Source: Pempheris klunzingeri
Lineage: Eukaryota; Chordata; Actinopteri; Acropomatiformes; Pempheridae
Reading direction: 5' to 3'
Assembly (NCBI RefSeq): GCF_042242105.1
Contig: NC_092013.1
Span: forward strand, 2,346,487 to 2,410,486
DNA: 64,000 nucleotides
Shown here one piece after another: positions 1-64,000 of this stretch (its first letter is position 1; each line of letters begins with the position of its first letter). The translations under genes were made by a program, and so were the position numbers. The notes beneath the pieces are model-generated. The model saw only the letters and a program-made list of their open reading frames with translations. It did not search any database and was not told where the DNA came from.

Positions 1-232
1 GTGTTTCTTTAGTCAGACTCACGTTCAGTGTGTGTGGAGACTCAGCAGCTTGAAGCAGGAATTGAGCAGTTTTCCATTTTTCTCTCCTGTAGCTGAACTC
101 ACTCAGAGAAAGTTGGTAGTTTGGTCTGAAGGTGAATCTGATCGTCTACTCTTCAGTCCGTGTGTCTCTCTTTAAACAGGAAGAAACTGTTTCCTGGTTT
201 GTCTCGAAGTCTGGTGAGGGGTGGGGCTTTGA
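1..232 (-). promoter_or_regulatory. Leader exon and promoter module, copy P0 (gene lies left of window)
   Basis: This stretch is the reverse complement of a module seen four more times (9.3-9.6, 15.5-15.7, 36.7-36.9 and 39.4-39.7 kb), each just upstream of a PYD or TRIM coding exon. On the minus strand it reads through a conserved leader and ends at a GTGAGT donor, so the leader exon would stop near position 23. Nothing coding follows inside the window, so it should serve a further family member to the left. That it is a promoter is inferred from its position; the transcription start is not known. Confidence 0.55.
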
Positions 233-539
233 TCCTACAGCACCTCCTGCTGACATCATCAGGCTCCAACTCTTCCTCAGTACAATTTTAAAACAAAGTA
301 TTCACTCCAATTCACACCCTGAGGTTCTGGTTTCTTCTTGCTGCATTAATAAAACAATGTAAAACAACTTATTTAAACAGAGAATAAAATGTGATATTTG
401 GTTACACTGATTCACACTTATTGATTGATTACATGTTCCATCACCTTTGTTAATTGATCAACGCTCCTATTATCATATTAAATATCTTTATCAATTCCTA
501 CTTCATCTTAATCAATACTTAAACAGTACTTTATGTTTA

Positions 540-790
540 CATCATGATATCTCAATATTTGATTCCACAATATTCATCTACTTCTCTGATCTTTAACCTC
601 CCAAAACATGAAGAGAAACACATTCATACACAGCTGTAATCATCAGAGTTTAGAAATACTTTATGTTTCCAACAGGCAGTTTTTACTGTCAAAGTGGGTT
701 TGCTCCATTTCTGGAACGCCATCGTATTTATGGTCCACAAATCTTTATCTCCTCTCCATCCCATTTTTGGGCCACATTAAAAACCTTCCA
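540..790 (-). repeat. TRIM-family 3-prime flank block, copy
   Basis: The block containing the CATGAAGAGAAACACATTC stretch recurs at 9.84-10.03 kb and, inverted, at 36.06-36.29 and 38.94-39.13 kb. A shortened copy is at 3.84-4.01 kb. It always lies between the end of one PRY-SPRY exon and the leader module of the next gene, so it is part of the duplicated gene unit rather than a dispersed transposon. No coding potential is supported. Confidence 0.6.
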
Positions 791-1084
791 GGTTTGAAGT
801 CTTTCAAAGTGTCAAAAACCAAAGAGTCAGTCGTCCAAATAGGCAGCGGGAGACTTCAAAGTTCAGAGCAGTAGAGGTTTACTGTCGACAAAAATCCACA
901 AGACCTGAACAAGACTAAATCCTGGACAGTTCTTACGAAACAATGCAAAGGTGATCTCACCCCCCCCCCCCAGCATCTGCACCCAGCCAATTAGAATACC
1001 CCACACTTTACCAGGAGGAGTTTGTCCCTCTGGCCTTAATTTGACCTGATCACTTTGTTCCACCTGGGGACTTATCATTTATCA

Positions 1085-1230
1085 TCAGCACCTCCTGCTG
1101 ACAGCATTAGGTTCCAACTCTTCCTCAATACATTTATTAAAAACAAAGTCCATTTTACATCATGAGGTTTTGGTTTCCTCTTGCTGTGTTTTTTTAAAAA
1201 CAAAGTGTAAAACAACATATTTAAACAGAT
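1085..1230 (-). repeat. Second, diverged copy of the upstream part of the leader module
   Basis: This matches 239-390 closely (shared CAGCACCTCCTGCTGACA and the AAACAACnTATTTAAACAGA tail). The module upstream region is therefore present twice within 1.2 kb. The second copy ends exactly where LINE sequence begins near 1,235. It probably marks a local duplication or the edge of the inserted retroelement block. Stretch 790-1,085, between the two copies, shows no gene that I can support; it contains a 10-base C run. Confidence 0.5.
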
Positions 1231-1234
1231 TATA

Positions 1235-1670
1235 AAATAATGCAGCCACTAGGGGGGCACACGTCAGTGTCTTCCTTGTGCCGGTCCCAAGCCCGGAAAA
1301 ACGCACAGGGTAGCGTCAGGAAGGGCATCCGGCGTAAAAACTGTGCCAAACTTAACATGGGAATCAATTCTTTGACTTCCATACCGGATTGGTCGAGGCC
1401 TGGGTTAACAACGACCACCATCAGTGCTGTTAACCTACAGGGCGCTGCTGGAAATTGGACTACTGTGGGTCAAAGAAGGAGAGGAGGAAGGCATGTCCGT
1501 AGGCAGAGAGAGAAGAGGAAAGGCAAGAGTCTAGGACTGAGAGTAGGGACTTTGAATGTTGGGACTGTGACAGGAAAAGCTAGAGAGTTGGTTGACATGA
1601 TGCAAAGGAGGAAGGTGGACATACTGTGTGTTCAGGATGTTCCTACAACACTGGATGGGGTCATTGAGCT
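1235..1670 (+). mobile_element. RTE-type LINE, 5-prime fragment with endonuclease start
   Basis: The stretch around 1,285-1,345 (CCCAAGCCCGGA then GGAAGGGCATCCGGCG) is the leader typical of fish RTE-like LINEs. It runs into an open frame reading LRVGTLNVGTVTGK and then VDILCVQD, the N-terminal signature of an AP-type endonuclease (exonuclease-endonuclease-phosphatase fold). The endonuclease stops after roughly 40 residues, where sequence of a different element begins. There is no reverse transcriptase part, so this is a small dead fragment. The RTE assignment is from recognised sequence style; a Repbase comparison would settle the family. Confidence 0.65.
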
Positions 1671-3775
1671 AAGCATCCGGATTGACCTCCGCATCCAGGC
1701 CCGCAGACGAGAGAGGCATCAGGGGGCCTCCCACTGTCAGATGTCAGTCCTTTCCAGAAAAGACCAAGGCTCACCAGTAACCAGGGGGCGCTACCTCCCC
1801 ACAACCAACGACCTCTACTCCAAGCTCGGCTACTCCTTCCTGACGGCCCTCACACACTGGCGACCTTATTAGACTCTGGTACTGACGCCTACATCATCGA
1901 CAAGACGTTGGCTCAACAGCTGGGGCTCGGGAGGGTTCCTCTGCTTCATCCAGTTACCTTGCGGCCGCTAGATGGTTACATACTGGGCACCGGCACATAT
2001 CAGACCACCCCGGTTCCCATGCTCCTGTCTGGTAATCACCACGAGACAATCCAGTTTCATATGTTGGACTCTCCTTGCTTGCTGCTCATCCTGGGCTACC
2101 CATGGCTCCGCTGGTATAACCCCCACATTACCTGGGAGACTGCCCCAGAAAGAAAGGCCATGGAGACCTACATCAATGACTTTGGCTGCAGGCATCATAC
2201 GCCGCTCGTCATCTCCTGCTGGGGCAGGCTTTTTCTTAGTAGACAAGAAAGACAAGTCTTTGAGACCCTGCATAGACTTTAGGGGGCTGAATGACATCAC
2301 CATTAAGAACTGCTTCAGGGGGCCATGATCTTCACTAAGCTTGACCTATGCAATGCCTACCACCTAGTCCGCATCAGAGAAGGCAATGAGTGGAAGACGG
2401 CCTTCAACACTCCCGCGGGGCATTGCGAATACCTCGTAATGCCCTTTGGCCTAACCAATGCCCCTGCTGTCTTCCAGGCACTGGTCAATGACGTGTTCAG
2501 AGACATGCTCAACCGCTTTGTTTTCGTCTACCTTATCTTCTCCAAGACCCAGGAGGAGCATGTCCACCACGTCCAGTCTGTGCTCCAGCGTCTCCTCGAG
2601 AACTCCCTGTTCGTCAAAGCTGAGAAGTGTGAGTTCCATGTCTCTTCCGTCTCGTTCCTGGGGTACATCGTGGCTTAAGGAAGCATCCAGATGGACCCAG
2701 CAAAGGTCTCCGCAGTCACCTCCTGGCCTGTTCCTGATTCCCACAAACAAATGCAACATTTCCTGGGATTTACCAACTTCTATCGTTGCTTCATCCGCAA
2801 CTACAGCTCTGTGGCCGCTCCACTCACTGCCCTCACCAGCTCCAAGATACCAGTGGTCCCCTGCTGCCGATGAAGCATTCCAGACCCTGAAGTCCAGGTT
2901 TACTTTAGCGCCCATCCTCCAGATGCCTAACCCTAACTCTAACCCTAACCCTGCGCCTTCTTCTCTCAGCGCCTGTCACTCACTGAAAGAAACTATGACA
3001 TTGGGAACAGGGAGCTGCTGGCAGTGAAGATGGCCATGGAGGAGTGGCGGCATTGGTTGGAGGGCACCAAAGAACCCTTCTTGGAGACAAGAATCTTGAA
3101 TACATCCACACTGCCAAGAGACTGAACTCTCGCCAGAATTGCTGGTCTCTCTTTTTCACCCAGTTCCGCTTCACCCTCTCCTACCGTCCAGGGTCCCGCA
3201 ACGTCAAGCCTGACGCCCTGTCTCGGCAGTTCCTCAAAAGAGAATACTCTGCTGAGGGGCCTGAAACCATCCTCTCTCCTCCCTGTGTCGTCGCCACCCT
3301 GACCTGGGATATAGAGGAGAGAGTGAGGGCCGCCACTAAGGGTCAGCCTGGTCCCAGCACCTGTCTGACCAACCTGACCTGGGATATAGAGGAGGCGTTT
3401 AAGGTGAAGCCGGTCCACGTGAGCCCTCTGTCGCCAGCGTTTTGGCCCCCTCCTCCTCCCCGCACCTGGTTCAGTCCTGTCGTTGTGGGAGGGGACTCCA
3501 GTATCTGGTCGACTGGGAGGGCTACGGTCACTCGCCACATCCACATCCTTGATCCGGACCTTATCTCCGACTTTCACCATCACCATCCGGACCATCTAGA
3601 GGTCCAACTGGTCTCGCCTCTTCCATGCCTGTTCCCCTTGTGGAGGAGTCGTCTGACAATGAGGACTCCACCCACTCTGACCCTTCTGTCCTCCCAGCTG
3701 AGGAGATGGACTGGTCTGTTGCTGACTCCACTTCAGCATCAACCACGAACTGTGCTTGGTGTAGGAGCCGAGAGT
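1671..3775 (+). mobile_element. Ty3/gypsy LTR retrotransposon fossil, internal part, broken
   Basis: Recognisable parts occur in order: an aspartic protease region, a reverse transcriptase core, an RNase H-like region and a chromodomain-like tail. This is the order of a chromodomain-bearing Ty3/gypsy element. Gag and most of the integrase region are not seen, and no long terminal repeats are recognisable at either edge. The copy is broken several times and cannot be active. It also contains a short TAACCC-type simple repeat. It is joined directly to the RTE LINE fragment on its left. Age is judged old from the number of breaks, though domain similarity is still clear. Confidence 0.8.
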
Positions 3776-3834
3776 GAAGTTAAAGGACATGGCTACTTTG
3801 TCTCAGAGATTGGGCTGCGTTTGGGTCCTACCTC

Positions 3835-4495
3835 ACACCCTGACAATATCTCAATATTTGATACCATGATATTCATTTACTTCTCTGACCTCTACCTCTA
3901 CTTCTATTTCCAACAGGCAGTTTTTACTGTCAAAGTGGGTTTGCTCCATTTCTGGAACGCCATCGTATTCATGATCCATGAATCTTTATCTCCTCTCCAT
4001 CCAATTATGGGCCTCTTTGCCGTAACTGAACTGAATGTGAAAGAAGTCAAAATGGGATCATAACTTTTACTTTTCCAGGCATGAACCTGGTCAGTTTATT
4101 CTCTGAAAGACTCACAAAGCAGGTTTCCCATCCACCTTATTCTCATTATGGGCATTAACATCAGGTTGTGTGTGTGCGACAAGTGTCTTCCCTTTTCTTC
4201 TCCACACAGCGGTTGCTGGTCTTCATGGCTCCACACACACAAGTGAAAAGAATTCAAACATAAACAGTTTAAAATGACACAGGATTAATAATAAAAAACA
4301 AATCCAAAACAGACCAGAGACAAAGATCAGAAAAATGTACATATGAAAAGATAGAAGTAGAAACAAAAAGATTTTCAAGCTAAATAACAAAGAGAAAATA
4401 AAAACATTAAAGAACAATAGCTGAAGCTAAAATATCCATCTTTGGAATAATGAGAATAATGAGACAGGCGGAGGACAGGTGCAGCTTCATCCTCT
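3835..4495 (-). repeat. 3-prime UTR and flank of the first left PYD-TRIM gene
   Basis: This is homologous to 9,640-10,511 and, inverted, to 38,463-39,130. It carries a reverse-complement AATAAA at about 4,095-4,100, roughly 400 bases after the stop codon of the adjacent PRY-SPRY exon; the matching signal is found in the other copies. It therefore most likely holds the 3-prime UTR and polyadenylation site. The distal part (3,845-4,010) repeats the block seen at 545-780, on the other side of the retroelement fossils. Confidence 0.55.
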
Positions 4496-7400
4496 TTATC
4501 TCTGACTGCTCTGTCCCACTGTCACACTGACCTGCACTGGTAATATCTTCACTTTATCCCAAGTGTAAATGTATGGAAACATCCTCTGAGTGAAGGTGTG
4601 TGTGAAGGTGTGTATGTGTGTGTTAGTATCAGGATCAGAGAACGACAGCTTTCCTCTGTTCCAGTCCAGATTCACTCTGATCCTCTGAGGATTCTTCTGC
4701 ACTACGAGATCAGTGGGTAGAGCTTGTGGTGAGCATGCTGAGTATTTACCATCATCGAATCTTATTCTCCAGAATCCAGACAGTATGACTCCCTTCCTCT
4801 GGACAGACTCTGCTAACAGACCCAGTAACCAGTTTGTGTTGTCTCCAACCTCGACATCCCAGCTGTGAGTCCCTGAGGTGAAGCCCTCAGATCCCAGAAC
4901 ACGTTTAAAACAATCAAACCTCTCTGGATTATCAGGAAGCTGCTGTTTCTCTCCTCCTCTCACACTGCTCAGATCTTCAGACAGGATGAGGTCTGGATGT
5001 GCAGTGTTTGGGTCCAGGATCACAGGAGAGTAGGAGACCATGTCCTTCATCTTGTTCCAGATGTTGAAGGTCAGGTTGCCCAGGTGTTTGGCCTTGTCTA
5101 TCAGAGCTCCTGAGGGCAGCTGTGGATCCTCCAGCAGGGGGCGCTGCTGGACTCTCTCCACTGCAGCCTTGTAGTTGTTCAGGAATGAGACGTCTTCAGC
5201 TCTCAGCTCCTCCTCTGTGGCTCTGACTGTGTGTGAAAGAGCTGCTATCTCTCTGCTCAGAGCCTCCATCTTCTCCTTCATCATCTGACTCTTCTGCTCC
5301 TCTTCCTCCCTCAGTGCAGCCATCCTCACCTCCTCTTCCTCTTCTAGAAACTGGTGAAGCTTCTTAAACTGCTCCTTAATCTGCCTCTCTGTCTGTCTGG
5401 CCTGGACCTTAATGTGTTTTGCTGTTTGATCAAACTTCACTTTAACTTGTTCAGAAACCTTTAACTTCTTCTTTAAAGGCTCCAGAGTTTCCTGAAGTTT
5501 CTTCTTGTGTTGTCGTGCAGCTTCATCAATTGTTCTGAATATGTGGTTGGTGTGTTTTTCTGAATCTGTGCAGATGAGACACACCAGCTGCTGATGGTCC
5601 ACACAGAAGAATTTGAGTTTCTCAGAGTGCAGACTGCAGAGAGCCTCTGAAGTCGCTTGGTTTCTGAGTGAAGCTGAAAACGCAGCAAACAGAAAGAACG
5701 GTCAGCCACAGCTCCCCTCCCTCCTCCTCAGCTCAACAACAATCAATACATGAGACATTCTTCCACAGGGCTAAAGAGAGTCACAGCCTCTGAACCGAAT
5801 GAGCAAGAACTATGAACTAAAAATAAAAGGGCTGCTTTTTTTCTTTGTTGCTTAAATGATTGTGGCATTTAACAGAGTTGCTAATTTGCCAGACTGAAAA
5901 CTCAAAGTGAGGCTGTTAGTCAGCGGTTGTGTACAGAACAAATGAGACACCGTGCTGCGGTGGCTGCTGATCCAGCACACAGCTAGTTAAAACCTCCTTT
6001 GAGCCTGCATGATACATTAAATACATTCAAATATGAATTAATATGCAATATGGCAGATGACCATCCTGTCATGTCCGAGTTCTTAGTTGCCACGGCCACA
6101 GAAAAGCGCATGCTTCTAGGGGTAGAGTTACTGAAAGGCTGTGTGTTGTGTTTGCTGCCACAGAAAAGTTTATGTAAGGTTTCTACGCCGTTTTTTAGTC
6201 TTCACAGCAGAGTTGGTCGACACTATGAAGCTAGCATTGGTTAGCAGCTACTGGTCAAGCTAAAGTCCGTTAAGGTTGCCTAAAACTGGAGGTCTCCCAA
6301 ATAATTGTTTTGCCATGACAGTACTGCTCTAAGACACCTGAGAGATGCACCTCCTCAGACTGTCTCAGTGCTGCTGAGTGTACTGTGAAATCTAACATGG
6401 AGCAGAAGGTTTTGTCAGTGCGCCAGTTTTCGTCTATCAGCTGTGGCATTCAGGCAGCCTCTCACTGCAGATTCAGACTGTGCACAAGTAACTACTAAAG
6501 CTCCAAAAGTGTTTATCACTGTGGATATGCAAACATGCACGTTCGTAGAGAAAACAGGATTTAAGCATGTGGTGACAGTTAAAGCTTTTGTGATAAATAT
6601 CATATTGTGAACTTTTTCTCATGGTATTATCATAGTTTTGGTACATCCCTGTGCTTAAGACATCCTTTTCTTCATGTTTATCCAAGAATGTATCATTCCT
6701 GAGGTATAAGACAAAGCTAAAAAAAATACCATCTTAATTTTCTAACCCTTGCTCCAAGAAAATGCTTCTTCTCCTACGTAGACTTCACTACAGTCATGAT
6801 TGGTTTGCAGGAACAAAACAGAAAGAATGAGCTTTCCAATAAATGCTACCTCCACAGGACTGGAAGGAAAAACTTTTAGTTCCAACAATAAAGTGTGATG
6901 TTAAGCTTTGAAGGTAAGACTGTGCAGGATGAGTTCACCTGGTCTCACGTCCTCCGTAAAATGATGAGGATATGATGGGCGAACTGCCGGTGCTCCAAAC
7001 ACTGCTCTAAGTGCTGCTCCAATCGGTGTGGCTGCTCCTGAAACTGAGGACATGTGGTTCATGATGTTGAGCTTCACCAGGTAACACTGACAGATGAAAC
7101 TGTTGCTATGACGCTGATTACTTTATGCAAAAACATATGTTTCAAGTTATCCTTGTTGGTTGCCTCCAATCTAAGCAGCATACCAATATTAAGGGATAAT
7201 GTACAGCAGGCCGGTCATTAGTGCAAAAATCAAGGAGTTGCAATAACGGACGCTCGCTATACATTATCCCACTTATTACACAGCTTTGTGGTAAAGAAAT
7301 CAACAATTTGATATAAAACACTGATTTAAAAATATTTCAGTCGATTTAAAAATGATTTTATTTAGATTACGATATCAGAACTGTGTCCAAAGTCCGTTAT

Positions 7401-8340
7401 ATAGAAATAACAGACTGCAGAATGCTGTAATCAACCAATCAGAATCAATTCAACAAAGCTCACCTGGTCTCACATCCTCGGTAACATAATCAAGATATGA
7501 TGGGTGACCGGCCGCTGCTCCAATCGGTGTGGCTGCTCCTGAAACTGAGGACATGTAGTTCATGATGTTGAGCTTCACCAGGTAACACTGACAGATGACT
7601 GCTTCAAGCTATCCTGGTTGGTTGCCTCAAATCTAAGCATCAATATTGATTATGCTAATTGGAGTGTCTATTGAATAACAACTGCTTTAATTAACACCAG
7701 TAACTTTTAGTCGCCACTTCAGGAGCTCACCTTGACTCACGTCCTCGGTAAGAAATGAGGGACCTGCTGCTGCTCCAACCTCTGTGGCTGCTTCTGAAAC
7801 TGAAGGCCATGATGTTAGTCTATGCTGGCTAACGTTGATAAATATAATGTCATATCATATTACTCACTTTAATATCTCATTGTCTCACACCAAGAAGTAA
7901 ATAAAAGGGAATTTAATCAGGTAGCACCATCACGCCTCTGTCCTCTCAAGGAATGATGACATTTGATGAAAATTACAAGATCAGGCCTCCATTTTTACGG
8001 TGATTACAATGATCTTCATTACTGAGAGACTCTGTTTGTTTACAGAGAAAAGAAAGAGTGACTGACCTTCTGGTTCTGAGACGGAGTCTGACAGACTCTG
8101 CACCAGATCCTTCCTGGGTATTTTCTCTAAAATCATCTTGGTTACCTTCAGAGCTCCATCAAGTTCATATGTCTTCACCATCAGAGTCACTGTGTCCAGC
8201 CCTTCTGCCTTCTCCAGTTTGGACTCTTTGATGGTTTGGTAGCCCTGCAGGATGTCGGACTGCTGCAGATACCATTTGAACTTCTTGAATTCACTGTCTC
8301 TTAATTCCTCCAGAGTGTTCAAAAGGTCCTCTGACGTCAT
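4496..8340 (-). CDS. Pyrin/TRIM20-like protein: PYD, three linker exons, B-box2, coiled coil, PRY-SPRY (gene L1)
   Basis: Five coding exons fit with GT/AG borders, all junctions phase 1: 8,340-8,067 (PYD), 7,799-7,731, 7,544-7,464 and 7,043-6,939 (linkers), 5,673-4,496 (terminal). The sum is 1,707 bases, 568 residues. The PYD (1-91) starts [15 protein letters not shown] and has the [10 protein letters not shown] helix typical of fish pyrin domains. B-box2 starts at Cys189 (CSLH, then FCVDHQQ, CLIC and a Cys/His end). The coiled coil is about 230-355 and PRY-SPRY about 394-565, with [15 protein letters not shown]. There is no RING. This is the layout of mammalian pyrin (MEFV). By family knowledge the PYD would recruit an ASC-type adaptor in the cytosol and the SPRY would bind ligand or partner. 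Orthology to MEFV is not proven, so no symbol is given. The predicted donor after the PYD is GTCAGT. Confidence 0.8.
6939..7799 (-). other. Three tandem linker exons of gene L1, 69, 81 and 105 bp
   Basis: On the minus strand, 7,799-7,731, 7,544-7,464 and 7,043-6,939 each begin after an AG with TTTCAG(A/G)AGCAGCCACA and end with GTGAG(T/A)C(A/C)AG before GTGAG(C) or GTGAAC. Each is a multiple of three and phase 1 at both ends. Their peptides are related: [26 protein letters not shown] and [13 protein letters not shown] starts, and TEDV(S/R)(Q/P)G ends. The flanking intron sequence is duplicated too (the GTTGAGCTTCACCAGGTAAC block at 7,070 and 7,570). They therefore arose by tandem exon duplication. 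They could be included or skipped without shifting frame. They would form a flexible Ala/Gly-rich spacer between PYD and B-box; no known domain is recognised. Confidence 0.7.
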
Positions 8341-9296
8341 GGTGTCTCCCTACTAAAATCAGACAGAGCCGTAAAACCAGAAGGAAAACTTGAACACAAA
8401 CACATCAGAGCAGCAACAGGAGCTGCAACTAGAGTCAATGGTGGAACGAAGGCCAGATATTTCTGGTGACGTTCACTGTTTGAAGACAGATAAATTGAAG
8501 ACAGATAAAAAAAAACTGTTGGACTTTGGAAAGAACAACAGCCTGTCACACCTCAGCTTGGCTCATGTTCTGCACTAATTAGACCCTCTCAGGGAAAAAA
8601 TCCACACTGGGACACGTTTACTCATTTACAGTCCTGCTTCACTTGTAAGTACGTCTCTTAGTGGGTGCACAGGTTTGGATGTGGAGCGAGGTCACTGAAG
8701 GGGCCCCCGCTGGAAGATCAGTGTGGGACTTACTGTAAGTCGCTCAGAGCTGCATTTTGAGTAAATATAAGATTGTAACTTCTGTTTTAAACGGAGTCAC
8801 TCCTCAGCCTTTCTGCAAAGACACTGAGACTGCAGAGCTGCAGCAGGTCCTGCAAACATCATTTGCTCAGACAGCTTTTTCTGTAAAAGGCTCAAAGTCC
8901 TGGAGCTTCCTATCTGATCGGCTGCAATCTGCCGCCAGCTCCAACACTTTAAACAGTTAAAAGACCGACCTCATCCTGGTGAATTCAGCAACAAACCTGT
9001 ACTCATGTCTAGTTCTGGACTGAAAGGTATTTAAACTTGTGCTTCATTGTGTTTTGCTGTATCCAGTTTACCTTCTGTTAATCTCACCATTTCAATCTGT
9101 TATTTTTATAAAAGTCCTTGTAAAGACGGGAGCTGCAAGTTACCATCCACTATCAACACTATGATCCTTGCATGGGAGAGCTGTACTGCATCTGTCCCTA
9201 TCAGATAAACCATGAATGAATAATGGCCCCCCTCCCTGCTCTACTAACTTCTCTGTAATGTACTTTCACTTTGAGTGTTTCTTTAGTCAGACTCAC

Positions 9297-9600
9297 GTTC
9301 AGTGTGTGTGGAGACTCAGCAGCTTGAAGCAGGAATTGAGCAGTTTTCCATTTTTCTCTCCTGTAGCTGAACTCACTCAGAGAAAGTTGGTAGTTTGGTC
9401 TGAAGGTGAATCTGATCGTTTGCTCTTCAGTCCGTGTGTCTCTCTTTAAGCGGGAAGAAACTGTTTCCTGGTTTGTCTCGAAGTCTGGTGAGGGGTGGGG
9501 CTTTGATCCTACAGCACCTCCTGCTGACACCATCAGGCTCCAACTCTTCCTCAGTACAATTTTAAAACAAAGTATTCACTCCAATTTACACCCTGAGGTT
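9297..9600 (-). promoter_or_regulatory. Leader exon and promoter module P1, upstream of gene L1
   Basis: This is a near-identical copy of the module at 1-232. The minus-strand leader exon ends at a GTGAGT donor (exon edge about 9,297), about 950 bases before the PYD start codon at 8,340, which fits a non-coding first exon. The upstream part holds AGACAAACCAGGAAACAG followed by TTTCTTCC, shared by all copies and loosely like an interferon-response element. That regulatory reading is a guess. Stretch 8,341-9,296 is intron or leader with no supported gene. Confidence 0.55.
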
Positions 9601-9639
9601 CTGGTTTCTTCTTGCTGCATTTATTAAAACAATGTAAAA

Positions 9640-10511
9640 CAACTTATTTAAACAGAGAATAAAATGTGATATTTGGTTACATTGATTCACACTTATTGAT
9701 TGGTTACATGTTCCATCACCTTTGTTAATTGATCAACACTTGTCATCGTATTAAATATCTTTATCAATTCCTACTTCATCTTAATCAATACGTTATATTT
9801 ACATCATGTGATATCTCAATATTTGATTCCACAATATTCATCTACTTCTCTGACCTTTAACCTCCCAAAACATGAAGAGAAACACATTCATACACAGCTG
9901 GAATCATCAGAGTTTAGAAATACTTTATGTTTCCAACAGGCAGTTTTTACTGTCCAAGTGTGTTTGCTCCATTTCTAGAACGCCATCGTATTTATGGTCC
10001 ACAAATCTTTATCTCCTCTCCATCCCACTTTGGGCCTCCTTGTCGTAACTGAACTGAATGTGAAAGAAGTCAAAATGGGATCATAAGTTTTACTTTTCCA
10101 GGCATGAACCTGGTCAGTTTATTCCCTGAGAGACTCTCAAAGCAGGTTTCCTGTCCTCCTTCTTCTCATTATGGGCATTAACATCAGGTTGTGTGTGTGC
10201 GACAGGTGTCTTCCCTTTTCTTCTCCACACAGCGGTTGCTGGTCTTCATGGCTCCACACACACGTGAAAAGAATTAAAACATGAACAACAATTTAAAATG
10301 ATACAGTATTATTAATAAAAAGACAAATCCTGAACAGACCAGAGATAAAGATCAGAAAAATGTACACATGAAAAGATTGTCAGTAGAAATAAAAAGTAGA
10401 TTTTCAAACTAAATAAAGAGAAAATTAAAACAATAGCTGAAACTAAAATATGCGTCTGTGGAATAATGAGAATAATGAGACAGGTGGAGGACAGGTGCAG
10501 CTTCATCCTCT
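9640..10511 (-). repeat. 3-prime UTR and flank block following the extra PRY-SPRY exon
   Basis: This is homologous, in inverted orientation, to 38,463-39,350 after the RING TRIM gene on the right flank. It contains reverse-complement AATAAA at 10,118-10,123, matching the signal at 38,853-38,858 of the right copy. In both places the block runs from a PRY-SPRY stop codon to the next leader module. Confidence 0.6.
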
Positions 10512-11014
10512 TTATCTCTGACTGCTCTGTCCCACTGTCACACTGACCTGCACTGGTAATATCTTCACTGGGTGATTATCCATAGTGTAAATGTATGGAA
10601 ACATCCTCTCAGTGAAGGTGTGTGTGAAGGTGTGTATGTGTGTGTTAGTATCAGGATCAGAGAACGACAGCTTTCCTCTGTTCCAGTCCAGATTCACTCT
10701 GATCCTCTGAGGCTTCTTCTGCACCACGAGATCAGTGAATGAAGCTGGTGGTGACCGTGCTGAGTATTTACCATCATCGAATATTATTAACCAGGATCCA
10801 GACAGTGTGACTCTCTTCCTCTGGACAGACTCTGCTAACAGACCCAGTAACCAGTTTCTGTTGTCTCCAACCTCGACATCCCAGCTGTGAGTCCCTGAGG
10901 TGAAGCCCTCAGATCCCAGAACACTGAAGTAACAATCAAACCTCTCTGGATTATCAGGAAGCTGCTGTTTCTCTCCTCCTCTCAGGCTGCTCAGATCTTC
11001 AGACAGGATGAGTT
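10512..11014 (-). CDS. Stand-alone PRY-SPRY terminal exon (alternative exon or relic of a lost TRIM gene)
   Basis: On the minus strand an acceptor (TTTATTTATCCAG) at 11,015-11,020 precedes an open PRY-SPRY running from [13 protein letters not shown] to the usual VGQSSQR end. The coiled coil and B-box are absent. The sequence before the acceptor is related to the 3-prime UTR of the neighbouring family members. Its SPRY ([25 protein letters not shown]) is closest to the RING TRIM gene at 37-38.5 kb, and its downstream flank matches that gene too. It is either a truncated mirror counterpart of that gene or an alternative last exon for gene L2. Translation is only expected if L2 skips its own SPRY; no donor for that was found with confidence. 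Confidence 0.5.
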
Positions 11015-11147
11015 CTGGATAAATAAATAAATTATGAAAGGTCAGTGAAAGAAACAAACAGACAATTGTTTAACAAAAGAAAAACGTTAAATTTAGTGAC
11101 TTTCTCCCTTGAAGAAATAAATATAAATATAATCTCTGACTCCTCAG

Positions 11148-14057
11148 TCACACTGACCGTGGTAATATCTTCACTGAGAGATTATTCCAAGCGTGAATGT
11201 ATGGAAACATCCTCTCAGTGAAAGTGTGTGTGAAGGTGTGTATGTCTCTGTTAGTATCAGGATCAGAGAACGACAGCTTTCCTCTGTTCCAGTCCAGATT
11301 CACTCTGATCCTCTGAGGATTCTTCTGCACCACGAGATCAGTGACTGGAGCTGATGGTGAGAGTGCTGAGTATTTACCATTATAGAATCCTATTCTCCAG
11401 AATCCAGACTTTATGTTTCCCTTCCTCTGGACAGACTCTGCTAACAGACCCAGTGTCCACCTTGTGTTGTCTCCAACCTCAACATCCCAGCTGTGAGTCC
11501 CTGAGGTGAAGCCCTCAGATCCCAGAACACCTTGTAAACAATCAAATCTCTCTGGATTATCAGGAAGCTGCTGTTTCCCTCCTCCTCTCAGGCTGCTCAG
11601 GTCTTCAGACAGGATGAGTTGTGGATGTGCAGTGTTTGGGTCCAGGATCACAGGAGAGTAGGAGACCATGTCCTTCATCTTGTTCCAGATGTTGAAGGTC
11701 AGGTTGCCCAGGTGTTTGGCCTCGTCTATCAGAGCTCCTGAGGGCAGCTGTGGATCCTCCAGCAGGGGGCGCTGCTGGACTCTCTCCACTGCAGCCTTGT
11801 AGTTGTTCAGGAATGAGACGTCTTCAGCTCTCAGCTCCTCCTCTGTGGCTCTGACTATGTCTGAAAGAGCTGCTATCTCTCTGCTCAGAGCCTCCATCTT
11901 CTCCTTCATCATCTGACTCTTCTGCTCCTCTTCCTCCCTCAGTGCAGCCATCCTCACCTCCTCTTCCTCTTCTAGAAACTGGTGAAGCTTCTTAAACTGC
12001 TCCTTAATCTGCCTCTCTGTCTGTCTGGCCTGGACCTTAATGTGTTCTGCTGTTTGATCAAACTTCACTTTAACTTGTTCAGAAACCTTTAACTTCTTCT
12101 TTAAAGGCTTCAGAGTTTCCTGAAGTTTCTTCTTGAGTTGTCGTGCAGCTTCATCAATTGTTCTGAATATGTGGTTGGTGTGTTTTTCTGAATCTGTGCA
12201 GATGAGACACACCGGCTGCTGATGGTCCACACAGAAGAATTTGAGTTTCTCAGAGTGCAGACTGCAGAGAGCCTCTGAAGTCCTTTTGTTTCTGAGTGAA
12301 GCTGAAAACGCAGCAAACACAAAGAACAGTCAGCCACAGCTCCCCTCCCTCCTCCTCAGCTCAACAACAATCAATACATGAAATGGTCTTCCACAGGGCT
12401 AAAGAGAGTCACAGCCTCTGAACCGAATGAGCAAGAACTATGAACTAAAAATAACAAGGCTGCTATTTTTCTTTGTTGCTTAAATGATTGTGGCATTTAA
12501 CAGAGTTGCTAATTTGCCAGACTGAAAACTCAAAGTGAGGCTGTTAGTCAGCGGTTGTGTACAGAACAAATGAGACACCGTGCTGCGGTGGCTGCTGATC
12601 CAGCACACAGCTAGTTAAAACCTCCTTTGAGCCTGCATGATACATTAAATACATTCAAATATGAATTAATATGCAATATGGCAGATGACCATCCTGTCAT
12701 GTCCGTGTTTTTAGTTGCCACGGCCACAGAAAAGCGCATGCTTCTAGGGGTAGAGTTACTGAAAGGCTGTGTGTTGTGTTTGCTGCCACAGAAACGTTTA
12801 TGTAAGGTTTCTACGCCGTTTTTTAGTCTTCACAACAGAGTTGGTCGACACAATGAAGCTAGCATTGGTTAGCAGCTACTGGTCAAGCTAAAGTCTTAAG
12901 GTTGCCTAAAACTGGAGGTCTCCAAAATAATTGTTTTGCCATGGCAGTACTGCTCTAAGACACCGGAGAGATGCACCTCCTCAGACTGTCTCAGTGTTGT
13001 AACTACTAAAGCTCCAAAAGTGTTTATCACTGTGGATATGCGAACATGCACGTTCGTAGAGAAAACAGGATTTAAGCATGTGGTGACAGTTAAAGCTTTT
13101 GTGATAAATATCATATTGTGAACTTTTTCTCATGGTATTATCATAGTTTTGGTACATCCCTGTGCTTAAGACATCCTTTTCTTCATGTTTATCCAAGAAT
13201 GTATCATTCCTGAGGTATAAGACAAAGCTAAAAAATACCATCTTAATTTTCTAACCCTTGCTCCAAGAAAATGCTTCTTCTCCTACGTAGACTTCACTAC
13301 AGTCATGATTGGTTTGCAGGAACAAAACAGAAAGAATGAGCTTTCCAATAGATGCTACCTCCACAGGATTGCAAGGAAAAACTTTTAGTTCCAACAATAA
13401 AGTGTGATGTTAAGCTTTGAAGGTAAGACTGTGCAGGATGAGTTCACCTGGACTCACGTCCTCGGTAAGAAATGAGGGACCTGCTGCTGCTCCAACCTCT
13501 GTGGCTGCTTCTGAAACTGAAGGCCATGATGTTAGTCTATGCTGGCTAACGTTGATAAATATAAAGTCATATCATATTACTCACTTTAATATCTCATTGT
13601 CTCACACCAAGAAGTAAATAAAAGGGAATTTAATCAGGTAGCACCATCACGCCTCTGTCCTCTCAAAGAATGATGACATTTGATGATAATTACAAGATCA
13701 GGCCTCCATTTTTATGGTGATTACAATGATCTTCATTACTGAGAGACTCTGTTTGTTTACAGATAAAAGAAAGAGTGACTGACCTTCTGGTTCTGAGATG
13801 GCGTCTGACAGACTCTGCACCAGATCCTTCCTGGGTATTTTCTCTAAAATCATCTTGGTTACCTCCAGAGCTCCATCAAGTTTATATGTTTGTACCATCA
13901 GAGTCACTGTGTCCAGCCCTTCTGCCTTCTCCAGTTTGGACCCTTTGATGGTTTGGTAGCCCTGCAGGATGTCAGACTGCTGCAGATACCATTTGAACTT
14001 CTTGAATTCATTGTCTCTTAATTCCTCCAGAGTGTTCAAAAGGTCCTCTGACGTCAT
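11148..14057 (-). CDS. Pyrin/TRIM20-like protein: PYD, one linker exon, B-box2, coiled coil, PRY-SPRY (gene L2)
   Basis: Exons 14,057-13,784 (PYD), 13,516-13,448 (linker) and 12,301-11,148 (terminal) join in phase 1 to 1,497 bases, 498 residues. The PYD differs from L1 at a few positions ([23 protein letters not shown]). B-box2 begins at about Cys127; coiled coil and PRY-SPRY follow. Only one linker exon is present. It starts like L1 exon C ([17 protein letters not shown]) and its downstream intron is that of L1 exon A, so it is a recombination product. The C-terminus ends early with ILPRSV instead of the [16 protein letters not shown] end of its relatives, because a few bases are missing just before the normal end. 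Same proposed role as L1. Confidence 0.8.
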
Positions 14058-14189
14058 GGTGTCTCCCTACTAAAATCAGACAGAGCCGAAAAAAACAGAA
14101 GGAAAACATGAACACAAACACATCAGAGCAGCAACAGGAGCTGCAACGAGAGTCAATGGTGGAACAAAGGCCAGATATTTCTGGTGACG

Positions 14190-14760
14190 TTCACTGTTTT
14201 TAAGGTTTTAAGTAATCAAGCCAAAGAGGGTGAAAAAAAAAAATGATTCATCTCATCCATTCAAACAGAAAATACAGAGAATGACTCTGTTGTTGTCTCG
14301 TGTGAAAACTACGCAGCAAAACACCACCATTATTTTTTTAGTGTATTTTCAGTTTCTCTGAAGTTTCACCTTAGATACAGAAACATAAACAACAATGTGC
14401 AATTCAAAGTTTTATTTTGTAGTTTAGTTCATGAATTTATTGTCTTTGACTCCTTAACTGTGAATAAATAATCTGGAAGCCTTGCTTAATTTCATTGTGT
14501 TCATTTTTGCTTCATTGCTGTTTTTATTGCCATGTGAAGCAGTTTGTAACACTTCCTCTACAAATAAAGTTCATTATTATTACTCTCTGTTATAACTCCT
14601 TGGAGTGATTTGTAGAAAAAGCTCATTCATGTCCTCATAGAACTGGAGTCATAAGTAACCACGACACTTGCAGACTGATGGAAGACATGACTGAAGTTAT
14701 CTGGCGTCTGATCTTGGAGTGGAGTCCTGTCCTCTGAGAACAACACGCTGTCCAGCCTGT
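14190..14760. other. Non-coding stretch upstream of gene L2, shared with the right-hand array
   Basis: Absent from the equivalent place in gene L1. Part of it (about 14,505-14,580, GTGAAGC then TTTGTAACACTTCCTCTA) is the reverse complement of 45,955-46,015 and the same spot in the other right-hand units. It is therefore an old piece of the gene unit upstream of the PYD exon, lost from L1. I see no coding potential. Confidence 0.45.
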
Positions 14761-15510
14761 CACACCTCAGCTTGGTTCATGTTCTGCACTAATTAGACCC
14801 TCTCAGGGAAAAAATCTACACTGGAACACGTTTACTCATTTACAGTCCTGCTTCATTTGTAAATTCGTCTCTTAGTGGGTGCACAGGTTTGGATGTGGAG
14901 CGTGGTCATTGAAGGGGCCCCCACTGGATGCTGAGTGTGGGGCTTACTGGAAGTTTCTCAGAGCTGCATTTTGAGTAAATATAAGATTGTAACTTCTATT
15001 TTAAACGGAGTCACTCCTCAGCCTTTCTGCAAAGACACTGAGACTGCAGAGCTGCAGCAGGTCCTGCAAACATCATTTGCTCAGACAGCTTTTTCTGTAA
15101 AAGGCTCAAAGTCCTGGAGCTTCCTATCTGATCGGCTGCAATCTGCCGCCAGCTCCAACACTTTAAACAGTTAAAAGACCGACCTCATCCTGGTGAATTC
15201 AGCAACAAACCTGTACTCATGTCTAGTTCTGGACTGAAAGGTTTTTAAACTTGTGCTTCATTGTGTTTTGCTGTATCCAGTTTACCTTCTGTTAACCTCA
15301 TTGTTTCAATCTGTTATTTTCATAAAAGTCCTCGTAAAGCCGGGAGCTGCAAGTTACCATCCACTATCAACACTATGATCCTTGCATGGGAGAGCTGTAC
15401 TGCATCTGTCCCTATCAAATAAACCATGAATGAATAATGGCTCCCCTCCCTGCTCTACTAACTTCTCTGTAATGTACTTTCACTTTGAGTGTTTCTTTAG
15501 TCAGACTCAC

Positions 15511-15720
15511 GTTCAGTGTGTGTGGAGACTCGGCAGGTTGAAGCAGCAGTGTTGTAGTTTCCACTTTTCTCTCCTGTAGCTGAACTCACTCAGAGAAAGT
15601 TGGTAGTTTGGTCTGAAGGTGAATCTGATTGTCTGCTCTTCAGTCTGTGTCTCTCTCCTCACTGAAGAAAAATAACAAACTGTTTCCTGGTTTGTCTCAG
15701 GTGAGTCAGGTGAGGGGTGG
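15511..15720 (-). promoter_or_regulatory. Leader exon and promoter module P2, upstream of gene L2
   Basis: This is the fourth copy of the module (minus strand), ending at a GTGAGT donor near 15,511 and about 1.45 kb before the PYD start at 14,057. The upstream part contains CACCTGACTCACCTGAGAC on the minus strand, including TGACTCA, a consensus AP-1 site; the plus-strand copy P3 at 36.74 kb has the same site. It is the innermost family sequence on the left; unique DNA and LINEs begin right after it. Confidence 0.55.
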
Positions 15721-15782
15721 AGTCAGACCGGCTCTGCTACATGCTTTTACTTCACATGTAACACAGGGGTTTGTTTCAGATT

Positions 15783-17045
15783 CAGATTCAAGATTCAAAG
15801 ATTCAAAGCGTTTATTGTCATGTGTACAGTGCAGAAACGGGTTTCCCTGTACAATGAAAATCTTACTTTGCTATCCACACTGAATGCCAAAGAGTAAAAA
15901 AAGAAGAGGATAAAAGAAAATAGAAAAACATATAAATATAAACTACTATTGCTAAATAAACTGCTATTGCTTAACATATAAATATATTTACAAAATGTGC
16001 AACTTAACCCTTGAGAACCCATGGGGTCAAATTTGGCCGCTGTTAATTGCTGCTACCCAAAATGAACAAACATAAAAAAAATTGTCAAATTTAACTGCCA
16101 CTTCTGTGGCACTCTGGGTTTTTGAAGTTAAATTTGACAATTTTTTTATGTTTGTTCATTTTGGGTAGCAGCAATTAACAGCGGCCAAATTTGACCCCAC
16201 GGGTTCTCCAGGGTTAACATAAAGTACAGTCAATGTGCAGATGAATGTGCAGATTAGAGTTAGGAGGGAGGGGTTAAGGAGCCTGATGGCGGAGGGAAAG
16301 AAGGAGTTTCTGAGTCTGGACGTCCTGCATTTCAGACTCCTGTACCTCCGGCCTGAGGGGAGGAGAGTGAACAGTTTGTGTTGGGGGTGGGTGGAGTCCT
16401 TGATGATGGAGGCAGCCCTCCGGTGGACTCTGTGTCTGTAGATGCTCTGCAGAGAGAGCAGGGGAGTCCTGGTGATCTTGGACGCAGTCTTCACCACTCT
16501 CTGCAGGAGTTAACGGTCCATGATGGTGGTGCTGCCGTACCACACGGTGATGCAGCCGGTTAGGATGGACTCAACAACGCAGCTGTAGAAGTTGGTGAGG
16601 ATTTTTGACAACATGCCAAACCTCCTCAGCCTCCTCAGGAAATACAGCCGTTGCTGGGCCTTCCTCAGCAGCTGTGTGGTGTTCAGTGTCCAGCTGAGGT
16701 CCTCATTGATGTGGACCCCCAGGTATTTGAAGCTGCTCACCCTCTCCACTTCCTGACCTCGGATGAGCAGTGGCTGATGAGGGCTCCTCTCCTTCCTCAT
16801 GTGCACTATCATCTCCTTAGTCTTGTCCGTGTTGAGGGTGAGGTTGTTGTCCACCTCCCTCCTGTAGGATGCTTCGTCTCCACCGGTGATGCGTCCTATC
16901 ACAGCGGTGTCGTCTGCAAACTTCAGGATGGTGTTGTCCTTGTGGGAGGCAACACAGTCGTGGGTGAACAGGGTGTAGAGGATGGGGCTGAGGACACACC
17001 CCTGAGGTGTGCCGATGTTGGTGATGATGCTGGCTGAAGTCCCAT
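15783..17045 (-). mobile_element. L2-like LINE, 5-prime truncated
   Basis: The minus strand reads reverse transcriptase motifs GTPQGCVLSPILYTLF, LKFADDTAVIG and SSFKYLGVHINEDLSW, then a C-terminal region with YRSLKCRTSRLRNSFFP. An in-frame stop splits the last third near 16,510. The 3-prime end carries the CAATAAACGCTTTGAATC tail at 15,783-15,820. The endonuclease and first half of RT are missing. A 206-bp MITE interrupts its 3-prime UTR. It is non-functional. Confidence 0.75.
16008..16213. mobile_element. PiggyBac-like palindromic MITE with TTAA target duplication
   Basis: The element is flanked by TTAA at 16,004-16,007 and 16,214-16,217 and ends in CCCTTGAGAACC and GGTTCTCCAGGG. Its two arms of about 90 bases are near-perfect inverted repeats (GGGGTCAAATTTGGCCGCTG pairs with CAGCGGCCAAATTTGACCCC). 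A short loop of about 20 bases carries the unpaired centre. A TTAA target and CCC/GGG ends are hallmarks of piggyBac-type insertion. It carries no gene. It sits inside the LINE 3-prime UTR, so it is younger than that LINE copy. Confidence 0.8.
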
Positions 17046-17267
17046 GCACTTTTTCTAAACCTGCACCATAGAAAGCGTCCTGACAGACAACAATTTGTAC
17101 TAAACTCATAACTTTCTACGCTATCTAATTACTGTAAAATTCATACCGATCATATTGTTAATTCTCACTGCATGTGTTTTGTATTTACAGATACAAAACA
17201 TTTTAGTATTTTAATACTTAAGTTTAGCATATTAGTATATTTCTTACTCTATTGTTAGATTTGTCCT

Positions 17268-17400
17268 AAAGATTCAAGTGTACAGTACAGAAACAGGTTT
17301 CCCTGTACAATGAAAATCTTACTTTACCATCCACACTGAATGCCTTACACATAAGCCATGTTGAACTGTGTACGATCGTGTATGTGACAATACAACTTTG
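17268..17400 (-). mobile_element. Second L2-like LINE 3-prime end fragment
   Basis: This repeats the 3-prime UTR end of the element at 15.8 kb: GTTTCCCTGTACAATGAAAA and ATCCACACTGAATGCC are shared with 15,840-15,890. Only the last hundred or so bases are present, with no coding part. It is a severely truncated insertion of the same family in the same orientation. Stretch 17,400-17,640 shows nothing recognisable. Confidence 0.6.
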
Positions 17401-17639
17401 AAACAACTAACGCTCAAACTCCTGCTTCCAATCTGCCCCTTGAACATCCACTTGAACGCTCTCCAGTGCCGTACATCTACTGCGCTTTAGCGCCACATCC
17501 GCCAAGTGCAGAAAGCAGAACAGATGGTGGTGAATGAATCCTAAAGACGACCATATGCCATCAAAAGGTTTTGTAAAAGGACTGAACTGAATTTGAAGAA
17601 ACTAATTTAGTCCAGTGGTTCCCAACCTCCAGATATCAT

Positions 17640-18265
17640 CTATAATAATAATAATAATAATACATTTTATTTATAGGCGCCTTTCAAGGCACTCAAGGAC
17701 ACCGTACAACACAGTTAAAAACAAACAGTGAAAAAGCAAGTTAAAAAGTCAAAAAATTTAAAAAACCAAGGGGTGGAAGATCTGCAGAGTGATGTTACAG
17801 TGAGTAGGCTTGTTTAAACAGGTAGGTTTTGAGGTGAGATTTGAAGATGGTCAAAGTATTGATGTTCCTGATGTCCGGTGGGAGGACGACACACAGATTT
17901 TTTACTTGAGGGGAGGGGGAGACAGAGGAGTTGGCGATGGTGAAGGTGAAACTGTTAGCTTTTGTGAGGGTGGATTTGGTACCAATGAGGAGAACTTCGG
18001 TTTTGTCACTGTTGAGTTTGAGAAAGTTGGAGGAGAACCAGGAGTTGATTTCTTGCAGGCAGTCACAGAGGGAGGTGGGAGGTAGGGAGGAGGTGGGTTT
18101 GGTGGAAAGGTAGAGCTGGGTGTCGTCTGCATAGCAATAAAAGTGAATGTTATATTTACGGAAAATGTGGCCAAGGGGGAGGAGATAGATGATGAAAAGT
18201 ATAGGTCCAAGGACAGAACCCTGGGGAACACCGGAAGAGATGGGAGATGGCTGGGATGAAAATGT
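17640..18265 (-). mobile_element. Rex1-like LINE fragment with reverse transcriptase core
   Basis: The minus strand reads SSGVPQGSVLGPILFIIYLL, FYCYADDTQLYLS and FLKLNSDKTEVLLIG, then jumps to the C-terminal end LPPDIRNINTLTIFKSHLKT. A central portion of the thumb region is deleted in frame. The 3-prime end at about 17,640-17,662 has a (TAA)n tail followed by CGCCTTTCAAGGCACTCAAGG. It is 5-prime truncated and inserted in a repeat that continues at 18,266. Clade assignment (Rex1-like) is tentative. Confidence 0.7.
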
Positions 18266-18360
18266 TTTTATGGTACATGTTCCTGCAATATATAACATAA
18301 GAAAAACCTTCTAACACTGGTGGACTAACAGACTGCTCTCTGTGTCCGGGCTGAAAACAT
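18266..18360. repeat. Dispersed repeat, copy 1 (related to 22,245-22,410)
   Basis: TGGTACATGTTCCTGCAA, then ATAAGA(A/G)AAACCTTCTAACA and GACTGCTCTCTG are shared with 22,255-22,400. The LINE at 17.64-18.27 kb ends exactly at this block, suggesting it inserted there. Family unknown. The following stretch, 18,360-21,310, has no gene I can support; small open frames there have no recognised similarity and no matching splice context. Confidence 0.4.
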
Positions 18361-21310
18361 TTGCACAGTAATGTGTATGTATTTACATTTGCAATGTCTG
18401 AATCTTATTCAACATCTACATTCATCTAAACTGTGGTGAAACGTGCATGATGTTGCTGGATTGATGTCGATCTGATGATCACAAAGTGTTTCACCGTCTG
18501 TTTTTGCTGTGAACCTCACACACCCACGACACAGGACTCCTGCTACTCTTTAGCTGGACGCTAGCAGAGCTGCATGAGATGATGAATGAGAGGGGAAAGA
18601 GGTAATGAAGTTGTTCTGTGTTCTTTTATAGAATAGATATTTATAGAGGTAGAGCAGGTGATTCTACCTCTGTAGGACAGTTATCTAAAAGAAACCATGT
18701 GAGAAATTGGGAGGTGAAAACGACCACACAGCTCAAATAGCTGCTAACTGGTTTGACAAAGCATTGGATCTTATTTTATATATCGAATCTTAAATCTGAA
18801 AAAATCTAGCAGTGGCTAAATATTCCCTTCTGAAATGTAATGCAAGAATAAAGAGAGAAAAATGCTGATGCACAACGGTACTTCAGTGAATACCTTAGTG
18901 ACTTCCTCACTCTATTCTATGTTTCTATACAGCATAACCTCAAAAACAAAACACATCAAGCAGATAAAAAGAGGGTGATTTATTTTATTTTACAAGACAG
19001 ACGAGACGTTCTGTTGGCTAAGAAAGGTCGAGCATGTTTGGGGTTCAGCAGGCGGACCTCCATTTGTTAGAGACTCGACTAAAAACTCCTCATTTCATAC
19101 TTCTTTATGATCTGCCGACTTTTTCATTAGATGGCTTTTGTGTTATTGTGACATAGAAAGACCACTGACACTGAAATCACACTCTACCTGTGTGTATTTA
19201 TCACACTGCATGCTGTTAATCACTCGCTCAGGCAAAGCATCAGTCTTAACCCTTCAATAACGTTCAGATGAATATTGGATCTTTGCCTCCCGACAGTTTC
19301 ATCCACCAAAGCAGCAAACAGTGGATTAAATCCTGTGGATCAGAAAAACCTTTGGGGTGGCGATGCAGCTCTGAGATGGGTGTGTGTTTCCCTCATAGCT
19401 GCAGACAACAGAGTGAGGAACCAAAACATGTTTCCTTACTGCCTTTAAGCAACAGAAGCTACAGCCGGCTGGGGAGGTGCTTCTGTTAAGACGGTTTAGA
19501 ATTACAAGCTCCTACCTAAAGACTGTAGACACGTTTTCTTTCTATTTAATGATACAGGCACAAAAATAAATTTGATTGATTTTTAAATCCTTTTAGCACA
19601 GCCTTGGCCACTTTTGATCTATCCAAACTGGGGGAAACCGTTCGTTTCTACCCGTTTGGTTAGAAAAATATTCAAATCAGTGCCACAAAGGGCTAAAATC
19701 ACCCTTTGTCACCATTTCTGCACCAGTTTTTCCATGTTGAAGCAGAAAGAATCAGCAGCCACAGCCTCTCCTTTTAAAAAGGATGACCAATTTCTCTCCA
19801 CCGGTCTCAGTCGCCATTCGACATGAGGCGGCGAATGTACAACTCCAGGATTTTCACTGAAAACTGATCATTTCCTTGCAGAAAGCTGCTTTGAAGAATG
19901 ACTGCGCTAACCACAGGAAAGGCTTTAGGAAGATCAAACCAAATGCTAACAAAGGTACAAAATGATTGAAAATGATGATTACAGTGTGGCAGCTGTGATT
20001 TCTGGGTGAAAGTGAACTGTACTGTGTGGAAGGAGGCGTTTAAGGTTGAGAAATGACATCCAGCAGCTTGTTGGCTTCATGTGTGACACCAGACGAACCA
20101 CAGCAGAGCTCCTCGAAAGCAGGAAACTGCAGAGGCGGCTTACGCCATGCTGGTGGGAAGCAGAGGGAGAGAGAGAGAAGATGGTTGAAATCACAGGAAA
20201 ATGGACATGTAAAGGCTCACTGTTTCTGTAAGACGGGACTCAAGTTACTTCCTGTGACTTATTTTCAGATTAAACAGGACACCAGGAGACTCGGAGATGG
20301 ACTGTAAACCAGTGCTACCACTGATGAACGTGCACAGGTGCGACGGAGCCTAAACCACTGAAGGAAGACCAATAATCAGATTTTCCAACCAAACAATTGG
20401 GGGCATTTATTTGCTTATTGTGATCATTTCAGTTGTGCTTCAGAAAGATGGGAGTGAGAGTGTGTGTGTGTGCAGACCACTTCAAATCGAGAACAGAACC
20501 AAAGAACAGAACTCTTAGTTTAGACTTTAGCTGGTAGTCCGAGTTTACGGTGTACACATCCTACATATATTTATGAACACACACGTGTTTAAACGGAAAC
20601 AGGTACACTCTCCGTATGGTGCTTTAAAGGGAAGAAAACCCGATAATGTGAAGTCACTTGTAAGAGGCTATAATCTGGGAGCAGCGGGTCAGATTCCATC
20701 TACGTCCAGCACATTCAGAGCAGAAGCATTCATTCGTTCGGAGCCGCTCTCTCGGCCCCCTGATGGATGGAGTCCAACAGTAAATAAAATAAAATCTATG
20801 AAAATAATATACACACTTTTCAGCTGCGTTTTTTTTGGTCACCAAGTATGTCTGCTGCTGAAGACAAAGCTTTGACACCAGTGAACGTGAACAGTTGAGG
20901 CCATTAAAACCAAAACAAAGCTGAAATTTGCTCTGAAGAGCTGCAGTCAGGTGAGAAATCTCCATGGTTTCCTCACAGAACAACAGTTTCAAGTCTTTAT
21001 GCTAAGCTATACTAGCTGCTGGCTGTAGCTTCATGGCACAGACGTGACAGGAGTATCCATCCAACTGTCCAGCTAGAATCTAGAAATAAGCTGACAATGA
21101 CGACGAGTTGCCTTCATCTGAAATACTTCCCATGATTCATTTTTAGGCGAGAAATTAACTTTAATTTCACGATTCCTTAAAGCAGAAAATTCATCCGAGG
21201 GTCTGAATGACAGACGGAGTGAAGATCACGTGAACCTGCAGGCAGCAGAGACGCAACAACATGGCCTCCAGAAGACGTCCGCTGACAGGTGGCGTGAGAG
21301 ATTCAAAAAG

Positions 21311-21713
21311 TTAAAGCTGTAAAGTCAAACTAGGCTGCAAGCAGGGAGTAGTTTTAAAATGAACAGATGGTTGCCTGTGTGTGTGTGCAGACATTTTTTT
21401 TAGGCTGTGAGGACGAAGAAAAGCATCACCCATGGTAATCTCAAGTGTCTCAGTGTGTGTGTGTGTGTGTGATGAACAGGTGTAAATGAACCTGTCTGTT
21501 CCACAGGTGTTGTGAAGGAGTGTTACAATCATTTCTGCGTGATTGTGCGTTTAAAAAAAAAAAAAAAAAAAGAAATATGTGGGTCAAACACGATCTTCCA
21601 CTTAATCCTTATTAACTTTGTTAGGTTGTTTACATCTTGTTTCAGGTGCACAGATGACGAAGACAAACAAACCTGTAAAATCAGCATAGTGAGACAGAAA
21701 TAAAGAGGTTGGA

Positions 21714-21769
<56 letters not shown>

Positions 21770-24410
21770 TGTGTGTGTGTGTGTGGTGTGTGTGTGTGGT
21801 GTGTGTGTGTGTGTGTGGGAGCCACCTGTCGATCAGCGAGTCCCTCATGCTGGTGGCGATGGCGGAGGGCTGCGCCGTGTCGCTGAGTCTGAACACGCTC
21901 TCGATGACCGACAGCTCAGTGCTGGTGGTGTCCAGGCCGCAGAACGCGCACCAGTCGTTGACCACCATCCCCGCCGCGATCACCTCGCTCCCCCGGTTCA
22001 CGGTGCCGGCCTGAACAGGGAGTGAAACCACCGTTATTGAACGAGCCATTTGCTCCTATTCTCTCCTGCTGACTGATTGTAGGGACGCCCTTCTGTGGTT
22101 GTTCGAAATGAAGAGACGACAACAAGACGCATTCAGGAACTTTATGTCGTTCACGAGCTCGGGTGTTAAAGCCAGATGGACGTGACCTTTCCTTGGACCG
22201 AACAGGCAAAGCGGAGCCACGAACGCTGACTTAAGGACAGCAACCATACCATCTATGGTACATGTTCCTGCAACGTGTAGCATAAGAGAAACCTTCTAAC
22301 ATCGATGGACCAAAACATGAGATACACGACACCAAAACACACTCAGAAGCCCAAATGCAGCATCCTCAGAGAAAAAGGACCACAGAGTGCTCTCTGCGTC
22401 AGGATCGAGCTGCCCGGCGCCGGTGACACGCCGCCTATCTTGACCTTGATCGCATGGCGGCTACCTCGCTGACCTGCTGCTGCTGCTGCTGCTGCTATCT
22501 GCCTCCACGTCTGTCTACATGGAGTTTGCTTTTGGTGATGGCCACCGAATAAAAGCCTCGAGCCACAGAAACGCTGCAGGGCTTTTCATTTTAAACCGAT
22601 TTTTAAAAAATAAACATGTATTGTGCTGTGCAAAAGTCCCAATATTTGGTGTGGCCACCCTTTGCCTCTCTGGACCGATGAGCTGCAGCAGAAGGCAGTT
22701 TGTTCACCGAGGGGCTAGAAAGCTCCATGATACAATACCAGCCGACATCCACAGATCATCTGTGGTTAGTTGTGTGAGGTGAGGGCATTAGCTAAATCAG
22801 GTTCATTTTCCAAATCCCTTCTAAAAAGACACTTTTATAAACAGGCTTTATGTAAGTTTAGTCCCCATCACTATTATTTAGGATTTCTGATCTGTGTCTA
22901 ATTGCACAAGTTTACTTCATATTACCTTTTATTCCATTTTGTTGTTGCTGCTTTGGGGTTTTATTGTATAAAAAAACACTTTGTAGCCTTTGTTTTTTAA
23001 AAATAAATATCTATAACTAAAGTCATCAATCAGAACTATTACTACTTTTCTACTACTAATAATAATAATTATTGTTCTGTCTAGTTGCTCTTCACTGCCT
23101 CACAGGAAGCGTTTTATGGTTTACGCCTCCTGTTACTTGTGTAAATCTTTATCTCATTGCTTCTCCACACTGTCTCGGAGGTTTGGCTGCTCTGTGATGT
23201 CGGCAGCTCAAACACGGGGGGGAGGCGAAGGACACCGCCATCAACCAATCAAACTGCACATAAGGCTGCCAGTTAAAATCGAGCCGTAGGATGGTGAAGA
23301 TGTGAAGTCAAGCTGTGAAGTTAGCCTCCTCCCCACCCGTCACTCACCACCAGGGGGACTTGCAGCAGGGACGACAGCTCGTCCTGGTCTTCTATGGACG
23401 TCTTCGGGTGGACGAGGCCGCCCTGGTTGCTGAATGCGCAGTAGGAGCCGACCAGGACCTGCTCCGCCACCGTCTGACGGAAAACCTCCACCTTCAGAGT
23501 GTCTGCGAGGATCTCCTCTGTCTCCTGATTGGAAGGGAGGGAGAGCATGTATTCATAACAGAGATACTGTCTGCAACTTTACTGCTTATTTCTTTTAATC
23601 ACAAGAGCGTGTGAACTGTAGCTTAACCCATGAATGTCTTGATTAGAAGCCACGGCCCATTTAGTTTAGAAGAGAAACCACAGATTCATTTAGCTAATGA
23701 TGATTTTTTGACCTTTATTTAATAATATTTAATTAAGATAAAAACACCAAAAGTACACAATAAACAAGAATTAAGGAAACAGAAGAATCATAGAAAATAT
23801 CAGATAATGAGGCTTTCGAGCTCCGAGGGGAACGCAAGCCTGTATTTAAGGGCAGATTGCAGTGGATATTAAATCAATGATAATTAAAGAGAAAAGCTAA
23901 TCCATCTGTGAACATAAGGATTATACTTTTCTTCATAAATGACAAAAAAAACAACTTTTAATTAACTAAACTAACACTGTCACAGGCTCAGCCCCCCCCA
24001 TGAGCCTCCGAGGTGTACAGTTGTGTGTGTCCGTCTCACCCTGTCGAGGTCGGGGTGGACCAGCGCTACGTAGTCGTTGCAGGCGATGACGTTACCGAGA
24101 GCGGACAGCCTCTCCTCGACCCTCTGGATCCTCACGGCGTCCGGCAGGCAGTTCCTGATGTGCTGCAGCTCCTGGTCTGTCGTGTTGTTGGGCACCAGGA
24201 GGCCGTGACGGTTCCCTGAGTTCAGGACGAGAAACAGAAAAGTCAGAAAGTCAGGAACACCGACATGCCTGTGTTGGTAAAGTTCTCATGCCTGCAGATA
24301 CAGGAAAGTGTTGGAGTGTTGAATAAGTTTTGGGACCAGAGAAAGTGGAAAAATTTAACAAAAACAAGGACAGATGAAAATCAAAGGATGAAAAAAAAGA
24401 TGCTGTTGAA

Positions 24411-24458
<48 letters not shown>

Positions 24459-26003
24459 TCCAGAGCCTTATACTCACCCACACACATCCTGCCTATGATG
24501 CGGCAGCCTGCTATGGAAGCGTGAACCACTGGGATGGTTTCTGATAGCTCCCCTTCAAACACACTGCGGTCACACAAACAACAGCAGCCTGTCACTTCTC
24601 CAGTCACTGAACCACGCTGGCTTTTCTTTCCTCAGCCAGCTGATAACCACTCACCACTCAGCCAAAAGACAAAACAGTTCTTCACATTAAATCTTAATGT
24701 GTAAAACGACAACGACGTTTGCTCAAACCAGACTAAACTACTGAATTTTGAGCAGCACAGGTCGGTTCAGGAGAGTGGGATTGTGTTGTTGTGACTGCGT
24801 ACTGGATCACCAACATGCTGAATTACAAAGGGGACCCCCCTGATTCTTGAAATATATGAAACCATGTTCCTCCTGGTATCCATGTTTGCCTACGTGGAGG
24901 GAAACTTTAATTTATCAGATTTTCCAATGAGGTTTGGTGCGGCACTGCCTCCATTTCTGCAACAAGATTGGCATGGTTTACTTATCATTCATTCATTAAA
25001 TATTTTTACAGATATTTCAAAGTTTAAAGATTTGGATACATTGAACGACATTAGTTTGTTTTTCCCGCCGAGAGGGACATTTTAAAGATAAATAATCAAG
25101 TTTAACGCAGCTTCTGGTGGACAAAACAAATCATGACGCTGTTTCTAAATAACCTACTTTTGGCATTTGTGTTCTCGACACTTAACAGCCTAAACACACA
25201 CACACACACACACAGTGACATATCTGCATATAAGCTAATATCATGGGTTAGGGTTAGGGGTCCTGTGTTTAGAACTCAGACCGAAATGTGGGAGAAACGT
25301 GGCAATCCGGATCAAACGGTGTTAACATGAAGAGGGAGACCTGACATCGTGCCGTCATAGCATTTCACAGTACCTGTAATTGTTACTGCCGCATTGACGT
25401 GTAAGCAGCGTTTTAATGTAGCTGTCCGAATGGGGCTCATTAACCTGCTGGTCAAAGTGTAGAGGATCAATATTCAGATTTTACGGAGAGACGCCCTTAA
25501 ATTTTTAGTAAATCATCTTGTGTGAGAAAAGATTCTTTAAAATCGTCACCTTGCTGTGTCAAAAGTAAAGACCACAGGGCTTCTAGTGTGAGGACAGCAT
25601 CAATATTAACTTTATATCCGAACACCCAAACACGTGTGCTGATGTCAGAGGAAGGAAACTGCACTTTGTCATCTACATTACAGCTTATCTCTGCAGACAC
25701 AGAGATTGTTCACTTCACTGGACAGACAGACAGGCAGACAGGCAGACAGATCCATGCCTCCATAAGTGTCTAAAAACTAATCAAGCCACGTGTCATTTAC
25801 GGCCAAAAGGCCAAACTTCACCTGTAGAAGTTCTCGGAGCCGCCGATGGCCACCAGGCAGTACGTGTTGGTCAGTTTGGCGAAGCAGCCGATCTCGTTGT
25901 TTTTCTCAAACGACGCTCTCACAGCCATGGTGGTGATGATGATGATGAAGAAGACGATGATGATGACTGATGATGAGGAGGAGGAGGAGGGTGGCTTCTG
26001 ATC
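21311..26003 (-). CDS. eif6: Eukaryotic translation initiation factor 6 (eIF6)
   Basis: Six coding exons, minus strand: 25,928-25,822 (start ATG; exon extends to 26,003 as 5-prime UTR), 24,563-24,478, 24,215-24,040, 23,524-23,348, 22,010-21,826 and 21,404-21,311. Phases fit to 825 bases, 274 residues. The protein begins [19 protein letters not shown] and contains [45 protein letters not shown] and [20 protein letters not shown], nearly identical to vertebrate eIF6. eIF6 is a pentein-fold factor that binds the 60S subunit, blocks premature 40S joining and is needed for 60S maturation in the nucleolus. The serine of TSMRDSL, equivalent to human Ser235, is kept. The family normally ends SLIDSLT at 245; here the last exon reads SLIDSLKK and continues 29 residues, so this exon is less certain. 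Confidence 0.93.
21714..21818 (+). repeat. (TG)n microsatellite in eif6 intron 5
   Basis: An almost pure TG run with a few GGTG interruptions, lying only about 8 bases from the exon 5 donor of eif6. On the gene strand it is (CA)n directly after the donor, a position where CA tracts can influence splicing through hnRNP L in vertebrates (family knowledge, not tested here). Confidence 0.85.
22245..22410. repeat. Dispersed repeat, copy 2, in eif6 intron 4
   Basis: Matches 18,266-18,360 over TGGTACATGTTCCTGCAA, the AAACCTTCTAACA stretch and GTGCTCTCTG. It contains extra sequence between the two shared parts. No coding part is recognisable and the family is unknown. A short (CTG)n tract follows at about 22,467-22,495. 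Confidence 0.4.
22690..23070 (+). mobile_element. LINE 3-prime end fragment in eif6 intron 4
   Basis: In one plus frame the sequence reads [18 protein letters not shown], and then, after a stop and a frame change, [14 protein letters not shown]-like residues. This is the C-terminal tail common to fish Rex1/L2-type LINEs (RGAxxWNSLP, then FKSxLKxHLF). It ends in AT-rich sequence with a TAATAATAATAATTATT tract near 23,050-23,070. Degenerate and short; family uncertain. Confidence 0.4.
24414..24455 (+). repeat. (TG)n microsatellite in eif6 intron 2
   Basis: A pure TG run of about 40 bases, about 20 bases beyond the exon 2 donor on the gene strand. Two eif6 introns thus begin with a long CA tract on the transcript. 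Confidence 0.9.
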
Positions 26004-26375
26004 CTGGAACAGCACACGTTGTTTTAGAAACACGGAGCTTTGTGAGCTGTTGGCAAAAACGCAACAAAGTTATTTACGATGTGAGCAGCTGACACAGTTA
26101 GCCGGGCTAACCGGGCTAACCAGGCTAAGCTAGCTAGTTTTCTAGTTTTCTAAAGTTCACGGACGTTAAACGCGTCGCTTTAGCGCCTCGTTTTATCGAC
26201 GAGCCGCTTCGACTTAATGTGCAGTCGGGCCTGTTTTTAAACAACTCCAGATATTCACTAAACACGACATAAAATTACCTGAGTTTGGTTCCTTTCCACT
26301 CAACGTGCGTGGTGATTCCCCACAACCCCACGTGTTCCGCTTCCGCTTTAGGGTCAACGTGGTGACGTAGGACGT
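26004..26375 (-). promoter_or_regulatory. eif6: eif6 5-prime non-coding exon and promoter
   Basis: On the minus strand a CAG/GTAATT donor near 26,279 would join a non-coding exon (about 26,280-26,330) to the acceptor TTCCAG at 26,004-26,009, in front of the exon holding the start codon. The stretch just upstream contains ACTTCCGCTT-type ETS-like motifs (GGAAGCGGAACACGTGG read on the minus strand) with an embedded CACGTG E-box. This suits a housekeeping, TATA-less promoter. The transcription start is not determined. A poly-A tract follows at 26,385. Confidence 0.5.
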
Positions 26376-27331
26376 ACCATGCGTAAAAAAAAAAAAAAAA
26401 AAATACAATGAACTTTAGCAAAGATGCCGCATGTTTTCATTTATCCTATTAAAAGGTACTTTTTTGACACGAACACCGAACTTTTTCCATATTTTGTTTA
26501 GTTTTGACACAAAATAATTGCTCTCTGTCATCGGTTGTCTATTTTACGCAGGAAATATAAAGTCATAAACATTTCTTGATATTTAGGGGCAGAACAAAAA
26601 GCATAATAATAAGAGTAAAAGAACTGAAGCAGTCAATAATTAAAAATACAGATTTAAAATATAGATTTACGATACAAAATATGATACATACATTTAAAAC
26701 GTGTAAAATTTTGATAAATAAATGTGGAAAAGTTAACAATACGAAAAAATAAAGGTGCAAAGTGCACAGAAAAAAGAAATTAAACTGTGTTTTAATGTGA
26801 TGCATTAGTCAGATGTGGAGACGACATTAGTGTCCGCAAACATACATATAACTTTTGTGGCATATTTACATATATATGTAGTTATTGCTATAAGCACACA
26901 GGCGCATACAGGTGTGCCATCCATATAAACAATGGACAGCATACAGTGCCTGTGCACAGGTCAAACTCTTACTGTAAAGAAGAATAGAAGCAGTGCAGGG
27001 CTGAGTGGGAGGGCTGCAATAAATATTCTAATAGAATTCATTACTAAACCAAACGGTGGGTGCATGGACAGCATGTGTGTCTGTTTGCTGTGCAGCCTGA
27101 ACAGTTTTCTATTTGAATAAACATGTTATTGGACGCACTGTATGAACAGTAATATGTATAATATTATATATATATATATAATGATATTTCTCTCTGCTTT
27201 CATGGCCTCAGATTTGTCTCCGTCACGTTTTTGTTTTGTTTTTTTCTGATGATTTTGGAGAGCAAGGAGGCGACTTGAAGTAAATAAAAACAAATAAATA
27301 AATCTCCAAATCGCCTTCCCTCCTCACTAAC

Positions 27332-27430
27332 CTGCATAGCAACTGCAGGCGCTGCCGTCCTCTTCCTCTTCCCTCGTGCAGCACCGCCAATCACGTCGGC
27401 CTCTCCGCGTGACGTCCCGTTTGTTGACAT
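27332..27430 (-). other. Possible upstream coding exon (33 residues) on the minus strand
   Basis: The minus strand has an ATG in fair context at 27,430 and an open stretch starting MSTNGTSRGEADVIGG, with a basic GKRKR cluster, ending at CAG/GTTAGT at 27,332. The region is CpG-rich. Spliced to the eif6 acceptor at 26,003 it would be in frame: the 75 bases before the eif6 ATG are open. It could therefore be an alternative eif6 first exon or the start of an unrelated gene. A second ATG at 27,437 reads another frame to the same donor. I do not recognise the peptide. Nothing else is supported in 26,400-27,330, which is AT-rich. Confidence 0.3.
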
Positions 27431-28080
27431 CTTCCATTAGCTCACCACCTGTGTGACGTCACTGCAGCAGGTCTGGGCCGACCAGGAGGAGGAGGAGGAG
27501 ACAAAGAGCTTGAGAGGTGAGGAGGTGTCACTCCTTCCTGTTTCTGTCTGCTCACATTCAACGTCTGCTTTTCCTACACTTGTAGTTGCTGTTGCTAGCT
27601 GATTTATATTCACTTGGGCGATTAGCACAAAGGTGAGTTCAAGCCTTATTGGAATGAAACGGGAAATATCTGTGGCATTAAGTGGATTGAACCTGGCTGG
27701 TCTGGAAAATCAACTGGTTATTTTCTGCTGCGTGAGACACCGTTTCAAGCAGGGCTGCCAGAGTGGCGGACCCCGCCACAACGATGTCAGTGAAGTTTTC
27801 TTTCTCTTTTATAATTTATTTTACACTGCAGTGTTCATTTTGTTCTCCATATTTGGCATTTTTACCCTGCATATTGCATTGGTACATTTTATAGTGTATA
27901 TTACATTTTATATTTATTTACCTTCGTTTTAGTCATTTATTTATTTACCTTGCAATTTTTTTCTTGCTAATTCTTATTGATCTGGTACTTACAACATTTT
28001 CTACATTTTTTGCTTATTTGTTTGTCTTCATGGTGGTGGTCACTTTAACTCTCTATGCTGCTTCTGTAACACCAGAATTA

Positions 28081-28125
28081 CCCCCCGGGGATCAATAAAG
28101 TATTTCTATCTATCTATCTATCATA
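28081..28125 (+). mobile_element. Non-LTR retrotransposon 3-prime tail
   Basis: CCCCGGGGATCAATAAAGTA followed by a (TCTA)n tract is the standard 3-prime terminus of fish LINE or LINE-dependent SINE copies. No coding region precedes it; 27,640-28,080 is AT-rich with no supported gene. Confidence 0.5.
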
Positions 28126-28436
28126 TTTATTATACACTCAAGATTATCATGCTGTCTTTTAATATCCTCCTCTGAGAAAACCGGTCAGTCGTTATCGATT
28201 CAAACGTGTTGTTAAAGGTAAATTAGCATGAGACATCAAGTATTGATTAAAAATGATGAATTGGCATCACAGTCGCAGCCAATCAGTTTATTATGGACCG
28301 CCGATTTCATACCTCGTGTTTGCGATTGTTGCCGTCTTCATCGTAGGTTTTTGAAGTGACGTTCATTCTGTGAGGACCCTCCTCTGATTGGCTATGTTTA
28401 GGCATGGCCTGTCTCTGATTGGTTAGCGAGCAGGAA

Positions 28437-28690
28437 GCCCCGCCCTAAAGCCCCTCTCCCCCTCTTCCTGGTCTATTTTCCTCTAAATGGGAACATAATC
28501 TACTAAATGAACGTCCTGCTGTGCTGAAGAAGACTGTAAACTAGAGACTGAGAGCAGAAACTCATCAGGAAAATGTTCACTGAGCTGATAAATCAGGAGA
28601 GAAGTCGGCTCATTTTCTCATTGACTTCCATCCAATCTGACCACTGGAGTCGCCCCCTGCTGGACCTGGACAGGATGCAGGTTTATGGTT
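28437..28690 (+). repeat. Dispersed repeat, copy 1 (pair with 32,495-32,700)
   Basis: Shared with 32,495-32,700 in the same orientation: CTGCTGTGCTGAAGAAGAC, AGAGCAGAAACTCATCAGGA, GAGAAGTCGGCTCATTTTC and TTGACTTCCATCCA. It resembles common fish non-autonomous DNA transposons, but terminal repeats were not delimited. It encodes nothing recognisable. Confidence 0.5.
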
Positions 28691-29039
28691 ACAACCAAAA
28701 ACAGGCGGTAGATCGTTGTACTCGTCTTGTCCTGTATGTTTTTGTTGTGTGCGATCTTTACCTGTTTTTATTTTCCTTTTATTCCGAAGCACAGTGAACC
28801 AACGCCTGTCGTTTGAAATGTGCTTCATGAATAAACTTGACTTTACTCAAACTCACCACGTTGGTCCGGACGGAAATATCTCGCGATGCAAAGGCACTTT
28901 ATACAATGTATATGTATTGTAATGGCAACTCTGTGCTGTTTTTCCACTTGGCTTTGCTTCACAGGTGAGATTAGTGTTGTTACGCAGACAATAATAGACA
29001 TTTTCCGGTCGGTCAGGTGAGAGCTGTGCCCTCCTCTTC

Positions 29040-29122
29040 CTCTCACCTGCAATGAGACACGAAATCTCATTGTACTTTGCTGTATGATGACAATAAATCT
29101 GATCCTGATTCTGACCTTTGCC
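29040..29122 (+). mobile_element. L2-like LINE 3-prime end fragment
   Basis: AATCTCATTGTACTTTGCTG, then ATGACAATAAATCTGATCCT and GATTCTGA, form the usual terminal stem and tail of fish L2-like elements. It is a tail-only remnant. Confidence 0.5.
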
Positions 29123-29479
29123 CCCACATATACAGCCCAGTGTCCAAAACAGTAATTAATACGAGAATAAAAGTAAAGTAACATGCCGACAACAAACGTT
29201 AACGGCTCCTACATGTACACTGCATTCATTGTTAAAAATAGATATTCATATATATCTTTTGAATAAACTATATCTTTCTATAACGGAAGAATTTCTTCTA
29301 CATCTTGAGTAATGAATGAATATCTTTAACTATTGGATGGATTGCCTCAAAACTGAACGCAGCCATTCATGTCTACCTCGGGATGAATTATAATAACCTC
29401 AATGAAAATCTGACTTCTCTTTCAGTTCACAATCTCTGTTTGTCCGCCGCTGATCTAACTCTCGGAGTGATCCCTCTCG

Positions 29480-29640
29480 TCTGTGTAGACGATCTGTGGG
29501 GTGCGCCGCTCCGCCGACACGTCGGATCCGGAAACTCTGCCTGGAAACACCGAGAAACTGATCGGTACCGGCGGGCCGACAGAGACCGACGGGCCCCGAA
29601 GGAAAGCAGGGGGTCGACTAGGTGGGATAAAATTAATTTA
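29480..29640. promoter_or_regulatory. CpG-rich island, possible promoter or first exon of mmp24os
   Basis: This short stretch is unusually rich in CG dinucleotides (GCGCCGCTCCGCCGACACG, GGCGGGCCGAC) against an AT-rich background. It lies about 5 kb upstream of the first mmp24os coding exon, on a strand with no other gene. Small open frames on both strands across it look incidental. A role as promoter or non-coding first exon is inferred only from composition and position. Confidence 0.3.
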
Positions 29641-29684
29641 TGTTCCCGACAGCAGCAAACAGCACACACACTATGCACTAAGAG

Positions 29685-29686
<2 letters not shown>

Positions 29687-29737
<51 letters not shown>
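29687..29737 (+). repeat. (TG)n microsatellite
   Basis: A pure TG run of about 48 bases just after the CpG-rich island. Confidence 0.9.
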
Positions 29738-30099
29738 CGGAGCTCTCAGTGTTGTAAACATGTCTGAGGCAGCAGCTGAATAAAGCCTGTGTGCAGGCTC
29801 TGGTTACACTGACTTACATCAACAGTCCCTTTTATAGGAGATTTTTGATTTGTGTTATTGTGCAGAAAACATTAGTGGAGGCGGCTGTTTCCTATTTCAT
29901 CTCAAGAAGTAGTCCACCTTAAGTTTGGTGCAGTGAAGTTACTACTTTGTGCCTTCATGTGATTTGAATCTTATACTTCTGTTCAATTTATATACTATAA
30001 AGGTATACGGCACATTTTATTATTAAAGGTAAGCTCCAAATGCTCAAACAGGAGCAACACTCATCATTCATTAACATTAACAAAGTGTGACCATGTCAG

Positions 30100-30101
<2 letters not shown>

Positions 30102-30171
<70 letters not shown>
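30102..30171 (+). repeat. (AC)n microsatellite
   Basis: A pure AC run of about 70 bases, 110 bases before the 20-bp minisatellite. Confidence 0.9.
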
Positions 30172-30174
<3 letters not shown>

Positions 30175-30280
30175 ATCACCCGTAAGCCTGTGTGAACAGC
30201 AAAGTTTCTGTTTTGTTTTTAAATGTGGATACAATCGCACATACAGTCATACTCACAGACACACAGCTAAAAACAAAGAA

Positions 30281-30535
30281 TACAAACACACATAAAGGTA
30301 GAAATACACAAATAAAGGTAGAAATACACACATAAAGGTAGAAATACACAAATAAAGGTAGAAATACACACATAAAGGTAGAAATACACAAATAAAGGTA
30401 GAAATACGCACATAAAGGTAGAAATACACACATAAAGTTAGAAATACACACATAAAGGTAGAAATACTCAAATAAAGGTAGAAATACTAAAATAAAGGTA
30501 GAAATACACACATAAAGGTAGAAATACACATAACC
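30281..30535 (+). repeat. 20-bp minisatellite, about 12 copies
   Basis: The unit GAAATACACANATAAAGGTA repeats in exact register from 30,281 to about 30,535, with two alternating variants (ACACACAT and ACACAAAT). A long open frame exists across it only because the unit lacks stops. No gene is supported. Confidence 0.85.
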
Positions 30536-30626
30536 GGTGGGCTTTTGCGTTGTGTTGGATAGATAGCAAAGACGCAGTAACTCCAGGATCTCTGTATGGA
30601 AATCAGTTTTTTCTGCCAAACAAACG

Positions 30627-31347
30627 AACCCACTGTAATCCACTATGGCCCACTGTGGCCCACTGTAACCCACTGTAGCCCACTGTGGCCCACTGTAACC
30701 CACTGTGGCCCACTGTAGCCCACTGTGGCCCACTGTAACCCACTGTGGCCCACTGTAACCCACTGTGGCCCACTGTAGCCCACTGTGGCCCACTGTAACC
30801 CACTGTGGCCCACTGTAACCCACTGTAACCCACTGTGGCCCACTGTAATCCACTGTGGCCCACTGTAACCCACTGTAACTAACTGTGGCCCACTGTAATC
30901 CACTGTGGCCCACTGTGGCCCACTGTAACCCACTGTGGCCCACTGTAACCCACTGTAACCCACTGTGGCCCACTGTAATCCACTGTGGCCCACTGTAACC
31001 CACTGTAACTAACTGTGGCCCACTGTAATCCACTGTGGCCCACTGTAACCCACTGTAATCCACTGTGGCCCACTGTAGCCCACTGTAACCCACTGTGGCC
31101 CACTGTAACCCACTGTAACCCACTGTGGCCCACTGTAATCCACTGTAACCCACTGTGGCCCACTGTAATCCACTGTAACCCACCGTGGCCCACTGTAATC
31201 CACTGTAACCCACTGTGGCCCACTGTAATCCACTGTAACCCACCGTGGCCCACTGTAATCCACTGTGGCCCACTGTGGCCCACTGTAACCCACTGTAACC
31301 CACCGTGGCCCACTGTAATCCACTGTAACCCACTGTGGCCCGCTGTG
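30627..31347 (+). repeat. 10-bp minisatellite CCCACTGTRR, about 72 copies
   Basis: The decamer (CCCACTGTAA, CCCACTGTGG, CCCACTGTAG, with TCCACTGT and CCCACCGT variants) repeats without any length slip for about 720 bases. Variants form longer patterns, mostly 20-bp alternation on the left and a 30-bp pattern (ATC-CACTGT, ACC-CACTGT, GGC-CACTGT) on the right. Because 10 is not a multiple of three and no unit contains a stop, long open frames appear on both strands. They code low-complexity SGLQWATVG-type or NPLWPTVIH-type repeats. I treat these as non-coding. Confidence 0.9.
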
Positions 31348-32494
31348 GCGTCCCTCAGCTGTGGTCCTGATGTGGTGCGAGCTGAAACTCGCAAACTCGC
31401 GCTCGCTTTAATCAAACCAATAACGCAGATAGATTGTAATTAATCTGCTGGTGAGAGATGATTTATCTTTTATTATTTCCCGGTTTGTGCTGAAAGTGTT
31501 TAATTTTCTGAAGGAAATGAAACCTAAACATGAACGAGCCTCACAGGAGCCCGGTGGTCCAGCAGGAATCAGACTACCAACCCTTGAATTAGCAATGAAG
31601 TGTCAGAGCAGAAGAACAAAAAGGAAGTAAGTAGGAGGGGGTGAATAAGTGGAGTGAGGCCTGCAGCTGGGTCACATGTGGGGGGGGGGGGGGGGACACA
31701 TGCGGCTTATTTCCAACAGAAGGGGGCAGCAGTGGAGATAAGAAAGAGCTCGAGTCAAAACAAAACAGTATCTCAGAGAAAGAGAGGGGTGGTGGTGGTG
31801 GTGGGTGGTGGGGGGGCTATATTTAGCCCAGCTTTCTCTCCAGCTGTGACAGCTGGAGAGGGGAAGTGAGGCGACGGCCCTGAATGCTGATTGAGATGCT
31901 CTTAAATTCATGAATGAAGCATGTGTCACTCAGATTAACTCGTTATACTACTTGCCTGATACGTTTTAACAGCTTGGCTGGAAGGAAAAATAATAAAATC
32001 AGCCCTCAAGAGTTCAGTGTTTTTCAGCCATAACATCACTTTTGCTCCACAGATCCATAAGTTCTCTCTTGATATTCTTTGTTTTACTCACTGGCTGCGA
32101 GTTAAGTCTTCATGTCCGCCCCCATCTTATATTATATTAGTAAAGGTTAGGCCCCTAATCAGCTTTAACATGCAGTCAGAGCACCGGTGGATGCTCTGCA
32201 TTTGTGAGGCTGTTAATTTCTCACTTTACTGCCGCCCATTATTTCTACTAGCGTATTGACACACTGGTTACAGTCTCCATTTGGCACAGCGCAGTGAATG
32301 AAATCATTTTGGGGAGTGTGGAAATCATCAGCAGCATTTTGTTGCCGGTTATTTCAGAAGCGGTGTTTCTTCATCTCCTGCAGTGGATGAGGTAATTTCT
32401 AGCTTCTCTAGAAACACAGGCAGAGACCACGGACGTATTATAAGTAGACTGAATAAAAGGAGTGGACGTTGCCACCTTGACGTCATCCATTGGT

Positions 32495-32700
32495 TTGTGT
32501 TGTCCCGCCCTAAATCATACTCTGTTTCCTGGTCTATCTTCCTCTAAATGGACCATAATTTCCTAAATGAACATCCCGCTGTGCTGAAGAAGACAGTAAA
32601 CTAGAGACTAAGAGCAGAAACTCATCAGGAAAAGAGAGAAGTCGGCTCATTTTCCCCATTGACTTCCATCCAGTCAGGCTTCTGGTTGCTACGTCCACAT
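32495..32700 (+). repeat. Dispersed repeat, copy 2 (pair with 28,437-28,690)
   Basis: Same orientation and blocks as the copy at 28.4 kb, with an internal deletion after the AAACTCATCAGGAAAA stretch. The upstream stretch GACGTCATCCATTGGTTTGT is common to a widespread fish DNA-transposon-like family, but ends were not resolved. Confidence 0.5.
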
Positions 32701-33911
32701 CCTTCACACAGTCTGTGTGTCCATCCCATCATGCCTCTGGCCCAACCGCGCTGGTGATCGGCTCGTACTCGTAATGTCCTGTGCAAAGAGCAATAATTGA
32801 TCATTTATCGCTGGAGGTGTCCTGTGAAACAATGGAGGTCTATGGGGAAAATACCTTTTGGGCTGCAGTGGAGTATAAAGTTACAGAAGCTGGAAACATC
32901 TGTGTACAAGTACTTGAGTAAATGTATTTAGTCATATCACCAAAAAATACTAATAATTTAACTAAATTAATAAAAGCATTTTGATTAATTATTTAGTTAG
33001 TGTTTGTTTATCGGATAAGAAAATGTGAAGAAATCCAGATGTATTGGGGACCCACTTAAAAAAGACAATAGCTCTGGTTCTGCTGCTTTGATTTACATTT
33101 TTTAACCGACTAAATCAAGTAATTTCCAAAAGTAAAGTTTTTTCTTACAGCCCGAACCTCTTTGGGACAAAAGAATCAGTTGGATGTTTGTGGCATGTGT
33201 CCTCCTGGTTTGTCCAATCAGTGAGAAATAACCAATAGATTGATTAAAATAAGCCGCGAGGTGCTGTTTGTCCTGTGTAATTTCCCAGCATGCATTACAG
33301 ACCACCGGGAAGCCGTCACGGCTCAACGCGGCGATCGTGTAAAGTGTTAATCAGAGTGAGATGATCCCATCAGTCGTGTCTGATTCAGTTGTGGCTGATT
33401 GGATTGGCGTCGTGGACGGATTGTTGTGGAGGGGATTAGAGATGTCCGAGCTGATATCCGTGATCGCTCTCGTCTGTCAAGGTCTTCCCATCGGTGTCCG
33501 CTCTCTGTCCCACTTCCAGACAAATGAGGAGTATCTCTCAGATCCCAACGCACATCCCATGCTTTTTTTTTTTTTAACTTTTTCCCCCCACTGAAGCTTC
33601 AGCTATCAACTTTTCATAAATTAAACAATATCAAAGGACACGATTGATTATTCTGTATCCTCTTTTTGTCAGCAAATCCATTTCTCTGATTGGTTTGCCC
33701 ATTGGTTCCCACTGAAGATGAAAATACTCTTCGAATGTATAGTTTCACTCCTCAGTAATTTCCCAAAACAGCTGCTCACTGTAGTTTTTGATAAACAGGT
33801 GGAAATAGCACATTTGATGGGGACTATTTCCAGCAGGGGATTAATCCACACGTGGTGCTCAAGTGAGTATCTGGGGCAGCAGGACAGTGTGTGAGTCTAA
33901 ATAAACTATTG

Positions 33912-33960
<49 letters not shown>
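33912..33960 (+). repeat. (TG)n microsatellite
   Basis: A pure TG run of about 48 bases. Confidence 0.9.
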
Positions 33961-34637
33961 GGTGGTGATGAAGGAACACGTCAGCCAGTGCAAGTGTTGG
34001 TTTTTGGACAACAGTTGAACTGAAGCAGATATATCAGTATTTGTTGGGATCATTCACAGTTGGTTCTGGCATTTTCATGGAAGTCTCTGCCGTCATATAT
34101 GCAGCTTATATTTAAACTTATGGGGATGTTAAAACGGCGTCAAAGTCTTGTTAAAATGGCCACCGGTTCAAAGCAAAAGCGTTGGTGATTTTATAACTTG
34201 TGACTTTGATGAAAGGTGTGTTTCCACCAACCAGGAAGTAAATGTTTCATTACATTCAAAGTCGGTGCAGAGGCTCGAGCAGAGGCGGTGGGTGACGCTG
34301 CACACGGGAAGCGAGTCGAGCGAATTGAAAATGTTCTGGTGATCAAACACAAGTTGCTTTGCGTTTAGGGGAAACGCAGCTTTACAGGTGCTGATAGTTG
34401 TCACCTTATGTTGAGCAATAGGTTAGCTGTTTTTATGCTAAGCTAAGCTGCCTGTCTGTAGCTTCATATTTCCTGTACAGACATGAGAGGAGCATTAGTC
34501 TTCTCATCTTAACTCTTGGCAAGAAGCAAATAAGCGTATTTCCCACTGCCGCTCACCTAATCTTAACCCTCAGCTATTAGAGGGAGGTCGGCATGCATGC
34601 CTGTACGTACCTGTGTTTGTTGCCCTCAGGTGTGATG

Positions 34638-35489
34638 ATGGGAGCAGAGCAGAGCCACGAGAGGAAGGCTGAGGAGAGAGAAGAGGAGGCTGGCAAACAT
34701 CAGGAGTCTGCCAACACTGACAGCTCAGGACCTGCTGAAGCTGAAGGTAAAATAACTAAGGACACGTTCTCGACTAATCTTCTTACGGACAATTTTGACT
34801 TGACTTCATTATTTTCATTTTATTTTTCCACGCTACTGCATTTTTCTAATGTAGTTTCTCCTCAGATTAAAGGGATAGTTTGGATTTTTTGATGCAAGGA
34901 AAAAAGGGTTTTAACCCAGCTGGAAACATCAATATCTATAATATAAGTTAATGCCACGTTTAGTCCTTTCCATCAGACAGCTGTAGCCGAATGGGAACTA
35001 AAGCTGCTCTCTTCAAACCCACCAGACGTTGATGTTGTAATGCATTAGTTTGGATCCAAACTGACCCTTAAAAACACCAAACTCACCCAATAAGGCAAAC
35101 TAACTAATGATCCCTGTAAGATTTTTAACATGAAAATATACAATAAGCCTCTAAAATACAGTATGTTTACTTAAATAAAGGCTCTGAATACCTTTCTGCA
35201 GTGACAAGTTAAATTACTGCTGACCTCTACTCACCTTCCTTGTCTTATTCGTCCTAAAGAAGCCAACTTCATGAGAATGAATTTTCATCGTCACCTCTTT
35301 TTTTATCCTAGAAGTAAAAAGCAAAAAAACAAAAATGTCATTGCACACATCATGAAAAAGAGGATTCATTTACAGCAAGTGATGCATTTTTGTCCCGCAG
35401 ACACCCCAGGAGAGCTGCCCCAGTGCCAGATGGGAAACAGGAAGGTAGACAACATGTGTTTCATGATCTCGTGCACCAACTGGTACTAA
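34638..35489 (+). CDS. mmp24os: MMP24OS-like myristoylation-type micropeptide
   Basis: Two coding exons, 34,638-34,746 (acceptor CCCTCAG ends at 34,629) and 35,401-35,489 (acceptor TGTCCCGCAG), join in phase 1 to a 65-residue protein. It starts MGAEQSHERKAEEREE and ends NMCFMISCTNWY. The human MMP24OS protein is of similar length, starts MGAQLS and ends RFLIACTSWY, so both ends are conserved while the middle (acidic and charged here, Pro/Gln-rich in human) is not. A Met precedes the chosen start (34,635); I prefer the second because Gly2 then becomes a candidate N-myristoylation site and matches human. EIF6 and MMP24OS are neighbours on human chromosome 20, which supports the call. Function is unknown. 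A possible polyadenylation signal is AATAAA at about 35,904. Confidence 0.8.
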
Positions 35490-35959
35490 ACTGGTCCTGG
35501 AACAACAGGTTCACGACACAGAAGATGCTCATATGAGCTAAAATATGGGAGAAGTTGTTGTGACTCTTCAGGAACCCTCCGAAAATCCAAAACCAAATCT
35601 TCGCTGAAGTCCCACGTGCTTGCTGCATTTTTAGAGGACTTGTTTGGAAAATCCTGCAGTGTCAGTGAGTAGTTAGAAGATGAATGCTGATGTTTTTACT
35701 GCTGACTGCTTGTTTGTTTGTCTGAACCTTTCACCTGCTGTTCTTACAATGAGGTTCTTTACCAGTATTACAGCTCGATGTATGAAAATGGATGAATCCA
35801 GTTATCTAAACTACTCTCTCAGACGCTGGTTCAGTCAAAGGAATAGCCTGATGTCACAGCCGCTGCGGGTTAGGAACAATGTAGATAGGAAACCTGTTTA
35901 GAATGAATAAACACAGCAGGTAAACACACGGAAAGTTAAAGGCTTTGATTGCATTATGA

Positions 35960-36430
35960 GTTTCTGCAAAATCCATTTCAGTTGTGACCGAGAGGAACAA
36001 GAAGGTTCGGAGAGGATGTGAAGACACATGGACTGTAAATTAAATGGCATCCCAGCATTAGTGTGTATTCTTTTGGTGGGTGGTTGAATTTGTGAGGTTT
36101 GAATTGAAGGCCGAAAATGGGATGGAGAGCAGATAAAGATTCGTGGACCATAAATACGATGGCGTTCCAGAAATGGAGCAAACACACTTTGCCAGTAAAA
36201 ACTGCCTGTTGGAAACATAAAGTATTTGTAAACTCTGATGATTACAGCTGTGTATGAATGTGTTTCTCTTCATGTTTTGGGAGGTTAAATGTCAGAGAAG
36301 TAGATGAATATCTGGTCTGTGGTTGGTTGAAATCTCTGTCAGTTCACTGAGTTTGTGAATTTGAGCCAAATGGATTATTTCACCAACAACAACTGAAATA
36401 AAGATGTTTGATTTCACTCGTGTCTCATTA
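35960..36430 (+). pseudogene. 3-prime UTR relic of a lost TRIM-family gene
   Basis: 36,060-36,300 is the plus-strand version of the 3-prime flank block (CATAAATACGATGGCGTTC, GCCTGTTGGAAACATAAAG). 36,355-36,430 matches the 3-prime UTR end of the right array (GTGAATTTGAGCCAAA, then ACTGAAATAAAG with a polyadenylation signal near 36,399, then GTGTCTCATTA). No coding exon remains in front of it. It marks the inner edge of the right gene cluster and implies a deleted family member. A 14-base C run lies at about 36,512-36,525. Confidence 0.5.
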
Positions 36431-36689
36431 AATTCATTACATTCAAATTATAGCTCACAATTGATTTTTATTGTACTGTTTTTCTCTCCTTACAAGTGTT
36501 TTTAATAACCCCCCCCCCCCCCCCCTCTGTGGTGTTTCTATTGTAAGCAAATACAGTTTTAAAACAAGCTCAACACACTCAGTGACACTGGGCTATGATC
36601 ACCGACACACCTCCCTCCCTCCATCCCTTTCCCTCCCATGATCCACCAGTCCTATAATATTACAGGGCTTCAAGTTATCCTCTAACTCT

Positions 36690-36935
36690 TCCACTGCATT
36701 CAGTGTAGGTTCAAAGTCTACAAAGCCTCACCCCTCACCTGACTCACTCGAGACAAACCAGGAAACAGTCTGTTATTTTTCTTCAGTGAGGAGAGAGACA
36801 CAGACTGAAGAGCAGACGATCAGATTCACCTTCAGACCAAACTACCAACTTTCTCTGAGTGAGTTCAGCTACAGGAGAGAAAAGTGGAAACAACAACACT
36901 GCTGCTTCAACCTGCCGAGTCTCCAAACACTGCAT
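36690..36935 (+). promoter_or_regulatory. Leader exon and promoter module P3, upstream of the RING TRIM gene
   Basis: This is a plus-strand copy of the module. TGACTCA (AP-1 consensus) and GAGACAAACCAGGAAACAG lie near 36,740-36,770. The leader reads AGAGCAGACGATCAGATTC and ends at a GTGAGT donor at 36,936. The coding exon acceptor (GTGTTTTCAG, ending at 37,044) is only about 100 bases away, so the first intron is very short here compared with PYD genes. Confidence 0.6.
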
Positions 36936-37061
36936 GTGAGTTTGACTAAAAACTGGAGTCACACTGAAAGTAAACTTCACTGTGGTTAGGAGAGAAGGGA
37001 GGGGAGCTGTGGCTGACTGTGATCCCTGTCTGCTGTGTTTTCAGCTTCACTCACAGACAAA

Positions 37062-38462
37062 ATGGCTTCCAGATCAGAGGAGGATCTCTGCTGTCCGGTC
37101 TGTCACGACATCTTCAAACATCCTGTTGTTCTGTCATGTAGCCACAGCTTCTGTAAAGACTGTCTGAAGAGATGGTGGAGAGAGAAACAAACACAGGAGT
37201 GTCCACTTTGTAAGAGAAGATCTTCAAGGTCAGAACCTCCTTCAAACCTGGCGTTAAAGAACCTGTGTGAGTCCTTCTTACTGGAGAGAGATCAGAGAGC
37301 TTCAGAGGCTCTCTGCAGTCTGCACTCTGAGAAACTCAAACTCTTCTGTGTGGACCATCAGCAGCCGGTGTGTCTCATCTGCAGAGATTCAGAAAAACAC
37401 ACCAACCACAGATTCAGACCAATTGATGAAGCTGCACAACAACACAAGAAGGAACTTCAGGAAACTCTGAAGCCCTTAAAGAAGAAGTTAAAGGTTTCTG
37501 AACAAGTTAAAGTGAAGTTTGATCAAACAGCAAAACACATTAAGGTCCAGGCCCGACAGACAGAGAGGCAGATTAAGGAGAAGTTTAAGAAGCTTCACCA
37601 GTTTCTAGAAGAGGAAGAGGAGGTGAGGATGGCTGCACTGAGGGAGGAAGAGGAGCAGAAGAGTCAGATGATGAAGGAGAAGATGGAGGCTCTGAGCAGA
37701 GAGATAGCAGCTCTTTCACACACAGTCAGAGCCACAGAGGAGGAGCTGAGAGCTGAAGACGTCTCATTCCTGAACAACTACAAGGCTGCAGTGGAGAGAG
37801 TCCAGCAGCGCCTCCTGCTGGAGGATCCACAGCTGCCCTCAGGAGCTCTGATAGACGAGGCCAAACACCTGGGCAACCTGACCTTCAACATCTGGAACAA
37901 GATGAAGGACATGGTCTCCTACTCTCCTGTGATCCTGGACCCAAACGCTGCACATCCACAACTCATCCTGTCTGAAGATCTGAGCAGCCTGAGAGGAGGA
38001 GAGAAACAGCAGCTTCCTGATAATCCAGAGAGGTTTGATTGTTACTTCAGTGTTCTTGGATCTGAGGGCTTCACCTCAGGGACTCACAGCTGGGATGTTG
38101 AGGTTGGAGACAACAGGACTTGGTCACTGGGTCTGTTAGCAGAGTCTGTCCAGAGGAAGAAACGCATACAGTCTGGATTCTGGAGAATAGGACTCTGTGA
38201 TGGTAAATACTCAGCACATTCACCACCAGCTTCATTCACTGATCTCGTTGTGCAGAAGAAGCCTCAGAGGATCAGAGTGAATCTGGACTGGAAAAGACGA
38301 AAGCTGTCGTTCTCTGATCCTGATACTAACAGACACATACACACCTTCACACACACCTTCACTCAGAGGATGTTTCCAATCATTGACACTTGGGATAATC
38401 TCCCAATGAAGATATTACCAGTGCAGGTCAGTGTGACAGTGGGACAGAGCAGTCAGAGATAA
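37062..38462 (+). CDS. TRIM E3 ubiquitin ligase: RING, B-box2, coiled coil, PRY-SPRY
   Basis: A single coding exon encodes 466 residues from the ATG at 37,062. The C3HC4 RING has Cys11, Cys14, Cys26, His28, Cys31, Cys34, Cys47 and Cys50 ([18 protein letters not shown]). B-box2 begins at Cys85 (CSLH) and continues [13 protein letters not shown] to His116. The coiled coil covers about 126-250, PRY starts near 290, and SPRY ([15 protein letters not shown]) runs to about 455. RING TRIMs transfer ubiquitin with E2 enzymes, and many fish TRIMs with this layout act in antiviral signalling (family knowledge). An acceptor just upstream (37,044/37,045) leaves SLTDK in frame with the Met, the same phase-1 acceptor used by the PYD genes. 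A PYD exon could therefore be spliced onto this body. AATAAA lies at 38,853. Confidence 0.88.
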
Positions 38463-39350
38463 AGAGGATGAAGCTGCACCTGTCCTCCACCTGTCTCATT
38501 ATTCTCATTATTCCACAGACGCATATTTTAGTTTCTGCTGTTGTTTTAATTTTCTCTTTATTTAGTTTGAAAATCTACTTTTTGTTTCTACTGACGATCT
38601 TTTCATGTGTACATTTTTCTGATCTTTATCTCTGGTCTATTCAGGATTTGTCTTTTTATTAATAATACTGTATCATTTTAAATTGTTGTCCATATTTTAA
38701 TTCTCTTCACTTGTGTGTGTGGAGCCATGAAGACCAGCAACCGCTGTTTGGAGAAGAAAAGGGAAGACACCTGTCGCACACACACAACCTGATGTTAATG
38801 CCCATAATGAGAAGAAGGAGGACAGGAAACCTGCTGTGAGAGTCTCTCAGGGAATAAACTGACCAGGTTCATGCCTGGAAAAGTAAAAGTTATGATCCCG
38901 TTTTGACTTCTTTCACATTCAGTTCAGTCACGACAAGGAGGCTCAAAATGGGATGGAGAGCAGATAAAGATTCGTGGCCCATAAATACGATGGCGTTCTA
39001 GAAATGGAGCAAACACACTTGGACAGTAAAAACTGCCTGTTGGAAACATAAAGTATTTCTAAACTCTGATGATTACAGCTGTGTATGAATGTGTTTCTCT
39101 TCATGTTTTGGGAGGTTAAAGATCAGAGAAGTAGATGAATATTATGGAATCAAATATTGAGATATCACATGATGTAAATATAACGTATTGATTAAGATGA
39201 AGTAGGAATTGATAAAGATATTTAATACGATGACAAGTGTTGATCAATTAATAAAGGTGATGGAACATGTAACCAATCAATAAGTGTGAATCAATGTAAC
39301 CAAATATCACAATTTATTCTCTGTTTAAATAAGTTGTTTTACATTGTTTT
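38463..39350 (+). repeat. 3-prime UTR and flank block of the RING TRIM gene
   Basis: Mirror copy of 9,640-10,511. It includes AATAAA at 38,853-38,858 and the CATAAATACGATGGCGTTC block. It ends at the next leader module, the same order as on the left flank. Confidence 0.6.
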
Positions 39351-39429
39351 AATAAATGCAGCAAGAAGAAACCAGAACCTCAGGGTGTAAACTGGAGTGA
39401 ATACTTTGTTTTAAAATTGTACTGAGGAA

Positions 39430-39682
39430 GAGTTGGAGCCTGATGGTGTCAGCAGGAGGTGCTGTAGGATCAAAGCCCCACCCCTCACCTGACTCACTAG
39501 AGACAAACCAGGAAACAGTTTCTTCCTGCTTAAAGAGAGACACACGGACTGAAGAGCAGACGATCAGATTCACCTTCAGACCAAACTACCAACTTTCTCT
39601 GAGTGAGTTCAGCTACAGGAGAGAAAAATGGAAAACTGCTCAATTCCTGCTTCAAGCTGCTGAGTCTCCACACACACTGAAC
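39430..39682 (+). promoter_or_regulatory. Leader exon and promoter module P4, upstream of array unit R1
   Basis: This is a near-identical, inverted copy of the module at 9.3-9.6 kb. It contains CACCTGACTCACTAGAGAC (AP-1 consensus TGACTCA) and AGACAAACCAGGAAACAG, and ends at a GTGAGT donor at 39,683. The PYD exon of R1 starts 1.4 kb downstream. No equivalent exists upstream of R2-R5. Confidence 0.6.
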
Positions 39683-39997
39683 GTGAGTCTGACTAAAGAA
39701 ACACTCAAAGTGAAAGTACATTACAGAGAAGTTAGTAGAGCAGGGAGGGGAGCCATTATTCATTCATGGTTTATCTGATAGGGACAGATGCAGTACAGCT
39801 CTCCCATGCAAGGTTCATAGTGTTTATAGTGGATGGTAACTTGCAGCTCCCGTCTTTACAAGGACTTTTATGAAAATAACAGATTGAAACAATGAGATTA
39901 ACAGAAGGTAAACTGGATACAGCAAAACACAATGAAGCACAAGTTTAAAAACCTTTCAGTCCAGAACTAGACATGAGTACAGGTTTGTTGCTGAATT

Positions 39998-40626
39998 CAC
40001 CATCACCATCATGAAAGTAGGGCATTTAAGTAGAAGCATGCACTGGTAATTTCTTCATTTTAAACACTTTATTGAAAGAAAATCTAACAATAGTGGTAGG
40101 TATACCACAACAAAACATTTCAGTGTCTCAGTAAATTGGGACGTGGCCAAAGGACGTCCACTCCTCTCCTTTCTGTGACTCTTCCAGTCTCTGTATCACT
40201 GTTCCAACCTCCTGATGACACTCTGTGACCCTCTAAGCTCAGTGAACACCTCCGTCTGAGGACTTCCTGTTTGAAGCCTCCAGTGTTGAGGTGCTGTTGA
40301 TCAATTGTTAGGTGTCGTCTTGTTCTCATGATGTCAGATTGTGAACAGCACAATGAGGAGGACTGTTTAAATACCAATTCTAATTGAACCAGGAAATGTA
40401 TTGGTGGATTCATGGATCAAACCTGTTGTGAATGTTGCTGTTAAGCTTCTTGTTAGAGAACAGCAGCTGGTGCAGAAAGTACTGAGACACTGAACAGTTG
40501 GACATGTGCATTCAAAGGTTTAGAGAAGGTCACATTAAGTTCACCTGGAAAAGTTACAATGCATTTTAGGTTCATCCTGAAATTTCACCCGAAAGCTGAA
40601 TATCCCTAACTTTTTGTGAGTAGTGT
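39998..40626. mobile_element. Probable non-autonomous DNA transposon that replaced family sequence
   Basis: Comparison with the mirrored left copies (8,760-8,990 and 14,970-15,205) shows that about 200 bases of shared sequence are replaced here by about 630 foreign bases. The left edge is GCTGAATTCACC and the right edge is GTAGTGTATTTACTCAAAAT. The right end reads CCTAACTTTTTGTGAGTAGT, resembling the end of a common fish Tc1/mariner-like family. The left end was not matched to it, so the family and the mechanism are uncertain. No transposase is recognisable. Confidence 0.35.
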
Positions 40627-41108
40627 ATTTACTCAAAATGCGGCTCTGATTAACTTCCAGTAAGTCCCACACTCATCTTCCAGCGGGGGCCCCCTTCAGT
40701 GACCTCGCTCCACATCCAAACCTGTGCACCCACTAAGAGATGTATTTACAAGTGAAGCAGGACTGTAAATGAGTAAATGTGTTCCAGTGTTGATTTTTTC
40801 CCTGAGAGGGTCTAATTAGTGCAAGAATGAGTCAAGCTGAGGTGTGACAGGCTGTTGTTCTTTCCAAAGTCCAACAGTTTTCTTTTGTCTGTCCTAGAAC
40901 CAAACTGTGGTATATCAATTAGTAAATACATCTTTTTTTCACTCTCTTTCGCTTGATTTCTTAAAAACTTAAAAACTGTGAACCAGAAATATCTGGCCTT
41001 CATTCCACCATTGACTCTAGTTGAAGCTCCTGTTGCTGCTCTGATGTGTTTGTGTTCAAGTTTTCCTTCTGGTTTTACGGCTCTGTCTGATTTTAGTAGG
41101 GAGACACC

Positions 41109-44100
41109 ATGACGTCAGAGGACCTTTTGAACTCTCTGGAGGAATTAAGAGACAGTGAATTCAAGAAGTTCAAATGGTATCTGCAGCAGCCCGACATCCT
41201 GCAGGGCTACCAAACCATCAAAGGGTCCAAACTGGAGAAGGCAGAAAGGCTGGACACAGTGACTCTGATGGTGCAAACATATAAACTTGATGGAGCTCTG
41301 AAGGTAACCAAGATGATTCTAGAGAAAATACCCAGGAAGGATCTGGTGCAGCGTTTGTCAGACTCCATCTCAGAACCAAAAGGTCAGAACACATTTGTGT
41401 TTCCAGATAAAAAGAGTTGTATGACAAACAGAACTTGGAAACTATGACTGATCTTGTAATTACGACAAAAGGTTTAAAGTTGGGGTAGGCAGCTTATTTT
41501 GAACTTTCAGCATGTTGTAATTCAAGTGGTTTGAGAGAAAGACTTTTGCACCTCCATCCATCCATCCAAGATCTTCTGCTTATCCGGGTTTGAGTCTTGG
41601 TGGCAACAGGTCAAGTAGTTCCAGACTCCCTTCTCCCAAACAATGCTTTCCAGCTCCTCCTGGGGGATCCCGAGGCGTCCCCAGGCCAGGCGAGAGATGT
41701 AATCCCTCCAGCGGGTTCTGGGTCACCTCCTGGAGGGACATGCCCAGAAAACCTCTCAGGGGAGGCGCCCAGGAGGCATCCTGACCAGATGCCCGAACCA
41801 CTGAATTGGCTACTTTCGATGTGCAGGAGCAGCGGCTCTTCTCCGAGCCCCTCCCGGGTGTCCGAGCTCCTCACCCTATCTCTAAGGCTGAGCCCAGACA
41901 CCCTTCGGAGGAAATTCATTTCAGCCGCTTGTATCTCGTTCTTTAGGTCATGACCCAGAGCTCATGACCACAGGTGAGGGTTGGAACGTAGATCGGCTGG
42001 TAAATCAATCAATCTTCACCACAACAGACCGGTACAGCGCTCGCATTACTACTGACGCTGCACCAATCCATCTGTCCATCTCACGCTCCATTTTACCCCC
42101 ACTCATGAACAAGACCCCGAGATGCTTAAACTCCCCCACTTGGGGCAGCAACTCACTCCCAACCTAGAGGGGGCAATCCACCTTTTTCTGGCAGAGAACC
42201 ACGGCCTCAGACTTAGAGGTGCTGACCCTCATCCCTTCACACTCAGCTGCAAACCGCCCCAACGCCTGCTGAAGGTCGCGGTCTGAGGAAGCCAACAGAA
42301 CCACATCATCTGCAAAAAGCAGAGATGAAATTCTGAGATCAATGGAGGAAAGTCCTGCAGTTTCTACTCCAGCAACGACGACGACCATCTACACCCAAAG
42401 AAAGGAAGACAGGCTCATCAAACAGAGGCTGAAATTAATGTAATAAACGAGTCAGTGTCAGTGAAGATGAGCACACGACTGCAGCACGGACACTTGCACA
42501 CTTTGGCACTCTCTATATCGTGCAAGAAACTGAAGTTAGCAGCTTCAACTGATTGTGTTTGTGATCCCAATGCTGTCATACTTTGCAGCAGCAATTCTGA
42601 CAATTACCTCCCTACTTTCTTTTCAAAGGTGTGGACCTGTGAAGTCCTTTGGGATGATTTACTGTAATGTTAGCTGGCGTTAGCTACATGAACATTCTGC
42701 CACAGTTAGCACAAGGCTAAACCTTTAGCAACATCCACTCATCACCTGCTTCCATGGTATATCTATGTACACAAGCTAAAACACCTAACAGCCTCTGTTA
42801 GACTCTATTTCTTCCTTTTCCATGTTGCTTTCCACTGTAGTCAGTTGTTGTCAATGGAATAGCAACTTTTTCTGCAGGACTTTCCGTCATTGGATCAGGA
42901 AACTGAAGGCATGTTCACGCTCATCAGCATTTGAAGAACAGCCAATAGGAGCGCTGTCTCTTTATCAAAGCCAAACATTCAAAAGCCCGAAAACAGCCAA
43001 GAGGAGGAGCAGAAGTCCAGTTTACTATCTGACCACTTGAATTGCAACATGCTGAAAGGTTATCATGGATAGAATAACCTGCCTACTCCACCTCTAAGTG
43101 CACTGTGGACCAGGTTTAGGGTATAAATGAAGGGGGGTTTTGACTGTATGCTAGATAAGTAGCAGAGTGATGCAGATGCTGAGAAATTTAAGGTTGTTCT
43201 CACACACACTGACTGTAGTTTCTGTCTGCTTTGCTTTCAGCTTCGCTCAGAGACAAGAAGAAACTTCAGGAAACTCTGGAGCCTTTAAAGAAGAAGTTAA
43301 AGGTTTTTGAACAAGTTAAAGTGAAGTTTGATCAAACAGTAAGACACATTAAGATCCAGGCCAGACAGACAGAGAGGCAGATTAAGGAGCAGTTTAAGAA
43401 GCTTCACCAGTTTCTAGAAGAGGAAGAGGAGGTGAGGATGGCTGCACTGAGGGAGGAAGAGCAGCAGAAGAGTCAGATGATGAAGGAGAAGATGGAGGCT
43501 CTGAGCAGAGAGATAGCAGCTCTTTCACACACAGTCAGAGCCACAGAGCAGGAGCTGAGAGCTGAAGACGTCTCATTCCTGAACAACTACAAGGCTGCAG
43601 TGGAGAGAGTCCAGCAGCGCCTCCTGCTGGAGGATCCACAGCTGCCCTCAGGAGCTCTGATAGACGAGGCCAAACACCTGGGCAACCTGACCTTCAACAT
43701 CTGGAACAAGATGAAGGACATGGTCTCCTACTCTCCTGTGATCCTGGACCCAAACACTGCACATCCAGACCTCATCCTGTCTGAAGATCTGAGCAGTGTG
43801 AGAGAAGGAGAGAAACAGCAGCTTCCTGATAATCCAGAGAGGTTTAATTATTTAAGTGTTCTGGGATCTGAGGGCTTCACCTCAGGGACTCACAGCTGGG
43901 ATGTCGAGGTTGGAGACAACAGAGGATGGACACTGGGTCTGTTAGCAGAGTCTGTCCAGAGGAAGAGAGACAGAATGTCTGGATTCTGGAGAATAGGACT
44001 CTATGGTGGTAAATACTCAGCACTCTCACCACAAGCTCAGGTCACTGATCTCGTGGTGCAGAAGAATCCTCAGAGGATCAGAGTGAATCTGGACTGGAAC

Positions 44101-44268
44101 AGAGGAAAGCTGTCGTTCTCTGATCCTGATACTAACACACACATACACACCTTCACACACACCTTCACTCAGAGGATGTTTCCATACATTAACACTTGGT
44201 ATAATCTCCCAATGAAGATGTTACCAGTGCAGGTCAGTGTGACAGTGGGACAGAGCAGTCAGAGATAA
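41109..44268 (+). CDS. PYD-coiled coil-PRY-SPRY protein, array unit R1
   Basis: Exons 41,109-41,382 and 43,241-44,268 join in phase 1 (AAAAG/GTCAGA donor; TTTGCTTTCAG acceptor) to 433 residues. PYD is 1-91, a coiled coil rich in Glu/Lys/Gln is about 97-220, and PRY-SPRY starts near 258. The body starts [14 protein letters not shown], so the B-box of the left genes is missing and the PYD abuts the coiled coil. R1 is the most distinct PYD of the array ([22 protein letters not shown]), and its SPRY has private changes ([19 protein letters not shown]). It is the only array gene with a leader module upstream (39.4-39.7 kb). AATAAA lies at 44,546. Role inferred: inflammasome-type sensor or adaptor modulator. 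Confidence 0.82.
41553..42388 (-). mobile_element. Rex3/RTE-like LINE fragment in the R1 intron
   Basis: The minus strand reads [40 protein letters not shown] and, later, [20 protein letters not shown], the RT and C-terminal region of fish Rex3. Stops and frame changes break it. The 3-prime end at 41,553-41,580 has the GGATAAGCAGAAGATC and (TGGA)n tail typical of Rex3. It is 5-prime truncated. The same fragment at the same place occurs in every unit, so it was inserted before the array expanded. Confidence 0.8.
43122..43127 (+). promoter_or_regulatory. TATA-like box before the R1 coiled coil-SPRY exon
   Basis: TATAAA sits in TAGGGTATAAATGAAGGGG, 114 bases before the exon 2 acceptor, and is kept at the same position in all five units. 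It could start short transcripts, but no in-frame start codon lies between it and the exon unless downstream methionines are used. Promoter activity is a guess from the motif. Confidence 0.25.
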
Positions 44269-45099
44269 AGAGAGGCTGATTGTATTTATGATGCTGTTCA
44301 TTTCTTCAAGGGAAAAGTCACTGAATTTAACATCCTCCTGCTGCCTCATTATCCCAAAGATTAATTATTTTGTGCCAGTTTATATTGTTCTTTTGTTAAA
44401 CAATCATCTGTTTGTTTCTGTCACTGACCTTTTCATATGTAAAATGATTTCACATCATTTATGATCTTCACGTCTCGCACCCCAGAAATTGAGCACCCCA
44501 GTGAGGTGTGAATTTGAGCCAAAACATTTCAACAGCAACGACTGAAATAAAGGTGGTTGAGCTTTTGTCGTTTGTGTCTCATTACTTTGCAAGATGTAGA
44601 GTTTAAGTTCAGCACTGAGTTTGTGAATGTAAAGCCAAGCAAACTGTTGTTCATATTTCTGCAAAGCTTCATTCATGATCAAGAAGAACCTCGAACAACA
44701 AGAAGAACAAGAACCTCAGTCAAACTGTGACGTTATGATTACCTGGATGTCAAGTTCTGTGCCGTGAGTTCAATTAGTTTGTTTGTGAGTGCACGTCAGT
44801 CATCAGTCTGACTTTGAAAATATACTTCATTTTCACAGTGTTGACAATATATGATATTATCATTCATCCAGTTTTAAGATTTTTTCACTGATAAACTGAA
44901 ACACTGATATTTGTTTGAATAAATATTATTCCCAGACTGTATTCATCATTTATGCACAGCATATAATTAAATACAGACTTTAAACGGCTTTCCCATGTAA
45001 AGCCAATCATAAAGTCATAATGAGTAACCTGATCTGTAAATGCGAGCGCTGGTTCAGGGCAGGTGGAGTTCACCTGTGTGTTTTTGACTCCTCCCACAG

Positions 45100-45221
45100 C
45101 TCAGGTGTGTCTGTTGCTCCTCCCAGAGCTCAACAAGCTCATGACTGACATGAAAGACTGTCAGCAGTCAGTCCGGACAGGAAGACTGATCACAGCCAGC
45201 TACAGCTCTGACACACATACA
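45100..45221 (+). other. Exon-like open stretch in the R1 3-prime flank
   Basis: An acceptor (TCCTCCCACAG) and a donor (ACATACA/GTAAGG) bracket 122 open bases encoding VCLLLLPELNKLMTDMKDC, then SVRTGRLITASYSSDTHT. The same stretch is unchanged in units R2-R4. I do not recognise the family. It is not part of a PYD, TRIM or SPRY domain. It may be a captured exon of another gene. Since the whole flank is nearly invariant, conservation here says nothing about selection. Confidence 0.35.
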
Positions 45222-46102
45222 GTAAGGCTTGTGACTTCTTTATTAAGATTATTAAGACTTGAACTAATCTTTAAAATTCAGCCACCAAACATTTATGGTT
45301 TTATTGAATTAATACAGAACCTAGAGATGTTAAGAGCCAATCGTTTGATCTGAGCCCGACTGAGATCTAAGACGACAGTCATGTTTACTGGCGCAGCTGA
45401 ACTGTCTGACTGGTAACCAGCATCATTGTTCTGTTTAGCACACGGCCAGTGAACAGTGTGAAAGAGTTAAATCTCATATTCTTTGGCGACGCTCGGCTCT
45501 GTTTCTCATGTTATGTGAAAACAGCATTCTTTCCGCTCAAAGGGGTGCGGCCTTGGTGCTTTGAGTCAAAGATATATATGAGTTTGGAATGAGAGGCATG
45601 GGAATGGAGCAAAACGTGTTATGAAAGGTGTGGGCTGGTTTCTGCAACACTAAAGCCAAAACATGTAGCACTTAATGATATATTTAAGTCCCTATCCATT
45701 TGTATTTTAACATTTTTGTCAAGGTCATTGTGTCAACCATTAGGCTCTCTGTACTGTCATGTTGCCCACTTATTTGGGCTGTCAGATGTTTTATTGTGAC
45801 CAAACCAGTTTTTTTTAACTTCGCTGTTCAGTTGGAATTGCATGTTACAGAATCTATAGAGTGAAGTCTTGTGAAATGATTTCATGCTTCCTTGGAGACA
45901 TATTTCTGTATTTTTGAACTATAAAATTTCTTCAGTTTACTCCCATGATTCATAATAATAAACGTAAGTTATAGAGGAAGTGTTACAAAATGCTTCACAC
46001 GGCAACAAAAGCAACGTAAATGCTTTAAATTGCTCTGATGTGTTTGTGTTCAAGTTTTCCTTCTGGTTTTTCGGCTCTGTCTGATTTTAGTAGGGAGACA
46101 CC

Positions 46103-49100
46103 ATGACGTCAGAGGACCTTTTGAACACTCTGGAGGAATTAAGAGACAGTGAATTCAAGAAGTTCAAATGGTATCTGCAGCAGCCCGACATCCTGCAGGG
46201 CTACCAAACCATCACAAAGTCCAAACTGGAGAGGGCAGAAAGGCTGGACACAGTGGATCTGATGGTGCAAACATATGAACTTGACGGAGCTCTGAAGGTA
46301 ACCAAGATGATTTTAGAGAAAATACCCAGGAAGGATCTGGTGCAGAGTCTGTCAGACGCCATCTCAGAACCAAAAGGTCAGAACACATTTGTGTTTCCAG
46401 ATAAAAAGAGTTGTATGACAAACAGAACTTGGAAACTATGACTGATCTTGTAATTATGAGAAAAGGTTTAAAGTTGGGGTAGGCAGCTTATTTTGAACTT
46501 TCAGCATGTTGTAATTCAAGTGGTTTGAGAGAAAGACTTTTGCACCTCCATCCATCCATCCATGATCTTCTGCTTATCCGGGGTTGAGTCTTGGTGGCAA
46601 CAGGTCAAGTAGTTCCAGACTCCCTTCTCCCAAACAATGCTTTGCAGCTCCTCCTGGGGGATCCCGAGGCGTCCCCAGGCCAGGCGAGAGATGTAATCCC
46701 TCTAGTGGGTTCTGGGTCTCCTCCTGGAGGGACATGCCCAGAAAACTTCTCAGGGGAGGCGCCCAGGAGGCATCCTGACCAGATGCCCAAACCACTGAAT
46801 TGGCTCCTTTCGATGTGAAGGAGCAGCAGCTCTTCTCCGAGCCCCTCCCGGATGTCCGAGCTCCTCACCCTATCTCTAAGGCTGAGCCCAGACACCCTTC
46901 GAAGGAAATTCATTTCAGCCGCTTGTATCTTGTTCTTTAGGTCATGACCCAGAGCTCATGACCACAGGTGAGGGTTGGAACGTAGATCGGCTGGTAAATC
47001 AATCAATCTTCACCACAACAGACTGGTACAGCGCTTGCATTACTGCTGACGCTGCACCAATCCATCTGTCCATCTCACGCTCCATTTTACCCCCACTCAT
47101 GAACAAGACCCCGAGATGCTTAAACTCCCCCACTTGGGGCAGCAACTCACTCCCAACCTAGAGGGGGCAATCCACCTTTTTCTGGCAGAGAACCACGGCC
47201 TCAGACTTAGAGGTGCTGACCCTCATCCCTTCACACTCAGCTGCAAACCGCCCCAATGCCTGCTGAAGGTCGCGGTCTGAGGAAGCCAACAGAACCACAT
47301 CGTCTGCAAAAAGCAGAGATGAAATTCTGAGATCAATGGAGGAAAGTCCTGCAGTTTCTACTCCAGCAACGACGATGACCATCTACACCCAAAGAAAGGA
47401 AGACAGGCTCATCAAACAGAGGCTGAAATTAATGTAATAAACGAGTCAGTGTCAGTGAAGATGAGCACACGACTGCAGCACGGACACTTGCACACTTGGG
47501 CACTCTCTAAATCGTGCAAGAAACTGAAGTTAGCAGCTTCAACTGATTGTGTTTGTGATCCCAATGCTGTCATACTGTGCAGCAGCAATTCTGACAATTA
47601 CCTCCCTACTTTCTTTTCAAAGGTGTGGACCTGTGAAGTCCTTTGGGATGATTTACTGTAATGTTAGCTGGCGTTAGCTACATGAACATTCTGCCACAGT
47701 TAGCACAAGGCTAAACCTTTAGCAACATCCACTCATCACCTGCTTCCACGGTATATATATGTACACAAGCTAAAACACCTAACAGCCTCTGTTAGACTCT
47801 ATTTCTTCCTTTTCCATGTTGCTTTCCACTGTAGTCAGTTGTTGTCAATGGAATAGCAACTTTTTCTGCAGGACTTTCCATCATTGGATCAGGAAACTGA
47901 AGGCATGTTCACGCTCATCAGCGCTTGAAGAACAGCCATTAGGAACGCTGTCTCTTTATCAAAGCCAAACATTCAAAAGCCCGGAAACAGCCAAGAGGAG
48001 GAGCAGAAGTCCAGTTTTCTATCTGACCACTTGAATTGCAACATGCTGAAAGGTTATCATGGATAGAATAACCTGCCTACCCCACCTCTAAGTGCACTGT
48101 GGACCAGGTTTAGGGTATAAATGAAGGGGGGTTTTGACTGTATGCTAGATAAGTAGCAGAGTGATGCAGATGCTGAGAAATTTAAGGTTGTTCTCACACA
48201 CACTGACTGTAGTTTCTGTCTGCTTTGCTTTCAGCTTCGCTCAGAGACAAGAAGAAACTTCAGGAAACTCTGGAGCCTTTAAAGAAGAAGTTAAAGGTTT
48301 TTGAAGAAGTTAAAGTGAAGTTTGATCAAACAGTAAGACACATTACGGTCCAGGCCAGACAGACAGAGAGGCAGATTAAGGAGCAGTTTAAGAAGCTTCA
48401 CCAGTTTCTGGAAAAGGAAGAGGAGGTGAGGATGGCTGCACTGAGGGAGGAAGAGGAGCAGAAGAGTCAGATGACGGAGGAGAAGATGGAGGCTCTGAGC
48501 AGAGAGATAGCAGCTCTTTCACACACAGTCAGAGCCACAGAGCAGGAGCTGAGAGCTGAAGACGTCTCATTCCTGAACAACTACAAGGCTGCAGTGGAGA
48601 GAGTCCAGCAGCGCCTCCTGCTGGAGGATCCACAGCTGCCCTCAGGAGCTCTGATAGACGAGGCCAAACACCTGGGCAACCTGACCTTCAACATCTGGAA
48701 CAAGATGAAGGACATGGTCTCCTACTCTCCTGTGATCCTGGACCCAAACACTGCACATCCAGACCTCATCCTGTCTGAAGATCTGAGCAGCGTGAGAGAA
48801 GGAGAGAAACAGCAGCTTCCTGATAATCCAGAGAGGTTTGATTATTTAAGTGTTCTTGGATCTGAGGGCTTCACCTCAGGGACTCACAGCTGGGATGTCG
48901 AGGTTGGAGACAACAGAGGATGGACACTGGGTCTGTTAGCAGAGTCTGTCCAGAGGAAGGGACGCATACAGTCTGGATTCTGGAGAATAGGACTCTATGG
49001 TGGTAAATACTCAGCCTGGTCACCATCAGCTTCATTCACTGATCTCGTAGTGCAGAAGAATCCTCAGAGGATCAGAGTGAATCTGGACTGGAACAGAGGA

Positions 49101-49262
49101 AAGCTGTCGTTCTCTGATCCTGATACTAACACACACATACACACCTTCACACACACCTTCACTCAGAGGATGTTTCCATACATTAACACTTGGTATAATC
49201 TCCCAATGAAGATGTTACCAGTGCAGGTCAGTGTGACAGTGGGACAGAGCAGTCAGAGATAA
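46103..49262 (+). CDS. PYD-coiled coil-PRY-SPRY protein, array unit R2
   Basis: Exons 46,103-46,376 and 48,235-49,262 give 433 residues with the same splice borders and phases as R1. PYD reads [35 protein letters not shown] and LSDAISEP. The coiled coil has [10 protein letters not shown] and RHITVQARQ, and the SPRY has [12 protein letters not shown] and [12 protein letters not shown]. The B-box is absent. No leader module lies upstream; the preceding 1.75 kb is the flank of R1. AATAAA lies at about 49,540. Confidence 0.8.
46547..47382 (-). mobile_element. Rex3/RTE-like LINE fragment in the R2 intron
   Basis: Same fragment and position as in R1, copied with the unit. Small base differences from R1 (for example TCTAGTGGGTT against TCCAGCGGGTT) are shared with R4. 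Confidence 0.8.
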
Positions 49263-50093
49263 AGAGAGGCTGATTGTATTTATGATGCTGTTCATTTCTT
49301 CAAGGGAAAAGTCACTGAATTTAACATCCTCCTGCTGCCTCATTATCCCAAAGATTAATTATTTTGTGCCAGTTTATATTGTTCTTTTGTTAAACAATCA
49401 TCTGTTTGTTTCTGTCACTGACCTTTTCATATGTAAAATGATTTCACATCATTTATGATCTTCACGTCTCGCACCCCAGAAATTGAGCACCCCAGTGAGG
49501 TGTGAATTTGAGCCAAAACATTTCAACAGCAACGACTGAAATAAAGGTGGTTGAGCTTTTGTCGTTTGTGTCTCATTACTTTGCAAGATGTAGAGTTTAA
49601 GTTCAGCACTGAGTTTGTGAATGTAAAGCCAAGCAAACTGTTGTTCATATTTCTGCAAAGCTTCATTCATGATCAAGAAGAACCTCGAACAACAAGAAGA
49701 ACAAGAACCTCAGTCAAACTGTGACGTTATGATTACCTGGATGTCAAGTTCTGTGCCGTGAGTTCAATTAGTTTGTTTGTGAGTGCACGTCAGTCATCAG
49801 TCTGACTTTGAAAATATACTTCATTTTCACAGTGTTGACAATATATGATATTATCATTCATCCAGTTTTAAGATTTTTTCACTGATAAACTGAAACACTG
49901 ATATTTGTTTGAATAAATATTATTCCCAGACTGTATTCATCATTTATGCACAGCATATAATTAAATACAGACTTTAAACGGCTTTCCCATGTAAAGCCAA
50001 TCATAAAGTCATAATGAGTAACCTGATCTGTAAATGCGAGCGCTGGTTCAGGGCAGGTGGAGTTCACCTGTGTGTTTTTGACTCCTCCCACAG

Positions 50094-50215
50094 CTCAGGT
50101 GTGTCTGTTGCTCCTCCCAGAGCTCAACAAGCTCATGACTGACATGAAAGACTGTCAGCAGTCAGTCCGGACAGGAAGACTGATCACAGCCAGCTACAGC
50201 TCTGACACACATACA
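50094..50215 (+). other. Exon-like open stretch in the R2 3-prime flank
   Basis: Unchanged copy of the R1 stretch at 45,100-45,221, including both splice-like borders. Function unrecognised. Confidence 0.33.
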
Positions 50216-51096
50216 GTAAGGCTTGTGACTTCTTTATTAAGATTATTAAGACTTGAACTAATCTTTAAAATTCAGCCACCAAACATTTATGGTTTTATTG
50301 AATTAATACAGAACCTAGAGATGTTAAGAGCCAATCGTTTGATCTGAGCCCGACTGAGATCTAAGACGACAGTCATGTTTACTGGCGCAGCTGAACTGTC
50401 TGACTGGTAACCAGCATCATTGTTCTGTTTAGCACACGGCCAGTGAACAGTGTGAAAGAGTTAAATCTCATATTCTTTGGCGACGCTCGGCTCTGTTTCT
50501 CATGTTATGTGAAAACAGCATTCTTTCCGCTCAAAGGGGTGCGGCCTTGGTGCTTTGAGTCAAAGATATATATGAGTTTGGAATGAGAGGCATGGGAATG
50601 GAGCAAAACGTGTTATGAAAGGTGTGGGCTGGTTTCTGCAACACTAAAGCCAAAACATGTAGCACTTAATGATATATTTAAGTCCCTATCCATTTGTATT
50701 TTAACATTTTTGTCAAGGTCATTGTGTCAACCATTAGGCTCTCTGTACTGTCATGTTGCCCACTTATTTGGGCTGTCAGATGTTTTATTGTGACCAAACC
50801 AGTTTTTTTTAACTTCGCTGTTCAGTTGGAATTGCATGTTACAGAATCTATAGAGTGAAGTCTTGTGAAATGATTTCATGCTTCCTTGGAGACATATTTC
50901 TGTATTTTTGAACTATAAAATTTCTTCAGTTTACTCCCATGATTCATAATAATAAACGTAAGTTATAGAGGAAGTGTTACAAAATGCTTCACACGGCAAC
51001 AAAAGCAACGTAAATGCTTTAAATTGCTCTGATGTGTTTGTGTTCAAGTTTTCCTTCTGGTTTTTCGGCTCTGTCTGATTTTAGTAGGGAGACACC

Positions 51097-54000
51097 ATGA
51101 CGTCAGAGGACCTTTTGAACACTCTGGAGGAATTAAGAGACGATGAATTCAAGAAGTTCAAATGGTATCTGCAGCAGCCCGACATCCTGCAGGGCTACCA
51201 AACCATCACAAAGTCCAAACTGGAGAGGGCAGAAAGGCTGGACACAGTGGATCTGATGGTGAAGACATATGAACTTGACGGAGCTCTGAAGGTAACCAAG
51301 ATGATTCTAGAGAAAATACCCAGGAAGGATCTGGTGCAGCGTTTGTCAGACTCCATCTCAGAACCAAAAGGTCAGAACACATTTGTGTTTCCAGATAAAG
51401 AGTTGTATGACAAACAGAACTTGGAAACTATGACTGATCTTGTAATTATGAGAAAAGGTTTAAAGTTGGGGTAGGCAGCTTATTTTGAACTTTCAGCATG
51501 TTGTAATTCAAGTGGTTTGAGAGAAAGACTTTTGCACCTCCATCCATCCATCCAAGATCTTCTGCTTATCCGGGGTTGAGTCTTGGTGGCAACAGGTCAA
51601 GCAGTTCCAGACTCCCTTCTCCCAAACAATGCTTTGCAGCTCCTCCTGGGGGATCCCGAGGCGTCCCCAGGCCAGGCGAGAGATGTTATCCCTTCAGCGG
51701 GTTCTGGGTCTCCTCCTGGAGGGACATGCCCAGAAAACCTCTCAGGGGAGGCGCCCAGGAGGCATCCTGACCAGATGCCCAAACCACTGAATTGGCTCCT
51801 TTCGATGTGCAGGAGCAGCGGCTCTTCTCCGAGCCCCTCCCGGATGTCCGAGCTCCTCACCCTATCTCTAAGGCTGAGCCCAGACACCCTTCGAAGGAAA
51901 TTCATTTCAGCCGCTTGTATCTCGTTCTTTAGGTCATGACCCAGAGCTCATGACCACAGGTGAGGGTTGGAACGTAGATCGGCTGGTAAATCAATCAATC
52001 TTCACCACAACAGACTGGTACAGCGCTTGCATTACTGCTGACGCTGCACCAATCCATCTGTCCATCTCACGCTCCATTTTACCCCCACTCATGAACAAGA
52101 CCCCGAGATGCTTAAACTCCCCCACTTGGGGCAGCAACTCACTCCCAACCTAGAGGGGGCAATCCACCTTTTTCTGGCAGAGAACCACGGCCTCAGACTT
52201 AGAGGTGCTGACCCTCATCCCTTCACACTCAGCTGCAAACCGCCCCAACGCCTCCTGAAGGTCGCGGTCTGAGGAAGCCAACAGAACCACATCATCTGCA
52301 AAAAGCAGAGATGAAATTCTGATATCAATGGAGGGAAGTCCTGCAGTTTCTACTCCAGCAACGACGACAACCATCTACACCCAAAGAAAGGAAGACAGAC
52401 TCATCAAACAGAGGCTGAAATTAATGTAATAAACGAGTCAGTGTCAGTGAAGATGAGCACACGACTGCAGCACGGACACTTGCACACTTGGGCACTCTCT
52501 AAATCGTGCAAGAAACTGAAGTTAGCAGCTTCAACTGATTGTGTTTGTGATCCCAATGCTGTCATACTGTGCAGCAGCAATTCTGACAATTACCTCCCTA
52601 CTTTCTTTTCAAAGGTGTGGACCTGTGAAGTCCTTTGGGATGATTTACTGTAATGTTAGCTGGCGTTAGCTACATGAACATTCTCCTACGGTTAGCACAA
52701 GGCTAAACCTTTAGCAACATCCACTCATCACCTGCTTCCACGGTATATATATGTACACAAGCTAAAACACCTAACAGCCTCTGTTAGACTCTATTTCTTC
52801 CTTTTCCATGTTGCTTTCCACTGTAGTCAGTTGTTGTCAATGGAATAGCAACTTTTTCTGCAGGACTTTCCGTCATTGGATCAGGAAACTGAAGGCATGT
52901 TCACGCTCATCAGCATTTGAAGAACAGCCAATAGGAGCGCTGTCTCTTTATCAAAGCCAAACATTCAAAAGCCCGGAAACAGCCAAGAGGAGGAGCAGAA
53001 GTCCAGTTTTCTATCTGACCACTTGAATTGCAACATGCTGAAAGGTTATCATGGATAGAATAACCTGCCTACCCCAGCTCTAAGTGCACTGTGGACCAGG
53101 TTTAGGGTATAAATGAAGGGGGGTTTTGACTGTATGCTAGATAAGTAGCAGAGTGATGCAGATGCTGAGAAATTTAAGGTTGTTCTCACACACACTGACT
53201 GTAGTTTCTGTCTGCTTTGCTTTCAGCTTCGCTCAGAGACAAGAACAAACTTCAGGAAACTCTGGAGCCTTTAAAGAAGAAGTTAAAGGTTTTTGAAGAA
53301 GTTAAAGTGAAGTTTGATCAAACAGCAAGACACATTACGGTCCAGGCCAGACAGACAGAGAGGCAGATTAAGGAGCAGTTTAAGAAGCTTCACCAGTTTC
53401 TGGAAAAGGAAGAGGAGGTGAGGATGGCTGCACTGAGGGAGGAAGAGCAGCAGAAGAGTCAGATGATGAAGGAGAAGATGGAGGCTCTGAGCAGAGAGAT
53501 AGCAGCTCTTTCACACACAGTCAGAGCCACAGAGGAGGAGCTGAGAGCTGAAGACGTCTCATTCCTGAACAACTACAAGGCTGCAGTGGAGAGAGTCCAG
53601 CAGCGCCTCCTGCTGGAGGATCCACAGCTGCCCTCAGGAGCTCTGATAGACGAGGCCAAACACCTGGGCAACCTGACCTTCAACATCTGGAACAAGATGA
53701 AGGACATGGTCTCCTACTCTCCTGTGATCCTGGACCCAAACACTGCACATCCACAACTCATCCTGTCTGAAGATCTGAGCAGCGTGAGAGAAGGAGAGAA
53801 ACAGCAGCTTCCTGATAATCCAGAGAGATTTGATTATTTAAGTGTTCTTGGATCTGAGGGCTTCACCTCAGGGACTCACAGCTGGGATGTCGAGGTTGGA
53901 GACAACAGAGGATGGACACTGGGTCTGTTAGCAGAGTCTGTCCAGAGGAAGGGACGCATACAGTCTGGATTCTGGAGAATAGGACTCTATGGTGGTAAAT

Positions 54001-54254
54001 ACTCAGCCTGGTCACCATCAGCTTCATTCACTGATCTCGTAGTGCAGAAGAAGCCTCAGAGGATCAGAGTGAATCTGGACTGGAACAGAGGAAAGCTGTC
54101 GTTCTCTGATCCTGACACTAACACACACATACACACCTTCACACACACCTTCACTCAGAGGATGTTTCCATACATTAACACTTGGTATAATCTCCCAGTG
54201 AAGATGTTACCAGTGCAGGTCAGTGTGACAGTGGGACAGAGCAGTCAGAGATAA
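51097..54254 (+). CDS. PYD-coiled coil-PRY-SPRY protein, array unit R3
   Basis: Exons 51,097-51,370 and 53,227-54,254 give 433 residues. PYD variants are [18 protein letters not shown] and [11 protein letters not shown] (the last as in R1). The body begins [14 protein letters not shown]. The SPRY matches R2 in its loops but has HPQLILSED and VVQKKPQ, as seen in the RING TRIM gene, which suggests mosaic exchange. The intron start has two bases fewer than R2 (ATAAAGAGTTG), a change shared with R5. No leader module lies upstream. Confidence 0.8.
51539..52374 (-). mobile_element. Rex3/RTE-like LINE fragment in the R3 intron
   Basis: Same insertion as in R1 and R2. It has private changes plus some shared with R5 (GATATCAATGGAGGGAAG). 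Confidence 0.8.
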
Positions 54255-55085
54255 AGAGAGGCTGATTGTATTTATGATGCTGTTCATTTCTTCAAGGGAA
54301 AAGTCACTGAATTTAACATCCTCCTGCTGCCTCATTATCCCAAAGATTAATTATTTTGTGCCAGTTTATATTGTTCTTTTGTTAAACAATCATCTGTTTG
54401 TTTCTGTCACTGACCTTTTCATATGTAAAATGATTTCACATCATTTATGATCTTCACGTCTCGCACCCCAGAAATTGAGCACCCCAGTGAGGTTTGAATT
54501 TGAGCCAAAACATTTCAACAGCAACGACTGAAATAAAGATGGTTGAGCTTTTGTCGTTTGTGTCTCATTACTTTGCAAGATGTAGAGTTTAAGTTCAGCA
54601 CTGAGTTTGTGAATGTAAAGCCAAGCAAACTGTTGTTCATATTTCTGCAAAGCTTCATTCATGATCAAGAAGAACCTCGAACAACAAGAAGAACAAGAAC
54701 CTCAGTCAAACTGTGACGTTATGATTGGCCGGATGTCAAGTTCTGTGCCGTGAGTTCAATTAGTTTGTTTGTGAGTGCACGTCAGTCATCAGTCTGACTT
54801 TGAAAATATACTTCATTTTCACAGTGTTGACAATATATGATATTATCATTCATCCAGTTTTAAGATTTTTTCACTGATAAACTGAAACACTGATATTTGT
54901 TTGAATAAATATTATTCCCAGACTGTATTCATCATTTATGCACAGCATATAATTAAATACAGACTTTAAACGGCTTTCCCATGTAAAGCCAATCATAAAG
55001 TCATAATGAGTAACCTGATCTGTAAATGCGAGCGCTGGTTCAGGGCAGGTGGAGTTCACCTGTGTGTTTTTGACTCCTCCCACAG

Positions 55086-55207
55086 CTCAGGTGTGTCTGT
55101 TGCTCCTCCCAGAGCTCAACAAGCTCATGACTGACATGAAAGACTGTCAGCAGTCAGTCCGGACAGGAAGACTGATCACAGCCAGCTACAGCTCTGACAC
55201 ACATACA
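55086..55207 (+). other. Exon-like open stretch in the R3 3-prime flank
   Basis: Unchanged copy of the R1 stretch at 45,100-45,221, although other parts of this flank carry a few changes (GATTGGCCGGATGTC near 54,724). Confidence 0.33.
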
Positions 55208-56088
55208 GTAAGGCTTGTGACTTCTTTATTAAGATTATTAAGACTTGAACTAATCTTTAAAATTCAGCCACCAAACATTTATGGTTTTATTGAATTAATA
55301 CAGAACCTAGAGATGTTAAGAGCCAATCGTTTGATCTGAGCCCGACTGAGATCTAAGACGACAGTCATGTTTACTGGCGCAGCTGAACTGTCTGACTGGT
55401 AACCAGCATCATTGTTCTGTTTAGCACACGGCCAGTGAACAGTGTGAAAGAGTTAAATCTCATATTCTTTGGCGACGCTCGGCTCTGTTTCTCATGTTAT
55501 GTGAAAACAGCATTCTTTCCGCTCAAAGGGGTGCGGCCTTGGTGCTTTGAGTCAAAGATATATATGAGTTTGGAATGAGAGGCATGGGAATGGAGCAAAA
55601 CGTGTTATGAAAGGTGTGGGCTGGTTTCTGCAACACTAAAGCCAAAACATGTAGCACTTAATGATATATTTAAGTCCCTATCCATTTGTATTTTAACATT
55701 TTTGTCAAGGTCATTGTGTCAACCATTAGGCTCTCTGTACTGTCATGTTGCCCACTTATTTGGGCTGTCAGATGTTTTATTGTGACCAAACCAGTTTTTT
55801 TTAACTTCGCTGTTCAGTTGGAATTGCATGTTACAGAATCTATAGAGTGAAGTCTTGTGAAATGATTTCATGCTTCCTTGGAGACATATTTCTGTATTTT
55901 TGAACTATAAAATTTCTTCAGTTTACTCCCATGATTCATAATAATAAACGTAAGTTATAGAGGAAGTGTTACAAAATGCTTCACACGGCAACAAAAGCAA
56001 CGTAAATGCTTTAAATTGCTCTGATGTGTTTGTGTTCAAGTTTTCCTTCTGGTTTTTCGGCTCTGTCTGATTTTAGTAGGGAGACACC

Positions 56089-59000
56089 ATGACGTCAGAG
56101 GACCTTTTGAACACTCTGGAGGAATTAAGAGACAGTGAATTCAAGAAGTTCAAATGGTATCTGCAGCAGCCCGACATCCTGCAGGGCTACCAAACCATCA
56201 CAAAGTCCAAACTGGAGAGGGCAGAAAGGCTGGACACAGTGGATCTGATGGTGCAAACATATGAACTTGACGGAGCTCTGAAGGTAACCAAGATGATTTT
56301 AGAGAAAATACCCAGGAAGGATCTGGTGCAGAGTCTGTCAGACGCCATCTCAGAACCAAAAGGTCAGAACACATTTGTGTTTCCAGATAAAAAGAGTTGT
56401 ATGACAAACAGAACTTGGAAACTATGACTGATCTTGTAATTATGAGAAAAGGTTTAAAGTTGGGGTAGGCAGCTTATTTTGAACTTTCAGCATGTTGTAA
56501 TTCAAGTGGTTTGAGAGAAAGACTTTTGCACCTCCATCCATCCATCCATGATCTTCTGCTTATCCGGGGTTGAGTCTTGGTGGCAACAGGTCAAGTAGTT
56601 CCAGACTCCCTTCTCCCAAACAATGCTTTGCAGCTCCTCCTGGGGGATCCCGAGGCGTCCCCAGGCCAGGCGAGAGATGTAATCCCTCTAGTGGGTTCTG
56701 GGTCTCCTCCTGGAGGGACATGCCCAGAAAACTTCTCAGGGGAGGCGCCCAGGAGGCATCCTGACCAGATGCCCAAACCACTGAATTGGCTCCTTTCGAT
56801 GTGAAGGAGCAGCAGCTCTTCTCCGAGCCCCTCCCGGATGTCCGAGCTCCTCACCCTATCTCTAAGGCTGAGCCCAGACACCCTTCGAAGGAAATTCATT
56901 TCAGCCGCTTGTATCTTGTTCTTTAGGTCATGACCCAGAGCTCATGACCACAGGTGAGGGTTGGAACGTAGATCGGCTGGTAAATCAATCAATCTTCACC
57001 ACAACAGACTGGTACAGCGCTTGCATTACTGCTGACGCTGCACCAATCCATCTGTCCATCTCACGCTCCATTTTACCCCCACTCATGAACAAGACCCCGA
57101 GATGCTTAAACTCCCCCACTTGGGGCAGCAACTCACTCCCAACCTAGAGGGGGCAATCCACCTTTTTCTGGCAGAGAACCACGGCCTCAGACTTAGAGGT
57201 GCTGACCCTCATCCCTTCACACTCAGCTGCAAACCGCCCCAATGCCTGCTGAAGGTCGCGGTCTGAGGAAGCCAACAGAACCACATCGTCTGCAAAAAGC
57301 AGAGATGAAATTCTGAGATCAATGGAGGAAAGTCCTGCAGTTTCTACTCCAGCAACGACGATGACCATCTACACCCAAAGAAAGGAAGACAGACTCATCA
57401 AACAGAGGCTGAAATTAATGTAATAAACGAGTCAGTGTCAGTGAAGATGAGCACACGACTGCAGCACGGACACTTGCACACTTGGGCACTCTCTAAATCG
57501 TGCAAGAAACTGAAGTTAGCAGCTTCAACTGATTGTGTTTGTGATCCCAATGCTGTCATACTGTGCAGCAGCAATTCTGACAATTACCTCCCTACTTTCT
57601 TTTCAAAGGTGTGGACCTGTGAAGTCCTTTGGGATGATTTACTGTAATGTTAGCTGGCGTTAGCTACATGAACATTCTGCCACAGTTAGCACAAGGCTAA
57701 ACCTTTAGCAACATCCACTCATCACCTGCTTCCACGGTATATATATGTACACAAGCTAAAACACCTAACAGCCTCTGTTAGACTCTATTTCTTCCTTTTC
57801 CATGTTGCTTTCCACTGTAGTCAGTTGTTGTCAATGGAATAGCAACTTTTTCTGCAGGACTTTCCATCATTGGATCAGGAAACTGAAGGCATGTTCACGC
57901 TCATCAGCGCTTGAAGAACAGCCATTAGGAACGCTGTCTCTTTATCAAAGCCAAACATTCAAAAGCCCGGAAACAGCCAAGAGGAGGAGCAGAAGTCCAG
58001 TTTTCTATCTGACCACTTGAATTGCAACATGCTGAAAGGTTATCATGGATAGAATAACCTGCCTACCCCACCTCTAAGTGCACTGTGGACCAGGTTTAGG
58101 GTATAAATGAAGGGGGGTTTTGACTGTATGCTAGATAAGTAGCAGAGTGATGCAGATGCTGAGAAATTTAAGGTTGTTCTCACACACACTGACTGTAGTT
58201 TCTGTCTGCTTTGCTTTCAGCTTCGCTCAGAGACAAGAAGAAACTTCAGGAAACTCTGGAGCCTTTAAAGAAGAAGTTAAAGGTTTTTGAAGAAGTTAAA
58301 GTGAAGTTTGATCAAACAGCAAGACACATTAAGGTCCAGGCCAGACAGACAGAGAGGCAGATTAAGGAGCAGTTTAAGAAGCTTCACCAGTTTCTGGAAA
58401 AGGAAGAGGAGGTGAGGATGGCTGCACTGAGGGAGGAAGAGGAGCAGAAGAGTCAGATGACGGAGGAGAAGATGGAGGCTCTGAGCAGAGAGATAGCAGC
58501 TCTTTCACACACAGTCAGAGCCACAGAGCAGGAGCTGAGAGCTGAAGACGTCTCATTCCTGAACAACTACAAGGCTGCAGTGGAGAGAGTCCAGCAGCGC
58601 CTCCTGCTGGAGGATCCACAGCTGCCCTCAGGAGCTCTGATAGACGAGGCCAAACACCTGGGCAACCTGACCTTCAACATCTGGAACAAGATGAAGGACA
58701 TGGTCTCCTACTCTCCTGTGATCCTGGACCCAAACACTGCACATCCAGACCTCATCCTGTCTGAAGATCTGAGCAGCGTGAGAGAAGGAGAGAAACAGCA
58801 GCTTCCTGATAATCCAGAGAGGTTTGATTATTTAAGTGTTCTTGGATCTGAGGGCTTCACCTCAGGGACTCACAGCTGGGATGTCGAGGTTGGAGACAAC
58901 AGAGGATGGACACTGGGTCTGTTAGCAGAGTCTGTCCAGAGGAAGGGACGCATACAGTCTGGATTCTGGAGAATAGGACTCTATGGTGGTAAATACTCAG

Positions 59001-59248
59001 CCTGGTCACCATCAGCTTCATTCACTGATCTCGTAGTGCAGAAGAATCCTCAGAGGATCAGAGTGAATCTGGACTGGAACAGAGGAAAGCTGTCGTTCTC
59101 TGATCCTGATACTAACACACACATACACACCTTCACACACACCTTCACTCAGAGGATGTTTCCATACATTAACACTTGGTATAATCTCCCAATGAAGATG
59201 TTACCAGTGCAGGTCAGTGTGACAGTGGGACAGAGCAGTCAGAGATAA
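56089..59248 (+). CDS. PYD-coiled coil-PRY-SPRY protein, array unit R4
   Basis: Exons 56,089-56,362 and 58,221-59,248 give 433 residues. The PYD is identical to R2 in protein. The body differs from R2 only in the coiled coil ([10 protein letters not shown] against [10 protein letters not shown]), and the SPRY is the same. R4 is therefore the second copy of R2 in the two-unit duplication. Read-through of the donor would add [12 protein letters not shown], as in R1 and R2. No leader module lies upstream. Confidence 0.8.
56533..57368 (-). mobile_element. Rex3/RTE-like LINE fragment in the R4 intron
   Basis: Same insertion as in the other units and essentially the same sequence as R2. Confidence 0.8.
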
Positions 59249-60079
59249 AGAGAGGCTGATTGTATTTATGATGCTGTTCATTTCTTCAAGGGAAAAGTCA
59301 CTGAATTTAACATCCTCCTGCTGCCTCATTATCCCAAAGATTAATTATTTTGTGCCAGTTTATATTGTTCTTTTGTTAAACAATCATCTGTTTGTTTCTG
59401 TCACTGACCTTTTCATATGTAAAATGATTTCACATCATTTATGATCTTCACGTCTCGCACCCCAGAAATTGAGCACCCCAGTGAGGTGTGAATTTGAGCC
59501 AAAACATTTCAACAGCAACGACTGAAATAAAGGTGGTTGAGCTTTTGTCGTTTGTGTCTCATTACTTTGCAAGATGTAGAGTTTAAGTTCAGCACTGAGT
59601 TTGTGAATGTAAAGCCAAGCAAACTGTTGTTCATATTTCTGCAAAGCTTCATTCATGATCAAGAAGAACCTCGAACAACAAGAAGAACAAGAACCTCAGT
59701 CAAACTGTGACGTTATGATTACCTGGATGTCAAGTTCTGTGCCGTGAGTTCAATTAGTTTGTTTGTGAGTGCACGTCAGTCATCAGTCTGACTTTGAAAA
59801 TATACTTCATTTTCACAGTGTTGACAATATATGATATTATCATTCATCCAGTTTTAAGATTTTTTCACTGATAAACTGAAACACTGATATTTGTTTGAAT
59901 AAATATTATTCCCAGACTGTATTCATCATTTATGCACAGCATATAATTAAATACAGACTTTAAACGGCTTTCCCATGTAAAGCCAATCATAAAGTCATAA
60001 TGAGTAACCTGATCTGTAAATGCGAGCGCTGGTTCAGGGCAGGTGGAGTTCACCTGTGTGTTTTTGACTCCTCCCACAG

Positions 60080-60201
60080 CTCAGGTGTGTCTGTTGCTCC
60101 TCCCAGAGCTCAACAAGCTCATGACTGACATGAAAGACTGTCAGCAGTCAGTCCGGACAGGAAGACTGATCACAGCCAGCTACAGCTCTGACACACATAC
60201 A
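60080..60201 (+). other. Exon-like open stretch in the R4 3-prime flank
   Basis: Unchanged copy of the R1 stretch at 45,100-45,221 with the same splice-like borders. Confidence 0.33.
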
Positions 60202-61082
60202 GTAAGGCTTGTGACTTCTTTATTAAGATTATTAAGACTTGAACTAATCTTTAAAATTCAGCCACCAAACATTTATGGTTTTATTGAATTAATACAGAAC
60301 CTAGAGATGTTAAGAGCCAATCGTTTGATCTGAGCCCGACTGAGATCTAAGACGACAGTCATGTTTACTGGCGCAGCTGAACTGTCTGACTGGTAACCAG
60401 CATCATTGTTCTGTTTAGCACACGGCCAGTGAACAGTGTGAAAGAGTTAAATCTCATATTCTTTGGCGACGCTCGGCTCTGTTTCTCATGTTATGTGAAA
60501 ACAGCATTCTTTCCGCTCAAAGGGGTGCGGCCTTGGTGCTTTGAGTCAAAGATATATATGAGTTTGGAATGAGAGGCATGGGAATGGAGCAAAACGTGTT
60601 ATGAAAGGTGTGGGCTGGTTTCTGCAACACTAAAGCCAAAACATGTAGCACTTAATGATATATTTAAGTCCCTATCCATTTGTATTTTAACATTTTTGTC
60701 AAGGTCATTGTGTCAACCATTAGGCTCTCTGTACTGTCATGTTGCCCACTTATTTGGGCTGTCAGATGTTTTATTGTGACCAAACCAGTTTTTTTTAACT
60801 TCGCTGTTCAGTTGGAATTGCATGTTACAGAATCTATAGAGTGAAGTCTTGTGAAATGATTTCATGCTTCCTTGGAGACATATTTCTGTATTTTTGAACT
60901 ATAAAATTTCTTCAGTTTACTCCCATGATTCATAATAATAAACGTAAGTTATAGAGGAAGTGTTACAAAATGCTTCACACGGCAACAAAAGCAACGTAAA
61001 TGCTTTAAATTGCTCTGATGTGTTTGTGTTCAAGTTTTCCTTCTGGTTTTTCGGCTCTGTCTGATTTTAGTAGGGAGACACC

Positions 61083-64000
61083 ATGACGTCAGAGGACCTT
61101 TTGAACACTCTGGAGGAATTAAGAGACGATGAATTCAAGAAGTTCAAATGGTATCTGCAGCAGTCTGACATCCTGCAGGGCTACCAAACCATCACAAAGT
61201 CCAAACTGGAGAGGGCAGAAAGGCTGGACACAGTGGATCTGATGGTGCAAACATATGAACTTGACGGAGCTCTGAAGGTAACCAAGATGATTTTAGAGAA
61301 AATACCCAGGAAGGATCTGGTGCAGAGTCTGTCAGACGCCATCTCAGAACCAAAAGGTCAGAACACATTTGTGTTTCCAGATAAAGAGTTGTATGACAAA
61401 CAGAACTTGGAAACTATGACTGATCTTGTAATTATGAGAAAAGGTTTAAAGTTGGGGTAGGCAGCTTATTTTGAACTTTCAGCATGTTGTAATTCAAGTG
61501 GTTTGAGAGAAAGACTTTTGCACCTCCATCCATCCATCCAAGATCTTCTGCTTATCCGGGGTTGAGTCTTGGTGGCAACAGGTCAAGTAGTTCCAGACTC
61601 CCTTCTCCCAAACAATGCTTTCCAGCTCCTCCTGGGGGATCCCGAGGCGTCCCCAGGCCAGGCGAGAGATGTAATCCCTCTAGCGGGTTCTGGGTCTCCT
61701 CCTGGAGGGACATGCCCAGAAAACCTCTCAGGGGAGGCGCCCAGGAGGCATCCTGACCAGATGCCCGAACCACTGAATTGGCTACTTTCGATGTGAAGGA
61801 GCAGCGGCTCTTCTCCGAGCCCCTCCCGGATGTCCGAGCTCCTCACCCTATATCTAAGGCTCTCTGGAAAGTAGATTGGCTGGTAAATCAATCAATCTTC
61901 ACCACAACAGACCGGTACAGCGCTCGCATTACTGCTGACGCTGCACCAATCCATCTGTCCATCTCACGCTCCATTTTACCCCCACTCATGAACAAGACCC
62001 CGAGATGCTTAAACTCCCCCACTTGGGGCAGCAACTCACTCCCAACCTAGAGGGGGCAATCCACCTTTTTCTAGCAGAGAACCACGGCCTCAGACTTAGA
62101 GGTGCTGACCCTCATCCCTTCACACTCAGCTGCAAACCGCCCCAACGCCTGCTGAAGGTCGCAGTCTGAGGAAGCCAACAGAACCACATCATCTGCAAAA
62201 AGCAGAGATGAAATTCTGATATCAATGGAGGGAAGTCCTGCAGTTTCTACTCCAGCAACGACGACAACCATCTACACCCAAAGAAAGGAAGACAGACTCA
62301 TCAAACAGAGGCTGAAATTAATGTAATAAACGAGTCAGTGTCAGTGAAGATGAGCACACGACTGCAGCACGGACACTTGCACACTTGGGCACTCTCTATA
62401 TCGTGCAAGAAACTGAAGTTAGCAGCTTCAACTGATTGTGTTTGTGATCCCAATGCTGTCATACTGTGCAGCAGCAATTCTGACAATTACCTCCCTACTT
62501 TCTTTTCAAAGGTGTGGACCTGTGAAGTCCTTTGGGATGATTTACTGTAATGTTAGCTGGCGTTAGCTACATGAACATTCTCCTACGGTTAGCACAAGGC
62601 TAAACCTTTAGCAAATCCACTCATCACCTGCTTCCATGGTATATATATGTACACAAGCTAAAACACCTAACAGCCTCTGTTAGACTCTATTTCTTCCTTT
62701 TCCATGTTGCTTTCCACTGTAGACAGTTGTTGTCAATGGAATAGCAACTTTTTCTGCAGGACTTTCCGTCATTGGATCAGGAAACTGAAGGCATGTTCAC
62801 GCTCATCAGCATTTGAAGAACAGCCAATAGGAGCGCTGTCTCTTTATCAAAGCCAAACATTCAAAAGCCCGAAAACAGCCAAGAGGAGGATAAGAAGTCC
62901 AGTTTTCTATCTGACCACTTGAATTGCAACATGCTGAAAGGTTATCATGGATAGAATAACCTGCCTACCCCACCTCAAGTGCACTGTGGACCAGGTTTAG
63001 GGTATAAATGAAGGGGGGTTTTGACTGTATGCTAGATAAGTAGCAGAGTGATGCAGATGCTGAGAAATTTAAGGTTGTTCTCACACACACTGAGTGTAGT
63101 TTCTGTCTGCTTTGCTTTCAGCTTCGCTCAGAGACAAGAACAAACTTCAGGAAACTCTGGAGCCTTTAAAGAAGAAGTTAAAGGTTTTTGAAGAAGTTAA
63201 AGTGAAGTTTGATCAAACAGCAAAACACATTAAGATCCAGGCCAGACAGACAGAGAGGCAGATTAAGGAGCAGTTTAAGAAGCTTCACCAGTTTCTAGAA
63301 GAGGAAGAGGAGGTGAGGATGGCTGCACTGAGGGAGGAAGAGGAGCACAAGAGTCAGATGATGAAGGAGAAGATGGAGGCTCTGAGCAGAGAGATAGCAG
63401 CTCTTTCACACACAGTCAGAGCCACAGAGGAGGAGCTGAGAGCTGAAGACGTCTCATTCCTGAACAACTACAAGGCGGCAGTGGAGAGAGTCCAGCAGCG
63501 CCCCCTGCTGGAGGATCCACAGCTGCCCTCAGGAGCTCTGATAGACGAGGCCAAACACCTGGGCAACCTGACCTTCAACATCTGGAACAAGATGAAGGAC
63601 ATGGTCTCCTACTCTCCTGTGATCCTGGACCCAAACACTGCACATCCAGGACTCATCCTGTCTGAAGATCTGAGCAGCCTGAGACGAGGAGAGAAACAGC
63701 AGCTTCCTGATAATCCAGAGAGGTTTGATTGTTTTAAACGTGTTCTTGGATCTGAGGGCTTCACCTCAGGGACTCACAGCTGGGATGTCGAGGTTGGAGA
63801 CAACACAGGCTGGTTTTTGGGTCTGTTAGCAGAGTCTGTCCAGAGGAAGGGAGTCGTACTATTGGAAGTCTGGTTAATAAGATTCTATGATGGTAAATAC
63901 TCAGCACTCTCACCACCAGCTTCATTCACTGATCTCGTAGTGCAGAAGAAGCCTCAGAGGATCAGAGTGAATCTGGACTGGAACAGAGGAAAGCTGTCGT
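61083..64000 (+). CDS. PYD-coiled coil-PRY-SPRY protein, array unit R5, cut by window end
   Basis: Exon 61,083-61,356 (PYD) and an exon starting at 63,122 that stays open to position 64,000. The PYD has RDDEFKKF as in R3 but LSDAISEP as in R2/R4, so it is a mosaic. The body starts [14 protein letters not shown] without a B-box. Its SPRY is unlike the other array units: [38 protein letters not shown] and [12 protein letters not shown]. The FDCFKRVLG stretch matches left gene L1. About 30 residues of the family C-terminus should lie beyond the window. The adjoining intron LINE is shortened by about 93 bases. Confidence 0.78.
61525..62271 (-). mobile_element. Rex3/RTE-like LINE fragment in the R5 intron, internally deleted
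   Basis: Same insertion as in R1-R4, but about 93 bases are missing near 61,860. There CTAAGGCTCTCTGGAAAGTA replaces the longer stretch of the other copies. Confidence 0.8.

Follow-up and report, generated by a model that had tools for sequence, protein, structure and literature searches.

The locus appears to be a record of RING TRIM genes that were converted into pyrin-like genes, a reading which is given a probability of roughly three in four and in which splicing, exchange and function are predicted from the DNA. The window (the whole stretch analyzed, 64,000 nucleotides) lies on contig C2 and was compared with two other contigs, C3 and C5. Here, U is a 5' segment, a body is the exon bearing the coiled coil (CC) and SPRY, and L and R are the left-hand (-) and right-hand (+) PYD genes, respectively. 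The C2 family is presumably trim35/hltr. The following features were recorded in the window:

1..231 (-): U copy belonging to the next PYD gene (L013), which has its PYD and body beyond the window
4496..5673 (-): body L1, B-box-CC-PRY/SPRY, RING deleted
5711..5722 (-): second AGGGAGGGGAGC, directly upstream of the L1 acceptor
8067..8340 (-): PYD exon L1
9226..9505 (-): L1 copy of U; its junction repeat has a single mismatch
10512..11020 (-): SPRY-only remnant
11148..12301 (-): body L2, B-box-CC-PRY/SPRY, RING deleted, old ATG now AGG, variant C-terminus
12339..12350 (-): second AGGGAGGGGAGC, directly upstream of the L2 acceptor
13784..14057 (-): PYD exon L2
15440..15719 (-): L2 copy of U, terminating in AGGGAGGGGAGC
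36721..36995 (+): U of the RING gene, a putative 5'UTR exon; GTGAGT occurs at 36859 and at 36936, and the second would yield a putative intron of 109 nt
36996..37007 (+): AGGGAGGGGAGC of the RING gene, where the insertion site is empty and uninterrupted
37045..38462 (+): RING-B-box-CC-PRY/SPRY body exon; acceptor 37044/37045, leader 17 nt, ATG 37062
39471..39753 (+): U copy of the R1 gene, separated by the PYD segment, with AGGGAGGGGAGC at its end (39742-39753)
41109..41382 (+): PYD exon R1; of 8 diagnostic sites, 6 are L-like and 2 R-like (139 and the last, 271)
43241..44268 (+): body R1, CC-PRY/SPRY, without RING and B-box
46103..46376 (+): PYD exon R2
48235..49262 (+): body R2
51097..51370 (+): PYD exon R3
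53227..54254 (+): body R3
56089..56362 (+): PYD exon R4
58221..59248 (+): body R4
61083..61356 (+): PYD exon R5
63122..64000 (+): body R5, continuing past the window end (L014); its relaxed diagnostic sites are, in order, two R-type, 15 L-type and 3 R-type

All eight body exons in the window were preceded by a (T)TTTCAG acceptor and opened with CTTC(A/G)CTC in one frame, as the sequence-only reading had claimed (acceptors at 37,045 in the RING gene and at 43,241, 48,235, 53,227, 58,221, and 63,122 on the plus strand; 5,673 and 12,301 on the minus strand). The phase-1 end that it had given for each PYD exon was found in 7/7, with 274 coding bases before the putative donor, and the virtual splice from PYD to body was open in all seven, one of which (R5) is truncated by the window end. 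In the RING gene, the acceptor was located where it had been placed, six in-frame codons upstream of the Met (A S L T D K M). A frame match by itself is weak evidence (chance is estimated at about 1 in 4); chance resemblance of the acceptors was ruled out by aligning acceptor and leader between the RING gene and the PYD genes. The three body types form one family, as had been proposed: the homologous acceptor aligns, and in CC-SPRY DNA the RING gene shares 94–96% identity with the seven PYD-gene bodies.

Six proteins were scanned against Pfam. PYRIN was matched in the two PYDs tested (2.5e-22 and 6.4e-24), and in the RING gene RING, B-box, PRY, and SPRY all passed, with the coiled coil under the cut-off. 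Both left bodies carried B-box, PRY, and SPRY, and the one right body scanned carried PRY and SPRY without B-box; TRIM_CC was under the cut-off in 4/4 bodies. No RING match was found in the PYD genes. The L2 C-terminus differs from that of the other bodies and is shorter. The SPRY-only remnant (10512-11020, minus strand) shares 97% identity with the RING gene in its 3' flank and is probably what is left of a broken RING gene.

The PYD exons and the bodies could also belong to separate genes, the former read through as PYD-only decoys (POP-like) and the latter being decaying TRIM fragments. The PYD reading frames in the window each extend beyond the donor and then stop (115–128 aa in total), and the donors, GTCAGT or GTCAGA, are off consensus, both of which agree with such decoys. 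However, leader and B-box of the C2 PYD-gene bodies are open and contain no start codon; the first Met falls within the coiled coil, which means that a coding exon is needed upstream of them. Phases are moreover compatible in every PYD-body pair of the window, and the pairing with RING loss recurs at another TRIM cluster. Separate genes are considered highly unlikely.

Judged by its RING-only paralogues, which set the direction from RING TRIM to pyrin-like gene, the RING gene represents the older condition. U is continuous to acceptor and ATG in the RING gene and in six of the seven C2/C5 RING paralogues examined (L013, L031, L032, L033, L034, and L036), the exception being the more distant L035, in which the match to U spans 32 nt only. 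The RING genes read comprised 7 of the 16 close C2/C5 genes (the RING gene, RING2 in L013, L031–L034, and L036), the distant L035, and three on C3 (L037–L039; L039 without its start). In the PYD genes, 3–7 kb with the PYD exon now separates U from the body acceptor. The 12-bp repeat AGGGAGGGGAGC stands at either end of the PYD-bearing segment in the left-hand genes; the right-hand genes are without the second repeat, and R2–R5 are without a U of their own. Across 331 aligned bases, the L2 flanks joined over the repeat match the RING gene at 91% identity; the R1 left flank joined to the L1 right flank does so at 86% across 333. The first half of the L2 U copy is RING-like, and the second half resembles the copies of other PYD genes.

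It had been suggested that a RING TRIM becomes pyrin-like by PYD gain alone. This is not supported, as each conversion was accompanied by an in-frame loss of RING (78 codons) or of RING and B-box (129 codons), short repeats marking the break points, and gain of the PYD exon is therefore not the whole step. The PYD exon has its own acceptor-like TTTTAG 12 nt upstream of its ATG and a phase-1 donor; the bodies of the PYD genes have lost the old ATG, and what was 5'UTR lies in an open coding frame. True intermediates with PYD plus RING were not seen, as 0/12 PYD-TRIM genes found keep RING and the RING gene has no PYD match upstream. A PYD exon belonging to the RING gene was rejected: no PYD match was found between 14.1 and 41.1 kb, and relaxed tblastn added none. 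Relaxed tblastn for RING and B-box relics returned nothing beyond chance (best E 0.21 and 0.03).

The polarity could be the reverse, with a PYD-RING-B-box-CC-SPRY ancestor and a RING gene that lost the PYD segment via deletion between the 12-bp repeats, since a direct-repeat deletion gives an identical single-repeat junction. Against this, none of the 16 close RING genes on C2 and C5 has an upstream PYD exon, the C2 PYD matches are confined to the window's cluster (10 of at least 70 genome matches), and no PYD gene found has kept RING. In a C5 paralogue, an in-frame stop directly precedes the ATG, so its leader is non-coding. Reverse polarity is considered even less probable than separate genes.

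Across the genome, RING was missing in all of the PYD-TRIM genes found (at least 12; 12/12) and PYD in all of the close RING relatives found (at least 38; 38/38); the genome counts are lower bounds, as one scan scored 150 of 401 candidates and another 150 of 193. The 14 close RING genes outside the window's cluster had no adjacent PYD. Neighbors were read for 18 of the 60 PYD matches outside the C2 cluster (17 in L017–L030, 1 in L041). A Walker A pattern was absent from L011–L016, which adjoin the window, whereas 6 of the 14 further PYD loci that were read had one. C5 offered a candidate for a third PYD-TRIM pair, which was rejected, as a NACHT-type frame lies downstream of that PYD. The viral-contig scan confirmed no relative.

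On C3, at least 24 TRIM paralogues were found, and among these RING was missing only in the two with a PYD exon (break point taken from the L038 protein). Acceptor and frame were compatible in these pairs, as on C2. In both cases, the first PYD donor has decayed (GTCACA), and a later donor was therefore assumed; the C3 bodies retain the ATG, so the missing-start argument is void for them. Because this cluster shows the same remodeling, the PYD-TRIM design, PYD gain with RING loss, is read as having arisen at least twice in this genome. These findings suggest that PYD and RING are incompatible within one TRIM.

The body phylogeny, proposed earlier as a check, placed the RING gene among the PYD genes as expected, though weakly (69/85), and by this placement unrelated TRIM clades are excluded. 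In AU tests of the body tree, PYD-CC and PYD-Bbox were each rejected as one clade (p 9.9e-5 and 6.3e-4), a single RING clade was borderline (p 0.053), and a single clade of all PYD bodies was not rejected (p 0.17). L2 and R6 were sisters (100/99) despite their different architecture. The U tree was split by architecture with one change, weakly (74/51), and the PYD tree had long branches and an unreliable deep order. Conflict was observed in 46% of informative-site pairs (38 sites, 6 bodies); simulations without recombination gave a mean of 7–31%, and 0/500 per setting (five settings) reached 46% with at least 30 sites. By the AU tests, the bodies are unsorted by architecture, as if swapped among genes, other recombination tests being mixed. 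The architectures had been called interchangeable, which may be right in another sense, that of body exchange.

The bodies could instead be young duplicates without exchange, their conflicting sites being parallel changes due to diversifying selection or hot spots. The PHI test detected no distance-dependent recombination (p 0.53–0.92 for bodies, 0.09 for PYD), pN/pS was 5.9 in SPRY codons 226–250, and the unrejected single PYD clade points the same way. Under very strong rate variation, some simulations exceeded 46%, albeit with fewer informative sites (95% quantile 0.52, alpha 0.05); the fitted gamma shape was 0.02 for the CC, SPRY, and PYD trees. In 28 of the 35 body pairs having dS above zero, dN/dS was at least 1, a result compatible with diversifying selection as well as with relaxed constraint. 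On the other hand, dS between RING, left, and right bodies is 0.01–0.07, yet left and right introns do not align; two architecture groups were rejected as clades, and the R1 PYD and the R5 body look chimeric. Absence of exchange is considered unlikely, to a lesser degree than the two alternatives above.

The preferred reading is conversion with body exchange. As the sequence shows, the older unit consists of U, followed by a small 5' intron (putative) and by a RING-B-box-CC-SPRY exon with its acceptor 17 nt upstream of the ATG. A PYD-bearing segment came to lie inside the 5' intron, perhaps by retroposition, template switching or another mode, and in the left-hand genes the 12-bp repeat stands on either side of it. 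RING, or RING and B-box, is missing in frame, the old ATG has been lost, and the former 5'UTR reads as coding. U would be transcribed and joined by splicing to the PYD exon, and from there to the body; the single U at 39.47 kb may serve all five right-hand PYD-body cassettes via alternative splicing. If body exons were swapped between genes, one SPRY receptor repertoire would feed two outputs, an E3 ligase in the RING genes and a death-fold platform in the PYD genes. In the latter, the SPRY would sense, the coiled coil assemble, and the PYD seed PYD/ASC filaments, and RING loss would stop the receptor from ubiquitinating itself or its partners.

A wider generalization is put forward tentatively, at somewhat less than even odds: PYD gain with RING loss would be a repeatable, rule-like route from RING TRIMs to inflammasome-type receptors, in which phase-1 NLR-type PYD exons enter TRIM 5' regions that have an acceptor in frame at the ATG, PYD and RING are mutually exclusive, and SPRY exons are converted between E3 and PYD versions. 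If true, a pathogen-binding SPRY variant could be switched from 'ubiquitinate' to 'inflame'.

Pyrin (MEFV, TRIM20) of tetrapods is derived from a TRIM and begins with a death fold; it consists of PYD, (B-box), coiled coil and B30.2 and has no RING. The PYD genes of the window are similar in PYD, B30.2 and lack of RING, the join of PYD and body being inferred; their coiled coil is predicted, and a B-box is present in the left bodies. The solved chain closest to a window PYD was the pyrin PYD (E 1.3e-8); the SPRY was closer to butyrophilins than to pyrin. Unlike pyrin, the right-hand genes additionally have no B-box, and the bodies derive from local RING TRIMs, as their 94–96% CC-SPRY identity indicates. 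In pyrin, a long linker between PYD and B-box carries regulatory serines. For human pyrin, the abstract of PMC10653879 mentions S208 and S242. In the virtual splice, about ten residues separate PYD from B-box, and there is no long linker. Compared within this genome, the fusion does not appear to stem from common descent with tetrapod MEFV, its body coming from local RING TRIMs. According to passages of two reviews, the pyrin gene postdates the fish-tetrapod split, zebrafish lacking it (PMC6721725), and pyrin is absent from teleosts (PMC9978379); the lineage would thus gain pyrin-like candidates, though these reviews, in those passages, list none for zebrafish or teleosts.

Among fish class IV TRIM families (finTRIM, btr, trim35/hltr), the RING gene has the usual RING-B-box-CC-B30.2 order, and the PYD genes lack RING. 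Passages of PMC3137616 and PMC2657112 describe this order, clustered copies, and fast SPRY loops for fish class IV TRIMs, and in the former GARD detected no recombination in zebrafish trim35/hltr. The changes described in the portions of the literature consulted are domains newly added at the C-terminus, a single case in which B-box and coiled coil were lost, and shuffling of B30.2; the window differs by its N-terminal PYD and RING loss. As in fish NLR-B30.2/NLR-C genes (observed in L018–L021), the PYD exons have an acceptor directly before the ATG and end in phase 1, but in the window the PYD is partnered with a TRIM body. According to passages of Howe et al. 2016 (PMC4852459), B30.2 was spread among fish NLR-B30.2 groups through gene conversion; the same authors proposed that human pyrin arose by recombination of an NLR and a neighboring TRIM at the base of tetrapods. 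A build similar to that proposed for pyrin, the protein of familial Mediterranean fever, is legible here in young sequence, with the empty insertion site preserved beside it, and this turns a guess into a testable model. As read from the C2 and C3 clusters, this genome shows at least two events of the NLR-TRIM kind that Howe et al. proposed.

One RING-B-box-CC-PRY/SPRY gene was found in the window (C2:2346487-2410486; assembly size 646 Mb), together with two PYD + B-box-CC-PRY/SPRY genes (L1 and L2) on the minus strand of the left part and five PYD + CC-PRY/SPRY genes (R1–R5) in the right part, where the unit was ~5 kb and the fifth gene was truncated by the window end. The flanks contributed a second RING gene and three more PYD genes: two of the PYD-B-box type and one, R6, that is the sixth of the PYD-CC type and has a more divergent PYD (70%). 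No RING match was obtained in the ten PYD genes of this chromosome C2 cluster (window and flanks). The exon carrying the (RING/B-box)-CC-PRY/SPRY part is called the body, and the putative 5'UTR exon segment before the RING acceptor is called U. The features of the cluster are listed by window position, or by position in the flanking stretches L012 and L014:

2307-2678 (+), 16510-17115 (-), 17795-18310 (-): reverse-transcriptase fragments (mobile elements)
11148-12301 (-): L2, with B-box
24631-21681 (-): two eIF6-matching frames in the stretch separating the left array from the right; one passes the Pfam cut-off and the other falls below it
30176-31443: repetitive frames encoding WATVGYSGLQ-like repeats, probably a minisatellite
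37045..38462 (+): body exon of the RING gene
39471: U copy of R1, on the right
40008-40407: ~400 bp upstream of the R1 PYD, 89–97% like stretches at four other PYD loci (L020, L024, L025, and L027); perhaps a mobile element
44.3-61 kb: right-hand units R2–R5, with no U copy
L012:2511-2431 (-): remnant of a PYD (28 aa, 64%), where the cluster begins on its left side
L014:1432-1714: U copy of R6, on the right
L014:8458-9446: R6, without B-box

The sequence-only reading held that all architectures share one body acceptor and that PYD exons end in phase 1, and both points were borne out: 8/8 window bodies began with (T)TTTCAG followed by CTTC(A/G)CTC, and all seven PYD exons ended in phase 1, with the frame kept across the virtual splice in each. 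Acceptor-like TTTTAG sits 12 nt before the PYD exon's own ATG, so the exon looks like an internal cassette exon. The first Met of the left and right bodies falls within the coiled coil; the leader and B-box therefore need an upstream coding exon.

U covers ~290 bp immediately before the RING acceptor. It contains GTGAGT words that are conserved; the one closer to the acceptor is 109 nt upstream of it. L1, L2, and R1 have a U copy 0.9–1.4 kb upstream of the PYD exon; its likeness to the RING gene ends at AGGGAGGGGAGC (one mismatch in L1). In the left genes, these 12 bases occur again immediately upstream of the body acceptor, and from there the likeness restarts. When joined across the repeat, the L2 flanks shared 91% identity with the RING gene in an alignment of 331 bases; a join of the R1 left flank and the L1 right flank matched it at 86% over 333. 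U was looked for in seven RING paralogues from C2 and C5: the match was unbroken through the acceptor and ATG in six (93–98% in L013, L031, L032, L033, and L036; 74% in L034) and covered 32 nt only in the more distant L035. In L034, the C5 paralogue, a stop codon in frame immediately precedes the ATG, so its leader is non-coding. These observations establish the order, with the RING state first and the PYD inserted later.

The left leaders align with the RING leader through the former ATG (AGG in L2, GCG in L1) and resume at the pre-B-box (G/A)CTTC; counted on the sequences, the left genes have lost 234 bp (78 codons) in frame, between a pair of GCTTC words. The right leaders end at the ACAA just before the ATG and resume after the ACAA preceding the coiled coil, with 387 bp (129 codons, counted likewise) missing.

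A different TRIM family on chromosome C3 had, among the matches listed, 24 close members (C3:1438462 to 1807335): 22 frames of 556–563 aa, each with a RING hit, and two frames that were shorter (497 and 481 aa) and had no RING. These two were the ones with an upstream PYD exon (L017 and L022). In them, 2 nt separate the acceptor from the ATG. The first donor of the PYD exon has decayed; use of a later one would put the acceptor in frame with this phase-1 exon. Counted on the sequences, both lack 81 codons comprising the RING, which the RING relatives carry between RSE and SSEQQ. With the RING relative L038 as reference, the L022 PYD segment is bordered by a repeated sequence of ~32 bp, the left copy of which was not seen at L017. 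Among the matches listed for both families, 12/12 PYD-TRIM genes were without RING, and none of 38 close RING relatives (16 on C2/C5 with at least 88% identity, 22 on C3) had its own PYD exon; the genome candidates scored were 150 of 401 and 150 of 193, and the counts are lower bounds. The genes are duplicates, so PYD gain with RING loss counts as two independent events.

An NLR source of the PYD exon appears likely from the likeness of exon start and phase, short matches to other PYD loci, and NACHT near 6 of 14 loci. The PYD exons of L018–L021 start in the same way (CAG, 12 nt, ATG) and likewise end in phase 1. Stretches of 47–53 bases, located 33–83 nt before the L1 PYD exon, matched L023, L024, and L025 at 85–89%, L023 carrying a NACHT frame. 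The L1 intron also matched L026, over 81 bases at 86%. Outside C2, 14 PYD loci (L017–L030) were read; six had the NACHT Walker A pattern, two a TRIM body, and six neither within the stretch examined. In the PYD tree, the L017 and L022 exons fell together with NLR PYDs from their own chromosome (support 97/93). At L023 (C3:1396000-1405999; minus strand, 5545-5114, 4603-4214, and 3693-1801), a frame encoding a RING, its leader resembling those of the C3 TRIMs, precedes a PYD exon and a NACHT frame, a possible RING-PYD-NLR chimera from a reverse exchange.

CC-SPRY DNA identity between the RING, left, and right genes was 93–96% (dS 0.01–0.07, SPRY-only fragment excluded); despite this low dS, the introns of left and right genes did not align. 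L2 and R6, of unlike architectures, were sisters (100/99) in the body tree including paralogues and have a common variant, shortened C-terminus, which may mark exchange or common origin of the 3' halves. As a single clade, each PYD architecture was rejected (p 9.9e-5 and 6.3e-4). The test was borderline for a clade of the RING genes (p 0.053) and did not reject a clade of all PYD genes (p 0.17). RING and PYD genes were separated in the U tree by one change, with weak support (74/51). Conflict affected 46% of pairs of informative sites, as against means of 7–31% in recombination-free simulations (500 runs in each of five settings), none of which reached 46% with 30 or more informative sites; very strong rate variation gave some runs above 46%, but with fewer sites. 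The PHI recombination test was not significant. Bodies that were simply young duplicates, with parallel changes at the conflicting sites, would need no exchange, and the simulated conflict does depend on the assumed rate variation. Set against this dependence and the PHI result, the clade rejections and site conflict make exchange of bodies between architectures likely, without resolution into tracts, and its absence less likely. The R1 PYD exon was L-like at 6/8 diagnostic sites and R-like at two, including the last, with an L-like upstream flank and R-like intron; at relaxed diagnostic sites, the R5 body was R-type at the first two, and then L-type at 15 and R-type at 3. Both are likely chimeras, judging from these site patterns. 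Replacement changes were densest at SPRY codons 226–250 (pN/pS 5.9), and dN/dS was at least 1 in 28/35 body pairs.

In the preferred reading (probability about 0.76), RING TRIMs were remodelled into pyrin-like genes by PYD insertion and in-frame RING loss, with the SPRY repertoire shared by two outputs. U would serve as the 5' exon, and the PYD genes would yield PYD-(B-box)-CC-SPRY proteins in which the SPRY loops would bind the target, the coiled coil would dimerise, and the PYD might seed filaments with ASC-like partners; the RING genes would apply the same SPRY repertoire to ubiquitination. That PYD gain with RING loss is a repeatable route from TRIM to inflammasome-type receptor, with SPRY exons converted between versions, is proposed tentatively, at slightly under even odds.

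Tetrapod pyrin has the layout of the PYD-(B-box)-CC-SPRY genes described here, and a gene named mefv exists in zebrafish. Two articles describe zebrafish (PMC6721725) and teleosts (PMC9978379) as having no pyrin gene. Among the matches listed in the accessible open literature, there was no fish PYD-TRIM gene like these. Human pyrin was suggested by Howe et al. 2016 (PMC4852459) to stem from an NLR-TRIM type of recombination. The window genes differ from tetrapod pyrin in that the fused body is of local origin and a long linker is absent.
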